A DNA stretch of 64,000 nucleotides, from contig CALSUF010000002.1 in the NCBI GenBank assembly GCA_943789465.1, positions 558,001 to 622,000 of the forward strand, given 5' to 3'. Of this stretch, positions 1 through 64,000 are shown one piece after another. Below the pieces are notes generated by a model, which saw only the letters and a program-made list of their open reading frames with translations, searched no databases and was not told where the DNA came from. The DNA is from an uncultured Flavobacteriaceae bacterium (GTDB taxonomy: Bacteria > Bacteroidota > Bacteroidia > Flavobacteriales > Flavobacteriaceae). Each line of letters begins with the position of its first letter. The first letter of the stretch is position 1. The position numbers and the translations under genes were made by a program.

Positions 1-1
1 C

Positions 2-583
2 CATAGTGATGTGGATACCTTGGAACGGGTTGAAATTATGCAAGATTTACGTAAAGGGATATTTGATGTGCTTGTAGGTGTCAACTTATTAAGAGAAGGT
101 TTAGACCTTCCAGAAGTCTCATTAGTCGTGATTTTAGATGCCGATAAAGAAGGGTTTTTACGTTCGGCACGTTCACTCACGCAAACCGTAGGGCGTGCAG
201 CGAGACATCTTAACGGACGTGCTATTATGTATGCAGACAAAATTACCAAAAGCATGCAAAAAACCATTGATGAAACAGAGTACCGTCGAGAAAAACAAAT
301 TGCCTACAATACCAAACACAAACTCGTACCTAAAGCGCTTAATAAAAGTTTAAACAATGCACTGACTAAGAACTCGGTGAGTAGTTATTATTACGAACAA
401 GAAGCGCTCAAAGCGGCAGAACCGGAAAATGCATACTTGGCAGCACCTGAATTAGAACAAAAAATTAGAGATACCCGAAAGCTCATGGAGTCGGCAGCAA
501 AAGATTTGGATTTCTTACATGCTGCACAGTTTAGAGATCAAATTAAAGACTACCAAAAAAAGTTGGAAGCGTTGAAAACTTAA
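2..583 (+). CDS. uvrB: UvrABC system protein B, C-terminal part (truncated by window edge)
   Basis: UvrB is the helicase-like damage-verification subunit of cytoplasmic nucleotide excision repair, working with UvrA and UvrC. The frame is already open at the left edge (residues HSD before a GTG codon), so the 5' part lies outside the window. Visible are the end of the second helicase domain, with [16 protein letters not shown] and the motif VI region [14 protein letters not shown], then the YRREKQ segment. A C-terminal UVR domain (about the last 45 residues, with [11 protein letters not shown]) is the UvrC-interaction motif. The match to E. coli UvrB is nearly residue by residue in these motifs. 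The next gene is convergent. Confidence 0.97.
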
Positions 584-658
584 CAATTTAACATGGTAAG
601 TAGCTATTATTTCTTGCTAAAACACAATTTAATAATTCTTAAAAAATAATTGCTTTTC

Positions 659-2230
659 TTATTTAAGAATTAGTTTTTTTGTGCCTAAACCATATTTATT
701 TTTCATGCTTATAAAATAGATACCGCTTGTTAAATCACTGAGGTCAAAATCGTGATTAATTAATTCTTCTTTAGTGTTAAAATGAAACGATTTCACTTGT
801 TTACCTTCAATGGTTAAAACTCTAACTTTTGTTTCCGCATCTTGAATAGATGATTGAATAGAAAACTTCCCATTGGTTGGGTTAGGATAGATTGATAAAT
901 CATACGTTTCACTATTCTCAAAACTATTAACCCCAAGAGGCACACTAAAAATTAATGGTTCATCACTCTTGCTAATAACGTGAACATCTACCTTATAGTA
1001 AGGGTTAAATTGATTATCACAATCATAACAACCAGAAATCGTTGCTTCATCACAATCGGAATTATTTGGATGACACAAATCTACATAGTCTGGGTGAAAT
1101 CGATAATCCAAATCAAAAGAAGATCCTATATAAGCAGAAAGGTCATATATATCGGGACGCGCTATTGATCCCGGACACCCGCCGGCTCTATTAAATCGCC
1201 AAGTTCCTAGTTGATCTGAACAATTGTCTGGATTTGGATCACAAGTATTCCATAAATTTTGTATGAACGCTTGTTCATTATTAATATCTAAATAATGAGT
1301 TGCCTCAAAAAATTGAGCAGCATTTTGAGTGTTAGTTTCACCCCAATTATGACCCGTGGTAGATACTGATAAATACGATTCTTGGATCCCATTAGGAACA
1401 GCTATATTATTAGTTTCAACTGGTTGTAAGTTTGAAGGATCTCCAAAATCATAATCAGCATCCCAAATTTCTGTAACAGAAGAATAGTCATAATTTGGTA
1501 TCCCTTGAATATACTCTAAATCTAGAGACAATTGCCAACCACCTGATCCCCATGTATCAATAAATACTCTAAATTCAACTTCTCCCTGTAACAGCGAATT
1601 ATAATTAGTGAGGTCGGTAACATGATTGCAACCAATTCCATAAGGAGTAACATACCTTATAATCTGAATCCAATTTCCATTAGGTGCTTTAATTTCAATG
1701 TGTGATAATCGATCCCAGTCATCACATCCTCCATCAATTTCTGGACATTCCACTGTCAGAGTTGCATTTATTGTGTCAAAAGCCCCCACAGACTGTGGCA
1801 AAGTATAAGTTCCGTAATGCCATTTACTATCAGTATCCACTGTATATTCAATAATGACACCGTTTAAAGTCTCTACATTGATTGACGAAGAGTTTTGTAC
1901 TACTACTATGGTTCTAGAAATGGTCGTTGTGCCACCAGTATTGGTAGTTGCAATAATTTGAATATCATGGGATCCATAAGCAGAAGGTGTCCACAAAAAA
2001 TAATAAAACCCCGTTTCTTCAACTGCTGTAAACACATCTGAATCGATACCCAAGGTAACAGATTCAATTGTGTCTGGATCTTCTACAGATGCATTCATGT
2101 AAATGACATACGGTTTTAAGGAGGGCATTTCCAAATTGTAATCTTCCGTTAATTGCGTTGTTAATTCCGGAGCTGTTTGACTGAAGCAAAAAGAAGTTAC
2201 TAGCAGTAAAGCGAATTGTAATTTATGCAT
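659..2230 (-). CDS. Secreted PNGase F-like protein with T9SS sorting domain
   Basis: This 523-residue protein has a signal peptide (about 1-18), an Ig-like domain (about 30-112), two domains resembling Elizabethkingia PNGase F (about 118-245 and 250-430), and a T9SS type A sorting domain (about 445-523, with YDLSIYPNPTNGKFSI). PNGase F cleaves the amide bond between Asn and N-glycans. Shared landmarks are CDDWDR (169-174), the RAGGCPG block and many Cys residues. From my recall of the PNGase F sequence, catalytic Asp60 is kept (Asp173), but Glu118 aligns with Asp225 and Glu206 with Gln306. Classical activity is therefore uncertain, and it may be a divergent deglycosylase or a glycan-binding protein. 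Export to the cell surface is well supported. Confidence 0.85.
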   Translation of the reverse strand: MHKLQFALLLVTSFCFSQTAPELTTQLTEDYNLEMPSLKPYVIYMNASVEDPDTIESVTLGIDSDVFTAVEETGFYYFLWTPSAYGSHDIQIIATTNTGGTTTISRTIVVVQNSSSINVETLNGVIIEYTVDTDSKWHYGTYTLPQSVGAFDTINATLTVECPEIDGGCDDWDRLSHIEIKAPNGNWIQIIRYVTPYGIGCNHVTDLTNYNSLLQGEVEFRVFIDTWGSGGWQLSLDLEYIQGIPNYDYSSVTEIWDADYDFGDPSNLQPVETNNIAVPNGIQESYLSVSTTGHNWGETNTQNAAQFFEATHYLDINNEQAFIQNLWNTCDPNPDNCSDQLGTWRFNRAGGCPGSIARPDIYDLSAYIGSSFDLDYRFHPDYVDLCHPNNSDCDEATISGCYDCDNQFNPYYKVDVHVISKSDEPLIFSVPLGVNSFENSETYDLSIYPNPTNGKFSIQSSIQDAETKVRVLTIEGKQVKSFHFNTKEELINHDFDLSDLTSGIYFISMKNKYGLGTKKLILK

Positions 2231-2402
2231 GAGATAGAATTAAATAAACGCAAATTTATTTTATTAATAACTCTTATACATTGATCTGAATCAAGAAATT
2301 CAAATTATTTTTCTTTGGTTGAATATCGATTGTAACTTAAAAAATGTACTGTTTTTTACAGATTAAAAAGACTATTAACAGCAAGAATCTTGCTCTAAAT
2401 TG

Positions 2403-2430
2403 AAAAAAAAAGCAGCCCTAAGGCTACTTT
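2403..2430 (-). terminator. Rho-independent terminator of sucC
   Basis: On the minus strand an inverted repeat (AAGTAGCC / GGCTGCTT, 4-base loop) is followed by a run of T residues. It lies just past the sucC stop codon. Confidence 0.8.
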
Positions 2431-2453
2431 AATTCTCTATATTTAAAAAGTGA

Positions 2454-3644
2454 CTACGCTAAAACAGCTTGTACTTTATCTGCTGCTTCTTGAAATTCAA
2501 CAGCACTTTGAACATCCAGTCCAGAGTTGTCAATTAATTCCTTAGCGATATCTGCATTGGTTCCTTGTAAACGCACAATTATAGGTACGTTGATAGTCCC
2601 CATGTTTTTATAAGCATCAATCACTCCTTGAGCGACTCGATCACAACGTACAATTCCACCAAAAATGTTGATTAAAATTGCTTTGACTTCTGGATCTTTT
2701 AGAATAATTTGGAAAGCAGCTTCTACTCGTGCAGCATCTGCTGTACCTCCAACATCCAAAAAGTTAGCCGGCTCTCCTCCTGCTTGTTTAATCAAATCCA
2801 TAGTTGCCATTGCTAACCCTGCACCGTTGACCATACAGCCAACATTTCCATCTAAATCTACATAATTAAGACCGAGAGCTCCTGCTTCGACTTCAATAGG
2901 ATTTTCTTCACGAATGTCTCTTAATTCTAAATAGTCTTTATGTCTGAATAATGCATTATCGTCAATAGTTACTTTTGCATCAACAGCCAATATTTTATCA
3001 TCACTTGTTTTTAAAACTGGGTTGATTTCAAATAATGACGCATCAGATTTGTCATAAGCCGTATAAAGGGCGGTTACAAATTTGGTCATGTCCTTAAATG
3101 CAGCACCTGACAATCCTAAGTTAAAAGCGACGCGGCGTGCTTGGAATGGTAACATTCCTGTTGCAGGATCGATTTCTTCAGTAAAGATTAAATGTGGTGT
3201 TTCTTCAGCAACGGTTTCGATATCCATACCACCTTCAGTAGAATACATAATCATATTTCTTCCAGTAGTTCTATTCAAAAGAACAGAAATATAAAATTCA
3301 CTTGTTTCTGTTTCACCAGGATAATAAACGTCTTCAGCAACTAAAACTTGGTGAACTTTCTTTCCTTCTGCCGATGTTTGTGGTGTGATGAGTTGCATGC
3401 CAATAATTTGATCAGCAATCGATTCTACTTCACCAAGATTTTTAGCTAATTTAACCCCACCTCCTTTTCCACGACCACCAGCGTGTACTTGAGCTTTTAA
3501 AACATGCCATCCGGTGCCAGTTTCTTCGGTTAATTTTTTGGCAGCAGCAACTGCTTCTTGAGGCGTGCTAACAACAATTCCTTTTTGGATTTTTACGCCA
3601 AAAGTGCTTAATATTTCTTTTCCTTGGTATTCGTGTAAATTCAT
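2454..3644 (-). CDS. sucC: Succinyl-CoA ligase (ADP-forming) subunit beta
   Basis: SucC is the beta subunit of succinyl-CoA synthetase, which makes ATP (or GTP) from succinyl-CoA in the TCA cycle together with SucD. The 396 residues are the usual length. The N-terminus [12 protein letters not shown], the ATP-grasp glycine-rich stretch [16 protein letters not shown], the phosphate-binding [11 protein letters not shown] and the GGx[11 protein letters not shown] region are typical. sucD is not adjacent, which is common in Bacteroidota. A well-formed flavobacterial promoter lies 60-90 bp upstream and a terminator follows the gene, so it is probably monocistronic. Confidence 0.98.
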
Positions 3645-3704
3645 CTTTTAATAGATTTATTTTTTATTTTTCTCTTAAGAGTAAATATGTAAAACTTCAG
3701 AGCC

Positions 3705-3735
3705 CAAAAGTAATTAACCTAATGCGTTTTACCAA
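3705..3735 (-). promoter_or_regulatory. Promoter of sucC (TTG-N20-TAnnTTTG)
   Basis: On the minus strand TTG is followed 20 bases later by TACTTTTG, an exact fit to the Bacteroidota sigma-A consensus TAnnTTTG with TTG at -33. It is positioned for a leader of about 55 nt before the sucC ATG. Confidence 0.7.
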
Positions 3736-3781
3736 TAATTTTTATAATTGATTTTAGGGATAATTTGATTTAGAGTTTCTA

Positions 3782-4438
3782 TTAATATTTTAACCCTTTT
3801 ATGACAGAGAATGCTTTGTCAACTAAATGGTCTTCTACGAGGATGGTAAACTCATTTGTGGTGGAAATAACTTCGTACAAAGTGACATTTTCCCACGCCA
3901 AACGCTTAAATATTTGATAATACAGCCCAGCAATTTTAGAATTTCCTTGAGGTAAATTGATACTAATGGCAGAAAGGTTATCTTGTAAACCTATGAGGGT
4001 TTCATTTTTAAAAACTTCAAAAATACTTTCTTTCTCCGAAGTCGAACTCATAATGTTACTTTCAAAAATTCCTCGTGTAAACGCGTAAAATAGTTGTTGA
4101 TTGTTATTGATTTTTTCTAATACTTTTGAATGGCTATGAATTAATGTTTTTGAGTTTTGAAATGTAAAATCACTCAAATTCGAGCGTACTGTGATATCGC
4201 CTAGGTTTTTAAATACATTTTTTAAATGTAATGCATTTTTGCTATTAATTGGTGACTCATACCGGCGTAATGCCATCATTATGGCGCCATCTTTAACGGG
4301 TTTGCGTAACATCTCTGAAATAGTAGAATTTAAATCTTTAGCTAAGGCTGAGAAATTTATAATTTCACGAGATAACGCTTCTTCTAAGAATGGTCTTGAA
4401 ACTATAATCTCTTGTACACAAGATGCTATTGTTTTCAT
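3782..4438 (-). CDS. ACT-domain protein next to lysA
   Basis: The protein has 218 residues, no signal peptide and no membrane segment. The first half is helical and contains GAIMMALRRYESP. The last ~65 residues (SINLPQGNSKIAGLYYQIF ... TTNEFTILVEDHLVDKAF) look like an ACT fold, a module that binds amino acids and regulates amino-acid enzymes. Similar flavobacterial proteins are, as I recall, often labelled aspartate kinase, but no kinase domain is present here. It is divergent from lysA (120-bp gap), suggesting a role as a lysine or aspartate-family sensor. The exact function is unknown. Confidence 0.7.
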   Translation of the reverse strand: MKTIASCVQEIIVSRPFLEEALSREIINFSALAKDLNSTISEMLRKPVKDGAIMMALRRYESPINSKNALHLKNVFKNLGDITVRSNLSDFTFQNSKTLIHSHSKVLEKINNNQQLFYAFTRGIFESNIMSSTSEKESIFEVFKNETLIGLQDNLSAISINLPQGNSKIAGLYYQIFKRLAWENVTLYEVISTTNEFTILVEDHLVDKAFSVIKGLKY

Positions 4439-4558
4439 TTTTGTTTATTATTTAACATTTTGTGTAAAAATAAACTATTTTTTTTATTTTCATGGTATAT
4501 GTGATCGATAGATATACTATTGTACTCATAAATAAATTGAAAAATAAAAATCTTAAAA

Positions 4559-5764
4559 ATGAATAAAGACACCTTACTTCAAATTACAAAAGATTACGGA
4601 AGTCCAGTGTATGTGTATGACGCTCACAAAATGGAAGCTCAATACAATCGCTTGACAGCAGCTTTTGGAAGGGTCAAAAAATTAAAAATAAATTATGCCG
4701 CGAAGGCACTGACCAATGTATCAGTCCTCAAATTCATCAACCACTTAGGTGCTGGATTGGACACAGTATCTATTCAGGAGGTACAATTAGGACTGCATGC
4801 AGGATTTAGTCCTGAAAATATTATATATACCCCTAATGGGGTTTCTTTAGAAGAAATAGAAAAAGTAGCAAACCTTGGGGTTCAAATTAACATTGACAAC
4901 TTATCCATTTTAGAACAGTTTGGCGCCAAACACCCTAAGATTCCCGTGTGTATCAGAATAAATCCTCATATTATGGCTGGTGGAAACACCAATATTTCGG
5001 TAGGTCACATTGATTCTAAATTTGGGATTTCTATACACCAAACACCTTTGTTGTTGCGCATTGTTGAAAATACAAAAATGACAATTAATGGCATTCATAT
5101 GCACACTGGGAGTGATATCCTAGATATTGATGTCTTTATACAGGCCAGTGAGATTTTATTTGATGTTGCACGACAATTTGATAATCTTGAGTTTATTGAT
5201 TTTGGGTCAGGGTTCAAAGTACCTTACAAAGACAATGACATCGAAACCAATATTGAAGAATTGGGTGAGAAACTAACAGAGCGATTCCATACCTTTTGTA
5301 AAAACTACGGAAAGGATCTAACTTTAGCATTTGAACCTGGAAAATTTATTGTGAGTGAATCTGGTTCCTTTTTAACAAAGGTCAATGCCATCAAACAAAC
5401 CACATCTACAGTTTTTGCGCAAATTGATTCAGGGTTTAATCATCTTATTCGTCCGATGCTTTATGGGTCACAACACGATATTATAAATATTTCAAATCCC
5501 GAAGGTAAAAAACGCTTTTACTCTGTGGTAGGCTATATTTGTGAAACAGATACTTTTGCCAATAATCGTCCTATTAATGAAATTACAGAAGGTGATGTTT
5601 TGGAATTTAAAAATGCAGGAGCTTATTGTTTTATGATGGCGAGTAATTATAATTCGCGCTACCGCCCTGCTGAAGTTTTATGGTATAATGAAACGGCACA
5701 TCTAATTCGAAAGCGAGAAGTATTAGATGATTTAATAAAGAATCAAATTTTGGTAGACTTCTAG
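4559..5764 (+). CDS. lysA: Diaminopimelate decarboxylase
   Basis: LysA is a PLP-dependent, fold type III decarboxylase that converts meso-diaminopimelate to L-lysine, the last step of lysine biosynthesis in the cytoplasm. The 401-residue length is normal. Key sites are the PLP lysine in INYAAKALTN, the HMHTGSDI loop, FGSGFKVPY, the substrate-binding EPGKFIVSESG and RPMLYG, and the C-terminal NAGAYCFMMASNYNSR. The start ATG is the first in frame and gives the expected N-terminus. It is transcribed alone, divergently from the ACT-domain gene. Confidence 0.96.
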   Translation: MNKDTLLQITKDYGSPVYVYDAHKMEAQYNRLTAAFGRVKKLKINYAAKALTNVSVLKFINHLGAGLDTVSIQEVQLGLHAGFSPENIIYTPNGVSLEEIEKVANLGVQINIDNLSILEQFGAKHPKIPVCIRINPHIMAGGNTNISVGHIDSKFGISIHQTPLLLRIVENTKMTINGIHMHTGSDILDIDVFIQASEILFDVARQFDNLEFIDFGSGFKVPYKDNDIETNIEELGEKLTERFHTFCKNYGKDLTLAFEPGKFIVSESGSFLTKVNAIKQTTSTVFAQIDSGFNHLIRPMLYGSQHDIINISNPEGKKRFYSVVGYICETDTFANNRPINEITEGDVLEFKNAGAYCFMMASNYNSRYRPAEVLWYNETAHLIRKREVLDDLIKNQILVDF

Positions 5765-5837
5765 ATGTGAGCACTTTATATACTAAAATAAATTATTAAA
5801 AATTTATTAAAATATGTAAATACGTTAAATTAAATAG

Positions 5838-5845
5838 TACATTTG
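5838..5845 (+). promoter_or_regulatory. Putative -7 element of the cold-shock gene
   Basis: TACATTTG matches the flavobacterial TAnnTTTG element and lies 20 bp before the GTG start. No clear TTG is seen at the -33 position, so the assignment is moderate. Confidence 0.45.
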
Positions 5846-5865
5846 TAGTCTAAAATTATATACAA

Positions 5866-6057
5866 GTGAAAAACGGTACAGTAAAGTTCTTCAATGCATC
5901 TAAAGGATTTGGATTCATTACAGAAGATGATTCAAACACAGAGTACTTCGTACACGTAACCGGAATAATCGATGAGATTAACGAAGGTGACGCAGTTGAG
6001 TTTGAATTAAAAGAAGGTAGAAAAGGTATGAATGCAGTAAACGTTAGAATCGTCTAA
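5866..6057 (+). CDS. Cold-shock domain protein (CspA family)
   Basis: This 63-residue single cold-shock domain binds single-stranded RNA or DNA and acts as an RNA chaperone. The RNP1 motif KGFGFI and the RNP2-like FVHVTGI are both present, in the canonical order after GTVKFFN. The start is GTG, because no ATG is in frame and the N-terminus MKNGTVKFFN is exactly as expected. A strong terminator follows, so the gene is monocistronic. Confidence 0.96.
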   Translation: MKNGTVKFFNASKGFGFITEDDSNTEYFVHVTGIIDEINEGDAVEFELKEGRKGMNAVNVRIV

Positions 6058-6084
6058 CTTTTACTTTTACATTATTTTTTACAG

Positions 6085-6113
6085 AAAGCCTGTCCTAATC
6101 GACAGGCTTTTTT
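6085..6113 (+). terminator. Terminator of the cold-shock gene
   Basis: A perfect 10-bp stem (AAAGCCTGTC / GACAGGCTTT) with a 6-base loop is followed by a T run. It lies between two convergent genes. Confidence 0.88.
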
Positions 6114-6117
6114 GATT

Positions 6118-7329
6118 TTATTCGATTCCTTCTAAATAAGCTTGAAGATAAGAAAATGCTGGAGTTAGCTGCCCATTTTTAGTCATTCTAGAGCGTTCTA
6201 AAATACCATTGGCATCGTTATTAAAAAATGCAGGAATGATATCTTTCACAAAAGTAGATCCAAAACCTTCACTAGCATCTTTTGGCAATTCACAGGGTAA
6301 ATTATCCACTGCCATCACTGCTATGGCATTTACATTCATATAATCGACCTCAGTTTCTGATTGCGCATCATATCCATAAATAGGGTTTTCAATTGTAGAA
6401 GGTCGGATCGTACAGGCTACCGGCCCATCAATATCACAACTGATGTCTGCCACAACTTTTAACTTAAATGAATCCGCTTTTGCTTGTTCACGAGTGAAAA
6501 ATGCAGGGGCGCCTTTGCCATAAAAATGTCCGGCTACAAATAGATCAGCCACCGAGGTGAAACGCTCAAACGTAGATCGATAGTCTTCTGGATGCTGAAA
6601 GAAATCTGATTTCCCTAAAAATTCCCCATCCATTCGCTCACAATAATCCAAGACGTCTAACTGCACATATACAGGTTCATTGAAGTCTTTGTTTAAAAAG
6701 TCTTCGACGGACACTTGTTTAATTTTTAAATGGTCTAAAATTTCTTTAGCCCCTTGTCCTACACGTCCTGAACCCGTTAATATAATTTTAATACTGGGCA
6801 ATGAAATATTATCAAGTTCTATATTTAAAGCGTGGCGACCACTGAGTGTTGTTGCTTTTGGCAAATCAAAAGTACGGTCTTTTAATCCTAAAGTACGAAT
6901 GCCATTATAAGCGCCTACAATGCCTGCATAGTACCCAAATCCTATCAATCGATGGTTCTTTTGGTCGATCAGTGTTTCATGATCGTAAAGAGTGATGTTT
7001 TTATCTAAAATCGCACGGAGTAAATCGCGATTGTAAGGTTGTTTTTTGATGGTATGACTAAAAAAGAAATAGCTTTTATTGGGAATAAGAGCTTTAATTG
7101 GGACTTCTTTTACACCTATTAATACATCTGCTGCACTGACATCTTCTTTAACCTCTAAACCAGCTTTGATATACTCAGCATCCGAAAAAACACGAATTGA
7201 TGAGGTTTCTACTATAAGTTCTGCCGAAGGAAAATTAGATTGTAATTTTTGACAGGACGTTGGGTCCAACACCACGCGTCTGTCTGGCGGAGATTTTCGT
7301 TCTTGAATGACAGCAAACTTCATAGGCAA
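6118..7329 (-). CDS. NAD(P)-dependent alanine dehydrogenase/PNT-like (saccharopine dehydrogenase-like) oxidoreductase
   Basis: The 403 residues have an N-terminal AlaDH/PNT-type substrate domain (about 5-130, KFAVIQERKSPPDRRVVL) and a Rossmann domain with the NAD motif ILTGSGRVGQGA near residue 183. A conserved GYYAGIVGAYNGIR stretch precedes it. The family includes alanine dehydrogenase, transhydrogenase alpha subunits and lysine-forming saccharopine dehydrogenases. The substrate cannot be fixed from sequence alone. It is cytoplasmic, with no signal peptide. Met3 is an alternative start (MKFAVIQE). Confidence 0.8.
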   Translation of the reverse strand: MPMKFAVIQERKSPPDRRVVLDPTSCQKLQSNFPSAELIVETSSIRVFSDAEYIKAGLEVKEDVSAADVLIGVKEVPIKALIPNKSYFFFSHTIKKQPYNRDLLRAILDKNITLYDHETLIDQKNHRLIGFGYYAGIVGAYNGIRTLGLKDRTFDLPKATTLSGRHALNIELDNISLPSIKIILTGSGRVGQGAKEILDHLKIKQVSVEDFLNKDFNEPVYVQLDVLDYCERMDGEFLGKSDFFQHPEDYRSTFERFTSVADLFVAGHFYGKGAPAFFTREQAKADSFKLKVVADISCDIDGPVACTIRPSTIENPIYGYDAQSETEVDYMNVNAIAVMAVDNLPCELPKDASEGFGSTFVKDIIPAFFNNDANGILERSRMTKNGQLTPAFSYLQAYLEGIE

Positions 7330-7367
7330 ATAAAAAAAATTAAAGATTTTTCACGAAAGTAACAGGA

Positions 7368-7401
7368 TTTGAGCGGTTGCACAAGTTTTTTTGTAACTTT
7401 G
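7368..7401 (+). promoter_or_regulatory. Promoter of ssrA
   Basis: TTTG at 7368-7371 and TAACTTTG at 7394-7401, separated by 22 bases, fit the flavobacterial promoter pattern. Transcription would start near 7408, before the processed 5' end of the tmRNA. Confidence 0.6.
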
Positions 7402-7431
7402 CCACCCTCTTTGGAGGAACATTATAGTAAT

Positions 7432-7822
7432 GGGGTCGACTGGTATTGACAGCGAGATCTACTAAACTGTAAGCACGTCGTGTGATGATATTGATACACG
7501 AAAAAGGCCATATCACCATTTAAACGGCGAGAATAACTACGCTTTAGCTGCTTAATCCGAATTATAGTAGGATGAGCCTCGGCACACAAGGTGTGCAAGC
7601 TTTATGTCTCCTGAAAGCCTTGGTTCACGGCGTTCAATTTTGAGACATCGTAAAAGTCAACCTAGAATCTCTAAGGCTTTGGTAGAGGTTTGAAACTAAA
7701 AAAGCTAAGAAATAAGTAGGCCGTTTTTAGTCAGTTTATTTCCGACAATCAATTAAAAACTAAACGTGTAGAAGGCTTTTTATTAGCTTGTTTGGACCCG
7801 AGTTCGATTCTCGGCGACTCCA
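7432..7822 (+). ncRNA. ssrA: Transfer-messenger RNA (tmRNA)
   Basis: tmRNA rescues stalled ribosomes together with SmpB by adding a degradation tag. The 5' end GGGGTCG pairs with the 3' CGACTCC to form the acceptor stem (one G-U pair), with A as discriminator. CCA is not encoded. The T-arm GTTCGATTC lies just before the 3' end. The tag frame at 7526-7555 reads GENNYALAA followed by TAA, the usual Bacteroidota tag. The length is about 391 nt. A promoter precedes and a terminator follows. Confidence 0.97.
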
Positions 7823-7829
7823 CGGCATT

Positions 7830-7867
7830 ATTCCCTAAAATAAATTTTATTTTAGGGAATATTTTTT
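7830..7867 (+). terminator. Terminator of ssrA
   Basis: A 13-bp perfect inverted repeat (ATTCCCTAAAATA and its complement) with a 5-base loop is followed by ATTTTTT. Confidence 0.85.
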
Positions 7868-7929
7868 ACTTGAAAAAATGAAACTACACCAATTTAATTG
7901 ATTAATTTTAAAAATTAATTAATATTTAG

Positions 7930-9024
7930 ATGAAAAAAATTCTTTTTTTCTTGTTGTTAATACTTTTTTCGTGCTCAAATGATGAAACTCAGATTAGCGA
8001 GCCAGTAGTTGATGACCTATATTTTCCAGCCATAGATTCAGACCAATGGGAAACTTTAAATCCTGAGGAACTAAACTGGGATTCCGTTGGTATCGATAAT
8101 CTTTATAATTTTCTTCAACTTAACAACACCCGTGCTTTTGTAGTTTTAAAAGATGGAAAAATTGTTTTAGAAAATTATTGGGGTAATAACTTTTCAAATA
8201 CAGCTCCTTTTGATAGCAACTCTAATTGGTATTGGGCTTCTGCAGGCAAAACACTCACTGCCTTTTTAGTAGGCATCGCAAAAGACAATGGGATTTTATC
8301 CCTAGAGGATAGCAGTTCAACATTTCTTGGAAATGGATGGACAAGTTTAGAAGAAAGTCAAGAGAGTTTGATAAAAATCAAACACCATTTGACCATGACA
8401 ACCGGCTTGGATTATCTAGTGGATAACCTAAATTGTACAGATCCAAATTGCCTGACCTATAAAAACACCCCTGGGACAAACTGGTTTTATCACAACGCCA
8501 CATACTCACTCCTAAAAGATGTCATCGAAAACACATCCGAGACAACATACAATGATTTTACCAATCAAAAAGTAAAAATGAAAATTGGGATGGGTGGAAG
8601 TTGGATTCAATCTAATTACAGTAATATTTACTGGAGCACGGCAAGGGATATGGCTAGGTTTGGTCTTTTGATATTAAATGAAGGCGTATGGGATAACCAA
8701 GTGATTTTAAGTGACACAAATTATTTTTCAAACATGGTAAATACTTCTCAACAAATGAATGAATCCTATGGATACTTGTGGTGGCTCAATGGCAAAGATA
8801 GTTTGATACCACCTGGCATAACCTTCCCAATACAGACTTCTTTGGCTTCCAACGCACCAGAAGATTTAATTGCTGGGATGGGTAAAAATGGTCAATATCT
8901 TGATGTTATACCAAGTCAAAATCTAGTAATCATTCGCATGGGTGAAGCTCCCGATAGTGATGATTTAGTCCCTATGAATTTCCATAACGAAATGTGGAGT
9001 TATTTAAACGATATTTTATTTTAA
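7930..9024 (+). CDS. Serine hydrolase lipoprotein of the beta-lactamase/DD-peptidase (class C-like) family
   Basis: This 364-residue protein has a lipoprotein signal (ILFSCSN, Cys15) and a serine beta-lactamase-like domain. The SxxK nucleophile motif is SAGK (Ser104, Lys107). A YxN-type motif appears as YHN, and GMGKNGQYLDV near the C-terminus stands at the KTG/HxG position. Members of this family include esterases, peptidases and 6-aminohexanoate hydrolases, so the substrate is open. It is expected to sit in the outer membrane or face the periplasm. It stands alone between two terminators. Confidence 0.85.
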   Translation: MKKILFFLLLILFSCSNDETQISEPVVDDLYFPAIDSDQWETLNPEELNWDSVGIDNLYNFLQLNNTRAFVVLKDGKIVLENYWGNNFSNTAPFDSNSNWYWASAGKTLTAFLVGIAKDNGILSLEDSSSTFLGNGWTSLEESQESLIKIKHHLTMTTGLDYLVDNLNCTDPNCLTYKNTPGTNWFYHNATYSLLKDVIENTSETTYNDFTNQKVKMKIGMGGSWIQSNYSNIYWSTARDMARFGLLILNEGVWDNQVILSDTNYFSNMVNTSQQMNESYGYLWWLNGKDSLIPPGITFPIQTSLASNAPEDLIAGMGKNGQYLDVIPSQNLVIIRMGEAPDSDDLVPMNFHNEMWSYLNDILF

Positions 9025-9078
9025 TAATTCCAAATCCTCACCAAAATAGTTCGATTTTACTCCCCTCTGCTCCACAAT

Positions 9079-9118
9079 GACCTGTATATCTGTTTGATTT
9101 ACAGGTCTTTATTTTTTT
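9079..9118 (+). terminator. Terminator after the serine hydrolase gene
   Basis: An inverted repeat GACCTGTA / TACAGGTC with a 13-base loop is followed by CTTTATTTTTTT. Confidence 0.75.
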
Positions 9119-9258
9119 GGGTGACAAATATTTATGAAAAAATAATAAATAAACACCCATTAACCCTAACAAAAAACTTAACTTTATTAACTTTTTATTT
9201 TAATTTTTTATGAATTGTTTTTTGTAGATTTACAACAACCAATTTAACAAAATTAATA

Positions 9259-11273
9259 ATGAAAAAAAATACTTTCAAAGCTATTTTTATGGCTTTGTTT
9301 TTAACAACTTCTGTTTCATTTTCTCAAACATCTTCGAGCAGTCAAACATTATTTAGCCAGGAACTCACTAATGCCAATGTTAAAAGTCTTGAGGAATCAG
9401 GAGTCATTCGCTGTGGTAGTGTTGAGTATAAAAATACCTTCAATCACTTTACCTAGAAAGGGCTACAAACGAAGAGTTTGAATCTTGGTTATCACCAAAA
9501 GTTCAAGAGATTCAAGCGCAAAGATCAAATGGTGTTTCTATTATGGTTACCATACCAGTAGTGTACCATGTTTTAACAGATGGAGCTGGGTCATCAAACT
9601 TGACCGAAGCAATAATTCAGACGCAAAACGACCAATTAAATTTAGATTTCAGCAATAATTCTGGAAGTGGATATTCAGCTGCCTCAGATACTGAAGTCCA
9701 GTTTTGCTTAGCAACACAAAACGAAGCAGAAGAAGCTATTTTTGAACCTGGAATCAATAGAATAACAGATTATGGAGCAGGGCCTTTTTCAAGGCCAGAT
9801 TTCGAAAACACAATAAAACCAGCCACACAATGGGATCCAACCCGATATTTGAATATTTGGGTAGCTGATTTAGAAAGTCCTCTTTTAGGGTATGCTCAAT
9901 TCCCTTCTAATTCAGGATTGTCTGGTCTAAACACTATTGGTGGAGATGCAAACACCGATGGAGTAGTTATTACGTCATTTTCAGTAGGTTCTGTTGCAAA
10001 TCCAGGCCCTGGCAGTCCTTATAACTTAGGAAGAACTCTAACACACGAACTAGGTCACTGGTTCGGTTTAAGACATATTTGGGGCGATACTGGAAACTGT
10101 TCAAATGACGATTTTTGTGCGGATACACCCGATGCTACAACATCTAATGGAGGGTGCCCATCAATAGACTCTTGTCCTTCAGATGGTTTGGGAGCAGACA
10201 TGGTTGAAAACTACATGGATTATACAAATGATGCCTGTATGCATACCTTTACAGCAGACCAAACAACAAGAATTCAAGCTGTTTTAGCCAACTCGCCAAG
10301 ACGTATGGAATTGGGGACATCTACAGCTTGTTCACCAGTTATTTCCTATGAAAACGATGGAGCAATTGAACTGGATGATTTAGGCGTCGAGCAATGTGGT
10401 AGTTCCACAATTATACCCAACGTGATTATTACCAATAAAGGAACTACAACCTTAACTTCTGCAGTGATCAGTTATAAAATTGATAATGAGACGGCCTCCA
10501 CACAATCTTGGAGTGGTTTTTTGTTTACAACTCAAAGTCAAACCGTAACGCTTCCTTCTATAAATGTTTCTGCGGGGAGTCATACATTTACAGTTGAATT
10601 ATTAAGCCCAAATAGTGTTGATGATGAAAATACAATTGACAATACAGTAGTATCTAGTGCATTCACAGTCTTCTTTGATACGTCTACTGTCAACCTTTCA
10701 TTAACCACAGATTTATATGGAAGCGAAACATCATGGTTTCTTGTAGACAGTGCTGATAACGTTTTATACTCAGGAGAAGGTTATGCTGACACCCCTAATG
10801 ATGGGACTGCTCTTACTACCTATAATGAAGTTTTTAATGTGTCTTCTGGAGAATGTTACTCATTTAAAATTTATGACGAATACGGAGATGGAATTTGCTG
10901 TACCTATGGACCTGGTAGTTACACACTAACGGACAGTAATTCAAATGTGATTGCGACTGGCGCAGAATTTGGAGCTGAAGAAATTGTTTCATTTGCTGTA
11001 AACACGCTTGGAATTGAAAGTTATTTGTTAGATCGTAAAATCACGCTCTATCCAAATCCAACCACAAACGTGCTTAATATCAAGCTTGGCACTTCAAACA
11101 GCTTGCCTGATAACTACACAATATATAATATGTTAGGTCAAGTTGTTCTTCAGCAATCTGTTTCAGAGCTCAACGATTTAACGGTGAATACTTCCAACCT
11201 AAGTAAGGGGATGTATTTCATTAAAATAGCAACAGACAATGCTTCAATGTCACTGCCATTTGTTAAAAAATAA
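9259..11273 (+). pseudogene. M43 (pappalysin-like) zinc metalloprotease with T9SS domain, one frameshift
   Basis: The gene is split by a single-base loss near 9,440. The 5' piece (9259-9456) has the signal peptide and propeptide. The rest continues in another frame as LERATNEEFESWLSPKVQEI into the catalytic domain. The zinc motif HELGHWFGLRH and the Met-turn ENYMDYTND identify family M43. The CADTPD segment and many Cys are typical. After the protease come a CARDB-like domain (YENDGAIELDDLGVEQC onward), a further beta-domain, and a T9SS type A domain (ITLYPNPTTNVLNIKL). The break may be a real mutation or an assembly error, since everything else is well preserved. The protein would be secreted. 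Confidence 0.85.
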
Positions 11274-11290
11274 AGCATTTATATAATAAC

Positions 11291-11322
11291 AAAAAAAAGG
11301 AGCTCTTAAGCTCCTTTTTTTT
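11291..11322. terminator. Bidirectional terminator between convergent genes
   Basis: The stem AAGGAGCT / AGCTCCTT with loop CTTA is flanked by an A run on the left and a T run on the right, so it can serve both neighbours. Confidence 0.85.
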
Positions 11323-11354
11323 ATTCAATAGATTTCAATAATTAACAGCCATGG

Positions 11355-12245
11355 TTAACACTCTAAAGAATACAGTAATACAACCTCATCAACCTCATTA
11401 TTATTTGGCTCAATATAGTAAGAAACATCAATTGTAGTATTACTGTATTGAGTTATAGAACTAATATTTATTTCAGGAGGGCAGGACCCCCAAGTGAGTT
11501 GGCCTAAACAAAACTGAAGTGTTGATTGTGTTGACGGAGCTTCAAGATTTTCCCAAGCAGAATCATTATATTCCCTCTCCTTTTCAAAAGCAATATTAAG
11601 TGGAATCTCTTCTTGTCTAGTTTCACCCTCGGAATTTTCACTACTCAACAACTGTTTTGATAATGCTTCTCTAGAATCTCTAAACTTCTTTACATAACAT
11701 ACAATAAAATAAGTTTTATTTCCAACATTTTTACAGTCATCTAAATTGTACAACCCGGTTTCAATCCAAGTCAATTCCCAATTATCATTTAAAATGTCAA
11801 AGCTATCATTTCCTGAACTTTCACGAAATAATTTTTTTATAACAGAAAAACTCCATTCCTCTGATTTAAGAAACATCAATTCAGGATTCAATTTATTTTT
11901 TTCACCATCTGCAGGATAGTTAAAAATATTATTTTCGTTATCTATGCAGCCATAAATCCGAACAGAAATTTGGGAAAAACTATCCTCTAGGTGATCTTCT
12001 ATCATCCTATGTATTTCATCCAACTTATCTGCCTCGTCATCTAGACCAAAATCATATAATTCCTCTACTAAATCGTCTAGTGATGAGTGATAATTTCCAG
12101 AAATATTGATTATATTATCAAAGAGATATTTGCCAAAGTCTTCAATAGTATCTCCATCAAAAGGTGTGTCAATTAACTCTTTATATTTTTCAATTTCAGG
12201 TTCGTGCATGTTTATTAATAGTGCCAATTCCTTTGAGGGTTTCAA
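11355..12245 (-). CDS. Hypothetical acidic protein
   Basis: I do not recognise this protein. The longest frame gives 296 residues from a TTG start. An ATG 12 codons in (12,209; MHEPEIEKYKELI) is an equally good start. There is no signal peptide or membrane segment. The N-terminal half is helical and acidic (LDDLVEELYDFGLDDEADKL), and the C-terminal part has several Cys (LQFCLGQLTWGSCPPE). Another coding-like frame overlaps the 5' end (12,196-12,350), so the true N-terminus may be longer and frameshifted. Confidence 0.55.
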   Translation of the reverse strand: MKPSKELALLINMHEPEIEKYKELIDTPFDGDTIEDFGKYLFDNIINISGNYHSSLDDLVEELYDFGLDDEADKLDEIHRMIEDHLEDSFSQISVRIYGCIDNENNIFNYPADGEKNKLNPELMFLKSEEWSFSVIKKLFRESSGNDSFDILNDNWELTWIETGLYNLDDCKNVGNKTYFIVCYVKKFRDSREALSKQLLSSENSEGETRQEEIPLNIAFEKEREYNDSAWENLEAPSTQSTLQFCLGQLTWGSCPPEINISSITQYSNTTIDVSYYIEPNNNEVDEVVLLYSLEC

Positions 12246-12701
12246 TAGGGGTTGCTTGTAGCTGGTTGATCTCGTGGTTTGAGTATCTGTTTTCTATTGT
12301 TATTTTATAATTTATGTGTTTCTGTTTTTTCAAAGCGGATAATATTTCCGTCTACGGCTTTAAATTCCAGAAAGGCGTGGACTTGTTATCTGTATATTAA
12401 TAAAGAATAACCTCAAATAACACAAGTCTAAAAATCGATTTCATCTATTTTAAGTATTGTATAATGTTCACGAAAAATTGGTGACAGAAAGCACTAAGAA
12501 ATTAATAAAATTAAAACAATAAATTTGATAACAATAGAGATTTATGTCAATTTAATTATGACAACCCTACATTCATAGATAAATTTCATTAATATTCTTT
12601 TTATTATCTTATCTTTATTGACCCTCTTTATCTTAAAATAATTTAACCTTAACATTAACTATGTTGTAAAAACTAATTATAACTATTTTTTTAATCAACC
12701 A
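12246..12701. other. Intergenic region with minus-strand coding-like remnants
   Basis: The 456 bp hold no complete gene. On the minus strand two short frames look coding by composition: one (about 12,387 to 12,305) reads FLEFKAVDGNIIRFEKTE and stops. The second (about 12,350 to 12,196) contains KITIENRYSNHEINQLQA and runs into the start of the neighbouring hypothetical gene. They could be remnants of a decayed gene or a frameshifted 5' part of that gene. The plus-strand part nearest 12,701 is the AT-rich leader of the regulator gene; I see no clear promoter there. Confidence 0.4.
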
Positions 12702-15269
12702 TTGAATTTACATAAGCCTTCTTTATTTAGTTTTAACATTTGTACGTTATTTTTAGTGTATATTATGTTGCCTCTATCTGTCTTAAGTCAAGAATACGGT
12801 CTTTCATTTAAAGGACAAGATTTTCTTCTCGATGAAAGAACAAGCTTAGATATCACTTCAAATAAGCAATTGATTGTAAAGGACGAATTTGAGTTGACTT
12901 TTGATTTAAAGGTTGAATTAATAGAAAGAAAAGGTAATTTTGGGTATATTTTTAGAGCTGTTAATGAAGATAATAAAAATATAGATTTATTGCTTTCTAA
13001 TACTGCAACTAAAAAACTAATTATAGTTGTTGGTGAAACTGAAACAATTATCCCTATAAATGACTCTACATTTTCTGACACAAGATGGAGTACAATTAAC
13101 GTGAAATTTTCGCTGTCAAAAAATGAATTGGTTTTTTCGATAGCTGGCTCTAAACCCATCAAAAAACTTGCAGTTTTTAAAAATAAAGAATCATACAAAA
13201 TCTTTTTTGGTGCAAATAATTATAAGGAATTTTCAACTTCAGATGTTCCGAGTGGAATAAGTATTAGAGACATTAAATTAAGACAAGAGAATAAACTAAT
13301 CGCTCACTACCCTTTAAATCAGTGTGGAGGAAACGAGGCTATCAATTTAATAAATAACAATAATGCAGCTGTAAAAAATGGGGACTGGCTATTATGCTAC
13401 CATAAGTCTTGGGAAGAAAATTTAATTTCTAAAGTGGATGGGGTTCAATTAATGACATTTGACAAAGATTTAGGAGAGTTTTATCTTTTAAACAAAACAG
13501 CACTAACTAAATACAATCCCAAAGAGAAATCATTCAAAACCTATCCTTTTAGTAATGATACTTTAGAAATTTCTTTAGATCACAGAATTCTTTTTGATCA
13601 CAAACTAAAAAAATTATACTGCTACCTAGCAGATAAGGATCAGATTTCTGAATTTGATTTCGAAACTAAGCGTTGGGATAATTATTCTCTATTTAAAAAA
13701 CAAGCTCTCAAGCAAATATACCAGCATCATAATGGTTTGTTTAGTCCAAAAGACAATGCTATATATATCCTAGGAGGTTATGGTCAATTCACCTATCAAA
13801 ACCAAGTAAAAAAGATTGATCTTAATTCTAAAACTTGGGAAAATATCCCTCATGATAATAAAGTATTTAAACCCCGATATCTTTCTGGGGCAACCATCTA
13901 CAAAGACTCTATTTATATCTTAGGGGGCTATGGAAGTGAAAGCGGAAAACAATTAGTAAACCCTAAAAGTTATTTTGATTTTTTGAGGTACGACATTGAA
14001 AGTAAAACATTTAAAAAACAATATGAGGTAACTAAAATTTCTGAAGAAATGATCTTTGGAAGCTCCATTGTGATAGATAGTACGAATAAAAACTATTATG
14101 GCTTGATCTCCGATAAATCGAGATCTAATGGATTTCTTAAACTTGCGCAAGGAAATCTATCGAGTTCAGAATTTAATATTGTAGCCGATTCTCTGCCTTA
14201 TAAATTTACAGACACCCGATCTTTTGTGGATCTATTTTTTGATGAAAACCTAAAAAAACTTTACGTCTATACCTCTTTTTTGAATTCAAACAATCAAACA
14301 GATTTTGGTATTTATAGCCTTAATTACCCACACATTCCATTAATTGAAAATACTCAAAGTAATTCTAAATCAACAGCAAATTTTTGGGCCCTAATTATAA
14401 TTGGTCTATTTATATCAGTTATGATTGGTCTTTTTGTAATGAATTATTTTAAGAAAAAACAAACTGAAACCAGCGTAGAAAAAATAATTCCTCCGAAATA
14501 TAAAAAAGAAGAACGTTTAGTTACACTGGATTATCCGATTGTATTTTTTGGCGGTTTTCAAATGTTTGATGAAAAAGGAAACGATATTACAGGGAAATTT
14601 ACGCCTTTATTAAAAGAACTGTTCTTGGTTCTTTGGCTCTATACACATAAAAATAACAAAGGGATTTCTTCTCAAAAATTAAAAGACTTGTTATGGTATG
14701 ATAAATCTGATAAAAGTGCTCAAAACAATAGAGCGGTTAATATCACCAAACTCAAAACTATTCTTAAACAGTTAGGAGATTTTTCGATTAGTAAAAAAAC
14801 GGGGTATTGGATTATCGAAAATAATTCTGATATTTTAGTTAATGATTACTCTCAATTAAATAAAAATCTACTTAAAAGCAAACCAACCAAAGAGGATATT
14901 ATTCATACGATATCAATAACAAAAAAAGGTGCTTTTCTTAATAATTTAGATTACACATGGCTAGATTCTTTTAAACAAAATATTACCGATTTGATCGTCA
15001 ATAACTTTATGAATTATGCATTAAAGCTAGACATAGAGGAGGATCTTGATTTTGCCATTGATTTAGCGGATTGTATTTTTAATTTTGATACTACAAATGA
15101 AATCGCTGTGTTCTTAAAATGTAAAGTATACTACATCAAAGGCAATCACAGCTTAGCAAATGATACCTTTAATAAGTTTTTAAAAGAGTACAATGTCCTA
15201 TACGGACAAGAATTTGAACACAACTTCAATGAATTCATTTCTCTAGACATCAATAATTTACACTTATAA
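12702..15269 (+). CDS. Membrane-anchored Kelch/winged-helix transcriptional regulator, probable PUL activator
   Basis: The 855-residue protein begins at TTG. It has a signal peptide (about 1-28), a LamG-like beta-sandwich (about 30-210) and Kelch-type repeats (IYILGGYG twice, around 345-420). A single membrane helix follows (about 561-582, WALIIIGLFISVMIGLF). The cytoplasmic part has an OmpR/PhoB- or SARP-type winged-helix domain (about 605-715, KFTPLLKELFLVLWLY ... NNRAVNITKLKTILKQ) and a helical BTAD-like tail. This architecture suggests an external or periplasmic glycan sensor joined directly to a DNA-binding domain. It lies immediately upstream of the PUL and of the first TTAA-triplet promoter, so I infer that it is the local activator. 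Confidence 0.82.
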   Translation: MNLHKPSLFSFNICTLFLVYIMLPLSVLSQEYGLSFKGQDFLLDERTSLDITSNKQLIVKDEFELTFDLKVELIERKGNFGYIFRAVNEDNKNIDLLLSNTATKKLIIVVGETETIIPINDSTFSDTRWSTINVKFSLSKNELVFSIAGSKPIKKLAVFKNKESYKIFFGANNYKEFSTSDVPSGISIRDIKLRQENKLIAHYPLNQCGGNEAINLINNNNAAVKNGDWLLCYHKSWEENLISKVDGVQLMTFDKDLGEFYLLNKTALTKYNPKEKSFKTYPFSNDTLEISLDHRILFDHKLKKLYCYLADKDQISEFDFETKRWDNYSLFKKQALKQIYQHHNGLFSPKDNAIYILGGYGQFTYQNQVKKIDLNSKTWENIPHDNKVFKPRYLSGATIYKDSIYILGGYGSESGKQLVNPKSYFDFLRYDIESKTFKKQYEVTKISEEMIFGSSIVIDSTNKNYYGLISDKSRSNGFLKLAQGNLSSSEFNIVADSLPYKFTDTRSFVDLFFDENLKKLYVYTSFLNSNNQTDFGIYSLNYPHIPLIENTQSNSKSTANFWALIIIGLFISVMIGLFVMNYFKKKQTETSVEKIIPPKYKKEERLVTLDYPIVFFGGFQMFDEKGNDITGKFTPLLKELFLVLWLYTHKNNKGISSQKLKDLLWYDKSDKSAQNNRAVNITKLKTILKQLGDFSISKKTGYWIIENNSDILVNDYSQLNKNLLKSKPTKEDIIHTISITKKGAFLNNLDYTWLDSFKQNITDLIVNNFMNYALKLDIEEDLDFAIDLADCIFNFDTTNEIAVFLKCKVYYIKGNHSLANDTFNKFLKEYNVLYGQEFEHNFNEFISLDINNLHL

Positions 15270-15368
15270 TTGACATATAACCACCCATACTACAAACTTT
15301 TCTAAAAAAAATTATAGTTTATATTTATTTATACTAAAAAGTAAATTATTCTCATGAAGGCTCCTTAA

Positions 15369-15413
15369 TTAATCAATTATTAAGGGAAAATTAAGGGTGC
15401 ATCGTGATATTTG
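15369..15413 (+). promoter_or_regulatory. TTAA-triplet promoter box, copy 1
   Basis: TTAA occurs at 15369, 15380 and 15391 (exact 11-bp spacing), and TTTG follows at 15410. It lies 100 bp before the beta-helix gene at 15,514 and just after the winged-helix regulator gene. The same layout recurs at four other PUL promoters. Confidence 0.7.
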
Positions 15414-15513
15414 TTATTATCAAAATTTCAACTAATTCAAAATAAGTTGAGTTTATTAAAAGTCAATATTTTTAAAAATCGATGGACTTTGGACATCACA
15501 AAACACAATCAAA

Positions 15514-16956
15514 ATGAAAAAAATTACTTTACTAACCTTTTTATTTATTGCTTTTGTTGGTTTTACAACATTAGCTCAAAATACCGTTTATGTTTCATCA
15601 ACAGGAGCTGGTAACATGGATGGCACCAGTGAATCAACTGCATTTGGAAACTTTGGAGTTGCCATGTCAAATATAATCTCTGAAGGGGATAAACTCATAA
15701 TTGTAGGAACAATTACACCAGATGGCGCGAATCTAACCTCTAAGAATTTTGCATTCTCAATAGAAGGTCTGAATACTAGCTCAACTTTAGCCGGAAATGG
15801 CGGTACAGGGAGACTCTTTACAATAAATGGATCGTCTTCAGCAAATGTAACTTTTAAAAATCTTACATTTCTAAACAATACTACCACACTTGCTGGAGGT
15901 GGTGTCTTTTTCAATAACAACGCAGGAGCTTCAGCTACCTTTGAGAACTGTACCTTTACTGGAAATTCTGTCACTAACAACGCAGGTGGTGGAGTTATAT
16001 TAGCCTCCAACGGAAATTTAACCATAACAGATTGTGTTTTTGAAAACAATATATCATCAGATAAAGGAGGGGCTATTGTCGCTGGAAATTCTGCAATTGT
16101 AACCATCTCTGGATCTCTTTTTAACGGAAACTCTGGAACTAGAGGTGGTGCAATTGCTGTAACAGGCAATGGTGTAGATTTCGTTTTGAACAACAGTACT
16201 TTTGTAAATAATACCGCAACATCTAGTGATGGAGGAGCGATGTACTTAGGAGGTGCAAATGCCAACAGTAGCATTACCAATACGACTGTGTTTAATAATA
16301 AAGTAATCTACACAACATTGAATCAATCTAGAGGCGGTGGAATACGAATAGAAGGCACTAGACCTTTTACAATTTCAAATTCTTTGATCTATGGTAACAT
16401 TGTAGACGATGGGACTGGAACGAATACTTCGGATATCGGATTAGCTCCTTTAGTAGAATTGACATTAGACCACTCAATTTCTAAAACAATAATACCTGTT
16501 TTAACTGCAGTAGGTGATGGAGGAAATGATGTGTTTTCAACATCTATAATTGAAGCAGATTTAACGTCTTCTAACTTAATGTTTATGACCTCTAGTGGTT
16601 ATGTTGAATATAATTCTGTATCTAGTTCGGAAGACAGCCCTATTGATTTTGGATCTGATGGTAATGATGTTGGATCCTGGGATTCAGGCTTAGCTTTATC
16701 TTTAGATAAGCAAGATGTTTTAGCTGCCAATGTATTAGTGTTTCATAATAAATCTTCTAACAGTATAGAAATTAGCCATACTATTTCTACCCCATTAACT
16801 GTAGAGGTATTTAGTATTTTAGGAACTAAACTATTAGATCTTAAAAATGTAACGCAAAGACAAAGCATTCAAGCAAATTCTTTAGCTACAGGAATCTATA
16901 TTTTAAAAGGTAAATCTAATGGGAAGTCGTTCTCGAAAAAATTCATCATAAACTAA
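15514..16956 (+). CDS. Secreted right-handed parallel beta-helix protein with T9SS domain
   Basis: The 480 residues start with a signal peptide (about 1-21, cleaved near TLAQ) and the NTVYVSSTGAGNMDGTSEST opening typical of pectate-lyase-like folds. Repeated short rungs follow (about 70-330), rich in Asn, Gly and Thr, with phrases such as FENCTFTGNSVTNNAGGGV. A T9SS sorting domain ends the protein (about 400-480, ATGIYILKGK). The fold is shared by polysaccharide lyases, epimerases and adhesins, and I see no decisive catalytic signature. It is homologous to the beta-helix module at 19,952-21,319. Its promoter carries a TTAA-triplet box, so it belongs to the PUL regulon. Confidence 0.85.
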   Translation: MKKITLLTFLFIAFVGFTTLAQNTVYVSSTGAGNMDGTSESTAFGNFGVAMSNIISEGDKLIIVGTITPDGANLTSKNFAFSIEGLNTSSTLAGNGGTGRLFTINGSSSANVTFKNLTFLNNTTTLAGGGVFFNNNAGASATFENCTFTGNSVTNNAGGGVILASNGNLTITDCVFENNISSDKGGAIVAGNSAIVTISGSLFNGNSGTRGGAIAVTGNGVDFVLNNSTFVNNTATSSDGGAMYLGGANANSSITNTTVFNNKVIYTTLNQSRGGGIRIEGTRPFTISNSLIYGNIVDDGTGTNTSDIGLAPLVELTLDHSISKTIIPVLTAVGDGGNDVFSTSIIEADLTSSNLMFMTSSGYVEYNSVSSSEDSPIDFGSDGNDVGSWDSGLALSLDKQDVLAANVLVFHNKSSNSIEISHTISTPLTVEVFSILGTKLLDLKNVTQRQSIQANSLATGIYILKGKSNGKSFSKKFIIN

Positions 16957-16987
16957 AGAAACAGAGTTCCGACTCTTTTAATACTAC

Positions 16988-17018
16988 AAAATAGGGGTTT
17001 TTAAAAAGCCCCTATTTT
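16988..17018 (+). terminator. Terminator after the first beta-helix gene
   Basis: The inverted repeat AAAATAGGGG / CCCCTATTTT, with an extended A/T stem inside, lies 32 bp after the stop codon. The downstream T run is short. Confidence 0.65.
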
Positions 17019-17070
17019 AATTAAAATCTGTTTTCAAAAACAGTTCCCCTTAATTTAAAAAAAGAATATA

Positions 17071-19974
17071 TTGAAAAAGTATTTCGTTTATTTGTTTTTG
17101 GTATTCAATACGTCACTTTTATTTGGTCAACAACCAAATATTGTTTTCATTATGACTGATGATCAAAGTTCTATTCCTTTGAGAGATAGTGATAATATAA
17201 ATCAATCCAGACCTTTTGGTTTTAATGGAGATTCTAAGGTCCACACCCCTATTATTGACAACTTAGCAAGTAACGGAATTGTTTTTAACAATGCTTTTGT
17301 TTCTTCCTCTATATGCAGCCCAAGTAGGTATAGTATTTTAACAGGAAAATACGCAGGAAGGTCTGAAGGCACTAATTTCTTAAACGGCTATCCAATAGGA
17401 CAACTAAGTCGAGTTGCAAACAATATAGAACTCGAAGAAAATACAAATAATTTACCAAAATTATTACAAGCTGCAGGGTACAATACTGCTTTTATAGGAA
17501 AATCTCACATTGTTGATCATGAATTTTTAAATACCTATACACAGGGTAATTATGGTTTCATGGCATACAATCAAACCGATGACCCCTACGTAGAAGCAAT
17601 TTCTGATGCCATGAAATTTAATCATGATAAATGGGCCGATAGAATTAAAGATTTTGGATTTGATGTCGTAGATGCCTTTTATCCAGCAAACTTAAGAGAA
17701 TTAAAAAATGATGACTTAAACGTTCACAACGTTGAGTATAAAAATAAAGCGGTTCTCGATTACATTGAGAATGCTAGTGACGACCCTTTCTTTATTTATT
17801 ACAGTGAAACGGTACCTCATGGCCCAGCACCCTTTTGGTCGAGTAATAATGATTTTTATGCGGGTTTAGATTCAGATGTTAACATCACAGCCGAAGGTGT
17901 TTTAGTACAAGATTATTCGTACTTACCAACACGAGCACAAATAAAAGATGAAATTACTAATTTACCTGGCAAGGATATAAAACAAGCTTGGTTGCGTTGG
18001 TTTGACCATGCTGTTGGTGCTGTTGTTAGTAAGTTAGAGGAAACTGGAAAGTTAGACAATACTATCATCGTTATTACTTCGGATCATGGTGATTTCAACA
18101 AAGGGAAATCTACAAATTATGATGCAGGGACAAAAGTGCCTTTAATGATGTATTGGCCAGATGGAATTTCAACGCCTTCTACTTATGACGAATTGGTTCA
18201 GAATATAGACTTCGCTCCTACTTTTTTAGATCTTGCAGGTGTAGATATTTCTAATTCAGAGATGGATGGTGTAAGTTTAAAAGAGGTTATTACTAATAAT
18301 GCCACAGAACCTGTCCACAATCATTTGTTTTTTGAACTAGGATTTTCTAGAGCGATTAGAACCAAAGACTGGAAATATATCACGGTGCGTTATGATGATG
18401 CAACAAATCAAAGAATAGCCAACGGAGATACTTTCAATGGACCAAACGGAACACAAGTACCTCTACCTTTCTACATCCAAAATGTATCTTTAGGAAGTTT
18501 AAGTGCAGCTGCGTACCCGCTATATCATGTAAAGGACCAATTATTTGATTTAAATAATGACCCTTATGAAGAAGTCAATCTTTTTGGTCTCAACGATGAA
18601 AAAGCAACAGAATTAAGAAATACATTACGTACAGAGCTCCTTACTTTTGAAAATAGACCCTATCAAGAATTTACAGATCTAAACATAGATCTCACAGTTG
18701 CTACAGAAAATACTTCAATTTTAGGGAAGGTTTTAGCGGGATATCAAGGGTGGTTCAACACGTCTACAGATGGAGCAGATTTAAATTGGAAACATTATCA
18801 AACTAGCATAAATGGCGTTAAAAAATTTGAACCTGGCTTTGCCACTTTAGATTATTGGCCCGATATGAGTGAAGCAGATGCCGATGAAAAATACATCACC
18901 CCTTTTACACATAAAGATGAAACTGCAGCGCATGTTTTTTCATCCACAAACATGAAAACAGTCAATCGTCATTTTAAATGGATGAATGATTATGGAATCG
19001 ATGGGGTTTTCTTTCAACAATTTGCATCAGGCCTTAAACCAAATGCACCTAAATTAAAAGCAAATGACAATCTTGTTTTTGACAATATCATAGCAGCTGC
19101 TCAAGCAAATAACAACAGACTCGTCAGTGTTATGTATGATTTATCGGGATCTAACGCCACATCAACAATGGTTGAAGACGTGAAATTACATTGGGAATCT
19201 CTTGTTTCTAGACATGGAGTAAACGATAATTCAAACAATCATTTATTAACCTATAACCAAAAGCCCGTAGTTGCACTTTGGGGCGTAGGTTTTAATCGTA
19301 CAGATAATTATGATTTAGATGATGTGCAAGAATTGATTAACTATTTTAAGAACGATGCCACTTATGGTGGCTGTTCCGTTTTATTAGGTGTACCAAGAAG
19401 CTGGAGAACCTTAAACAGTGATGCCGTTAATGACACTCAATTACACACCGTTATCAGATCTGCTGATATTGTACATCCTTGGACACCTGGAAGGTATAGT
19501 AATATTAGTGGTATCGATAGCCACAAGAATATTATAATTGCGGATAAAGCATGGTGTGATGCAGAAGACTTGTTGTATATGCCGGTTGTTTTTCCCGGTT
19601 TTAGCTGGCAGAATCTAAAGAAAAGCCAAGGCACGTTTTCTAGCCTTAACAGCATTCCAAGGTTAAAAGGAGATTTTTTATGGAGACAATTATACAATGC
19701 CGTAGATGCCGGCGCTCAAACGCTTTATGTTGCAATGTTTGATGAAATGGATGAAGGGACTTGTATTTTTAAAGTTGATAATAACCCGCCGTCAAGTGAA
19801 TTTACTCAATTTACAAACTATGAAGGTTTACCTAGTGACTATTATTTATGGCTTACAGGCAAAGGTGGTGAAGCTTTGAGAGGGGAAATAGCACTTACCA
19901 TTAATCAACCCATTTATCAGAACTTACCAGAAATCACTGATTATTACGTAGATGAATTTGGAGATGATAGCTAA
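17071..19974 (+). CDS. Sulfatase fused to GH71/99-like domain (5' part of a probable trimodular protein)
   Basis: The start is TTG, giving the signal peptide MKKYFVYLFLVFNTSLLFGQ. Residues 22-545 form a family S1 sulfatase with the formylglycine motif CSPSR (Cys82), the metal-binding IMTDDQ and the GKSHIVDHE segment. Residues about 547-945 form a GH71/99-like domain (VLAGYQGWFN, VHPWTPGRY, FDEMDEGTCIFKV). The sulfatase is closely similar to the gene at 39,103 and the second domain to the gene at 28,766. The frame stops at 19,974 in YYVDEFGDDS, the opening of a beta-helix that continues in the next frame. Removing one T at 19,973 joins both. Predicted role: release of sulfate and cleavage of the backbone of the same polysaccharide at the cell surface. 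Confidence 0.9.
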   Translation: MKKYFVYLFLVFNTSLLFGQQPNIVFIMTDDQSSIPLRDSDNINQSRPFGFNGDSKVHTPIIDNLASNGIVFNNAFVSSSICSPSRYSILTGKYAGRSEGTNFLNGYPIGQLSRVANNIELEENTNNLPKLLQAAGYNTAFIGKSHIVDHEFLNTYTQGNYGFMAYNQTDDPYVEAISDAMKFNHDKWADRIKDFGFDVVDAFYPANLRELKNDDLNVHNVEYKNKAVLDYIENASDDPFFIYYSETVPHGPAPFWSSNNDFYAGLDSDVNITAEGVLVQDYSYLPTRAQIKDEITNLPGKDIKQAWLRWFDHAVGAVVSKLEETGKLDNTIIVITSDHGDFNKGKSTNYDAGTKVPLMMYWPDGISTPSTYDELVQNIDFAPTFLDLAGVDISNSEMDGVSLKEVITNNATEPVHNHLFFELGFSRAIRTKDWKYITVRYDDATNQRIANGDTFNGPNGTQVPLPFYIQNVSLGSLSAAAYPLYHVKDQLFDLNNDPYEEVNLFGLNDEKATELRNTLRTELLTFENRPYQEFTDLNIDLTVATENTSILGKVLAGYQGWFNTSTDGADLNWKHYQTSINGVKKFEPGFATLDYWPDMSEADADEKYITPFTHKDETAAHVFSSTNMKTVNRHFKWMNDYGIDGVFFQQFASGLKPNAPKLKANDNLVFDNIIAAAQANNNRLVSVMYDLSGSNATSTMVEDVKLHWESLVSRHGVNDNSNNHLLTYNQKPVVALWGVGFNRTDNYDLDDVQELINYFKNDATYGGCSVLLGVPRSWRTLNSDAVNDTQLHTVIRSADIVHPWTPGRYSNISGIDSHKNIIIADKAWCDAEDLLYMPVVFPGFSWQNLKKSQGTFSSLNSIPRLKGDFLWRQLYNAVDAGAQTLYVAMFDEMDEGTCIFKVDNNPPSSEFTQFTNYEGLPSDYYLWLTGKGGEALRGEIALTINQPIYQNLPEITDYYVDEFGDDS

Positions 19975-21319
19975 TACAGGAACAAGCCCAGGAACTGCGG
20001 TTTCAACTAATCATAATGCTTACGCTTTAGCAAACGATGGAAATACAATTAATATATCGGGTACTGTAATCCATAATTCTAAAATTTCGGTTCAAAAGAG
20101 CCTGAGTTTCTTGGGTACAAACAATGCCATCATTTCACCAGATGAAAATAAAGTAGGTACAGACCGTTTATTTCATATTAGTAGTCCAGATTTGAATGTT
20201 TCTTTTTCAGATCTTACTTTTAAAGGAAACAAAGAGTCATCCATTAATGGGGGAGCCATAAATATGAATGCAAATTCTAATTTAACGTTTACCAATAGTG
20301 TTTTTGATGATAATTCTACGGGCGGCATTGACAAAGCTGGTGGAGGTTTGTTTTTTAGTGAAGGAAATGTCACTATTATAAACTCCATTTTCAAAAATAA
20401 TTTAGCGCGAGGAAACGGAGGCGCTATTAGCGGTTCTGGCGATGGAACTTTAATCATAACAGGGTCTTTATTCATAAATAATACCGCTGCAAATATTAAT
20501 AAAACAGACGGAAATGGAGACAGAGCTAATGGTGGTGCTATCAATGTTTTTGGAAATGGTCGAGAAGTCATAATGTCTGAAAATACATTTTATAATAACG
20601 AAGCAACGTTTCAAGGCGGGGGTTTGTTTTTTGGAGGTTTAAATGTGACTAGCAGTTTAGAAAACATCACTGTTTTTGGGAACAAAGTTTCCTTAACATC
20701 TTCAGAAGCAGGAAGAGCTGGTGGAATTAGAATTGAAGGAGATAGAACTTTCGAGATTAAAAACGCCTTGTTTTATGACAATCGTTTAGGAGATACCGAA
20801 AACCAAGAATCAGATATAAATGTTGCTTCAGTAGTTGAACTAAACTTGATAAATTCATTGTCTGGTAGTTCTGAAGGTTTAGGATCCGATGATACATATG
20901 GCTCTTCAAAAATAGACGCCGTTTTGACCTCTTCGAATTTACGTTTTAATGAAATATCTGGTAAAGTAGAATATGATGAAGCACCAAATGGAGATGACAC
21001 CCCTATAGATTTTGGGGATGATGGAAATGATGCTGGAGCTTGGAACTCAATGTTGGTATTATCTGTTGACGACACTCAAATTTCTAATGATAATTTTGAA
21101 GTTCATTTTTATAATTCGACAAAAAATATCAAGGTATTCTCCTCGAACAATTTACCATTAGATATAAAAATTTATACGATTCATGGAGCGAAGGTATTAG
21201 AGAAAGATCAAAATAACCCTAAGGAACTTATAAATATCGCGCACTTAAAAACAGGTGTTTATATTATAAATGTAATGGAAAACGGCATCCGTTTTTCAAG
21301 AAAGTTTATTCTTTATTAA
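19952..21319 (+). CDS. Parallel beta-helix and T9SS sorting domain (3' part of the trimodular protein)
   Basis: Read alone it has 455 residues but no signal peptide, and its first ~8 residues are an artefact of frame. The sequence NTGTSPGTAVSTNHNAY continues the YYVDEFGDDS at the end of the preceding frame, as in other beta-helix proteins. Rungs rich in Asn and Gly (about 60-320) resemble the gene at 15,514. A T9SS domain ends it (about 375-455, IKIYTIHGAKVLEKDQ, KTGVYIINVM). With a one-base correction the joined protein is about 1,415 residues and would be anchored or released at the surface through T9SS. Alternatively the sequence is a true frameshift and the beta-helix is not made. Confidence 0.82.
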   Translation: MNLEMIANTGTSPGTAVSTNHNAYALANDGNTINISGTVIHNSKISVQKSLSFLGTNNAIISPDENKVGTDRLFHISSPDLNVSFSDLTFKGNKESSINGGAINMNANSNLTFTNSVFDDNSTGGIDKAGGGLFFSEGNVTIINSIFKNNLARGNGGAISGSGDGTLIITGSLFINNTAANINKTDGNGDRANGGAINVFGNGREVIMSENTFYNNEATFQGGGLFFGGLNVTSSLENITVFGNKVSLTSSEAGRAGGIRIEGDRTFEIKNALFYDNRLGDTENQESDINVASVVELNLINSLSGSSEGLGSDDTYGSSKIDAVLTSSNLRFNEISGKVEYDEAPNGDDTPIDFGDDGNDAGAWNSMLVLSVDDTQISNDNFEVHFYNSTKNIKVFSSNNLPLDIKIYTIHGAKVLEKDQNNPKELINIAHLKTGVYIINVMENGIRFSRKFILY

Positions 21320-21337
21320 TTCAAAATCAATGTAAAA

Positions 21338-22504
21338 ATGTTTAAAAAAAACCTCCTCATTTTCTTTGTAAGTTTAGTTTATATTAGTGCGTTTTCTCAA
21401 GATGATGTAACCGTTGAAAGTGAAATTATAGATATAAACAAGCAACCTCTCGCCTTTACATCGATTAGTATTATGTCTAAATCTATCGGAACTATTAGTA
21501 ATGAAGAAGGTCGTTTTTCTTTAAAATTAACGAAAGAAAATTTAAACGATACGATCACGATTTCTACGCTTGGGTTTAAATCTTTTAAAATAATGGTTCA
21601 AGATTTTATAGATCAAAAGATTGAAATTGTCACGCTTGAAGAAGACTTGGTGTCCCTTGATGAAATAGTCATACAAGATCCTTCTTCTTATGTGAAATCT
21701 GCATTAAAAAAACTAAAAGAAACTACTTATAGTAAAGGGCATCAATTAAATATGTTATACCGTAGATTTTCTAATGAAAATAATGTGTCAAGATTTTTAG
21801 TAGAACATTATGTAAAAGTATATGACAATGGCCCAACATCCAGAGAATTTGGACCCATAGAAATTGTAGAAGCTAGGAAGTCTAACGATTATAGGTTTGC
21901 AAAAAAGAAACAGAAATTTCATGCAATTAAAATGATTGCTAAACAAAACCCACTAAGAATCAGAATTAATTCCAAAAATTATAAATGGAAAATTGTAGAT
22001 GACACTTCATACGATGGTGAAGATGTAATTGTTTTGGAAGGAACAGATAAAAACAAAAAAAGTAAGTGGATTAGATTGTACATTGGTTCTGATACTAGCA
22101 ACATATATAGATTAGAAAAATCTGACTTAAATGCTGTATATATTTATAAAAAAACTAAAGACGGAACGATGGTGTTAAGCTATCATAATAGAGAATATGT
22201 ATTTCGAGAAAAGGTATCACCCCAAACGAAACGGTTGCTTAAATTAAAAGAAGATGAAATTAAACTGTCTTACAGACATGAAGCTATTGTTTTAGGCATT
22301 GAAACAAATAGAAAAAAAATAAGGGTCAGTGAAAATATAAAACCTGGAAAAGATATTGGGGATTACAACCTAAAATACGATTCAGAATTTTGGAAATCTG
22401 TCAGCCTACCCCCCGATTCTAAATTTTATAAAGAAAGTTCCAAGCAATTAGAAAATATATATGGAATTTCTATAGAAACCCAATTTAAAAGAGTCAAAAA
22501 TTAA
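21338..22504 (+). CDS. Carboxypeptidase-regulatory-like domain protein, exported
   Basis: The 388 residues begin with a signal peptide (about 1-20, ending AFSQ). A CarboxypepD_reg-like beta-sandwich follows (about 25-105: IIDINKQPLAFTSISIMSKS, IGTISNEEGRFSLKL), ending in the LDEIVIQ phrase known from SusC N-termini. The remaining ~270 residues are basic and of unknown function, similar in style to outer-membrane-associated DUF proteins of Bacteroidota. It lies 18 bp after the beta-helix frame and is probably co-transcribed with it. The specific role is unknown. Confidence 0.75.
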   Translation: MFKKNLLIFFVSLVYISAFSQDDVTVESEIIDINKQPLAFTSISIMSKSIGTISNEEGRFSLKLTKENLNDTITISTLGFKSFKIMVQDFIDQKIEIVTLEEDLVSLDEIVIQDPSSYVKSALKKLKETTYSKGHQLNMLYRRFSNENNVSRFLVEHYVKVYDNGPTSREFGPIEIVEARKSNDYRFAKKKQKFHAIKMIAKQNPLRIRINSKNYKWKIVDDTSYDGEDVIVLEGTDKNKKSKWIRLYIGSDTSNIYRLEKSDLNAVYIYKKTKDGTMVLSYHNREYVFREKVSPQTKRLLKLKEDEIKLSYRHEAIVLGIETNRKKIRVSENIKPGKDIGDYNLKYDSEFWKSVSLPPDSKFYKESSKQLENIYGISIETQFKRVKN

Positions 22505-22572
22505 ATACAATTACCCCTACAAAGAAACTTACAGTTAAAAAAACACCCCTATTTTTCAATAATTGTAACAGG

Positions 22573-22616
22573 TTAAGTGAAAATTAATATAAAATTAATA
22601 AAAACACATTCATTTG
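22573..22616 (+). promoter_or_regulatory. TTAA-triplet promoter box, copy 2 (SusC operon)
   Basis: TTAA occurs at 22573, 22584 and 22595 (11-bp spacing), with TTTG at 22613. It lies 73 bp before the SusC start, so it would drive the main PUL operon. Confidence 0.72.
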
Positions 22617-22689
22617 TAAAGGTTATCAAATAGGTCTTTCAATTGGGGCAAATTGATCACTTAAAAAATTAAACAATCAAACTTAAAAT

Positions 22690-25600
22690 ATGGAAAAAAT
22701 AAAAATTATTTTATTACTTATAATTTTCCCTCTTATTGTTTTTGCTCAAGAAAACACCATCCAAGGAACGATTACAAATATCATTGGAGAACCTATTCCG
22801 GGAGTGACCGTTCTGTTAGAAGGAACACAAACGGGATCTTCCTCAGATTTTGATGGTAACTACACCATAAACACACAAAATAAAACGGAAGGTGTATTAG
22901 TCTTTAGTTATGTAGGCTTCACCACTGTAAAAATTAGTTTTGTTAAAGACAGCAAAACAATCAATACTGTACTTGAAGAATCAACAGAAGAATTGGATGA
23001 GATTGTCATTACAGCACTAGGTATAAAGCGCGATAAAAAATCACTTTCTTATTCTACCCAATCCGTAGATTCAGAAGATATGAAAGAGGCTCGATCTACA
23101 AACTTTTTAAATGCTCTAGCAGGAAAAGCTGCAGGGGTTCAGGTAGTTAGCTCCTCTACTCCAACCGGATCAACACGCGTTATTATTAGAGGTCTTACTT
23201 CTATTACAGGTGATAACCAACCTTTATACATTGTGGATGGAATACCACTTGACAGCTCACCAGGAGATGGAGGAGTTTCCGTTTGGAATGGCGGCGATGA
23301 TATCGATTTCGGAAGTCCTATCTCTACAATAAATCCGGACGATATAGAGTCTATTCAAGTTTTAAAAGGCGCAAATGCATCAGCACTTTATGGCTCAAGA
23401 GCGTCAAACGGTGTTATTATTATTACCACTAAAAAAGCCAAAAACAGTAAAGGGAAAATAAAAGTAAATATTAATTCGAATTTTTCTGTAATCTCAAATA
23501 GAGAATATCCTTACTATCAGTACGTCTATGGTGCAGGAGATAATGCTAGATTAACTCCTAATGTTGGAAAATTAGATCCAACTACAGGGCTTCCTCTTGT
23601 TGGAGCGTTTAGAAGAGCATATGGAATGCCTTTTTTAGGACAACAAATTTTAGATTATAACGGAGAAGTTGGTACGTACAAACCCAATGTTAATAATGTT
23701 AAAGAACTCTATAAAGTAGGAACAGTAGCTACAAACACATTATCATTTAGTAGAGCGACAGAAAAAAATACATTTCGTTTTTCATATTCTAGCACCTTAG
23801 GGGATCATGTGATTGATAGAATGGAAAAAATCAATAGGAATAATGTTGCGGTACGTTTCTCTCAAGAAATTTCTGACAAACTAAAAGTGAATACCAGTTT
23901 AATTTATGTGAATCAAAGAGTAGACAACAGAATGTATAGAAATGGGAGTGAAAGAAATCCTGCCAATAACTATATGTACATCTTACCTAACATGTCTAAA
24001 GAAAATTTATTTCCTTATAAAGACGAAGACAACAATGCTTTTAATTACGAGGGGCCTTTTAATAACCCCTACTGGAATATATACGAAAACACAAATCAAG
24101 ATATCACAAATAGAATTGTTGCTAATGTGACTTTAAATTGGGACATTTTAAAAGGCTTAAGCCTCAAAACAAGAATAAATGGAGTTGTCAATGATGTAGA
24201 TCGATTTGAATTTAACAATATGGGAGCCGCTTATGATCCAAATGGATTATACAGAGAAATTGCTGTTAAAAGAGAAAATAGGAATTATGAAGCGATATTA
24301 AATTACACCAAAAAAATTAACAATATTTCAATTGTATCCCTTATAGGTGCGAATAGATTCGATTTAAGAACCTCCGGAACACGAAAAACTGCAATTTCAC
24401 TTTTACAAAGAAATATCATGAATTTATCTAATGGTGATGAATTTTCTCCTACAGTATATCTTCCAAATAATAAAACAATAAACTCTGTTTTTGGTTCTGT
24501 ATCTGCAGGAATTAATGACACCTATTTTATTGATATAACTGGAAGAAATGATTGGTCGTCTACACTGCCTTCAAACAACAATTCTTATTTTTATCCATCA
24601 ATAGGTGGTACTACAATCTTTACCAAATTCTTACCTATAAATAACATCTTAACATTTGGTAAAATAAGAGCTTCATACGCTCAAGTAGGAAATGATACAT
24701 CGTTTGACAGAATTATCAATAATTATATTGAGGGTGGAAACTACAACAACACACAATGGTTGGCACTACAAAATCAACGAAAAAATTTAGAATTAAAACC
24801 AGAACTAACATCCTCTACAGAATTTGGAATTGAAACTAAGTTGTTTAACAATAGAATTAGTTTAGATGCTACCTATTATAGGTCATCCACAAACAATCAA
24901 ATTGTTCCAGTACAAGTAACTCCAACATCTGGTTTTATTTCAAAAATTATCAATGCTGGAGAAATTCAAAATAAAGGGTTGGAATTGTTTCTATCAGCAA
25001 AAATATTAACCAACCAATTTAAATGGGATACCAGTGTAAATTGGTCCAAAAATGAATCTTTAGTTGTGTCTCTAGCCGATGGTGTGGATCGCTTATTGCT
25101 AAGAAATTTCTTCAATGTTGGAGTCTATGCAGAAGTCGGAGAGACCTTTGGTAACATTAGAGGAAACGCACAAGCAAAAGACCCAGTATCAGGAACGCCT
25201 TTAGTTTTACCTAATGGGCGAGTACTTTGGGATGAAGACCAATATTTAGGAAATGCACAAGCAGACTGGATTGGAAGTCTAAGGAACACTTTTTCCTACA
25301 AAGGATTTAATTTAAACTTTTTGATTGATGTAAAAATGGGTGGAGAGTTATTTTCTGCCACAATGATCAAGGCAGTAAATCATGGAATGCATGCAGAATC
25401 TTTACAAGGAAGAGAAGAGTATTTACTTTCATCGCTCATCTTAGGAGAAAACAATAATGAAAGACAAGGGGTTGGATTATTTGGTAATAATTATGCAGAT
25501 GCTGAAAGAGCAAAAGGGGTTATCTATAGAGGAGCCGCTTTAGGAGTGCAAGATGAGGATGGTAATTGGGTTGCTGAAAGAGATGAGGATGGTAATATTG

Positions 25601-25926
25601 TGTATTCTCAAAGATGGCTAAGCCCACAACTCTATGGATATGATGGTGTTCAAGATCAAGGAAGATTTGTTTACGATGCTTCTTATGTGAAACTAAGAGA
25701 AGTTGTTTTTGGATATACCTTTCCTCCAAGAATGATTAAAAAATTAAAAGGAGTAAAAAACCTTAAACTTTCAGTTGTTGGAAGAGATTTATGGACGATT
25801 TATAGAAATACACCTCAAGGAATCGATCCAGAGGCAGGAACAACGTCAGGTAATGGACAAGGGATAGAGTTTGGCTCTTTTTTACCTACAAGAACCCTTG
25901 GTGTTAATTTAAAAATAGTATTTTAA
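22690..25926 (+). CDS. SusC-family TonB-dependent outer-membrane transporter
   Basis: This 1,078-residue transporter imports oligosaccharides across the outer membrane in partnership with SusD. The order is signal peptide (1-20), CarboxypepD_reg domain (about 22-100), TonB-box/plug region (LDEIVITALGIKRDKKSLSY, then the plug with VIIRGLTSITGDNQPLYIVD), and a 22-strand-type barrel ending in FLPTRTLGVNLKIVF, with the terminal aromatic residue usual for barrel assembly. SusD follows after 2 bp. It is the first gene of a probable 13-gene operon ending in manA. The neighbours suggest mannose-rich, sulfated oligosaccharides as cargo. Confidence 0.95.
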   Translation: MEKIKIILLLIIFPLIVFAQENTIQGTITNIIGEPIPGVTVLLEGTQTGSSSDFDGNYTINTQNKTEGVLVFSYVGFTTVKISFVKDSKTINTVLEESTEELDEIVITALGIKRDKKSLSYSTQSVDSEDMKEARSTNFLNALAGKAAGVQVVSSSTPTGSTRVIIRGLTSITGDNQPLYIVDGIPLDSSPGDGGVSVWNGGDDIDFGSPISTINPDDIESIQVLKGANASALYGSRASNGVIIITTKKAKNSKGKIKVNINSNFSVISNREYPYYQYVYGAGDNARLTPNVGKLDPTTGLPLVGAFRRAYGMPFLGQQILDYNGEVGTYKPNVNNVKELYKVGTVATNTLSFSRATEKNTFRFSYSSTLGDHVIDRMEKINRNNVAVRFSQEISDKLKVNTSLIYVNQRVDNRMYRNGSERNPANNYMYILPNMSKENLFPYKDEDNNAFNYEGPFNNPYWNIYENTNQDITNRIVANVTLNWDILKGLSLKTRINGVVNDVDRFEFNNMGAAYDPNGLYREIAVKRENRNYEAILNYTKKINNISIVSLIGANRFDLRTSGTRKTAISLLQRNIMNLSNGDEFSPTVYLPNNKTINSVFGSVSAGINDTYFIDITGRNDWSSTLPSNNNSYFYPSIGGTTIFTKFLPINNILTFGKIRASYAQVGNDTSFDRIINNYIEGGNYNNTQWLALQNQRKNLELKPELTSSTEFGIETKLFNNRISLDATYYRSSTNNQIVPVQVTPTSGFISKIINAGEIQNKGLELFLSAKILTNQFKWDTSVNWSKNESLVVSLADGVDRLLLRNFFNVGVYAEVGETFGNIRGNAQAKDPVSGTPLVLPNGRVLWDEDQYLGNAQADWIGSLRNTFSYKGFNLNFLIDVKMGGELFSATMIKAVNHGMHAESLQGREEYLLSSLILGENNNERQGVGLFGNNYADAERAKGVIYRGAALGVQDEDGNWVAERDEDGNIVYSQRWLSPQLYGYDGVQDQGRFVYDASYVKLREVVFGYTFPPRMIKKLKGVKNLKLSVVGRDLWTIYRNTPQGIDPEAGTTSGNGQGIEFGSFLPTRTLGVNLKIVF

Positions 25927-25928
25927 TT

Positions 25929-27677
25929 ATGGAAAATATGAAGAAAAACAAGAGATACGTTAGCTTAAAATTATCTGTGTTCATAATTTTATTTTCAACG
26001 TCCTGTACAAAAGATTTTGAGGAAATCAATACCAATGAGTATATCTTTAATGAAGCATCACCAAGTGCTCTTTTTACTGGAGTTGTAAAAAACACTTTAG
26101 ACCTCGTTGGTGGTACTATGAACGATCAGTTATACAACACTTATGCTAGTTTCTATGGTGGTAAAGGAGGGCAGTTCAATCGTTATTTTTATACAGAACA
26201 AGCACTGGACCAATACTGGAAGAAATTTTATGTGAATATTCTTAAAAACAATCAAGATATCATTGATAGTTATTCTGGTGATTCTAATTATAGCAATAGA
26301 GTCTCAATTGCCAAAATATGGAAGAGTTACGTATATTCAATTTTAGTATCTACATTTGGACCCGTACCTTATCAAGAGGCTTTACAGGGAGAAAACGCAG
26401 CTACTTATGATTCTGAAGAATTTATTTACACAGATATTTTAGCTGAATTAAAAACTGCTTTTGAAAATATAGATGTTTCTGGAGACACGCTAGCACAAGA
26501 TCCTATATTTGATGGAGACCTAAATAAATGGAAGAAATTTGCCAATTCGCTGCGCTTAAAAATTGCGCTTCGAATTTCAGAAGGATTCAAAGTTTTAGCA
26601 CGACAACACGGATCAGATGCGATGGCTAATGAAGCAGACTTAATTGGTTCAAATGCAGAAAACGTTGTCATGAAATGGGGTGTAGAACAAGAAAATTGGT
26701 CATTTAACTATTCAAGATACATTTTTATAGAAGCCAATGATGATGTTGTTCCTTATATGAATTTACATTTTCTTTTAAATCTAAAAACGTATAAAGATCC
26801 AAGACTTTTTAAACTAGTAGAACCCTCTAATGATCCAATAACCCTTACAGATGTTGTTTTTAGATCTGGATCAACCACTGAACAAATTACAGTAGAATAT
26901 GAACTTCCCTATTTTGGAAGGCCTTTGGGTGGAAATGCAGGCGTAGAAGGTTGGGATCTAAATCAAAATGACAATATATTAAACGGTTTAGCAAACAGAA
27001 GGTTTAGCAGACCTAAATTAGATGTATTTATGGCTCAAGATATGGGGTATAATGTAATTACCTATGCCGAAATAAACTTCATCAAAGCAGAAGCAAAGGA
27101 AAAAGGTTGGGGTGGATCTAAATCTACTGAACAGTACTACTATGACGGAATAGAGGCTTCGTTTCAACAATATGGCGCCACTGGAGTCGCTGAGTATAAA
27201 AATAGAGATGGAATACAATGGGAAACCTCTAGTGTAGGAGACAGAGGCTTGTTTGGCCTTGTTACAAGCGGTATTTCAAATAACGCTTTAGACAAAATCA
27301 CAAGACAACGATGGCTCGCTAGCTATAACCAAGGTCATGATATTTGGTGCATGCAAAAAAGAACGAGAGCATTACCATTGATCGATCAATTTGCACCTGA
27401 TGGCGCGACAGGTCTTGATTACGCGCCTTTACCAGAAAGAATGGTTTACCCTCCTTTAAGTGAAGGTGGTCTAAACAATGCTGCATACCAAGACGCAATT
27501 CTAAATATGGGTGGAAATACGCTTTACAATACCCTACAAATGAATAAGTCAGAAGACTATTCCCCAGTTCAATGGGAAACTCTAGTTCCTGAGCTTAATC
27601 AAGATTTTGGAACACATTTTTATGGGGATTCTGAAGATGATTTAATTGCTCAAGGCATAGACTACACAATAATTTAA
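25929..27677 (+). CDS. SusD/RagB-family glycan-binding outer-membrane lipoprotein
   Basis: SusD proteins form the lid over SusC and capture glycans at the cell surface. The 582 residues start with a lipoprotein signal (IILFSTSCTKDFEEINTNE, Cys26). The helical TPR-rich body includes DGDLNKWKKFANSLRLKIAL and the late ITRQRWLASYNQGHDIWCM stretch that is characteristic of this branch of the family. A second ATG three codons in (25,938) is an equally likely start. It is translationally close to SusC (2-bp gap). Confidence 0.93.
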   Translation: MENMKKNKRYVSLKLSVFIILFSTSCTKDFEEINTNEYIFNEASPSALFTGVVKNTLDLVGGTMNDQLYNTYASFYGGKGGQFNRYFYTEQALDQYWKKFYVNILKNNQDIIDSYSGDSNYSNRVSIAKIWKSYVYSILVSTFGPVPYQEALQGENAATYDSEEFIYTDILAELKTAFENIDVSGDTLAQDPIFDGDLNKWKKFANSLRLKIALRISEGFKVLARQHGSDAMANEADLIGSNAENVVMKWGVEQENWSFNYSRYIFIEANDDVVPYMNLHFLLNLKTYKDPRLFKLVEPSNDPITLTDVVFRSGSTTEQITVEYELPYFGRPLGGNAGVEGWDLNQNDNILNGLANRRFSRPKLDVFMAQDMGYNVITYAEINFIKAEAKEKGWGGSKSTEQYYYDGIEASFQQYGATGVAEYKNRDGIQWETSSVGDRGLFGLVTSGISNNALDKITRQRWLASYNQGHDIWCMQKRTRALPLIDQFAPDGATGLDYAPLPERMVYPPLSEGGLNNAAYQDAILNMGGNTLYNTLQMNKSEDYSPVQWETLVPELNQDFGTHFYGDSEDDLIAQGIDYTII

Positions 27678-27687
27678 GATTTATAAA

Positions 27688-28764
27688 ATGAAAAAACTTA
27701 GCTATTTATTTTTAATGACATTATTTTTAATTTCATTTTCATGTACTGAAGATGATGTAGTAACGGGTGAAGGTGGCATCTTAGACTATATCATTCCGAA
27801 TGTCCCAGTAACTTCAGATTATATTGTAGGCGCACAGTATTCAACTTTTGGAAGAAGAAGTACCGTTCCTGAAGAACCAAGCATTGGAATTTACAACGGA
27901 AATGTTGCTGATTCATTAGTATACAAAGAACATGTAACTCAGGCACAAACTGCAGGAATAGATTTTTTCATTTTTAGATATCGCTCCGCAAATAATCAAA
28001 ACCAAAATAATGCCGACACAAGATTCATTGATGGTTTACAGGCTGCCTCCAATGCACGTGACGTAAATTTTGCACTTTCCTATAATTTTGGAAATATGGG
28101 TTTAAATAACAACAATCGTATTGAAGACAGAGGCTTAGTACAACGATTTATTGATGATTTTAAATTAATGATTCCATATTTTGACCAGCCTAACTACATG
28201 AAAATAGATGGTAAAAATATAGTTTACTTATTTAATAGCCACAACCTTCATGCTAACGACAATGCTGCTTTATATCAGCAAATGAGAGCTGAATTATTAG
28301 ATCTTGGGGTTGAACTATATTTAATAGGAATGCAAAATGAATGGTCGCCTACTTTAAGGTTTGACTTTAGGTTTGTAAACGGAGTAGATGCTGTGACTCA
28401 TAACACCTATGCCACCATTAATGTGAATGCAAATGATAGAATCGTAAACTTCTACAAGTTTGTAGATATCGCTTGGGAATACCATAGAAGTACTTGGTTA
28501 AACTATAATATTGAATATATACCAACAATATCTCCTTCAATAAATTTAAAAATAATTAATTCCGGAAGTAATATACATGTATTTGAAAAAAACGAAAGTT
28601 GGTTTCGAGGTTTTTCTAATCTAGCCAGAAGAGTTTCTGGCGCTAGTAAAATTGTTCTTGTCGATTCTTTTAATGATTGGAATAGAGGAACTCAATTAGA
28701 ATCCGCAGATACTTATGGAGAAGATTTTCTTCAAATTTTAAAAGAAGAATTCAAGGTAAATTAA
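27688..28764 (+). CDS. GH99-like (WbsX-type) surface lipoprotein
   Basis: The 358-residue lipoprotein (LISFSCTEDD, Cys19) has a TIM-barrel-like pattern: AGIDFFIFRYRS, FALSYNFGNMG, YMKIDGKNIVYLF, and DSFNDWNRGTQLE near the end. The last motif corresponds to the NEWAEG-type motif of WbsX/GH99-like proteins. True GH99 enzymes are endo-alpha-mannanases/mannosidases. Whether this divergent member is catalytic cannot be told. Its place directly after SusD is typical for a surface glycan-binding protein or endo-acting enzyme, and the lipid anchor agrees with surface exposure. Confidence 0.72.
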   Translation: MKKLSYLFLMTLFLISFSCTEDDVVTGEGGILDYIIPNVPVTSDYIVGAQYSTFGRRSTVPEEPSIGIYNGNVADSLVYKEHVTQAQTAGIDFFIFRYRSANNQNQNNADTRFIDGLQAASNARDVNFALSYNFGNMGLNNNNRIEDRGLVQRFIDDFKLMIPYFDQPNYMKIDGKNIVYLFNSHNLHANDNAALYQQMRAELLDLGVELYLIGMQNEWSPTLRFDFRFVNGVDAVTHNTYATINVNANDRIVNFYKFVDIAWEYHRSTWLNYNIEYIPTISPSINLKIINSGSNIHVFEKNESWFRGFSNLARRVSGASKIVLVDSFNDWNRGTQLESADTYGEDFLQILKEEFKVN

Positions 28765-28765
28765 T

Positions 28766-30070
28766 ATGAAAAAAAAGCTAATTCTATTTATTACTTTTTT
28801 TAGTATTTTACTTTTAAACAGCTGTAAAAGCAATACAATTAGTGATCCCCCCCTCACTAAAAAAAGTCTTCCACAAATTAATAACTCCATTGAAGGAAAA
28901 ATCTTAGCGGGTTATCAAGGATGGTTTAATGCTGAGGGGGATGGTTCAAAATTAAACTGGAAACACTATGGCAACAACGCTAAATTTTATCCAGGAAGTG
29001 CTTCGGTAGATTTTTGGCCAGAAATGGATGAAATTCAGAAAAGCAATCAATACAAAACAACATTTAAGTATAAAGATGGTAAACCTGCTTTTGTTTTTAG
29101 TTCCTCAGATTATGAAACCGTAAATAGCCACTTTAAATGGATGAACGAGTATGGTATAGATGGTGTTTTTGCACAACGTTTTGTAGTCGGCTTAACTAGA
29201 GGTAAAAAAAGAAGTGACAATTACAATAACGTTTTTGAAAACTGTTTTAAAGCTGCAAAAAAAAACAACAGAGTACTGAGTTTAATGTACGATCTTTCAG
29301 GGACTACCAGTGCTAATATTGTAGAAACCACTATAAAGGATTGGAAACAACTCGTTAAAAAACACAAGTTAAACGACCCTACAAACCCGAATGTTTTAAC
29401 TTATAAAGGCAAAGCCGTGGTTTCTATTTGGGGCGTTGGTTTTGTAAATAGAAAATACACTTTAGAAAATATCAAACAGCTAATTGATTTCTTTAAAAAC
29501 GATCCAAAATATGGGAATTGTGTTGTGCTTTTGGGTGTTCCAACGGGATGGAGAACTTTAGACAGAGATGCCATTGATGATCCTAAATTACACGAAGTTA
29601 TTAAGATGGCGGATATTGTGCATCCTTGGACTCCTGGAAGGTATCATAATTTAGAATCCGCAGATCAACACAAAGAAAACTATACGGTAAAAGATCAGCA
29701 ATGGTGTACCAAAAATGGTTTGATGTATATGCCGGTAGTTTTTCCAGGTTTTAGTTGGGCAAACATGAAAAACGACATGACAATTTTCAATCAAATACCA
29801 CGCTTAAAAGGGGATTTCTTGTGGCGGCAATTTTATAACGCCATTTCTTCTGATGCCAAAACAATTTACGTTGCCATGTTTGATGAAATTGATGAAGGTA
29901 CTTGTATTTTTAAAGTTGATAACAATCCCCCTGTAGGAGAAAGTCAATTTCTAACCTATGAAGGACTTCCATCGGATTATTATTTATGGCAAACAGGGCA
30001 AGCTACCAGAATGTTGCGAAAAGAAATTCCTCTAACAAAAGAGCAGCCCATTTATCCTTACGTAAAATAA
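28766..30070 (+). CDS. GH71/99-like glycoside hydrolase lipoprotein
   Basis: The 434 residues have a lipobox (LLLNSCKSN, Cys20) and a GH71/99-like catalytic domain (about 45-430). Motifs are ILAGYQGWFN, HFKWMNEYGIDGVFAQR, VHPWTPGRY and MFDEIDEGTCIFKV, where the acidic residues are candidate catalytic groups. It is collinear with, and very similar to, the second domain of the fusion protein at 17,071. GH71 cleaves alpha-1,3-glucan and GH99 acts on alpha-mannan, and the context with GH92 favours alpha-mannan. It lies 1 bp after the preceding gene. Confidence 0.82.
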   Translation: MKKKLILFITFFSILLLNSCKSNTISDPPLTKKSLPQINNSIEGKILAGYQGWFNAEGDGSKLNWKHYGNNAKFYPGSASVDFWPEMDEIQKSNQYKTTFKYKDGKPAFVFSSSDYETVNSHFKWMNEYGIDGVFAQRFVVGLTRGKKRSDNYNNVFENCFKAAKKNNRVLSLMYDLSGTTSANIVETTIKDWKQLVKKHKLNDPTNPNVLTYKGKAVVSIWGVGFVNRKYTLENIKQLIDFFKNDPKYGNCVVLLGVPTGWRTLDRDAIDDPKLHEVIKMADIVHPWTPGRYHNLESADQHKENYTVKDQQWCTKNGLMYMPVVFPGFSWANMKNDMTIFNQIPRLKGDFLWRQFYNAISSDAKTIYVAMFDEIDEGTCIFKVDNNPPVGESQFLTYEGLPSDYYLWQTGQATRMLRKEIPLTKEQPIYPYVK

Positions 30071-30081
30071 TTCCACAGTTG

Positions 30082-32337
30082 ATGAATTTAAAGACCTTTA
30101 TACCCAAAATAGAATTTATTATTTATATAAGAATAGTAATGGTTTCTTTGCTCTTATTTTCATGTAACTCAATGAAAAGCACCTCAAAAAACAATGACAA
30201 TGTAAACTATGTAGATCCACAAATTGGAGGCGTTGCGCCTTTTTTACAACCGACACGAACACGTATACATTTGCCAAATTCTATGGTACGAATGTATCCA
30301 GAAAGAAAAGATTATAGAGACGATCAAATCACTTCTTTTCCATTAACAACAAGAAAGCACCGGTCTGATTTACTTTTTAATATCATGCCAGTTTCAGGAG
30401 TGATAAATGAAGCCGACAAACCGATTTCAGCTTGGGATCAAGAGTTAGAAATTGCACACCCTCACTACTACTCTACTTGGCTAGAAGATTATAATATTAT
30501 TACAGAATTTACACCCGCAGCGCAAGCAGGTATCTTTAAATTTACCTATCAAAATAAGGATACTAGAAAATTATATCTAAGCGATTTATCGGGGGGTGAT
30601 TGGCAATTAAATGAAGATGGATCTCTTACAGGGACAGAATCGTTTGAAGGAATGTTGGCCTATGTATATGCCGTAACAGACAAAAAAGGAACGTTTACAT
30701 CTGTAACTACTACAGAAAATACTCTCAACTCTTGGATGACTTGGACCGATACAAACATCAATCAAGTTCAATTTAAATATGGCATCTCATTTATAAGCAG
30801 TGAGCAAGCAAAGAAAAATTTAGAAAGAGAAATTCCAAATTTTAATTTTGAAAAAATAAAAGAAAAAGCGCATAAAAAATGGTCTGAATTGCTGAATCAA
30901 ATTGAAGTTGAAGGTGGTACTGAGGCATACAAAAGAACGTTTTATACTGCACTGTATCGTTCCTATGAACGAATGATAAATATTACTGAAGACGGAAATT
31001 ATTACAGCAATTATGATCAAAAAATTCATGAACGGGAACAAGACTTCTATGCAGATGATTGGGTTTGGGATACGTTTTTAGCATTGCATCCTTTACGCTA
31101 TATTTTACAACCTGACGTGGAATCAGATATGATGGCTTCTTATGTAAGAATGTATGAACAATCAGGTTGGTTACCTCAATTTCCACAAATTCATGGAGAT
31201 GCACCTCCAATGAATGGCTTCCACTCGACCATCATGTTATTAGACGCTTACAGAAAAGGAGTTACTAATTTTGATGCAGAAATAGCGTTTCAGGCCATGA
31301 AAAAAAATGCTTTAGAAGGCACCATGATTCCATGGAAAATGGGCGCCCATGCCCCTCTTGATAAACTTGCTTTGGAACTTGGTTATTTTCCAGCATTGTA
31401 CCCAGGAGAAAAAGAAACAGAGCCTCGAGTTCATGATTTTGAAAAAAGACAATCGGTTGCGGTTACCTTAGCTCAAGGCTATGATGATTGGGCTTTAGCC
31501 GAATTTGCTAAGGAACTAGGCAAAGAGGAAGATTATAAATACTTCTCCAAAACTGCACAGAATTACAAAAATCTATATTGGAAGGAAAAAGGATTCTTTA
31601 TGCCAAAAGATGCCAAGGGTAATTGGATTGATATCGATCCAAAATTTGATGGCGGAATGGGCGGTAGAGATTATTATGATGAAAATAATGGGTGGACCTA
31701 CCTATGGAATGTACAACAAGACATTTTAGGGTTGCAAGAATTAATGGGCGGAAGAAAATCGTTTGAGGAACGTTTAGATCAAATGTTTAGAGAAGATTTA
31801 GGAAGATCAACCTATGCTTTAAATGCAAGATTTCCAGATTTCACAGGGATTATTGGACAATATTCTATGGGAAATGAACCCAGTTTCCATATCCCCTATT
31901 TATACAATTTTACAGATTCACCTTGGAAAGCGCAAAAGAAAACAAGAATGCTTTTAAACACTTGGTTTAAAGACAATATTTTTGGTATTCCAGGGGATGA
32001 AGATGGTGGTGGCATGTCTGCTTTTGTCGTATTTTCTGCAATGGGCTTTTATCCAATAACGCCAGGAATCCCCGTCTATACCATTGGAAGTCCGTTGTTT
32101 TCAAAAATCAGCATCCATCTACCAAATGGTAAAAAATTCACCATAAATGCACCCAATTGCAATGAAACGAACAAATACATACAGTCAGCAACCTTAAACG
32201 GAAAAGAACTAAAAGGACCTTGGTTTACACACACTGATCTTATAAATGGTGCAACCATCACATTAGAAATGGGGAAATATCCAAATAAAAATTGGGGTGC
32301 AAATCCATCTTTGATACCAAACGATTTTAAAAACTAA
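30082..32337 (+). CDS. GH92 alpha-mannosidase, lipoprotein, variant subtype
   Basis: GH92 enzymes are calcium-dependent exo-alpha-mannosidases. Start 30,082 (751 residues) is preferred: the longer frame from 29,986 overlaps the previous gene. The signal ends in a lipobox (LLLFSCNSM). The N-terminal beta-domain begins YVDPQIGGVAPFLQPT. The (alpha/alpha)6 domain contains DDWVWDTFLALHPL, GQYSMGNEPSFHIPYLYNF and GDEDGGGMSAFVVFSAMGF. The last motif differs from the GNEDxGQMSAW form in the other GH92 genes here, so this belongs to a separate subtype that it shares with the broken gene at 56,133. It is part of the SusC operon. Confidence 0.92.
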   Translation: MNLKTFIPKIEFIIYIRIVMVSLLLFSCNSMKSTSKNNDNVNYVDPQIGGVAPFLQPTRTRIHLPNSMVRMYPERKDYRDDQITSFPLTTRKHRSDLLFNIMPVSGVINEADKPISAWDQELEIAHPHYYSTWLEDYNIITEFTPAAQAGIFKFTYQNKDTRKLYLSDLSGGDWQLNEDGSLTGTESFEGMLAYVYAVTDKKGTFTSVTTTENTLNSWMTWTDTNINQVQFKYGISFISSEQAKKNLEREIPNFNFEKIKEKAHKKWSELLNQIEVEGGTEAYKRTFYTALYRSYERMINITEDGNYYSNYDQKIHEREQDFYADDWVWDTFLALHPLRYILQPDVESDMMASYVRMYEQSGWLPQFPQIHGDAPPMNGFHSTIMLLDAYRKGVTNFDAEIAFQAMKKNALEGTMIPWKMGAHAPLDKLALELGYFPALYPGEKETEPRVHDFEKRQSVAVTLAQGYDDWALAEFAKELGKEEDYKYFSKTAQNYKNLYWKEKGFFMPKDAKGNWIDIDPKFDGGMGGRDYYDENNGWTYLWNVQQDILGLQELMGGRKSFEERLDQMFREDLGRSTYALNARFPDFTGIIGQYSMGNEPSFHIPYLYNFTDSPWKAQKKTRMLLNTWFKDNIFGIPGDEDGGGMSAFVVFSAMGFYPITPGIPVYTIGSPLFSKISIHLPNGKKFTINAPNCNETNKYIQSATLNGKELKGPWFTHTDLINGATITLEMGKYPNKNWGANPSLIPNDFKN

Positions 32338-32350
32338 CAAGAAATCTCCT

Positions 32351-34627
32351 ATGAAAAATATAAAAATATACTTTCTACTTCTTACACTAATAAGTCTACT
32401 CTCTTTTAATAAATTCACAAAAACAACAACTAAAAGATCTGATGACAATACAAAGTATGTTAACACCTTTATAGGTACAGGTGGGCACGGACATACATTT
32501 CCCGGCGCAACAACCCCCTACGGAATGGTACAACTAAGTCCGGATACTAGAACTTTGGGCTGGGATGCTTGTGGAGGTTATCATTACACAGATACTTCGA
32601 TTTTAGGATTCTCTCATACACATTTAAGTGGAACAGGAATTAGTGATTTAGGCGACTTTTTGTTTATGCCTTTTTCAGGGGAAGCGAAAATAATTCCGGG
32701 AACTCCAGAAGATCCAGATTCAGGGTACCGTTCTCGATTTAACCATGATAATGAAGTTTCATCTCCTGGGTTTTATTCCGTTTTATTAAAAGATTACAAC
32801 ATCAAAGCAGAACTGACAGCTTCTAAAAGAGCCGGTCTTCATAGATACACCTTCAACAAAGAAGGGAAATCGGGGATCATTATAGATTTATCGCATACCA
32901 TTTATCCAGACCATAAACCAAACCATCAATTTAAATTAATTTCTGATACTGAAATTGCAGGCTATAAAGGTTCTGGAGGCTGGGCTGTGACGCAAGATAT
33001 TTTTTTCAACGCAAAATTTAATAAACCCTTTACAGTTACTTTTTTCGAAAATGGAAAAAAAATAGAAACATTACCAAACAGGACGTCAAAAAAATTAGTG
33101 GCCGTATTAACCTTTAATACAAAAGCGGGTGAAGAAGTGTTAGCAAAGGTTGGGATTTCATCTGTTGACTATGAAGGTGCCAATAAAAATTTAGAGGCAG
33201 AAATTAATCACTGGAATTTTGATAAGGTTAAAAATGAAGCCCATGAAACTTGGAAAAAAGAATTATCAAAAATCAATGTCAAAGGAGGTACTGACGATGA
33301 AAAAACAATCTTCTATACCGGTCTATACCATACGTCTATAAGCCCAAATACGTTTTCTGATGTCGATTTCAGCTACAGAGGAATGGACAGGGAAATTCAT
33401 CAATCTGACGAAGAAAAAATCTACACAGTGTTCTCGTTGTGGGATACTTTTAGAGCTTACAATCCTTTAAAAACAATTACAGATCCAGAAAAAACAAACG
33501 AGTTTATAAATACACTTTTAACAAAATACGATCAAGGTGGTGTTTTGCCAATGTGGGAATTGCAAGGAAATTACACAGGGTGTATGATTGGGTATCATTC
33601 CGTCCCAGTGATTGTGGATGCTTACACTAAAGGAATTCGAGGCTATGATGTAAAGAAAGCTTATGAAGCCGTTGTTCATGCTTCAACATATGATACACTA
33701 GATATCTTTTTTCCATCAGAAAGAGTCAAAAATATTTTAATGCCCAAGGGTAAACTCTATAATGAAACGATGGATTTTATTCCTGCTGACCTAGAAAACG
33801 AATCCGTTTCTAAAGCCTTAGAATATGCTTATAATGATTGGTGTATTGCACAAATGGCAAAAGATTTAGGAAACACAGACGATTACAATCGTTTTATGAA
33901 ACGCTCCAAAAAATACACGCAGTATTACGACACCAAAACAGGGTTTATGAGAGGCAAAAATCAAGATGGAAAATGGCGTGAGCCTTTTGATCCCCGTTAT
34001 TCGAAGCATCGAAAAGATGATTACACAGAAGGAAATGCTTATCAATGGTCTTGGTTTGTGCCTCATGATGTCGAAGGTTTAGTTGATTTAGTAGGTGGTA
34101 AAGAAACGTTTATTAAAAATTTAGACGTCTTATTTTCTACGAGTTCTGAATTAACTGGTGATGATGTTTCTGGAGATATTTCGGGTCTCATTGGGCAATA
34201 TGCACATGGAAACGAACCCAGTCATCACATCTCACACATGTATAATTTTGTGGGACAACCATGGAAAACTCAAGATGTTACAGACCAAATTATGAGCGAA
34301 TTGTATTTTAATAATCCAAATGGATTGGCAGGAAATGAAGACTGTGGACAAATGTCTGCTTGGTATGTTCTAAATGCCATGGGGTTTTATTCGTTTAATC
34401 CTGGAGATCCCACCTATTCTATTGGTCGTCCTATTTTTGATAAAGTAGAAATCAATTTACCAACTGGGAAGAAATTCATCATAAAAGCTAAAAATAATAG
34501 CAGCGAAAATAAATACATTCAAGCTACTAAATTAAACGGGAAAGAATTAGAGACTCCATTTTTCACGCACAAACAATTAATTGCAGGAGGAAAATTGGAA
34601 TTTAAAATGGGTAAGCAACCGAAGTAA
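32351..34627 (+). CDS. GH92 alpha-mannosidase, canonical subtype
   Basis: The 758 residues have a signal peptide (about 1-20) without an obvious lipobox, so the enzyme is probably periplasmic. The N-terminal domain opens KYVNTFIGTGGHGHTFPGA, and the catalytic domain contains SLWDTFRAYNPL, HGNEPSHHISHMYNF and GNEDCGQMSAWYVLNAMGF (near residue 660). These are standard GH92 signatures around the calcium site and the catalytic acid and base. The role inferred is exo-removal of alpha-linked mannose from imported oligosaccharides. It is 13 bp after the variant GH92 gene. Confidence 0.95.
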   Translation: MKNIKIYFLLLTLISLLSFNKFTKTTTKRSDDNTKYVNTFIGTGGHGHTFPGATTPYGMVQLSPDTRTLGWDACGGYHYTDTSILGFSHTHLSGTGISDLGDFLFMPFSGEAKIIPGTPEDPDSGYRSRFNHDNEVSSPGFYSVLLKDYNIKAELTASKRAGLHRYTFNKEGKSGIIIDLSHTIYPDHKPNHQFKLISDTEIAGYKGSGGWAVTQDIFFNAKFNKPFTVTFFENGKKIETLPNRTSKKLVAVLTFNTKAGEEVLAKVGISSVDYEGANKNLEAEINHWNFDKVKNEAHETWKKELSKINVKGGTDDEKTIFYTGLYHTSISPNTFSDVDFSYRGMDREIHQSDEEKIYTVFSLWDTFRAYNPLKTITDPEKTNEFINTLLTKYDQGGVLPMWELQGNYTGCMIGYHSVPVIVDAYTKGIRGYDVKKAYEAVVHASTYDTLDIFFPSERVKNILMPKGKLYNETMDFIPADLENESVSKALEYAYNDWCIAQMAKDLGNTDDYNRFMKRSKKYTQYYDTKTGFMRGKNQDGKWREPFDPRYSKHRKDDYTEGNAYQWSWFVPHDVEGLVDLVGGKETFIKNLDVLFSTSSELTGDDVSGDISGLIGQYAHGNEPSHHISHMYNFVGQPWKTQDVTDQIMSELYFNNPNGLAGNEDCGQMSAWYVLNAMGFYSFNPGDPTYSIGRPIFDKVEINLPTGKKFIIKAKNNSSENKYIQATKLNGKELETPFFTHKQLIAGGKLEFKMGKQPK

Positions 34628-34703
34628 AATTTAATACATCTGTATTACCATAAATAAAAAATAGCTCTTGTAAAAAAATTAACATATTTAATAAAATTTA
34701 ATC

Positions 34704-36017
34704 ATGTCAACTAACAAATCATACAGAAGTGCACTCATTTTTTTAACTACTCTATTTTTCCTTTGGGGTTTTATCACTGTTTTAGTAGATAGTTTAGTAC
34801 CTAGATTAAAAGATGTTTTTGAAATGTCATATGCCAAAACAGTTTTGGTTCAGTTTGCATTTTTTACAGCATTTTTTGTGGTCTCAGTTCCGGCTGGAAC
34901 GCTTTTGTCTAAAATCGGATATAGAAAAGGAATCGTTTTAGGGTTAATAATTATGGCTTTAGGCTGTTTACTATTTTATCCTGCTGCCGAATATAGAAAT
35001 TTTAATGTTTTTTTAATTGGCTACTTTACATTAGCTGGAGGGATTACTGTACTTCAAGTTGCTGCCAATCCCTACGTAGCTTTACTCGGTTCAGAAGAAG
35101 ATGCTTCTAGTAGATTAAACTTATCACAGGCCTTTAATTCTTTAGGTACAACTATAGCGCCAATTGTGGGTGCACTATTCTTGTTGAGTGATTCCGTTAA
35201 GACCTCTGAAGAAATTAATCTATTGACAGCTTTAGAAAAAGTAGATTATTATTCAGCTGAGGCAGCAACAGTTCAAACACCATTTTTACTGATAGCTGCT
35301 TTTATTGGGATACTGGCATTAATTTTTGCTTTTTTAAAATTACCCAAAGTGATGCAAGAAAGTCCTAAAGGTGGGTACTTGTCTTTGCTAAAAAATAAGT
35401 TGATGCTTATGGGGGCACTGGGTATTTTTGTTTACGTAGGTGCAGAAGTTGCAATTGGTAGTTTCTTAGTGAATTATTTTAGTGACATGAATTTAGCAGT
35501 CATTGTAATGGAGAATGAAATGATGATGAACATCGCTAATACGATCGCAAGTGTTTTTAATAAAACATTTTCTAATTCAGATCCGAAATCGTTGCTAGGA
35601 ATTTTTATCATATTTTACTGGGGAGGTGCTATGATTGGCCGATTTATTGGAGCCTACCTAACGAAAATAATGGACGCTGGAAAGGTTTTGAGTATGTTTG
35701 CTTCATTGGCAATTCTTATGATATTAATATCTATTAATACGCAAGGATTGATTTCTATGTGGTCTATTCTTGCAGTAGGATTATTTAATTCAATTATGTT
35801 TCCAACCATATTTACTTTAACCTTAGAAGGTTTAGGAGACCTTAAAGCTCAGGCATCAGGATTGCTTTGTATGGCAATTGTGGGTGGCGCAATTATTCCG
35901 TTCGCATTTGGCAGTTTGATAGATAGTTTTGGATTTAAAAAAGCATTCATATTAACTGTGATTTGTTATGGCTATATCATGTATTATGGTAGATTAAAGA
36001 ATAGGAAAGCCGCTTAA
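34704..36017 (+). CDS. Sugar MFS transporter (FucP/GluP-like)
   Basis: The 437-residue inner-membrane protein has about 12 hydrophobic helices (LIFLTTLFFLWGFITVLVD is the first). The FucP/GluP family traits GTLLSKIGYRKGIVLG, LQVAANPYVALLG and NLSQAFNSLGTTIAPIVGA are present. The family imports hexoses with protons. In this operon the likely cargo is mannose released in the periplasm. The 76-bp gap before it is the largest in the operon, so an internal promoter is possible, but I see no TTAA-triplet box there. Confidence 0.92.
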   Translation: MSTNKSYRSALIFLTTLFFLWGFITVLVDSLVPRLKDVFEMSYAKTVLVQFAFFTAFFVVSVPAGTLLSKIGYRKGIVLGLIIMALGCLLFYPAAEYRNFNVFLIGYFTLAGGITVLQVAANPYVALLGSEEDASSRLNLSQAFNSLGTTIAPIVGALFLLSDSVKTSEEINLLTALEKVDYYSAEAATVQTPFLLIAAFIGILALIFAFLKLPKVMQESPKGGYLSLLKNKLMLMGALGIFVYVGAEVAIGSFLVNYFSDMNLAVIVMENEMMMNIANTIASVFNKTFSNSDPKSLLGIFIIFYWGGAMIGRFIGAYLTKIMDAGKVLSMFASLAILMILISINTQGLISMWSILAVGLFNSIMFPTIFTLTLEGLGDLKAQASGLLCMAIVGGAIIPFAFGSLIDSFGFKKAFILTVICYGYIMYYGRLKNRKAA

Positions 36018-36035
36018 ATTAAAAAAAAACGATAT

Positions 36036-37493
36036 ATGCTCACTGTATTTTTACATATTTTAATTATTCTGACGTCTATTGTATCTAAAAACGATACTAT
36101 ACAATTTAGCACAGAAAAAAAACCAAATGTTATCGTTTTTATTGCTGATGATTTTGGTTACGGCTCAACCAATATTTATGGTGCTCAAGAAGCATTAATA
36201 AAAACGCCAAACGTAAATAAATTAGCCAAAGAAGGTGTGAAATTTACAAATGCCTATACAACAGGTTCTGTTTGTACGCCCACAAGATATGCATTAATGA
36301 CCGGTCAATATTCTTGGAGAACAAATCTTAAAAAAGGGGTTGTGAATATGAACGACCCAGCTCTAATTGATGTGAAAAGAAAAACATTACCAAAATATAT
36401 GCAATCTTTAGGTTACAAAACAGCAATGGTTGGTAAATGGCATTTGGGTTTTAAAGAAAAAAAGTTTAATAATTTATTAGGAAATATTTATCCTGCTCCA
36501 ACAGATTATGGGTTGGATTATAGTTTTGCATTGCCTAATAACTTAGATGATGGGCATAAAGTTTATATAGAGAATAATAAAATTTATGGATTGCGTTCTG
36601 ATAAAATTTCTCCTTACGGAAAATCATTTTATGGAAAACAATACAAAGGATACGATGCCCCGCAAAGAGTTACAGAGCAAGTAACAGATGATTTAACAAA
36701 CAAATCTATAGAGTGGATGAAAAGTTTGGATAAAGACCAGCCATTCTTTTTATACTATGCAGCAGCAGCAGTACATCATCCTATTGTGCCAAGTCCACAA
36801 ATGCGAGGTAAAAGTAATGCAGGTGCTTATGGAGATTTTATTCAAGATATAGACCGTTCTTTAGGAGATTTAATTGCATTTTTAGAAGAAAGAGGTATTA
36901 GAGAAAACACCATTATTATTTTTGCGAGCGATAATGGTGGTGATATTCCAAAGAAAAAAGATGTAATGCCAGAAAATTTTGCCATCAACAAAGGCTTACA
37001 AATCAATGGAGACTATAAAGGAGATAAACATACTATTTGGGATGGAGGTTTTAGAATTCCGTTTATTGTAAATTATCCAAAGAAAATAAAAGGCGATCAA
37101 ACTTCTAATGTAACAATCTCAACAGTTGATATTTATGGGTTTCTAGCAGATTATGTTGGTAATGATAAGGGGTTAAATTTAGAAGATGCACCAGATAGTT
37201 ATAGCTTTAAAAAAGCCGTTTTAAAACCAAATCAATTTTACGAAAGACCCCCTTTAGTGCATAGAGATGCAAAAGGCAGAAAAGCAATTCGTTTTGAAGG
37301 GTGGAAATTTATTGAAGAAAAAAATAAAGACACAAAAAGAAAGATGAATGCTGAAATGCTTTTTAGCTTAACTAAAGATAAAAAGGAATCTACAAATCTT
37401 GCTAAAACAGAAATAGCAGTTGTTGATAAAGCAAAGACCTATTTAACTAAAATTATAGAAAAGTCATCCAAGAAAATTTGGAAAAATAATTAA
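36036..37493 (+). CDS. Family S1 sulfatase
   Basis: This 485-residue formylglycine-dependent sulfatase carries CTPTR (Cys80 is the residue converted to formylglycine), the metal motif FIADDFGYG, the MVGKWHLG motif and the IFASDNGG motif. A hydrophobic N-terminus (MLTVFLHILIILTSIV) acts as signal peptide. It cleaves sulfate esters, here presumably from mannose units. A maturation enzyme (FGE or anSME) is not in the window and must be encoded elsewhere. It is one of four consecutive sulfatase genes interrupted only by an esterase. Confidence 0.93.
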   Translation: MLTVFLHILIILTSIVSKNDTIQFSTEKKPNVIVFIADDFGYGSTNIYGAQEALIKTPNVNKLAKEGVKFTNAYTTGSVCTPTRYALMTGQYSWRTNLKKGVVNMNDPALIDVKRKTLPKYMQSLGYKTAMVGKWHLGFKEKKFNNLLGNIYPAPTDYGLDYSFALPNNLDDGHKVYIENNKIYGLRSDKISPYGKSFYGKQYKGYDAPQRVTEQVTDDLTNKSIEWMKSLDKDQPFFLYYAAAAVHHPIVPSPQMRGKSNAGAYGDFIQDIDRSLGDLIAFLEERGIRENTIIIFASDNGGDIPKKKDVMPENFAINKGLQINGDYKGDKHTIWDGGFRIPFIVNYPKKIKGDQTSNVTISTVDIYGFLADYVGNDKGLNLEDAPDSYSFKKAVLKPNQFYERPPLVHRDAKGRKAIRFEGWKFIEEKNKDTKRKMNAEMLFSLTKDKKESTNLAKTEIAVVDKAKTYLTKIIEKSSKKIWKNN

Positions 37494-37494
37494 A

Positions 37495-39096
37495 ATGAAA
37501 AATAAAATAATAGTACTAATTATTGGTTGTTTGTTGTTGATGTTTAATTGCAAGTCTAAAAATGAGCTTATAAATCAAACTAAAAACAAGAAGAAACCAA
37601 ATGTGTTGTTACTATTTTCCGATCAACATAACAAAAAGACAATGGGTTTTGAAAATCATCCAGATGTCATTACTCCAAATCTAGATAAACTATCTACTGA
37701 ATCTGTAGTCTTTGATAGAGCCTATGCAACAAGAGGTGTTTGTGTCCCTTCTAGAATGTCTTTAATGACAGGACTCTATCCAAGAACACTGGGATTAATG
37801 AATAATAATGAAGAAACTTCTGTTACAGATCAAGCCACTTCGTTAGCTAGTATTTTTAAATACAATGGATACAAAACCTATACTTTTGGAAAAAGACATT
37901 TAAAAGGGGGTGGAGACAAAGGTTGGGATGTTAAAAAAGAGGTACACGCAGAAGAAGGCGATAATGGCAACTATTTAAGCTGGGTTACAACACAAGGCTA
38001 TCAAAGTGAATTCTCTTATGATTGGGCTGCAGAATTCGGGAAAGGACCCATTGGTAGTGACGATGCGAACGCCAATATACCTATCGCTGATTTAGGGACA
38101 CGTATTTCTAAATTACCATTTGGATATACAATGGAGGCTTATACTGCATTAGAAACCATTAATATGATTGATCAACAAAAAAATAGTGATACACCTTTCT
38201 TTTGTTTTTCTTCTTTCTACAGACCACATCAACCCTACACTCCTGTAAAGAAATTCATGGATATGTATGATGTTTCCGAATGGGGAAAGGGTACAAAATT
38301 AAAAAGCGGTATAAAAATGCCCGAAAGTTTTTACCAACCCACAAAAGATTTGCCACCCTTATTACAGTTCCAAAGAAATGGAGGGAACAAAGTATGGAAC
38401 ATGGATAAGGCTTTTGAAGACGAACAACTCTGGAGAGATTATATTGGAGCCTATTACGCCTTAGTTACAGAAGTAGACCATTACGTTGGCGAGATTTTGC
38501 AAGCTTTAGACAAAGCAAACATCACAGAAGAAACGATCATTATTTATACCACAGATCATGGCGATTTTGTTGGGAACCATGGCATGGTAGAGAAAGCTGC
38601 GGCCGGTCATAATATTTATGAAGATATTTTAAACATTCCCTTAATGATTAGAATTCCAGGAAAAACACTTCAAGGAAAACATACTGCTGAACTGGTAACT
38701 TTGGTAGATATCATCCCTACTCTAATCGATGTTTTAGACTTAAAAACCCCCGATTTAGAATACAATTTTGAAGGCGTATCACTCGCGAAATTACTCTTGG
38801 AACAAAAACCATTGAACAGAGATTATATCGTATCTGAAAGTTGGTTTCAAGCCACAGTAATCGGTAAAAATGAAAAACTGGGGATTATGAAGTCAAATCC
38901 TGTAAATCCTAGACGAGATTACAGAGAATTTGGAGATATGTTTTTCGATAGAACACACGACCCTTTAGAACTGAATAATGGAATTAATGATGAAAAAAAT
39001 AAAGCGAAAATAGCGCAGCTTAGAACGTTTTATGCTGATTTTAAAACACAAGTTTCCGGAATTGGAATGCAAGAAATAAATAACAAAAATAAATAA
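37495..39096 (+). CDS. Family S1 sulfatase lipoprotein
   Basis: The 533 residues begin with a lipoprotein signal (LLLMFNCKSK, Cys19). The sulfatase motif is CVPSR (Cys83), with the metal motif LLFSDQHNKKTMGF and TTDHGDFVGNHGM near the second metal ligand group. The different DxH/GDF style indicates another S1 subfamily than the gene before it, which suggests a different sulfate position or linkage. The start follows the previous stop codon by 1 bp. Confidence 0.92.
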   Translation: MKNKIIVLIIGCLLLMFNCKSKNELINQTKNKKKPNVLLLFSDQHNKKTMGFENHPDVITPNLDKLSTESVVFDRAYATRGVCVPSRMSLMTGLYPRTLGLMNNNEETSVTDQATSLASIFKYNGYKTYTFGKRHLKGGGDKGWDVKKEVHAEEGDNGNYLSWVTTQGYQSEFSYDWAAEFGKGPIGSDDANANIPIADLGTRISKLPFGYTMEAYTALETINMIDQQKNSDTPFFCFSSFYRPHQPYTPVKKFMDMYDVSEWGKGTKLKSGIKMPESFYQPTKDLPPLLQFQRNGGNKVWNMDKAFEDEQLWRDYIGAYYALVTEVDHYVGEILQALDKANITEETIIIYTTDHGDFVGNHGMVEKAAAGHNIYEDILNIPLMIRIPGKTLQGKHTAELVTLVDIIPTLIDVLDLKTPDLEYNFEGVSLAKLLLEQKPLNRDYIVSESWFQATVIGKNEKLGIMKSNPVNPRRDYREFGDMFFDRTHDPLELNNGINDEKNKAKIAQLRTFYADFKTQVSGIGMQEINNKNK

Positions 39097-39102
39097 CCAC
39101 AA

Positions 39103-40743
39103 ATGACATTTAATACTTACAAAACTATTGGATTTATAGTCTTTTTATTAATAATTGGTACTACTAAATCAATTGCACAAAATACTAAAAAACCAAACAT
39201 CATCTTTATTATGACAGATGATCAAAGTGCTGTGGTGCCTTTAGATTCAGAGAAAAGAATACAATCGCGTCCTTTTGGATTTAATGGCGATAAAGAAGGA
39301 CATACCCCTATTATAGATGACTTGGCAAAGAATGGCATAATTTTTAACAGCGCGTATGTATCAAGCTCTGTATGTGTGCCAAGTAGATATACTATGCTAA
39401 CAGGGCGTTATGCAGGACGATCAGAAGGGCCTGCTTTTATGAGAATGCATCCATATGGTGTAATGACAAGAGTAGAAAATAATACAGAAATAGAAAAAGA
39501 CAAACCCAATTTACCAAGACTATTACAAGCAGAAGGGTACAAAACAGGTTTTGTAGGTAAAAGTCATATTGTGGAACATGATATCGTTAACAATAAAAAA
39601 AACTGGGAAAAAAACGGCTTTCAAACCTATGCTAAAAATGCGGATCCAAATGACCCAGCAGTTTCTAAAAAAATGTTTGAGAACCATCAAAAATGGACAG
39701 AAGTAATTAAAGAATATGGATTTGATTATGCGAACGCATTTTATGCAGGAAATTTAAGAGAACAGTATAATGATTCTTTAAATGTTCATAATGTAGAATG
39801 GAAAAATAAAGCGGCTTTAGAATTCATCGATGAAAACAAAAACGATCCGTTCTTTTTATATTACAGTGAAACGGTTCCTCATGGTCCAGCACCCTATAAT
39901 ATGAAAAACGGAAAATACTTTAGAGGTTTAGATTCAAACCCAAAATTTACGGGACAAGGGCTGATAGATGCTGATTACTCCTATTTACCTACTAGAGAAG
40001 AAATTAAAGAAGAAATCAAAAACCTTGATAAAAAAGTAGCACACGCTTGGTTGCGTTGGTTTGATCATGCAGTTGGTGCCGTTGTAGATAAACTAAAAGC
40101 AGAAGGTATTTATGAAAACACCATTATTATAATTACGTCAGATCATGGGAACTACAACGGAGGAAAAACGAGCTTGTATGAAAGTGGAACAAAAGTTCCT
40201 TTAATGATGCATTGGCCAAATGGAATTAAACCCAACCAAAACTATAATGAGTTGGTTCAAAATATTGATTTTACACCCACTTTATTAGAACTAGCAGGGG
40301 TTAAATTAAAAAATGTAGAATCAACCTTAGACGGCGTTAGTTTAAAAAAGGTATTAAAAGGAAATAAAAAACCAGTACATGATTATTTGTTTTTTGAGAT
40401 GGGTTACGCAAGAAGTGTAATGACAAAAGACTGGAAATACATTTCTGTGAGGTATGATAAACAAAAAAAGAATAGAATCAATAAAGGCCTAACATTTAAA
40501 GGATGGAAAGGTGCCGAACTTCAATACCCTTATTACACTAGAAATGGTCATTTGGGAAATATTGCATCCAAAAGCAGTGCTTTTTATTTTGATGCAGATC
40601 AAGTATTTGATTTAGTTAAGGATCCGCGTGAAACTAAAAATATTTTTAAAGACAACAGAGAAAAAGCAGAAGAACTTAAAATACTATTGACAAAAAGTTT
40701 GAAGTCATTTCCTAACCGACCTTACGCTGAATTTGTGAATTAA
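39103..40743 (+). CDS. Family S1 sulfatase, homologue of the fusion-protein sulfatase
   Basis: This 546-residue protein has a signal peptide (about 1-26, ending SIAQ), metal motif IFIMTDDQS, formylglycine motif CVPSR (Cys91), GKSHIVEHD and ITSDHGNYNGGKT. It aligns along its whole length with residues 20-545 of the fusion protein at 17,071, including the shared IQSRPFGFNGD-type insert and the AGRSEG segment. The two therefore probably act on the same sulfated unit, this one periplasmic and the fusion at the cell surface. Confidence 0.93.
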   Translation: MTFNTYKTIGFIVFLLIIGTTKSIAQNTKKPNIIFIMTDDQSAVVPLDSEKRIQSRPFGFNGDKEGHTPIIDDLAKNGIIFNSAYVSSSVCVPSRYTMLTGRYAGRSEGPAFMRMHPYGVMTRVENNTEIEKDKPNLPRLLQAEGYKTGFVGKSHIVEHDIVNNKKNWEKNGFQTYAKNADPNDPAVSKKMFENHQKWTEVIKEYGFDYANAFYAGNLREQYNDSLNVHNVEWKNKAALEFIDENKNDPFFLYYSETVPHGPAPYNMKNGKYFRGLDSNPKFTGQGLIDADYSYLPTREEIKEEIKNLDKKVAHAWLRWFDHAVGAVVDKLKAEGIYENTIIIITSDHGNYNGGKTSLYESGTKVPLMMHWPNGIKPNQNYNELVQNIDFTPTLLELAGVKLKNVESTLDGVSLKKVLKGNKKPVHDYLFFEMGYARSVMTKDWKYISVRYDKQKKNRINKGLTFKGWKGAELQYPYYTRNGHLGNIASKSSAFYFDADQVFDLVKDPRETKNIFKDNREKAEELKILLTKSLKSFPNRPYAEFVN

Positions 40744-40744
40744 T

Positions 40745-41941
40745 ATGAAAAAAACTTTCAAATCAATAGGAGTCCTTTTGGCATGTTGTTTTGTTATAAC
40801 TAGTGCTGCTCAAAAAACAATAGATACTATTGCTACAAAAGTTGATGGATATGATATTCCAATTCGAATCAAACTACCAAAAAACACCAACGGGAAAAAC
40901 CCAGTATATTTCTTTGTGCATGGCGGTGGCTGGAATGGTGGTACTGCAACAAGTGTTCCACCGGCAAGAATGCATAACGATGCTAATTATCTCGCGGATC
41001 AACTAGGGGTTATTTATGTAGGATTGGCATATCGATGTAAGGGCAACTCTGCAACATTTTCTGATGCTATTGAAGATTTAGAAGCCTCTGTTCAATGGTT
41101 TTTTGACAATGCAGATACCTACAATGCAGACTTAACTAGAATTGGTTTTGGTGGTGCATCAGCAGGCTCCACATTGGCAGCTGTTATGGCTCAGAGATAT
41201 AAAAACTGTAAACTATTTGTGGGTGCAGAAGGCATGTATAATTTAGTAGAGCATTCAGAGAAAAGATCAACGTTTCCAAGTCAAAAAGCAAGAGAATTAT
41301 ACGGATTAGCCACAGAAAAAGAAAGTAAAAACGCATCTGCCTTTTATAATTTAAGGGAGGAACCTCCTATCACTTTATTGTTACATGGAGATGCGGATGT
41401 GCTTTGCCATTACACACAAAGCATAAAATTTGCAGAAGAAATCAAGTCTAAAGGTGGCGAAGCTAAAGTATTGTTGCATAAAAACATCAATCATACGACT
41501 TTAAACCCAAGTATTCCCGATGTGTTCAAAGAAAGTGTTTTAGAGATTGCGAACTTATTTATTGACGGATTTAAACTAGATAAAAACACAGAGTCCTTAA
41601 AAAATTTATTAGACAAACGATTAGAAAATCAATATGCTTCAACAGAAATTAATGAAGATCATATAATAGGCACTTGGATAAGACTCCAAACCAAATTAGT
41701 TTTCAAAAAAGATGGAAAAGGATTCTTAGAAAATTTAAAGACAAAAAAACGTAAAGAATTTACCTATTCTTTTACTAAAAATGACATCACAGTTTCATTG
41801 AATAATTCGTCAAAAACTAGAATGTTTGACCTAAAAAAAAATACTATTTTTATTTGTGAGCATATCAAAGAGGGGAACAGAATTCACAGAAGATTCCTTT
41901 ACAAAAAACAAAATATTAAGAGTTATGATAAATCAAAATAA
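40745..41941 (+). CDS. Exported alpha/beta-hydrolase, probable carbohydrate esterase
   Basis: The 398 residues have a signal peptide (about 1-23, TSAAQ). The alpha/beta-hydrolase fold (about 30-275) has the oxyanion motif HGGGWNGG, the nucleophile motif GGASAG (Ser), LLHGDADVL with the acidic residue and NINHTTL with the histidine. The extra C-terminal ~110 residues (IIGTWIRLQTKLVFKKDGKG) resemble a small lipocalin-like domain. Within a PUL such enzymes usually remove acetyl groups, which suggests that the substrate is O-acetylated as well as sulfated. The 3' end overlaps the next gene by 17 bp. Confidence 0.85.
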   Translation: MKKTFKSIGVLLACCFVITSAAQKTIDTIATKVDGYDIPIRIKLPKNTNGKNPVYFFVHGGGWNGGTATSVPPARMHNDANYLADQLGVIYVGLAYRCKGNSATFSDAIEDLEASVQWFFDNADTYNADLTRIGFGGASAGSTLAAVMAQRYKNCKLFVGAEGMYNLVEHSEKRSTFPSQKARELYGLATEKESKNASAFYNLREEPPITLLLHGDADVLCHYTQSIKFAEEIKSKGGEAKVLLHKNINHTTLNPSIPDVFKESVLEIANLFIDGFKLDKNTESLKNLLDKRLENQYASTEINEDHIIGTWIRLQTKLVFKKDGKGFLENLKTKKRKEFTYSFTKNDITVSLNNSSKTRMFDLKKNTIFICEHIKEGNRIHRRFLYKKQNIKSYDKSK

Positions 41942-43532
41942 AGTTTTATTGCTGTTAATGATGCTGATTATTGGGTGTAAACCATATCCCTCAAAAAACA
42001 CAACTTTAGTAAACTCAAACAATAAAAATTTACTTTTTATAATTGTTGATCAGCAACGTTATGATGCCTTAAGTATTGCTGGAAACCCAATTGTTAAAAC
42101 TCCAAATTTAGACAAGTTAGCGAGGCAAGGCGCGTATTTTAAAAATGCCTATACACCTGTTGCGGTTTGTGGACCTGCGAGATCCTCAATCTTGACTGGA
42201 ACAACAATGAACACACACCAAGTAACAACAAATGATAAAACCTACGATTATAACGATACCCCTGTAATGACCATGAAAACCTTTGATGAGATTCTGACAG
42301 AAAAAGGATATCATGCAGAATATTATGGGAAATGGCATGTGTTAACGTCGCATTCAGAGGTCTATAAAAATCAAGAAAAGTATGCTAAAAATGGAAAAAA
42401 TATATTTGAACCTCAAGGGCAAAGACACTTGTATCTCGATTATTTAGACGACGTATTCCCCAAAGTGGAACCTCAAAAAGGAGAGCTTTTAGATCGATTT
42501 ACTAAAAGACCATACACGCCAGATCCCATAGATATAGATTATGGAAAAACTTACAATGACGTTAAAAAAGAGGGAAAGCACCGTCATTCTCAACCAAATT
42601 ATCATGGTAAATCGAGCATCCCAAAAGAACATACCATCACTGCATATTATGCGAATAAAACCATTGATGCAATCAAGAGGTTAAAAAACAAACCTTTCAG
42701 TATAACAACCTCTTTTCACTTTCCTCATGCACCCATGATTCCATCCGAACCTTATTATAGCATGTACGATCCTGAAAAGATGCCTATTCCCTCAAGTATT
42801 AAAGATGACATGCAAAACTCACCTTATATTAATGCAAATGGAAGAAATAAGTTGACTGTTTTTGCAGATGAGGAAAAAATAAAATATATGATTTCTAATT
42901 ATTATGGTTTAATTACTGAGTTAGATGATTGGATGGGAAAAATAATGGAAACCTTAGAAGATGAAGGTATTGCAGAACATACGATGGTAATTTTTACAAG
43001 TGATCATGGAGAAATGTTGGGAGCACACGGAATGCGCGAGAAAAATGTATTTTATGAAGAGTCATCGCACGTCCCATTAATGATTAAAATGCCCACTGAA
43101 ATTAAAAAAGAAACTACAGTGAATGGTTATGTCTCTAATGTAGATTTATTTGCTACAATTATGGATTATTTAAACATTGGAAATTATAAATCCGATGGCG
43201 AAAGTTTACGTGATTTAATAGAACAAAAACAAACGAATCATGGGAACTACGTGGTTACTGAATGGGATTACCGAGGGCCTATTCAACCCAATTATATGAT
43301 AGTAAAAGACGGATGGAAATTAATGATTCCGTATACAGAAGATTCAAAAGTGTTAAATGTTTTGTTTAATTTGAATGATGACCCTCAAGAGATAAATAAT
43401 TTATTGGGGAAGAATCCTGACAGAAAAAAATATAATGAGAAAGCAGAAGAATTAAGAGCAAATCTACTGGATTGGTTGAAAAAAAATAATTCTAAACATT
43501 ACGATGGCGTATCAAAACGAAAATTAATTTAA
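41925..43532 (+). CDS. Family S1 sulfatase lipoprotein
   Basis: The chosen start at 41,925 gives a clean lipoprotein signal (LMMLIIGCKPY, Cys18) and 535 residues. The longer frame from 41,856 would bury the signal. The motif CGPAR (Cys82) carries the formylglycine cysteine, and IIVDQQRYDAL and TSDHGEMLGAHGM are the metal-binding segments. The type resembles choline-sulfatase/arylsulfatase-like S1 members. The start overlaps the end of the esterase gene, which indicates translational coupling. Confidence 0.92.
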   Translation: MINQNKVLLLLMMLIIGCKPYPSKNTTLVNSNNKNLLFIIVDQQRYDALSIAGNPIVKTPNLDKLARQGAYFKNAYTPVAVCGPARSSILTGTTMNTHQVTTNDKTYDYNDTPVMTMKTFDEILTEKGYHAEYYGKWHVLTSHSEVYKNQEKYAKNGKNIFEPQGQRHLYLDYLDDVFPKVEPQKGELLDRFTKRPYTPDPIDIDYGKTYNDVKKEGKHRHSQPNYHGKSSIPKEHTITAYYANKTIDAIKRLKNKPFSITTSFHFPHAPMIPSEPYYSMYDPEKMPIPSSIKDDMQNSPYINANGRNKLTVFADEEKIKYMISNYYGLITELDDWMGKIMETLEDEGIAEHTMVIFTSDHGEMLGAHGMREKNVFYEESSHVPLMIKMPTEIKKETTVNGYVSNVDLFATIMDYLNIGNYKSDGESLRDLIEQKQTNHGNYVVTEWDYRGPIQPNYMIVKDGWKLMIPYTEDSKVLNVLFNLNDDPQEINNLLGKNPDRKKYNEKAEELRANLLDWLKKNNSKHYDGVSKRKLI

Positions 43533-43542
43533 TTCCTTCAAA

Positions 43543-44514
43543 ATGAAATTATATCCTTTACAATTCACACCATTATTTAAATATAGAATTTGGGGTGGAG
43601 AAAAATTAAAAACAGAACTAAACAAACACTATAACGAGGAGAATATTGGAGAGTCTTGGGAAATTTCTGATGTTTCTGGCGATGAAACTGTGGTCGCAAA
43701 AGGCGTTTTAAAAGGAAATACATTACGAGATTTAACCATAGAATTTAAAGAAGACTTTGTAGGTAAAACAGTCTATGAAAAATTCGGGGAAGAATTTCCT
43801 TTACTAATAAAATTTATTGATGCCAAAACACCCTTATCTATTCAGGTTCATCCAAGTAATGAAATCGCAAAAGAGCGTCACAATTCTTTTGGTAAAAATG
43901 AAATGTGGTATGTAATGCAAGCGGATAAAGATGCAGAACTGATTGTCGGTTTTGATGAAAAAATTGATACGGACAGCTACAAAACACATTTAGAAAACAA
44001 TACCATTCTAGATGTCATGCATCATGAAACTGTACAAAAAGGAGATACTTTTTATATTCCAACGGGGCGTGTACATGCTATTGGAGCGGGTGTTTTGTTA
44101 GCAGAAATTCAGCAAACATCGGATGTCACCTATCGTATTTACGATTATGACAGAGTAGATTCTAAAACAGGTGCAAAAAGAGAGTTGCATAACGAACTGG
44201 CAATTGATGTCATCGATTATAAAGTGCATGATACTTATAAAACGGAATATTCTATAGAAAAGAATGTGTCCAATACATTGGTGCATTCCCCCTATTTTAG
44301 AACTAACATTTTAGATATAAATTCTAGAGTAGAAAAAGATTACTCAGCCATAGATTCTTTTATTATTTACATGTGTGTAGAGGGTATAGTTAATGTTATT
44401 TCTGAAGGAGAAACCTACACAATAAATAATGGTGAAACGTTGTTAATACCAGCAACTTTAAATATCATTAGTTTAAAAGCAGATAATGCAAAAGTTTTGG
44501 AGGTTTATTATTAA
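43543..44514 (+). CDS. manA: Mannose-6-phosphate isomerase (type I, ManA-like)
   Basis: ManA interconverts mannose-6-phosphate and fructose-6-phosphate with zinc, and it feeds mannose into glycolysis. The 323 residues match the short Bacteroidota/Firmicutes form: PLFKYRIWGGEKL, the zinc motif region IQVHPSNEIA, GRVHAIGAGVLLAEIQQTSD and YRIYDYDR. It has no signal peptide. It is the last gene of the operon and explains the sugar: a mannan-derived monosaccharide. No sugar kinase is present nearby. The last 54 nt recur, diverged, at 55,573-55,626. Confidence 0.95.
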   Translation: MKLYPLQFTPLFKYRIWGGEKLKTELNKHYNEENIGESWEISDVSGDETVVAKGVLKGNTLRDLTIEFKEDFVGKTVYEKFGEEFPLLIKFIDAKTPLSIQVHPSNEIAKERHNSFGKNEMWYVMQADKDAELIVGFDEKIDTDSYKTHLENNTILDVMHHETVQKGDTFYIPTGRVHAIGAGVLLAEIQQTSDVTYRIYDYDRVDSKTGAKRELHNELAIDVIDYKVHDTYKTEYSIEKNVSNTLVHSPYFRTNILDINSRVEKDYSAIDSFIIYMCVEGIVNVISEGETYTINNGETLLIPATLNIISLKADNAKVLEVYY

Positions 44515-44529
44515 TGGATAAAATAGATT

Positions 44530-45099
44530 TTACTTCATCAAAGGATAAAAATCTTCTTCCATAAAAACCTTATTTATTGTAGAATTTTGTTCTTTAAAAA
44601 TACGCATAGAAGCGCCCCAAGTGTAACGTTTCTTTTTAAACATTTTTTCTAAAATTAAGGTCATTGTTTTAAAAGGAATCACTTTTAATGCCTCTTTTAG
44701 AGAAAACCATTTTATATCTGTACAACCAGGTGGAACTTTCAATTCACCAGATTTGTATTTGGCACTGTAATAATTAAAAAGGATTGGATGTTTTCCTTTA
44801 TTATAATAGAATGTAAATAAACCACGTAAACGAAAATCTTTGAACTCAACACCTAATTCTTCTGCCATAAAAACAGTGAATTCTTTTATAGATCTTGGAT
44901 CTACATATTTTTTTCCAGCTAATTCCCAAATTCCATTGTATTTTACTAATAAAATTTCATTTTTTTTATTGGTAACGCACAGTTTAAAATATGAGAAATT
45001 CTTTTGTTGAGCCGTCATTTGAAATGATAAAAAAAAGACAATCAAAAAACAAAAAAATAATTTATATAAATAACTAATATTATAATTTTTAAATTTCAT
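44530..45099 (-). CDS. Exported Nudix-like protein with degenerate Nudix box
   Basis: Starting at the ATG at 45,099 (189 residues) gives a signal peptide (LFFCFLIVFFLSFQMTAQ). A longer frame begins at 45,177 but reads through the operator region. The fold follows Nudix hydrolases, but the box GKKYVDPRSIKEFTVFMAEELGV keeps only the Gly and EExG positions, and the RE pair is replaced by VF. Nudix proteins normally act in the cytoplasm, so an exported member is unusual. It may be a ligand-binding protein. It is divergent from GH92 at 45,184 with a shared palindrome between them. Confidence 0.65.
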   Translation of the reverse strand: MKFKNYNISYLYKLFFCFLIVFFLSFQMTAQQKNFSYFKLCVTNKKNEILLVKYNGIWELAGKKYVDPRSIKEFTVFMAEELGVEFKDFRLRGLFTFYYNKGKHPILFNYYSAKYKSGELKVPPGCTDIKWFSLKEALKVIPFKTMTLILEKMFKKKRYTWGASMRIFKEQNSTINKVFMEEDFYPLMK

Positions 45100-45127
45100 T
45101 TTACTCGGTTTTATAAAAAAGATTAAC

Positions 45128-45153
45128 ATATATATTACACGTGTAATATATAT
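45128..45153. promoter_or_regulatory. Palindromic LacI-type operator between Nudix-like gene and GH92
   Basis: A perfect 26-bp palindrome with core TATTACACGTGTAATA is centred at 45,140/45,141. The same core appears at 53,979-54,006 beside the LacI gene. It lies 30 bp upstream of each neighbouring start codon. Confidence 0.75.
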
Positions 45154-45183
45154 AATTATATTCGTATAATAAATCAAAATTTC

Positions 45184-47523
45184 ATGAAAAAAAAGGTCCT
45201 TAAAAGATTCCTGTTTTTATTGATTGTTATCAATCATTTCACAGCATATTCACAACAAAAATTAACTGAAAAAGTTAATGTATTTATTGGGACAGGTGGG
45301 CATGGCCATACATTTCCTCATGCCATGGTTCCTTTTGGTGCAGTTGCTGTGGGTCCAGATTGGGAAACCAAAAGTTGGGATGCTGCTGGTGGTTATCATT
45401 ATGATGCCAAGAATATATTAGGTTTCAGTCAAGTACATTTAAGTGGTACGGGGTTAATAGAGGGTGGAGATTTACTTTTACTACCAACAGTTGGAAAAAT
45501 ACAAGTCAATCCTGGAACACACAAAGACCCTGATGCTGGTTATCGTTCTCGTTTTTCTCATGATAATGAAACTGCAATTCCAGGTTATTATCAAGTAAAA
45601 TTATTAGACTATAATATCAATGCAGAAATGACAGCTACGGAACGTGTTGGTTTTCATAAATACACATTTCCAAAATCTGATAAAGCTCATATTCTGCTTG
45701 ATTTAGTACATCACATAAATGGTGGTGGTAGTGGAGTAAAACATGCACATATCCAAATAAAAGACACTAAAACAGTTTTAGGCTATAGAATTACAAGTTC
45801 AGTTTGGGCCCCAAATAAACAAATCTATTTTGCTTTGAAATTCTCAAAACCCTTTAAATCTAATGCTATATATGATTCTAGAGGACTGGTTTTTAATAAA
45901 AAGAAAAAATTATTATGGAATATGGTTGATTATTCTGCTCCAAAAATTAAAGCATATTTCAATTTTGAAACAGATGAAAATGAAGAAATAATGGTGAAAA
46001 TTGCTGTTTCTTCTGTTTCAATGAAAAATGCATTAGAGAATTTAGAAACCGAAATCCCTGATTGGAATTTTACCAAAATTAAAAAAGAAGCCAGTCAAAA
46101 ATGGGAACAACAACTTAACAAAATAGTGGTAAAAGCAACTCCAGAAAGAGAAGCTAAATTTTATGCTGCATTGTATCATAATAACATTCATCCAACCATA
46201 AACCACGATGTAAATGGAGAATATAGAGGTATGGATCAAGAGGTTCATAAAACCAAAGATTTTACACACTACACCCTGTTTTCTTTATGGGATACATTTA
46301 GAGCAGTGCATCCTTTATTTACATTAATTCATCAAGAAAGAACAAAGGATATTGTAAGTACAATGTTAAATTTTCAAAAAGAAAATCCAAGAAAAATGTT
46401 ACCCATGTGGTCTATGTATCAAAACGAAAACACCTGTATGATTGGCTTACATGCATTGCCTGTAATCGCTGATGCCTATTCTAAAGGATTGATAAAAGAG
46501 GATGCAAAAGATTTACTAAAATCAATGGTAATAAGCGCCAATCAACCCGGAATAGATAGTACAGCTAATAGAACTATTTACCCATCTTATTATGGGCAAC
46601 AGCACTATCTTAAAAAAGGATACCATCCAAATGATTTGGTAAGAACTGGTGTTTCTGTAACACTAGAACACGCGTATGATGATTGGGCTATTGCTTTATT
46701 TTCTGATAAATTAGGCGATAAAAAAACCACAGAAACCTTTTTAAAAAGGGGACAATCTTATAATAATGTTTGGGATGCTAATTCTAAATTTTTTCGTGCA
46801 AAACTAAATAACGGAAAATTTATAGAACCATTTAATCCAAGAGCATACCACAGAGAAGACTTTCATGAAAGAGATTACACAGAAGGAAATGCGTGGCAAT
46901 ATTTATGGTTTGTTCCTCACGATGTTTATGGTTTAGCAAATTTGTTAGGAGGTAAAGAAGCGATGGCTAATAAATTAGATACATTATTCACATTACCAAA
47001 ATTAGAATCAAAAGTTGAAGACGTTTCCGGTTTTATTGGAGATTATGCGCATGGAAATGAACCTTGTCATCATGTAGCATATCTATACAATTATGTGGGT
47101 AAATCCCACAAAACACAAAAGCTAATTCATCAAATAGATAAGGAGTTTTACAAAGCTGCACCAGATGGATATATTGGTAATGAAGATGCTGGTCAAATGT
47201 CTGCTTGGTATGTGTTTAGCGCTTTAGGTTTTTATCCTGTAAATCCTGCTGGCGGAATTTATGTATTTGGCTCTCCCCTAGTTGAAGAAGCAACTTTAAA
47301 TTTTGAAAATGGCAATATATTTAGTGTCAGAGTAAAAAATTATGGAGATAAAAATATCTACATTAAATCTGTGAAATTAAACGGACAACCTTTTAACGAG
47401 GTATGGATTAAACATGAGGACATTGTTAGAGGTGGGATATTAGAATTTATAATGTCTGCTAAACCCACAAAATGGGGTGAAAAATCAAAACCTGTGCCTT
47501 ATGCAAACGGTAAAGTAAATTAA
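45184..47523 (+). CDS. GH92 alpha-mannosidase, canonical subtype
   Basis: The 779-residue enzyme has a signal peptide (about 1-23, AYSQQ). It opens KVNVFIGTGGHGHTFPHA. The catalytic domain has SLWDTFRAVHPL, HGNEPCHHVAYLYNY and GNEDAGQMSAWYVFSALGF (near residue 664). A long ASN-rich insertion follows the SANQPGIDSTANRTI stretch, in the region where the canonical GH92 at 32,351 differs. No lipobox is seen, so a periplasmic site is likely. The LacI operator directly upstream suggests separate control from the SusC operon. Confidence 0.94.
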   Translation: MKKKVLKRFLFLLIVINHFTAYSQQKLTEKVNVFIGTGGHGHTFPHAMVPFGAVAVGPDWETKSWDAAGGYHYDAKNILGFSQVHLSGTGLIEGGDLLLLPTVGKIQVNPGTHKDPDAGYRSRFSHDNETAIPGYYQVKLLDYNINAEMTATERVGFHKYTFPKSDKAHILLDLVHHINGGGSGVKHAHIQIKDTKTVLGYRITSSVWAPNKQIYFALKFSKPFKSNAIYDSRGLVFNKKKKLLWNMVDYSAPKIKAYFNFETDENEEIMVKIAVSSVSMKNALENLETEIPDWNFTKIKKEASQKWEQQLNKIVVKATPEREAKFYAALYHNNIHPTINHDVNGEYRGMDQEVHKTKDFTHYTLFSLWDTFRAVHPLFTLIHQERTKDIVSTMLNFQKENPRKMLPMWSMYQNENTCMIGLHALPVIADAYSKGLIKEDAKDLLKSMVISANQPGIDSTANRTIYPSYYGQQHYLKKGYHPNDLVRTGVSVTLEHAYDDWAIALFSDKLGDKKTTETFLKRGQSYNNVWDANSKFFRAKLNNGKFIEPFNPRAYHREDFHERDYTEGNAWQYLWFVPHDVYGLANLLGGKEAMANKLDTLFTLPKLESKVEDVSGFIGDYAHGNEPCHHVAYLYNYVGKSHKTQKLIHQIDKEFYKAAPDGYIGNEDAGQMSAWYVFSALGFYPVNPAGGIYVFGSPLVEEATLNFENGNIFSVRVKNYGDKNIYIKSVKLNGQPFNEVWIKHEDIVRGGILEFIMSAKPTKWGEKSKPVPYANGKVN

Positions 47524-47534
47524 TTTTTTTGTTA

Positions 47535-50199
47535 ATGAAGAATTTTAAACTAATTATATTTTTATTGCTTGCTGTAGAAATATCTGCTCAAGTAATTATT
47601 AAAAACTCGAGTGGTGATTTGGAATTAGATGAGATTCGAAAAGAAATAACTTCTAATATTACACAAAGAAAAACCTTTAAATTAAGAGCTATAAAAATGA
47701 AGTTATGGGCTGCTATGTTGCAACAACAAGGCATTCCTTTAAAAGAGTATGTTGCTATTGATAATAGGTTAAACAAAGTAACAAGATGGAATAATCTTTG
47801 GAGTGGAAATAAACCACAACAATTTTCAGACAAGCAAATGCAAAAAGTTTGTTTAATTATTGATGCTGGTTATGCTATTTTAGAAAAATATCAAGCGATT
47901 GCTAATACTCGAAAATCAACAGATTTTACCAGTAATCTAAATCCTTTAAACTACAACAAACAAAAAGAAATTCCTTGGACATCATACAAAGGAAATGAGA
48001 GTTTATCTGGTTATACAGGTGCTTTTGGACCAACAAAAGGTGAGAAAGCTTGGAAATTTCCTATTGGTTTAGCTTGGGAATCAAAACCAGCTATAGAAGG
48101 AAGTCGTGTGTATATTTCATCACCAGGAATTAGAACCAAGTTGTATTGTTTAGATTTAAATACAGGAAAAACAATTTGGAAAACCCAACAAGAAATAGAA
48201 ATTATGGGTGATCAATTATACCATGCTCCTAATAACCAGTCAAGTCCAGTTATTTTAGAAAATTATATTATGTTTAGAGAAATGGGTGCAAGAGGGAACA
48301 AAGGCCCAACAAAAGACGTGGTTTTGGTTGATAAAAAAACAGGGGAAATTACTAAAGAAATTGAAGTTGGTCATGTAGATTACAGAGCTGGTCATGCTCC
48401 TTTTGCTGCTAATAATGATGTAGTTGTTTACCCTTTTGGTGTACAAGATATTCATACAACACCCCCTTTAACACAAGCTTTTGACAGGATGATCGCCAAG
48501 AATATAAAAACAGGTCAAAAGTTATATGAAATGTATATTGGTTACACGTTTTCAGAACCTCATTTAGATAAAGAAAATTGGGCATATCAAGGAACTGCAG
48601 AAGGGTATTTATATGCTTGGAAAGCCGATGAAAAATTGCACAATAGGCCCAAGCCTAATTGGACATTTAGAGCAGAAGGAGCTATAAATGATAAAGTAAT
48701 TACCAGTGGAAACTTTGTTTTGTTTGGGGCAAATGATGGTGTTTTTTACTGCCTTAATAAAAGAACTGGTAAATTAATTTGGAAGTATAAAGTAGATATA
48801 ATTGAAACTAACGCTTTCAGGCATTTTTCTGCACCTTATGTTGCAAACGGAAAAGTAGCTGTAGGTAGTGCAGACAAACATTTCTATGTTTTTGATATTA
48901 AAACTGGTAAAGTTTTAATCAATAAAAAAGCAGATGATTGGATTCGTTCAGCTCCAGTTGCATCAGAAAATAAATTCTTTTTTGTTACAATGAAAGGTAC
49001 TTTATATGGTGTAGAATTTCATAAAAACAAATCCAAAGAATTGTTTAAAACACAAATTAGTCTTCATCCTGTTTTTGCTGATTTAAGCATAAAAGATGAT
49101 AAAATTGTCATTAATGATTCTGATTTATACACGCATTGTTACAATACAAAAGGTGATGAAATTTGGAAAATTAGCACCATAGATAGTTTTGTAAAAGACA
49201 ATACAAGAATATTTTCTGATCAAATTGCAGGAGGTGCATATTACCAATCTAAACCAACAGCCGCAGATGATATGGTTTTTGTAGGTTCGCCCTCAAGGTT
49301 TATTTATGCTTTAGATGCTAAAACAGGAAAAGAAATTTGGAAACATGAAATTGGAGCATCTATTTCTGGAGCACCAACTTATTATCAGGGTAAAATTTAT
49401 GTAGGTCAACAAGGAGGTGAAGATGATTTTTACTGCTTGGATGCAAAAACAGGTAAACTCATTTGGAAACAAAATGTAGATTGGGTATGGGGTTCTGCTA
49501 CTTGTTCTGATAATATGGTTTATATCCCAGGAATAGATGGTTATGCTTGGGCTTTAGATTCAAATACTGGAGCTATGATTTGGAAAAAACCATTTTCACG
49601 TTCAGTTTGTAGTGAACCAGCAGTAGAAGGAAATACCGTTATTTTTGGAAGTTGGGACGATTATTTAAAAGCGTTTAATAAAAAAACTGGAGAATTACTC
49701 TGGAAATACAATGGAGGAGGTACAGATTCTGGTGTAGCTGTAATAAAAGATGGCAAAGTGTATTTAAAAAATAAATGCCTCGATTTAAAAACCGGTAAAT
49801 TGATTTGGGAGTTTAAAGATGGTAATAACATTTTTAATATTACACCAGCTGTTCACGATGGAAAAGTGTATATGTCTTGTTGGCATGGTCTGGGTTTAGG
49901 TGGCGTTTGTATAGAAGCAGTTGTGTATTGTATAGATGCAAAAACTGGTGATTTGAATTGGACACAATTAGGTGCAGGATTAAGCAGTCCTGTTATTGGT
50001 GAAGAAGGTAATGTATATTTCTCAAATATTGCGAGACCCTTATTTTTACTGTGTTGACAGTGAAGGGAATATTGATGGTACAACCAACATAAAATGGAAA
50101 TATAAAATGGGTAATAAGGTAGAAGAATCTACACCAGCTTTATATAAAGGAAGAGCATATATTATGTCTTCTGATGGATATTTACATGCTATTAAATAA
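47535..50199 (+). CDS. PQQ-like beta-propeller repeat protein, one frameshift near the 3' end
   Basis: The chosen start (47,535) gives a signal peptide ending EISAQ. The protein is built from many PQQ/beta-propeller blades of the type DAKTGKEIWKHE and LDLKTGKLIWE. Near 50,030 one extra base ends the main frame (842 residues from the upstream TTG), and the last ~55 residues (YFYCVDSEGN ... DGYLHAIK) continue in the next frame. With correction the protein is about 887 residues. It is paralogous to the gene at 50,210 on the other strand. Known relatives include BamB-like and PQQ-binding proteins. No enzyme activity is indicated, and the role could be glycan or cofactor binding. Confidence 0.82.
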
Positions 50200-50209
50200 A
50201 AAAAAATAC

Positions 50210-52927
50210 TTATTCTACAGCGTGCACATATCCATCACCAGCTAGCGCAAACACTTTATCTTTATAAATACAAAGGGTAGATTCTTCAATACGAGTTCCC
50301 ATTTTGTAATTCCAGAGTAATTTTCCTGTTTCTTGATCTAAACAGTACAAATACGGATAGTTTCCAGAACCAATATACAGTCGTCCATTAGCTAAAGCAG
50401 GTGCAGATAACCCTCCTCCATCAGGAAATGTCCAATTTACTTTGGCTGTTTTTGCATCTACGCTATACACTTTTGAGGTTAAAGGAACTCCTTTTAAACC
50501 AATACCAACTCTTGCTGTAAAAAAGCCTTTGCCGTTATGAAAAGCAGGACTTGCATTAAAATTTGTATACTTTCCTTTATCACTTTCATTTGTGTTTCCT
50601 TCTGTTAAAACTTCACCTGTTTTAGAGTTAAAACTCATAAAAATATTACTGTGATGAGGCAAATAAATTTTACCATCTTGAGAGATAAGGGTACCAGAAT
50701 CTAAACCAACACCATTGGCTTTCCATATAATTTTTCCAGTTTTTTTATTGAAGGCGTATAAAGATCTACTCCAAGATCCAAAATAGACAATATCCCCATC
50801 AATAGCAGGTTCTGCAGGAACTGATTTTGCAGTTGGGTACATCCAAACAATATGGCCGGTTTTCCCGTCCAAACAAACTGCATAACCATTAACGGTAGGC
50901 ACATAAACCAAACCGTCATCTACTGTTGCAGAACCCCAAACCCATCCTCCAGGAACAGTTTGTTTCCAAACGACTTCGCCCGTTTCTGCATCTAAACAGT
51001 AGAAGAAACGTTCTCCTCCTTGTTGACCGACATATACTTTTCCGTCCATAATTGCAGGCCCAACAGAAATGGCGCCTCCCATTTCAAATTTCCATTTTTC
51101 TTTGCCTGTATCAGCATCAACAGCGTATAAAAACCCAGCAGGATTTCCAAAAAATAATTTATTATTTGCTGCTGTAGGTTTGGATTGATAATAGGTTCCA
51201 CCAGAAAGTACATCCGTAAAAATACGTTCTCCTTCGTTGTTCCAATAAGCTGATAAAATACTGTGTTTCCAAATTACTTTTCCGTCTAAATCCAAGCAAA
51301 ACGTTAGTAAATTACTGTCGTTTAAAACAATTTTATCTTCAGAAATTGTTAAATCTGCATAAATAGGATGTGTACTAATTTGCTTGCACCAAACTTGTTT
51401 TCCGTTTTTCTTATACTTGTAAATGTTTCCTTGTATATCAGCGAAATAAATGTGCTTTTTAGTAGCAACTGGTTTTGCTCTTATCCAATCTTTCGTTTCT
51501 TTTTTCCAAAGAATATCCCCTGTATATACATCAATTGCGTAGGCATTTTTATTTGCAGAACCTATGTATAAAATGCCATTATCAATTAATGGATTTGTAA
51601 AATGTTTACGCGCTCTTTTTTCAATTTTGTTTACTTTTTTAGACCAAAGTAACGTTCCATCAACTTCATTTAAACAATAGATAACACCATCGTTTGCACC
51701 AAAATATACTTTTCCATCGTCCAACACTACTTTTGTATTTATGGCACCTTGCGCTTTAAAATTCCAAGCAATTAATTTTTTTTCATTGGTTGCTTGTTCG
51801 TTATTAAAGTTTTTTTGACCCGAAACACCAGGCTTTAAATTTAAAGCGTATAAATAGCCTTCAGTAGTGCCTTGAAAAACTTGATATTTAGACAAAACAG
51901 GTTCTGCAAGTGCATCAATATCACCTACATTAAAATCCCACATTTGCTTTTTATTGTTTTTATCTTTACATATTAATCTATTAAAATTCTGACAAACAGG
52001 CGGGTATTGATAAATATCTGAAACTCCAAAAGGATAAACCACATAATCGCCATTACTTGCAACAGGTGCATTTTGTGTTCTATAATCTACGTGACCAGCA
52101 TAAGATTTTGAGATGGTTTTGCCTGTGTTTTTATCAATATACACTAGGTTTTTTGCTTGTCCTTTATTGCCTCCGTGACTATTTACTTCACGTAAAATTA
52201 TTTTATCCCCTTGAATTACAGGGGTTGACATCATTGCAGGGTATTTATAAATCCCAAACAATGGATGTTCTTGTGTTGATTTCCAAAGAATTTTTCCGGT
52301 TTGTATATCTAGCTTAAAACACGTAGTGTACATTCCTGGTGAAGTTATATAAACACTACCATCTTCAATAACCGGACTTACATACCAACCCAAACCTACA
52401 GGAAATTTCCAAGCAGTTTTTCCATATTTTGGACCTGGTGCTTCTGAATATCCATTGTTATGCTTGTTGGCTTGAAACATGGGCCATTCAGCATCCATAT
52501 TTCCACCTTCAGGAAATCCTTTTCCATCACTTTCAAAAGGTTTAAAAATTGAACCGTTTTTTAAATACTCATTGTGAATTTCTTCTAACTTTGCGAAACC
52601 TGCATCAATTAAAACAGTCATTTTTTGAGTTGCTTCTATTTTTTCCTTTCCTTTTTTTCTATTTACTTGGTTTTCTCGCTGATAATATTTTTTATCAATC
52701 TCATAAAATGAGCGTAAATCTGCACCTAAATGTTGCAATGTTCCGACCCACATATACATCAAAACAGAATGTTCTCTAAAATTTTCTTTGGTTGTTGAAT
52801 TGGTAACAATTTCTTTACGAACTCTATCTATATCTTCACTTCCACTTGTGGTAAATGAATTTTGAGCACCTGTAACAAAAGGTTGTATTAAAAATAAGAC
52901 TATAAAAAATAGTTTTGAGATTTTCAT
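50210..52927 (-). CDS. PQQ-like beta-propeller repeat protein, exported
   Basis: This intact 905-residue paralogue of the gene at 47,535 has a signal peptide (about 1-21, FVTGAQN) and a helical N-terminal segment (about 25-125). Propeller blades follow with LDAETGEVVWKQT, VDADTGKEKWKFE and LDQETGKLLWNYK. The last blade ends DGYVHAVE, matching DGYLHAIK of its partner. The two genes are tail to tail with a 10-bp gap. It is followed by the LacI gene on the same strand (8-bp gap), so the two may be co-transcribed, with the regulator upstream. Confidence 0.88.
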   Translation of the reverse strand: MKISKLFFIVLFLIQPFVTGAQNSFTTSGSEDIDRVRKEIVTNSTTKENFREHSVLMYMWVGTLQHLGADLRSFYEIDKKYYQRENQVNRKKGKEKIEATQKMTVLIDAGFAKLEEIHNEYLKNGSIFKPFESDGKGFPEGGNMDAEWPMFQANKHNNGYSEAPGPKYGKTAWKFPVGLGWYVSPVIEDGSVYITSPGMYTTCFKLDIQTGKILWKSTQEHPLFGIYKYPAMMSTPVIQGDKIILREVNSHGGNKGQAKNLVYIDKNTGKTISKSYAGHVDYRTQNAPVASNGDYVVYPFGVSDIYQYPPVCQNFNRLICKDKNNKKQMWDFNVGDIDALAEPVLSKYQVFQGTTEGYLYALNLKPGVSGQKNFNNEQATNEKKLIAWNFKAQGAINTKVVLDDGKVYFGANDGVIYCLNEVDGTLLWSKKVNKIEKRARKHFTNPLIDNGILYIGSANKNAYAIDVYTGDILWKKETKDWIRAKPVATKKHIYFADIQGNIYKYKKNGKQVWCKQISTHPIYADLTISEDKIVLNDSNLLTFCLDLDGKVIWKHSILSAYWNNEGERIFTDVLSGGTYYQSKPTAANNKLFFGNPAGFLYAVDADTGKEKWKFEMGGAISVGPAIMDGKVYVGQQGGERFFYCLDAETGEVVWKQTVPGGWVWGSATVDDGLVYVPTVNGYAVCLDGKTGHIVWMYPTAKSVPAEPAIDGDIVYFGSWSRSLYAFNKKTGKIIWKANGVGLDSGTLISQDGKIYLPHHSNIFMSFNSKTGEVLTEGNTNESDKGKYTNFNASPAFHNGKGFFTARVGIGLKGVPLTSKVYSVDAKTAKVNWTFPDGGGLSAPALANGRLYIGSGNYPYLYCLDQETGKLLWNYKMGTRIEESTLCIYKDKVFALAGDGYVHAVE

Positions 52928-52935
52928 ATATGTGT

Positions 52936-53952
52936 TTATTTATTTTTGGTACTTTCTCTAAAAATAATTTCACCTTCTATTAAAGTAGTTTCTGTAATGG
53001 GTTTATTATTAATAAGAAGTAGTAAGTTTTCTAAAGCTTTTTCAGCAGCCTTTTTTAAATTCAATTTCACAGTAGTTAAGGGAGGGTTTAAGAGGTTTGA
53101 AATTTTTACGTGTCCAAAACCACTAACTGCAATATCATCTGGAATTTTCATCTCAAATTTTTCACAAGCATTGTAAACTCCTATTGCAATAGAATCAGTC
53201 GCACAAATAACAATCTCTGGTAAATTGTTGTAGTTTTCAAGAAAAGTACTAAAATCCTTTTCTGCATTAATTTTATCTAATTTCGTAATTAGATACCATT
53301 CTTCAGGAACAGAAATATGAGCTTCTTTTACGGCTTTATTAAAACCATTTAATCGATGCTTACTGATATTGATTTCTTTATTTCCGCAGATAAACATCAG
53401 CTTTGTAAATCCTTTGTGAATAATCTCTTTTGTAAGCTGATATGATAAATTCTCATCATCAAAAAATACACCAACAGCATTTTTTAAAGAAACAGGTTTA
53501 CGATCTAAATATATAAAAGGTTTGTTATGCTTATTTAATAGATTATGTACTCTATGTTTTTGGGAAGTAGCTACGGAATCAATGATAATTCCATCAACAT
53601 TCATAGACAGTAAAGATTTTACATTATCTAATTCAGCTTCTTCATTTTCAAATGATACCATTAATATAATGTTATAACCAACTTTCTTGGCATTACTGTA
53701 TAATTCTTCTATTATTGTAGAAAAGAAAGAATGATTTATTTTTGGTACAATTAAACCAATAGTATTTGTTTTTTTTGTTGATAAACTTCTACCTACAATA
53801 TTGGGTATATAGCCCAATTCATCTGCAACTTTCTTTACTTTTTCTCTTGTGCTTAGAGCAATATCAGGATGATTTTGTAGAGCTTTAGTTACAGTAACTC
53901 TAGAAATATTAAGTAAATCTGCAATATATTTTTGATTTATTTTACGGAACAA
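52936..53952 (-). CDS. LacI-family transcriptional regulator
   Basis: The 338 residues have an N-terminal helix-turn-helix (about 5-55: YIADLLNISRVTVTKALQNH, the hinge region near GYIPNIVGRSLS) and a periplasmic-binding-protein-like effector domain (about 60-335). In-frame start is TTG. LacI regulators bind palindromes in response to small sugars. Two matching palindromes are found at its own upstream region and before the GH92 at 45,184. I infer that it represses the aldehyde dehydrogenase, the GH92/Nudix pair and probably itself. Confidence 0.92.
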   Translation of the reverse strand: MFRKINQKYIADLLNISRVTVTKALQNHPDIALSTREKVKKVADELGYIPNIVGRSLSTKKTNTIGLIVPKINHSFFSTIIEELYSNAKKVGYNIILMVSFENEEAELDNVKSLLSMNVDGIIIDSVATSQKHRVHNLLNKHNKPFIYLDRKPVSLKNAVGVFFDDENLSYQLTKEIIHKGFTKLMFICGNKEINISKHRLNGFNKAVKEAHISVPEEWYLITKLDKINAEKDFSTFLENYNNLPEIVICATDSIAIGVYNACEKFEMKIPDDIAVSGFGHVKISNLLNPPLTTVKLNLKKAAEKALENLLLLINNKPITETTLIEGEIIFRESTKNK

Positions 53953-53978
53953 ATTAATATGATTTTTGGCTAAGCTAC

Positions 53979-54006
53979 AAAATATATTACACGTGTAATA
54001 TATTTT
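53979..54006. promoter_or_regulatory. Palindromic LacI-type operator between lacI and aldehyde dehydrogenase genes
   Basis: A 28-bp perfect palindrome with core TATTACACGTGTAATA is centred at 53,992/53,993, in the divergent intergenic region. It covers the -33 region of the promoter for the 54,034 gene. Confidence 0.8.
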
Positions 54007-54009
54007 AAT

Positions 54010-54017
54010 TACATTTG
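54010..54017 (+). promoter_or_regulatory. -7 element of the aldehyde dehydrogenase promoter
   Basis: TACATTTG matches TAnnTTTG and begins 4 bp after the operator ends, 17 bp before the ATG. A bound LacI protein would block it. Confidence 0.6.
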
Positions 54018-54033
54018 ATAAACATTTAAAAAA

Positions 54034-55518
54034 ATGAGTAAATACAAGCTACCAAACAAACCATTTGAATACCAAAACTTTGTAAATGGTGAATATATAA
54101 ATTCATTAAGCAATGAAACTTTTGAAAGAAAAAGTCCTGCTCACGGAAATTTAATAGGAACTTATCAATTAAGTAATAAACAAGACACAGAACATGCTAT
54201 TTCTGTTGCCAAAAAAGCTTTTAAGAGTAATGCTTGGTCAGAAATGGCAGGATCAGATCGTGAAAAAATCATCAGAAAAGCAGCTTCAATTATAAGAGAA
54301 AGAGCCCAAGAATTGGCTTTAATAGAAACTTTAGAGTCAGGAAAACCAATTAGTCAGGCATTAGATGAAATGGAATGGGCAGCAGGTATTTGGGAATATG
54401 CCGCAACATTGTCAAGGCATATTACTGGAGATGTAAATACCAATGTTGGAAAAGATATGACAGCTATGATGCAAAAAGTTCCTATAGGGGTTGTAGCTAT
54501 GATTACTCCTTGGAATTTTCCATTATTAATCATCTCACAAAAATTACCCATTGCTTTGGCAGCAGGATGTACCGCTGTAATAAAACCATCAGAAATGACT
54601 CCAGGAACGACCTTATTATTAGGTGGTATTTTAAAAGAAGCTGGTTTGCCAGATGGCGTTGTAAATATACTTTCTGGTTATGGTGACCCAGTTGGAATGA
54701 CACTTTCTGAGAGTAATAATGTCGATATGATAACTTTTACAGGAAGTACAGCAGTTGGAAAACATATTATGCGTGCTGCAGCAACCAATCTTAAAAAAGT
54801 GGAATTGGAATTAGGTGGTAAAAATCCACAAATTATTTTTCCTGACGCTAATATTGATGAATTGATAGATCCTGTTGTTTTTGGAATCTATTTTAATATG
54901 GGTGAATGTTGTAATAGTGGCAGTAGAATTATCATTCATAAAGATATCGTTGACGAATTTATAGAAAAATTGGTTGCACATGCTAAAAAAGTGAAAGTAG
55001 GCGACCCACTAGATACAACTGTAAAGATGGGTGCCATTATTAATGATGTGCAATATGATAAAATTATAGGATATATAAAATCTGGAATCAAACAAGGAGC
55101 TACATTACAGTTAGGAGGAACATCTTCAAAAACGGAAAAAGGAGCATTTATAGATCCAACTATTTTTTCTGATGTAACACCAGAAATGGCAATTGCTTGC
55201 GAAGAAATTTTTGGACCGGTTTTATCCATCTTAACATTTGATACTGCTGATGAAGCTCTTGAAATTGCGAATAATACAGAATTTGGTTTGTCTGCTAGTG
55301 TTTGGACAAAGGATATTGACACAGCTATGATAATGACAAGAAATATTGAAGCCGGTACAGTCTGGGTTAATAATTGGATGTCTGGTTATCCAGAAATTCC
55401 TTTTGGAGGAATGAAACAAAGTGGAATTGGCAGAGAACTTGGACCTCGTGCAATTGATGAATTTATGGAGACAAAATCCGTTTTAATAAAAACAGGGAAA
55501 TCGTCTAATTGGGTCTAA
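54034..55518 (+). CDS. NAD(P)-dependent aldehyde dehydrogenase
   Basis: The 494 residues are a complete aldehyde dehydrogenase: TPWNFPLLI, KPSEMTP, FTGSTAVGKHIM, ELGGKNPQI with the general-base Glu, the catalytic Cys in GECCNSGSR (near residue 292), EEIFGPVLS and PFGGMKQSGIGRELG. It oxidises an aldehyde to a carboxylate in the cytoplasm. Closest style is betaine/lactaldehyde/succinate-semialdehyde types, but the substrate is open. In a mannan locus it might handle a sugar-derived aldehyde. It is controlled by the LacI operator just upstream. Confidence 0.93.
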   Translation: MSKYKLPNKPFEYQNFVNGEYINSLSNETFERKSPAHGNLIGTYQLSNKQDTEHAISVAKKAFKSNAWSEMAGSDREKIIRKAASIIRERAQELALIETLESGKPISQALDEMEWAAGIWEYAATLSRHITGDVNTNVGKDMTAMMQKVPIGVVAMITPWNFPLLIISQKLPIALAAGCTAVIKPSEMTPGTTLLLGGILKEAGLPDGVVNILSGYGDPVGMTLSESNNVDMITFTGSTAVGKHIMRAAATNLKKVELELGGKNPQIIFPDANIDELIDPVVFGIYFNMGECCNSGSRIIIHKDIVDEFIEKLVAHAKKVKVGDPLDTTVKMGAIINDVQYDKIIGYIKSGIKQGATLQLGGTSSKTEKGAFIDPTIFSDVTPEMAIACEEIFGPVLSILTFDTADEALEIANNTEFGLSASVWTKDIDTAMIMTRNIEAGTVWVNNWMSGYPEIPFGGMKQSGIGRELGPRAIDEFMETKSVLIKTGKSSNWV

Positions 55519-55572
55519 TTAAAATAATATAAAAACTTTCAAGTTGTAACAACTGAATTTGCAGTAGGTTTA

Positions 55573-55626
55573 AATAACATTACTTTGAAAGCAGATAATG
55601 CAAAAGTATTAGAAGTTTATTATTAA
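55573..55626 (+). pseudogene. Remnant of a second manA (3' end only)
   Basis: The translation NNITLKADNAKVLEVYY with its stop matches the manA C-terminus NIISLKADNAKVLEVYY at 44,461-44,514. The DNA differs mostly at silent positions, so this is a diverged copy, not a recent duplicate. A few preceding codons (TTEFAVGL) are open but unmatched. The rest of the gene is absent. Confidence 0.8.
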
Positions 55627-55640
55627 TAAATAGTACTTAG

Positions 55641-55685
55641 TTAATTCAATATTAATAGTAAATTAATGTCATCCTCTTTTATTTG
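55641..55685 (+). promoter_or_regulatory. TTAA-triplet promoter box, copy 3
   Basis: TTAA occurs at 55641, 55652 and 55663 (11-bp spacing), and TTTG at 55682. The start codon of the small secreted protein is 23 bp further. Confidence 0.72.
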
Positions 55686-55708
55686 AACAAAATTATAAAT
55701 TAAACAAG

Positions 55709-56038
55709 ATGAAAAAAATAATTGTATTACTTCTTCTTCTGACTGTGTCAGTAGCTCAAGCGCAAAAAAATCAAAAAGCTTTAGAGCTAACAGAGAAACT
55801 GTCTAAAGTTATGGAGTTTGATGAAGATCAAAGTGCAAAGCTTCTAGAATTAATTTTGGATAGAAACAACAAGAAAAGAGCTTTGAGAAAAGAATACGCA
55901 GATGATAAAGATACCTTTAAAGTAAAAGCTAAAGAAGTAGAAAAAGCATATAACAAAGATTTAAGAGTCTTAGCTGGTATAGAAAAATTTAAGCTTTTAG
56001 TTGTCTATAGAAAAGCAAAAAGAGCCGCAAATAATTGA
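55709..56038 (+). CDS. Small secreted basic helical protein
   Basis: The 109 residues consist of a signal peptide (about 1-19, SVAQAQ) and a ~90-residue charged helical region (LTEKLSKVMEFDEDQSAKLL, RNNKKRALRKEYADDKDTFK) with coiled-coil character, resembling Spy/LTXXQ-like periplasmic proteins in style. The function is unknown. It has its own TTAA-triplet promoter box and is followed by another box before the next GH92, which puts it in the PUL regulon as a stand-alone unit. Confidence 0.75.
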   Translation: MKKIIVLLLLLTVSVAQAQKNQKALELTEKLSKVMEFDEDQSAKLLELILDRNNKKRALRKEYADDKDTFKVKAKEVEKAYNKDLRVLAGIEKFKLLVVYRKAKRAANN

Positions 56039-56063
56039 ATTATTTAATAGGTGTAACCCTTAA

Positions 56064-56108
56064 TTAATTGTTTATTAATCAATAATTAAGCCATTGATGT
56101 TTTATTTG
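56064..56108 (+). promoter_or_regulatory. TTAA-triplet promoter box, copy 4
   Basis: TTAA occurs at 56064, 56075 and 56086 (11-bp spacing), and TTTG at 56105, 25 bp before the GH92 start codon. Confidence 0.74.
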
Positions 56109-56132
56109 TTCCTATAACAGATTATAATAAAA

Positions 56133-58377
56133 ATGGTTAAAAATTATTTAATAGTACTCCTATCGGTTTTAAGTTTTTCAACTTCGTTAGCTCAAGAAAC
56201 TGATAACACCAAATACATAGATCCAACCATTGGTAATGTGTCCCGCTTTCTAGTTCCAACGTACCCAACCATTCATTTACCAAATCAAATGCTGAGAATG
56301 TTTCCTGTAAAACAGGATTATATTTCAGACATGGTACAAGCGTTTCCTTTTCAAGTACCCGCTCACAGACGAAAAGGAATTCTACAAATGAAAACTACTT
56401 TAGGAAACGTGAATAACAATTCTTGGAATAAAGGGATGGCTATAGATCACGATTTAGAAATAGTACATCCTTGGTTATACTCCACGTATTTAATAGAAAA
56501 TGATATTAGGGTTAGTTTCACCCCTTCTAAAAAATCAGCAATTTATAAAGTAGATTTTCCAGATGGAACACAAAAAAACTTTTTAATAAAAGGCACTGAA
56601 GATATGCAGTTTTCTGAGGGTGAAAATTCATTTACCATTCAAGAAAAAAGAAGCAAACCAACTCGAGGTGAACATGCCGTCACAAATACGATTACAATTT
56701 TTGTATATGGTGAGATCGTTGATGAGAAAAATAAGCCTATAGAAAATATCAACTATACATTTGACACTCATAAACTTCAAATTTCTGCAACAGAAAATGC
56801 CGCATCAACCTTGCTTATAAAATATGCTATTTCTTATATCAGTGGTGCACAAGCGAAAGAAAATTTCAATAAAGAAATTAAAAATAAAACATTTGAGGAT
56901 GTTACCAAAGAAGGAAAAAAAGCTTGGGATCAAGGTAACGAATCAAATTCGAGTTGAAGGTGGAACAACGGCTCAAAAAAGAACGTTCTATACATCACTA
57001 TACAGAACGTATGAACGCATGGTGGATGTCAATGAATATGGGCACTATTATAGTGGTTATGACAAACAAGTGCATAAAAGTAAGCGTCCATTTTATGTAG
57101 ATGATTGGGTTTGGGACACCTATTTAGCACAACATCCATTACGTACGATTTTAAACCCAGCCTTGGAAAACGAAATGCTCAACTCGTACACCTTAATGTA
57201 TGAACAAAGTGGTTGGATGCCAACATTCCCTCAGGTGTATGGAAATCATTTGTGTATGAATGCCTACCATTCTTCTGCTATTTTTATTGATGGCTACAGA
57301 AAAGGGTTGAAAAACTATGATGTAGAAAAAGCATATGAAGGCATCAAAAAAAACCTAATGCAAGGCACATTTATTCCTTGGAGGCAAGGAAATCCAAGAG
57401 GCGCTTTAGACGATTTCTATCACGAAAACGGCTATTTTCCATCACTTAAAATAGGAGAAAAAGAAACGGTTGCAAATGTAGATGGTTTTGAAAAAAGACA
57501 ACCTGTTGCAGTAACGCTAGGAGTTAGTTATGATTTTTGGGCAGTGTCCGAATTTGCAAAAGAATTAGGAAACACAGACGACTATTCAAAACTAGTCCCC
57601 AAAAGGAAACGATTATGAAAATTTATGGCATTCTAGAAAAAAGGTTATTTATGCCAAAAGATGCCAGATGGTAATTGGGTCGAATATCGATCCAAAACTA
57701 GATGGTGGAAAAGGCTATAGAGAGTACTATGACGAAAATAATGGTTGGACTTTTGCGTGGAATGTACAACACGATATTGCAGGACTCACCAATTTGTTAG
57801 GCGGTAAACAGGCCGCAGAAACTAGATTAGATCAATTATTTAGAGAAAGTTTGGGCATCAGAAAAAGCGACTTTTTTGTGAATGGTTCTAATTCGACGGG
57901 GATGGTCGGACAATTTTCTATGGGCAATGAGCCTTCTTTTCATATTCCATATTTATATAACTATTTTGGCGCGCCTTGGAAAACCCAAAAACGTACACGC
58001 TTCTTGTTAGACGTTTGGTTTAAAGACAACATTTTCGGAATTCCCGGAGATGAAGATGGTGGTGGCATGACCGCTTTTGTGGTATTCACTTCTATGGGTA
58101 TCTATCCTGTAACTCCAGGACTGCCTTATTATAACATCACAAGTCCAATTTTCGAAAAAACATCCATAAATCTTCAGAACGGCAAAACATTTACGGTTGT
58201 GGCGGAAGGTTCTAGCAAGAGAAAAAAATACATTCAGAAAGCATTTATCAACGGGAAAGAGATTTTCTGCGCCATTTATTTCGCATCGAGCAAATTATGG
58301 AGGGTGCCACTTTAAAATTAGACTTGGGTGAATTACCAAACAAAGAATGGGGTAAAAATGCAGTAATGCCAAAATAG
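56133..58377 (+). pseudogene. GH92 alpha-mannosidase, variant subtype, multiply frameshifted
   Basis: The signal peptide (LSFSTSLAQE) and N-terminal domain KYIDPTIGNVSRFLVPTYP resemble the variant GH92 at 30,082. The catalytic motifs DDWVWDTYLAQHPL, SMGNEPSFHIPYLYNY and GDEDGGGMTAFVVF are all encoded, but in different frames. Breaks fall near 56,934, at about four places between 57,595 and 57,690, and near 58,270. The true end, in frame with MEGATLKLDLG, is at 58,377. As sequenced no functional enzyme is made. Its promoter retains a perfect TTAA-triplet box, which argues for recent loss or for sequence errors. Confidence 0.88.
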
Positions 58378-58410
58378 AAAATAATTTAATTAAAATTCAG
58401 ATTCTTTCAT

Positions 58411-59997
58411 ATGAAAAAACACATTGTAACCCTAGTTATACTACTCTCACTTATCGGCTGTAAAACAGCAAAAAAAGAAGCTATTTCTCAAAAGCCAAAC
58501 ATTCTTTTTATAATGACGGATGACCATGCAATAGCTGCAATAAGTGCCTACAAAGGTTTTCTAGCAGAAATTGCCCCCACTCCCAACATAGATAGAATTG
58601 CAAATGACGGTATGCGTTTTAATAATATGTTTTGTACCAATTCTATTTGTGGGCCTTCAAGAGCATCAATCTTAACAGGGAAATATGCACACATCAATGG
58701 ATTTTTTAAAAATGAAGGTGGTGGCGATTTTAATGGCGCACAACAAACGTTTCCAAAGCTATTGCAAAAAGCAGGTTACGAAACTGCGGTAATTGGAAAA
58801 TGGCATTTAGGAACCGCACCAACTGGTTTCGATTACTATAAAGTACTGTTTAATAAAGAAGGACAAGGGTCTTATTTTGATCCCGTGTTCGAAATGGCAA
58901 ATGATAGTATTGTTGAAGAGAAAGGAAAATTTTCTACAACCGTAATTAAAGAAGATGCCATTAATTGGTTGAAAAACAGAAAAGACGCTACGAAACCTTT
59001 TATGTTGATGTATCAATTTAAAGCGCCGCACAGACCTTGGGACCCAGGACCAGGTTATGAAGATTATTTAAGTGAGGTTACACTCCCCTATCCTGCTACT
59101 TTTAATGATGATTATAAAAGTCGAAAAGCTGCTAAAGAGTCTTGGATGCGTATTGATGGACATATGAACAGAAAAGATGTGAAAATTAAACCGCCATCAG
59201 GATTGTCAGAAGAGGAATTAATTGCTTGGAATAAATACGGAAATAACGATGGTGAATTCTGGACGCCTGATCCAAAAATGAAAGATCAAGAACGTAAAAA
59301 CTGGAAATATCAGCGGTATGTAAAAGACTATTTACGAGTGGTCAAAGGCGTTGATGATGCCATTGGTGAGATGTTAGACCATTTAGAGAAAAGTGGTTTA
59401 GAAAAAAATACAATCATTGTATATACATCAGATCAAGGGTTTTACTTAGGGGAACACGGCTGGTTTGACAAGCGTTTTATGTACGAAGAATCAATGCATA
59501 TGCCTTTATTGGTGAAGTATCCAAAAAAAATAAAAGCAGGAAGTGTCAACAACGACTTAGTCCTAAATGTTGATTATGCGCCTACCCTATTAAGTTTAGC
59601 GGGCGTCGAAACTCCAAATGATATGCAAGGAAAAAGTTTTGTGCCTGTTTTAGAAAATAAAACCAAAGCACCCTTTAGAGACGCTGTGTATTATCATTAT
59701 TACGAGTATCCGTATTGGCATAATGTCCAACCACATTATGGCATTAGAACAGACAGGTATAAGTTAATCCATTACTATTATGATGTAAATGAATGGGAAT
59801 TATTCGATTTAGAAAACGATCCCTATGAGTTGACTAATATCTATAACACATCAGAAAATAGCGAGCTTGTAACTAATCTTAAAAATAGATTAGCAGCACT
59901 TAAAAAAGAAACTAAAATGGATTTATCTGATGACGAATTAAGAGAAATGACAGACATCAGAATTGAAAGGCGTTACAGAGTTGAGCCCGCTAATTAA
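58411..59997 (+). CDS. Family S1 sulfatase lipoprotein
   Basis: The 528-residue lipoprotein (LLSLIGCKTA, Cys17) has metal motif IMTDDHA, formylglycine motif CGPSR (Cys80), VIGKWHLG and TSDQGFYLGEHGW. The HYYEYPYW stretch near the C-terminus is typical of the N-sulphoglucosamine/iduronate-sulfatase-like branch of S1. It is intact although both neighbours are broken. It is the sixth sulfatase module in the locus. Confidence 0.93.
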   Translation: MKKHIVTLVILLSLIGCKTAKKEAISQKPNILFIMTDDHAIAAISAYKGFLAEIAPTPNIDRIANDGMRFNNMFCTNSICGPSRASILTGKYAHINGFFKNEGGGDFNGAQQTFPKLLQKAGYETAVIGKWHLGTAPTGFDYYKVLFNKEGQGSYFDPVFEMANDSIVEEKGKFSTTVIKEDAINWLKNRKDATKPFMLMYQFKAPHRPWDPGPGYEDYLSEVTLPYPATFNDDYKSRKAAKESWMRIDGHMNRKDVKIKPPSGLSEEELIAWNKYGNNDGEFWTPDPKMKDQERKNWKYQRYVKDYLRVVKGVDDAIGEMLDHLEKSGLEKNTIIVYTSDQGFYLGEHGWFDKRFMYEESMHMPLLVKYPKKIKAGSVNNDLVLNVDYAPTLLSLAGVETPNDMQGKSFVPVLENKTKAPFRDAVYYHYYEYPYWHNVQPHYGIRTDRYKLIHYYYDVNEWELFDLENDPYELTNIYNTSENSELVTNLKNRLAALKKETKMDLSDDELREMTDIRIERRYRVEPAN

Positions 59998-60036
59998 ATC
60001 AACTACTATTTTAATTATTAAATAATACGATTTCAA

Positions 60037-60652
60037 ATGTTTATAAAAAAAATTCAATTCTCCTCCTATTAGCCATTTCAATAGTCTCTTTTGGGGTACA
60101 AATAAAAAACAATGCTCCTTGGGTTCATTTAATTGATGGGAATTTCCTAAATGGCTATCAAGTAGAAATAGACCCTTCTAAACGTGCTTGGAGTGGAGGT
60201 ATCTATGATGAACAAAGGCGTGGTTGGTTGAATCCATTAACTAATAATCCAAAAGCACAAAAAGCCTTTCAACAAAATGAGTGGAATCATTTTAGAATTG
60301 AAGCGATTGGAGACACGATTAAAACTTGGATTAATAAGGTGCCCGCAGCGTATCTTATAGATGATAAAACAGCTTCAGGGTTTATAGGTTTACAAGTGCA
60401 TGGTATTCCAAGAGATAAAAAAGCAGGCACACAAATTAGTTGGAAAAACATTAAAATCATCACAGATAATCCTGATAAATATTCAAGAAAATCAACTTTG
60501 ACTCCTGTAAACACCAAAAATAATTTAACCATTAAAGAGCAGAAAAGCGGTTGGAAAATGCTTTGGGATGGAAAAACGACAGCAGGTTATTTTTTTTAGC
60601 AAAAAAATTATCCGAAGATAAATACTATACGTTCTTTGATAAGATTCATTAA
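60037..60652 (+). pseudogene. Degraded DUF1080 (3-keto-disaccharide hydrolase-like) gene
   Basis: An N-terminal signal (LLLLAISIVSFG) is out of frame with the ATG by one base. The text then runs from the start of the domain (WVHLIDGNFLNG) straight to its later part YQVEIDPSKRAWSGGIYDEQ. About half a domain (strands expected between) is missing. A second DUF1080 copy begins at SGWKMLWDGKTTAGYF and is also cut short, leaving only the end KKLSEDKYYTFFDKIH. DUF1080 proteins are concanavalin-like and some act on 3-keto-glycosides. This copy is probably dead. Confidence 0.75.
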
Positions 60653-60743
60653 TTTAAAATCAAGAGTTATGTTTCATTTTTTACACGTAACCATAGATAC
60701 TTTATATTGTAGTACTTAAATTATTTTATTTGGTAATGGAGGT

Positions 60744-60788
60744 TAATGTTTTATTAGTGCTTTATTAATAAGCAGGTATTATTATTGT
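60744..60788 (+). promoter_or_regulatory. TTAA-triplet promoter box, copy 5 (one degenerate unit)
   Basis: TTAA at 60744, TTAG at 60755 and TTAA at 60766 (11-bp spacing) are followed at 60785 by ATTG. TATTATTG there is close to TAnnTTTG. The metallophosphatase start is 16 bp further. Confidence 0.62.
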
Positions 60789-60804
60789 AATGTAAGAATA
60801 GAAG

Positions 60805-62919
60805 ATGCAAAGACGAAATTTTATTAAAAAAACTGCGGTACTATCTGCTGCTGCATTTATATCTCCAAGAATATTCGCAACCGCAAATAGCTACAATACT
60901 AAAAAAGAAATTTTTAAAGGATTTATAGTTTCCGATTCGCATTTTGGTTGGGCACATAAAATGCAACCTACCATTGAAGAGCAAGCAGCAGCTGTAAAAA
61001 ATATTTTGAATAAATTTCCAGATTTAGATATTTTTTTAGATACTGGGGATGCTCATCATAACGATCATCATAACAATGCAAACCCACACAAAGCCCGAAA
61101 AGATTGGGTAGATATTATACAAGGTGGTTGTGGCCAACTTCCTTTTTATTACGTAATTGGGAATCACGAATTACGCTCAAATGAAGATGATGATCCAGAA
61201 ATGCGTTCAAATATTATGGGGAGTAATACCTGCAGACCCTATTATAGTTTTGATATGCAAGGCATTCATTTTATCTCTTTCCCACAACTGATTAGAGCTA
61301 CCTATATCACAGAAGAAGCTTGGGATTGGTTGGATTTAGATTTGGCAATAAACAAAGACAAAACCATTGTAATGTTATCTCACAATAATATTATTGGCAC
61401 AACAAGAGGAAATGAAAATGGATATAGAGGTGTAATGGATAGTGATAAAATGATTGACATTTTTAAGAAAAATAAAAATATTATTGCTTGGATGCACGGA
61501 CATAATCATAATTTTGAAGTCATAAATAGAGATGATATGTTATTCGTTTCTAATGGAAGAATTGGTGGTTTTGATCCTAGTAGAGGTAAATATGGTATAG
61601 GAGGTGTTTATTTTGAAATCACAAAAGAGATGCTAACTGTAAAATGTTATTCCGCAGAAAAAGATATGTTTTTAGATTCTTTTGATGCGTCTTTAAGTCA
61701 AACACTTGATTTAAAAACTACATTTGATAACAAAGCAGATTTCGCTTACAGTTATGGAGTTGGTGGTGCTGTAAATGGCGAACGTATTCCTGCATATCAT
61801 CATCACGTTGGTGAAAATACCAAATCAGAATTATTTTTAACAGGTTGTGAAAATGCGGTTATTAACGATGATCACGCAATGACAAAATACACAGAACGAG
61901 AAGCGTATCATGGATTAGATAAAATTTTGTTTGCTGCAAAAGTGAATCACGGAAATGCTGGTTTTGTATATACAAATCCTGGAATTCGTTTAAAGGCAAA
62001 TGATAATTGGTGGACTACCTTAACAATGCCATCAGATAATTATGATAAATATTCGTATTACAGATGTCCATTGGGTCAAAAATACGAAGCGAGTATCGAT
62101 TTAGATGTAAAAGGTATTAAAGGTACACAGCGTTTATGGTTTCGATTGCATATTTATGACATTAACGGACGTAAATTAAGAATTGTACAGTCAGATCAAA
62201 TCATCTTAGGGGATGGAAGACAACAATTCGATTGTTTATTAGATGTGCCAATCTTGCCAGAATTTGATACGATTTATAGCAATCCAGAAAGTGATAATTT
62301 AGTAAACATTGCTGTAGAAGCTTCCTTTACTGGGATGAATACAGATGTAGATATTATCTATCTAAAATTAGAACAAGAACATACCTCTTTAAATACAGTA
62401 GATGCTGGTGTCATTATTGATGGAAAAAGCCACCAAACCTCTGGTGTTTTGGCAAAAGGAGATATTAAAAAGATTGATTTAGGGAAACCTCTAGAAACAA
62501 GAAGTGTCAATCAAATTTCAACATCAGGAAACAAAAGAGTTACCTATTTAGTACGTCATTCAAATATGAAATGGCAAGTCAGAAATGCCACAGTAACGTA
62601 TTTAGATAATCATATTAAAATAGGCAAAATAAGAAACCATATTTCGGATAAATTAGAGATTATTATCTCTCCACTTCAAAAAAATATAGGTCCTTATTTA
62701 CATAGAGTTCGCTATGCAGAAAACATCAAATTAGTGCCTTATCAATCAAAAAACAGATCAATAAAAGTAACTATAGAAAATGTATTTCAAAATGCAGAAG
62801 TAGATTTTTATAGTACTGAAAAGCCAAAAGTGGTTGCAGGTGTTACCAGTTGGATTTATAAAGACAATATAGTCACCGCAAAAATATCAAAACCCACAAC
62901 TGTTCTTGTTACGTTTTAA
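60805..62919 (+). CDS. Tat-exported calcineurin-like metallophosphatase
   Basis: The 704 residues start with a twin-arginine signal (MQRRNFIKKTAVLSAAAF). The metallophosphoesterase core (about 38-285) has all motifs: VSDSHFG, DTGDAHH, VIGNHELR, MLSHNN and HGHNHNF. The remaining ~400 residues form beta-rich domains of unknown type, including a stretch near TLTMPSDNYDKYSYYR. Substrates of such enzymes range from phosphomonoesters to phosphodiesters. The place in a PUL with its own TTAA box suggests removal of phosphate from a phosphorylated glycan, such as phosphomannan. Confidence 0.87.
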   Translation: MQRRNFIKKTAVLSAAAFISPRIFATANSYNTKKEIFKGFIVSDSHFGWAHKMQPTIEEQAAAVKNILNKFPDLDIFLDTGDAHHNDHHNNANPHKARKDWVDIIQGGCGQLPFYYVIGNHELRSNEDDDPEMRSNIMGSNTCRPYYSFDMQGIHFISFPQLIRATYITEEAWDWLDLDLAINKDKTIVMLSHNNIIGTTRGNENGYRGVMDSDKMIDIFKKNKNIIAWMHGHNHNFEVINRDDMLFVSNGRIGGFDPSRGKYGIGGVYFEITKEMLTVKCYSAEKDMFLDSFDASLSQTLDLKTTFDNKADFAYSYGVGGAVNGERIPAYHHHVGENTKSELFLTGCENAVINDDHAMTKYTEREAYHGLDKILFAAKVNHGNAGFVYTNPGIRLKANDNWWTTLTMPSDNYDKYSYYRCPLGQKYEASIDLDVKGIKGTQRLWFRLHIYDINGRKLRIVQSDQIILGDGRQQFDCLLDVPILPEFDTIYSNPESDNLVNIAVEASFTGMNTDVDIIYLKLEQEHTSLNTVDAGVIIDGKSHQTSGVLAKGDIKKIDLGKPLETRSVNQISTSGNKRVTYLVRHSNMKWQVRNATVTYLDNHIKIGKIRNHISDKLEIIISPLQKNIGPYLHRVRYAENIKLVPYQSKNRSIKVTIENVFQNAEVDFYSTEKPKVVAGVTSWIYKDNIVTAKISKPTTVLVTF

Positions 62920-62929
62920 AAATTAGATT

Positions 62930-64000
62930 ATGACTAAAACAAAAAATAATTTCAAACCACTACTTATTGTGAGTTTGCTTTCGACCATTTTTTTTAGCTC
63001 CTTTAAAGTTCATGGACAAACTACAAACTCAAAAGAGGAGACGTATTTAGTAGATTACGTAAATCCTTTAATGGGTACAGATTCTAAAAAAAGCATGTCT
63101 AACGGAAATACCTATCCTGCAATTGCCACACCTTGGGGAATGAATTTTTGGACACCAATGACCTCTAAAATGGGAGATGGTTGGGCCTATAATTACGATG
63201 ATGATAAAATACGAGGCATCAAACAAACACATCAACCAAGTCCTTGGATTAACGATTATGCCGCATTTTCTTTCATGGCAGTAACAGGCGAATTAAAATA
63301 TCAGGAAGATGAAAGAGCTTCCTGGTTTTCACACAAAGCAGAAACAGTAAAACCATATCATTACAGAACTTACCTAGCAGAATATGATGTTGTTGCAGAG
63401 GTTGCGCCAACTTCAAGAGCTGCACATTTTAAATTTACCTTTCCAGAGGCAGATTCTTCGTACATTATGTTAGATGCTTTTTTCAAAGGTTCTATGGTTA
63501 AAATTATTACCTGAAGAACAAAAAATAATTGGCTATTGCAGAAACAATAACGGTGGTGTGCCAGATAATTTTCATAATTATTTTGTAGCTGAATTTGATA
63601 AAGATTTTGAAATAACACACACTTGGAAAGACAATTGGGAGCTTAAAAAAAACAGCTTAAATAGCGAAGGAAAACACGTTGGTGCCATCATTGGTTTTAA
63701 AACCAAAAAAGGAGAAGTTGTAAACGTAAAAGTGGCCTCCTCTTTTATAAGTCATGAGCAAGCACAACTAAATTTAGATAGAGAAATTGGAAAAGATTCT
63801 TTTGAAGACACCAAAGAGAAAGCAAAAAATGCTTGGGAAGATGAGCTGAGTAGAATTAAAATTGAAGATGATAATAGTGATCACATCAAAACTTTTTATT
63901 CGTGTTTATACAGAGTCTTATATTTCCAAGAACCTTTTATGAGTTTGATGCAGACAATAAAATGATGCATTACAGTCCATACAATGGAAACGTATTACCT
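62930..64000 (+). pseudogene. GH92-family gene, N-terminal part, frameshifted and cut by window edge
   Basis: A signal peptide (about 1-30, SSFKVHGQ) is followed by the GH92 N-terminal domain: DYVNPLMGTDSKKSMSNGNT, PAIATPWGMNFWTPMT, and later ITHTWKDNWELKKNS. A one-base insertion near 63,500 shifts the frame, and a second near 63,925 shifts it again before PRTFYEFDADNKMMHYSPYN. The gene runs out of the window, so the catalytic end is unseen. It opens differently from the other four and may be a third GH92 subtype. It lies 10 bp after the metallophosphatase. Confidence 0.82.

Follow-up and report, generated by a model that had tools for sequence, protein, structure and literature searches.

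Phased TTAA triplets in an alpha-mannan PUL of a Flavobacteriaceae bacterium: candidate activator sites of a predicted membrane-spanning SARP-type regulator

PULs are the main route of glycan consumption in Bacteroidota and, to our knowledge, no regulator has been assigned to many of the marine PULs. HTCS sensors have a periplasmic part. CadC/ToxR carry their winged helix at the N-terminus and are not known to possess a BTA domain. PhoB-type proteins bind 11-bp direct repeats; LacI proteins use inverted repeats. According to PMC3878776, HTCS possess an HTH of the AraC type, with a spacing of about 21 bp in their predicted sites, and the DNA-binding domain of SusR is described as lacking significant similarity to others. 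Among the SARP activators, AfsR is extended by NOD and TPR domains, and an FHA domain is the addition in EmbR (PMC10936776). A sulfated-mannan PUL of Ochrovirga pacifica is characterised in PMC13063451, a study which in its main text treats enzymes and contains no word beginning with “regulat”. Among the matches listed from the open-licence literature there is no paper on a SARP-type PUL regulator of the kind described below.

The window, i.e. the whole stretch of 64,000 nucleotides analysed here, harbours an SusC/D pair together with GH92, GH99-like and sulfatase genes, the gene content by which an alpha-mannan PUL is recognised. The initial annotation had reported five TTAA triplets phased at 11 bp upstream of PUL genes. 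All five are indeed present with exact spacing, the start of the fifth being position 60,743 instead of 60,744. Their consensus (n = 5) reads TTAA-N7-TTA(A/G)-N7-TTAA-N14/15-(T/A)TTG. As described before, TTTG or ATTG begins in all five cases 18 or 19 bp past the first base of the third unit, leaving a gap of 14 or 15 bases, and 17 to 100 bases separate this tail from the gene starts. Boxes and adjoining genes are as follows.

15369..15413, forward strand: box 1, three TTAA units phased at 11 bp, followed by N15 and TTTG; upstream of the beta-helix/sulfatase operon (gene 15514); G009 and G013 retain 23 of 26 core columns
15514..16956, forward strand: T9SS beta-helix protein, first gene past box 1
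17071..19974, forward strand: sulfatase and GH99-like tandem protein; the O. pacifica PUL has two separate matching stretches, one for residues 1-534 (51%) and one for residues 536-952 (57%)
22573..22616, forward strand: box 2, upstream of SusC (gene 22690); three species agree in 25 of 26 core columns
22690..27677, forward strand: SusC and SusD genes past box 2
55641..55685, forward strand: box 3, upstream of a small, probably exported protein (gene 55709); 24 of 26 core columns
55709..56038, forward strand: small protein of 109 aa past box 3
56064..56108, forward strand: box 4, upstream of the GH92 gene (start 56133); 25 of 26 core columns
56133..58315, forward strand: GH92 gene past box 4, three ORFs in different frames, Pfam GH92 in the first and third (the two scanned)
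60743..60787, forward strand: box 5, with TTAG as its middle unit and ATTG as its tail; upstream of the metallophosphoesterase gene (60805)
60805..62919, forward strand: metallophosphoesterase past box 5

In Markov copies of the window (first and third order, 300 each, both strands) the mean number of full boxes is 0.04 and 0.03, respectively, with a maximum of 2, compared to five in the real sequence. Three other TTAA-rich promoters (near 9,157, 12,633 and 34,682) are unphased, as had been claimed, their spacings being 18/9/13, 10/6/6 and 9/10. A stricter pattern has seven matches in the whole 2.1-Mb genome (reversed-pattern control: 0), namely the five boxes of the window and two further ones 12.5 and 17.5 kb beyond its end, all of them inside 66 kb. 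Box 5 has the lowest box-matrix score (22.4), while the remaining six range from 26.3 to 30.3. A looser pattern yields ten matches (control: 3), which comprise the same seven boxes, the box at 22,573 read once in reverse, and two strays. The genome search suggested in the initial annotation shows no genome-wide spread of the pattern: 7/7 stringent matches fall into one locus. The strays (G000:C2:143070 and 178420) lie between ORFs of at least 60 aa and far from the PUL, and they were not counted in the putative regulon. A look-alike of the stray at 178420 is present in G001.

The putative regulator is encoded at 12,702, and no phased box is found upstream of its own gene within the window. For its product, structure prediction indicates a membrane protein of the following architecture.

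12702..15269, forward strand: putative membrane-spanning regulator of 855 aa when read from the listed TTG start; homologous loci n = 79; AF2 model with a pLDDT of 85.2
12717..12767, forward strand: N-terminal signal helix, residues 6-22 (predicted helix H6-22)
12789..13376, forward strand: predicted periplasmic jelly-roll, residues about 30-225, which we take to be LamG-like; strand pattern of the model, no database match
13413..14324, forward strand: predicted periplasmic Kelch beta-propeller, residues about 238-541; Pfam Kelch matches, Foldseek matches to Kelch propellers
14370..14468, forward strand: transmembrane helix, residues 557-589; hydropathy peak at residue 561, predicted helix H557-589
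14535..14822, forward strand: predicted winged-helix DNA-binding domain, residues about 612-707; PF00486 in 5 of 43 homologs
14844..15242, forward strand: predicted BTA-type helical domain, residues about 715-847; PF03704 in 1 of 43 homologs (E 0.047)

Searches of the C-terminus against Pfam, NCBIfam and PDB sequences gave nothing useful, Pfam naming neither DNA-binding domain in the window protein. Since naming the DNA-binding part by sequence failed, we had to resort to the predicted fold, for which the SARP-type proteins AfsR and EmbR are the sole matches at E ≤ 0.001. The OmpR-type winged helix proposed in the initial annotation is thus corroborated by the model and refined to a predicted SARP-type arrangement, i.e. 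an OmpR-type winged helix followed by a BTA helical domain, which is the domain order of SARPs. In a SARP, the SARP domain opens the chain and any further domains follow it. The SARP-like part of the 12,702 protein is located C-terminally of the transmembrane helix, and we therefore use the term “SARP-type” instead of classifying it as a classical SARP.

Boxes and regulator are co-conserved in two sister species (G009 and G013). The comparison of orthologous promoters, likewise suggested beforehand, shows that boxes 1 to 4 retain 23 to 25 of 26 core columns across the three species; box 5 and its gene were not seen in the PUL of G009. Within the genus, dense occurrence of the box is confined to genomes in which a close ortholog of the regulator was detected. 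G003 and G008, two incomplete genomes of the same genus, contain the box before beta-helix-type genes, while no regulator or close SusD was found in them. One match in the former (G003:C8:9775), situated between general-metabolism-like genes and separated by more than 500 bp from the next same-strand gene, was taken as chance. G317, which is closely related and was sampled independently, has the triplet and no TTTG tail. Ten boxes line the sulfated-mannan PUL of O. pacifica. A one-mismatch box is found 52 bp upstream of a 112-aa gene of this organism, whose product has no detectable similarity to the 109-aa protein of the window.

To survey the phylum, 79 homologous loci were chosen by the regulator alone from the best 80 of 312 confirmed relatives, with up to 10 kb on each side. 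As 28 of them are Mucilaginibacter-like, the loci are not independent. Taxon groups were assigned by hand, and two soil loci were counted with Mucilaginibacter in one tally. One locus (L076) stems from the own-genus genome G013 and is included in the triplet, full-box and next-gene counts. Exact full boxes occur 63 times at 11-bp spacing and not once at 8-10 or 12-14 bp; bare TTAA triplets number 85 at 11 bp and 0 to 7 at other spacings. The labelled genes next to the boxes are mostly GH92, GH99-like and SusC, with labels based on BLAST matches to window proteins and gene calls on mechanical ORF picks. Lag-11 boxes at homologous loci across the phylum rule out a box specific to the source genus. 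A possible 11-bp TCCTG triplet in L142 was dropped because a near-normal TTAA box lies close to it. No box at up to one mismatch plus tail is found in 25 of the 79 loci within up to 10 kb on each side. Among 12 whole genomes picked by hand from these loci, three are devoid of an exact full box and a fourth has none near the regulator. By its co-occurrence across the phylum, the box belongs with a family of putative regulators of alpha-mannan PULs and not with this genome alone. The link between PUL box and 12,702 regulator drawn in the initial annotation gains support from genome clustering, co-conservation in the genus, co-occurrence in the phylum and the predicted fold. As to the fit of relatives to a regulon, co-occurrence holds broadly, whereas some relatives' loci are boxless and the two genomes of the same genus mentioned above possess the box with no regulator found.

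An ordinary OmpR/PhoB-type response regulator might instead use the boxes, with the SARP-like protein as a mere neighbour. In the 12 genomes, 20 of 38 exact matches have no regulator homolog within 60 kb and some of these are TTAAC-rich, as if other winged-helix proteins used similar words. Yet no response regulator was seen among the Pfam-scanned ORFs of the window, and the box co-occurs with one regulator family over many genera and is dense in the genus only where a close ortholog was detected, which makes this explanation improbable.

More distant relatives bear on a further alternative. In a sister subfamily of 21-25% identity, a triplet of TTAAC units at 12-bp spacing (up to one mismatch) directly follows the regulator stop codon in five of six sampled distant genomes. 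An exact 11-bp TTAA triplet is found in none of the six distant phylum-sample genomes, which rules out that all regulator relatives use the 11-bp box. G401 and G201 each have one one-mismatch 11-bp match with tail, and in G304 a two-mismatch 11-bp reading overlaps the 12-bp site. In a small motif-free scan lag 12 gives no peak by count (4, whereas lag 7 reaches 7 and lag 14 reaches 6); the candidate 12-bp subfamily is suggested by the recurring place and word. According to the alternative in question, the triplets would be a built-in promoter feature, with phased AT tracts that act as UP elements or bend the DNA, and would require no dedicated protein. The conserved box positions are A or T and most boxes lie upstream of a -7-like element, as such an architecture would have it. 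It should, however, be spread genome-wide, yet the stringent matches are confined to one locus; the box tracks one regulator family across the phylum, and the loci of the six distant relatives do without the exact triplet, although two have the one-mismatch match just described. We thus regard this explanation as very improbable. Least likely of all, the boxes would belong to the LacI-family regulator at 52,936, a second regulator gene within the same PUL to which the palindromic nature of TTAA would be suited, but LacI homologs are labelled in just 7 of 79 regulator loci, the promoters adjoining the LacI gene have no TTAA/TTAG triplet, and the box consists of three directly repeated units whose distance to a -7 element is fixed, unlike the inverted repeats of LacI proteins.

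We consider it highly probable (about 0.86) that the boxes are activator sites of the SARP-type transmembrane one-component regulator encoded at 12,702, which would drive one alpha-mannan PUL. Its periplasmic jelly-roll and Kelch propeller would sense a product of sulfated alpha-mannan breakdown, while the cytoplasmic SARP-type domains of protomers arranged side by side would each occupy one TTAA unit. As 11 bp correspond to about one helix turn, all protomers would be placed on the same face of the helix. Taking TAnnTTTG as a -7 element that spans -12 to -5 would put the start of the third TTAA unit at -26/-27 and that of the second at -37/-38. Given this assumed start site, the two positions coincide with T-27 and T-38 contacted by AfsR. 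Judged from these positions, the two downstream protomers would replace the -33 element and hold sigma, and the third would add affinity. In this way the regulator would switch on about seven transcription units of the PUL.

It is possible, if rather doubtful, that a Bacteroidota clan of membrane-anchored SARP-type glycan regulators exists whose subfamilies are told apart by repeat word and helical spacing, with TTAA-type units at 11 bp for alpha-mannan and TTAACC at 12 bp for the sister subfamily. Spacing, fixed by the way in which the domains pack next to each other, would then contribute to the specificity code, and each promoter would bear three protomers tethered to the membrane. If our main reading is true, regulator class, DNA code and likely substrate class are obtained together, and regulons, including small or uncharacterised genes of sulfated-mannan breakdown, can be drawn directly from genomes by their boxes. 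The SARP mode of activation, known from antibiotic clusters, would extend to a membrane-tethered sensor. O. pacifica S85, which is cultured and combines a characterised mannan PUL with its ten boxes, makes this directly testable. Box and regulator point to an unnamed on-switch for algal-sugar use in this marine bacterium.

Compared to known systems, the PUL of the window shares with the C6-sulfated alpha-1,3-mannan PUL of Polaribacter/Ochrovirga, as far as presented in the main text of PMC13063451, the sulfatase-GH99-like tandem, GH92, sulfatases and SusC/D, with homologs in O. pacifica. SusR and the HTCS of Bacteroides PULs are likewise sensors with a periplasmic part which activate the adjacent PUL, with predicted direct-repeat sites. 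The 12,702 protein differs from them by its predicted SARP-type domain and the 11-bp spacing, and Pfam detects in it none of the domains (histidine kinase, receiver, AraC-type HTH) united in one HTCS chain. Compared to the membrane one-component activators CadC/ToxR, its domain order is reversed. With PhoB/OmpR response regulators it has the predicted winged-helix fold and, in its candidate sites, the 11-bp direct repeats in common, while a Kelch propeller and a transmembrane helix take the place of their N-terminal receiver domain. The SARP activators of Actinobacteria (AfsR and EmbR structures) share the predicted wHTH and BTA fold, as well as sites made of direct repeats that succeed each other by one helical turn and end shortly before the -10/-7 element. 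Of the 11- or 22-bp repeat spacings typical of SARP sites, lag 11 stands out in the candidate site, and the repeat register against the promoter is shared given the assumed start site. TTAA lies 10-11 bp from TAnnTTTG, the presumed -7 element, and this distance shrinks to 7-8 bp when a heptamer is taken as the repeat; in SARP promoters 8 bp separate 3' repeat and -10 element. In contrast to SARPs, the domain is here C-terminal in a transmembrane protein with periplasmic jelly-roll and propeller, and each candidate site comprises three TTAA units, in PULs of Bacteroidota.

All five TTAA triplets which the initial annotation had reported from the window are present with their units exactly 11 bp apart; as claimed, TTTG or ATTG follows 14 or 15 bases past the third unit, and the 11-bp phase is not kept at the three other TTAA-rich promoters. 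For the fifth box the annotation correctly recorded a triplet with one TTAG, which is the middle unit, and only its start had to be moved by one base (60,743). The five boxes compare with a mean of 0.03 to 0.04 in Markov copies of the window. The proposed genome-wide pattern search, carried out on the host assembly (2.1 Mb, 5 contigs, 84.9% complete), yields seven stringent matches, with none in the control. Five are the window boxes and the remaining two are located 12.5 and 17.5 kb past the window end, 47-48 bp upstream of a T9SS beta-helix gene (1,074 aa) and of the gene of a T9SS surface protein rich in repeats (1,512 aa), so that the boxes span about 66 kb. A box-like site of the same genome (G000:C2:178420-178463), which has a look-alike in another species (G001:C4:114567-114610), lies about 43 bp upstream of a 216-aa ORF and may belong to another regulator.

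The finding proves real and, as a phylum-wide association, wider than its single stretch could show. By means of the C-terminus of the 12,702 regulator alone 79 loci were obtained (best 80 of 312 relatives). In BLAST 76 of them align to the window regulator near full length, with 31-43% identity (86% for the locus of its own genus), the remaining three (L089, L092, L137) being short. A motif-free scan for identical, equally spaced 5-mers reveals 29 intergenic triplets at a spacing of 11 bp and 19 at 7 bp, compared to 0-7 at the other spacings from 6 to 18 bp; ATTAA is the word in 20 of the 29. TTAA triplets at 11 bp number 85, all intergenic and distributed over 59 of the 79 loci, while other spacings of 6-20 bp give 0-7. 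Exact boxes with tail occur 63 times at 11 bp (46 loci, 15 of 31 taxon groups) and never at 8-10 or 12-14 bp; allowing one mismatch raises the number to 81 (54 loci, 20 groups), compared to 0-6 at other spacings. When the 28 Mucilaginibacter-like loci are set aside together with that of the own genus, the 50 that remain show 42 triplets at 11 bp, in 32 loci, versus 0-6 at 7-10 and 12-16 bp. The DNA box and this single regulator family are established as strongly associated in many genera throughout the phylum, and the predicted fold of the regulator would explain this. We infer binding of the boxes, activation and a ligand, and assign a probability of roughly 0.86 to the boxes being activator sites for a SARP-type membrane regulator of alpha-mannan PULs.

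For 66 tailed boxes, built of TTAA or TTAG units, the gene following the box was tallied: GH92 22, GH99-like 6, SusC 6, beta-helix 2, surface-repeat gene 1, regulator 1, unlabelled 26, off the edge 2. Pfam assigns five of the unlabelled genes to DUF5703/GH95-like (2), GH95 (1), enolase-family (1) and ROK (1), and finds only a T9SS tail in a sixth. Within the up to 10 kb covered on each side, 52 of the 79 loci contain a GH99-like, 40 a GH92 and 32 a SusC gene. A second recurring target, a gene that combines DUF5703 with a GH95-like catalytic region, is seen in Mucilaginibacter (L088:5579-7732, L104:4460-6601) and might hint at a decorated mannan.

Of the 38 exact full boxes in 12 whole genomes, 18 are located within 60 kb of a regulator (estimated chance about 1.2), and the reversed pattern gives three matches in total. 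Three of the 12 (G063, G064, G071) contain no exact full box, and G068 none near its regulator. Eight of 13 PF16317 (GH99) matches lie within 40 kb of a regulator; four of the 13 exceed the curated cut-off, and three of these four are near a regulator. The cultured mannan-PUL strain Ochrovirga pacifica S85 possesses a regulator homolog (38.8% identity over the full length) and, with tails of 13-16 bases allowed, ten coding-strand boxes across 51 kb (five exact, five with one mismatch), 17-258 bp upstream of nine genes, among them SusC, a 112-aa small gene and two beta-helix genes. The opposite strand of the 80 kb is devoid of boxes. Similarity of the 112-aa protein to the 109-aa protein of the window is undetectable.

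Among 17 same-genus genomes two harbour close regulator orthologs, G009 (92%; one contig, 99% complete) and G013 (86%); relatives of about 25% occur in four more, and a fragment in G007. G009 shows six stringent matches and G013 seven, one site counted on both strands leaving six, versus 0-2 in each of the other 15, the level of the reversed control. The suggested comparison of orthologous promoters bears the boxes out: the PULs are syntenic in both genomes and the boxes recur at the same promoters. Over six promoters in three species 149 of 156 core columns are identical; at the three promoters whose flanks are alignable over their length, identity amounts to 121/134 in box plus tail compared to 393/591 in the flanks. 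What counts against the activator-site reading is that G003, G005 and G008 harbour a box (L057, L059 and L060, respectively) upstream of a T9SS gene of beta-helix or repeat-rich type, near-identical to that of the 1,512-aa surface-protein gene, with the regulator not found in these genomes. Since contig C31 of G005 carries a 91% SusD ortholog, its regulator may lie in an assembly gap; the boxes of G003 and G008 do not fit this reading. Of three same-genus paralog loci checked (about 25% identity), those of G014 and G015 but not that of G017 show 11-bp TTAAT repeats lacking the TTTG tail (L071:7980-8016, L073:3143-3168), about 85-90 bp upstream of GH92-like ORFs.

The genes around the boxes include SusC/D, GH92, GH99-like, sulfatase and phosphomannose isomerase. 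One half of the 967-aa protein at 17,071 is a sulfatase; this half and the other one match two separate O. pacifica PUL stretches (51% and 57%), a layout resembling PbSulf1-GH195 versus OpSulf1/OpGH195, as reported in PMC13063451 for the diatom C6-sulfated alpha-1,3-mannan PUL. The putative substrate assignment rests on homology to this sulfated alpha-1,3-mannan PUL. Two GH92 genes and one sulfatase gene seem broken into several ORFs (56133-58315; 62930-63965 with L012:7-1320; L012:6487-8071), which may reflect assembly error or real breakage; the G009 counterpart of the first, the GH92 after box 4, aligns as a single stretch (L063:6323-8536). The metallophosphoesterase gene with its box (60743-62919) is not seen in the G009 PUL, which is syntenic in other respects, and may have been gained or lost jointly with box 5. 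Within the PUL (50210-53952) a LacI-family regulator is paired on the minus strand with a PQQ-type propeller protein; this pair has no box and is possibly a second control layer.

In a sample of 395 genomes of the phylum, eight contain the regulator family at E<=1e-40, own genome included. The close relative G317 contains a GH99-like gene and an 11-bp TTAA triplet without TTTG tail. In six distant genomes (21-25% identity over the longest stretch) no exact 11-bp triplet was found at the loci, two of them showing one one-mismatch match with tail each. Directly past the stop codon of a regulator homolog, five of the six exhibit a TTAAC(C) triplet with 12-bp spacing and no more than one mismatch; none was found in the sixth, G163.

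Loci with the 12-bp triplet
L169-L170, genome G304
L171-L172, genome G401
L173-L174, genome G201
L175-L176, genome G370
L177-L178, genome G453

By count alone 12 bp forms no peak in these distant loci. Three of the five sites are followed by no same-strand ORF of 100 aa for at least 650 bp; the ORF that comes next in G370 (271 aa) resembles a lone SARP-type domain. That a SARP-type clan has subfamilies set apart by repeat word and spacing, TTAA at 11 bp and a sister TTAACC at 12 bp, is a tentative and rather doubtful proposal. The absence of the tail from G317 and the lack of a 12-bp peak slightly lower the odds both of this proposal and of the activator-site reading.

The Flavobacterium sigma-A -7 box is TAnnTTTG at -12 to -5 according to PMC9723704. 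Ahead of TTTG the consensus of 36 boxes (T, A/T, any base, A) matches it loosely; with the start site assumed from this register, arithmetic puts the beginning of the third TTAA unit at -26/-27 and that of the second at -37/-38. According to PMC10936776 AfsR contacts T-38 in the upstream repeat, the corresponding downstream base being T-27, and its two side-by-side protomers overlap the -35 element. Since the unit starts coincide with these contacts, we infer the same activation mode, so that the boxes would operate like AfsR sites with one extra upstream repeat.
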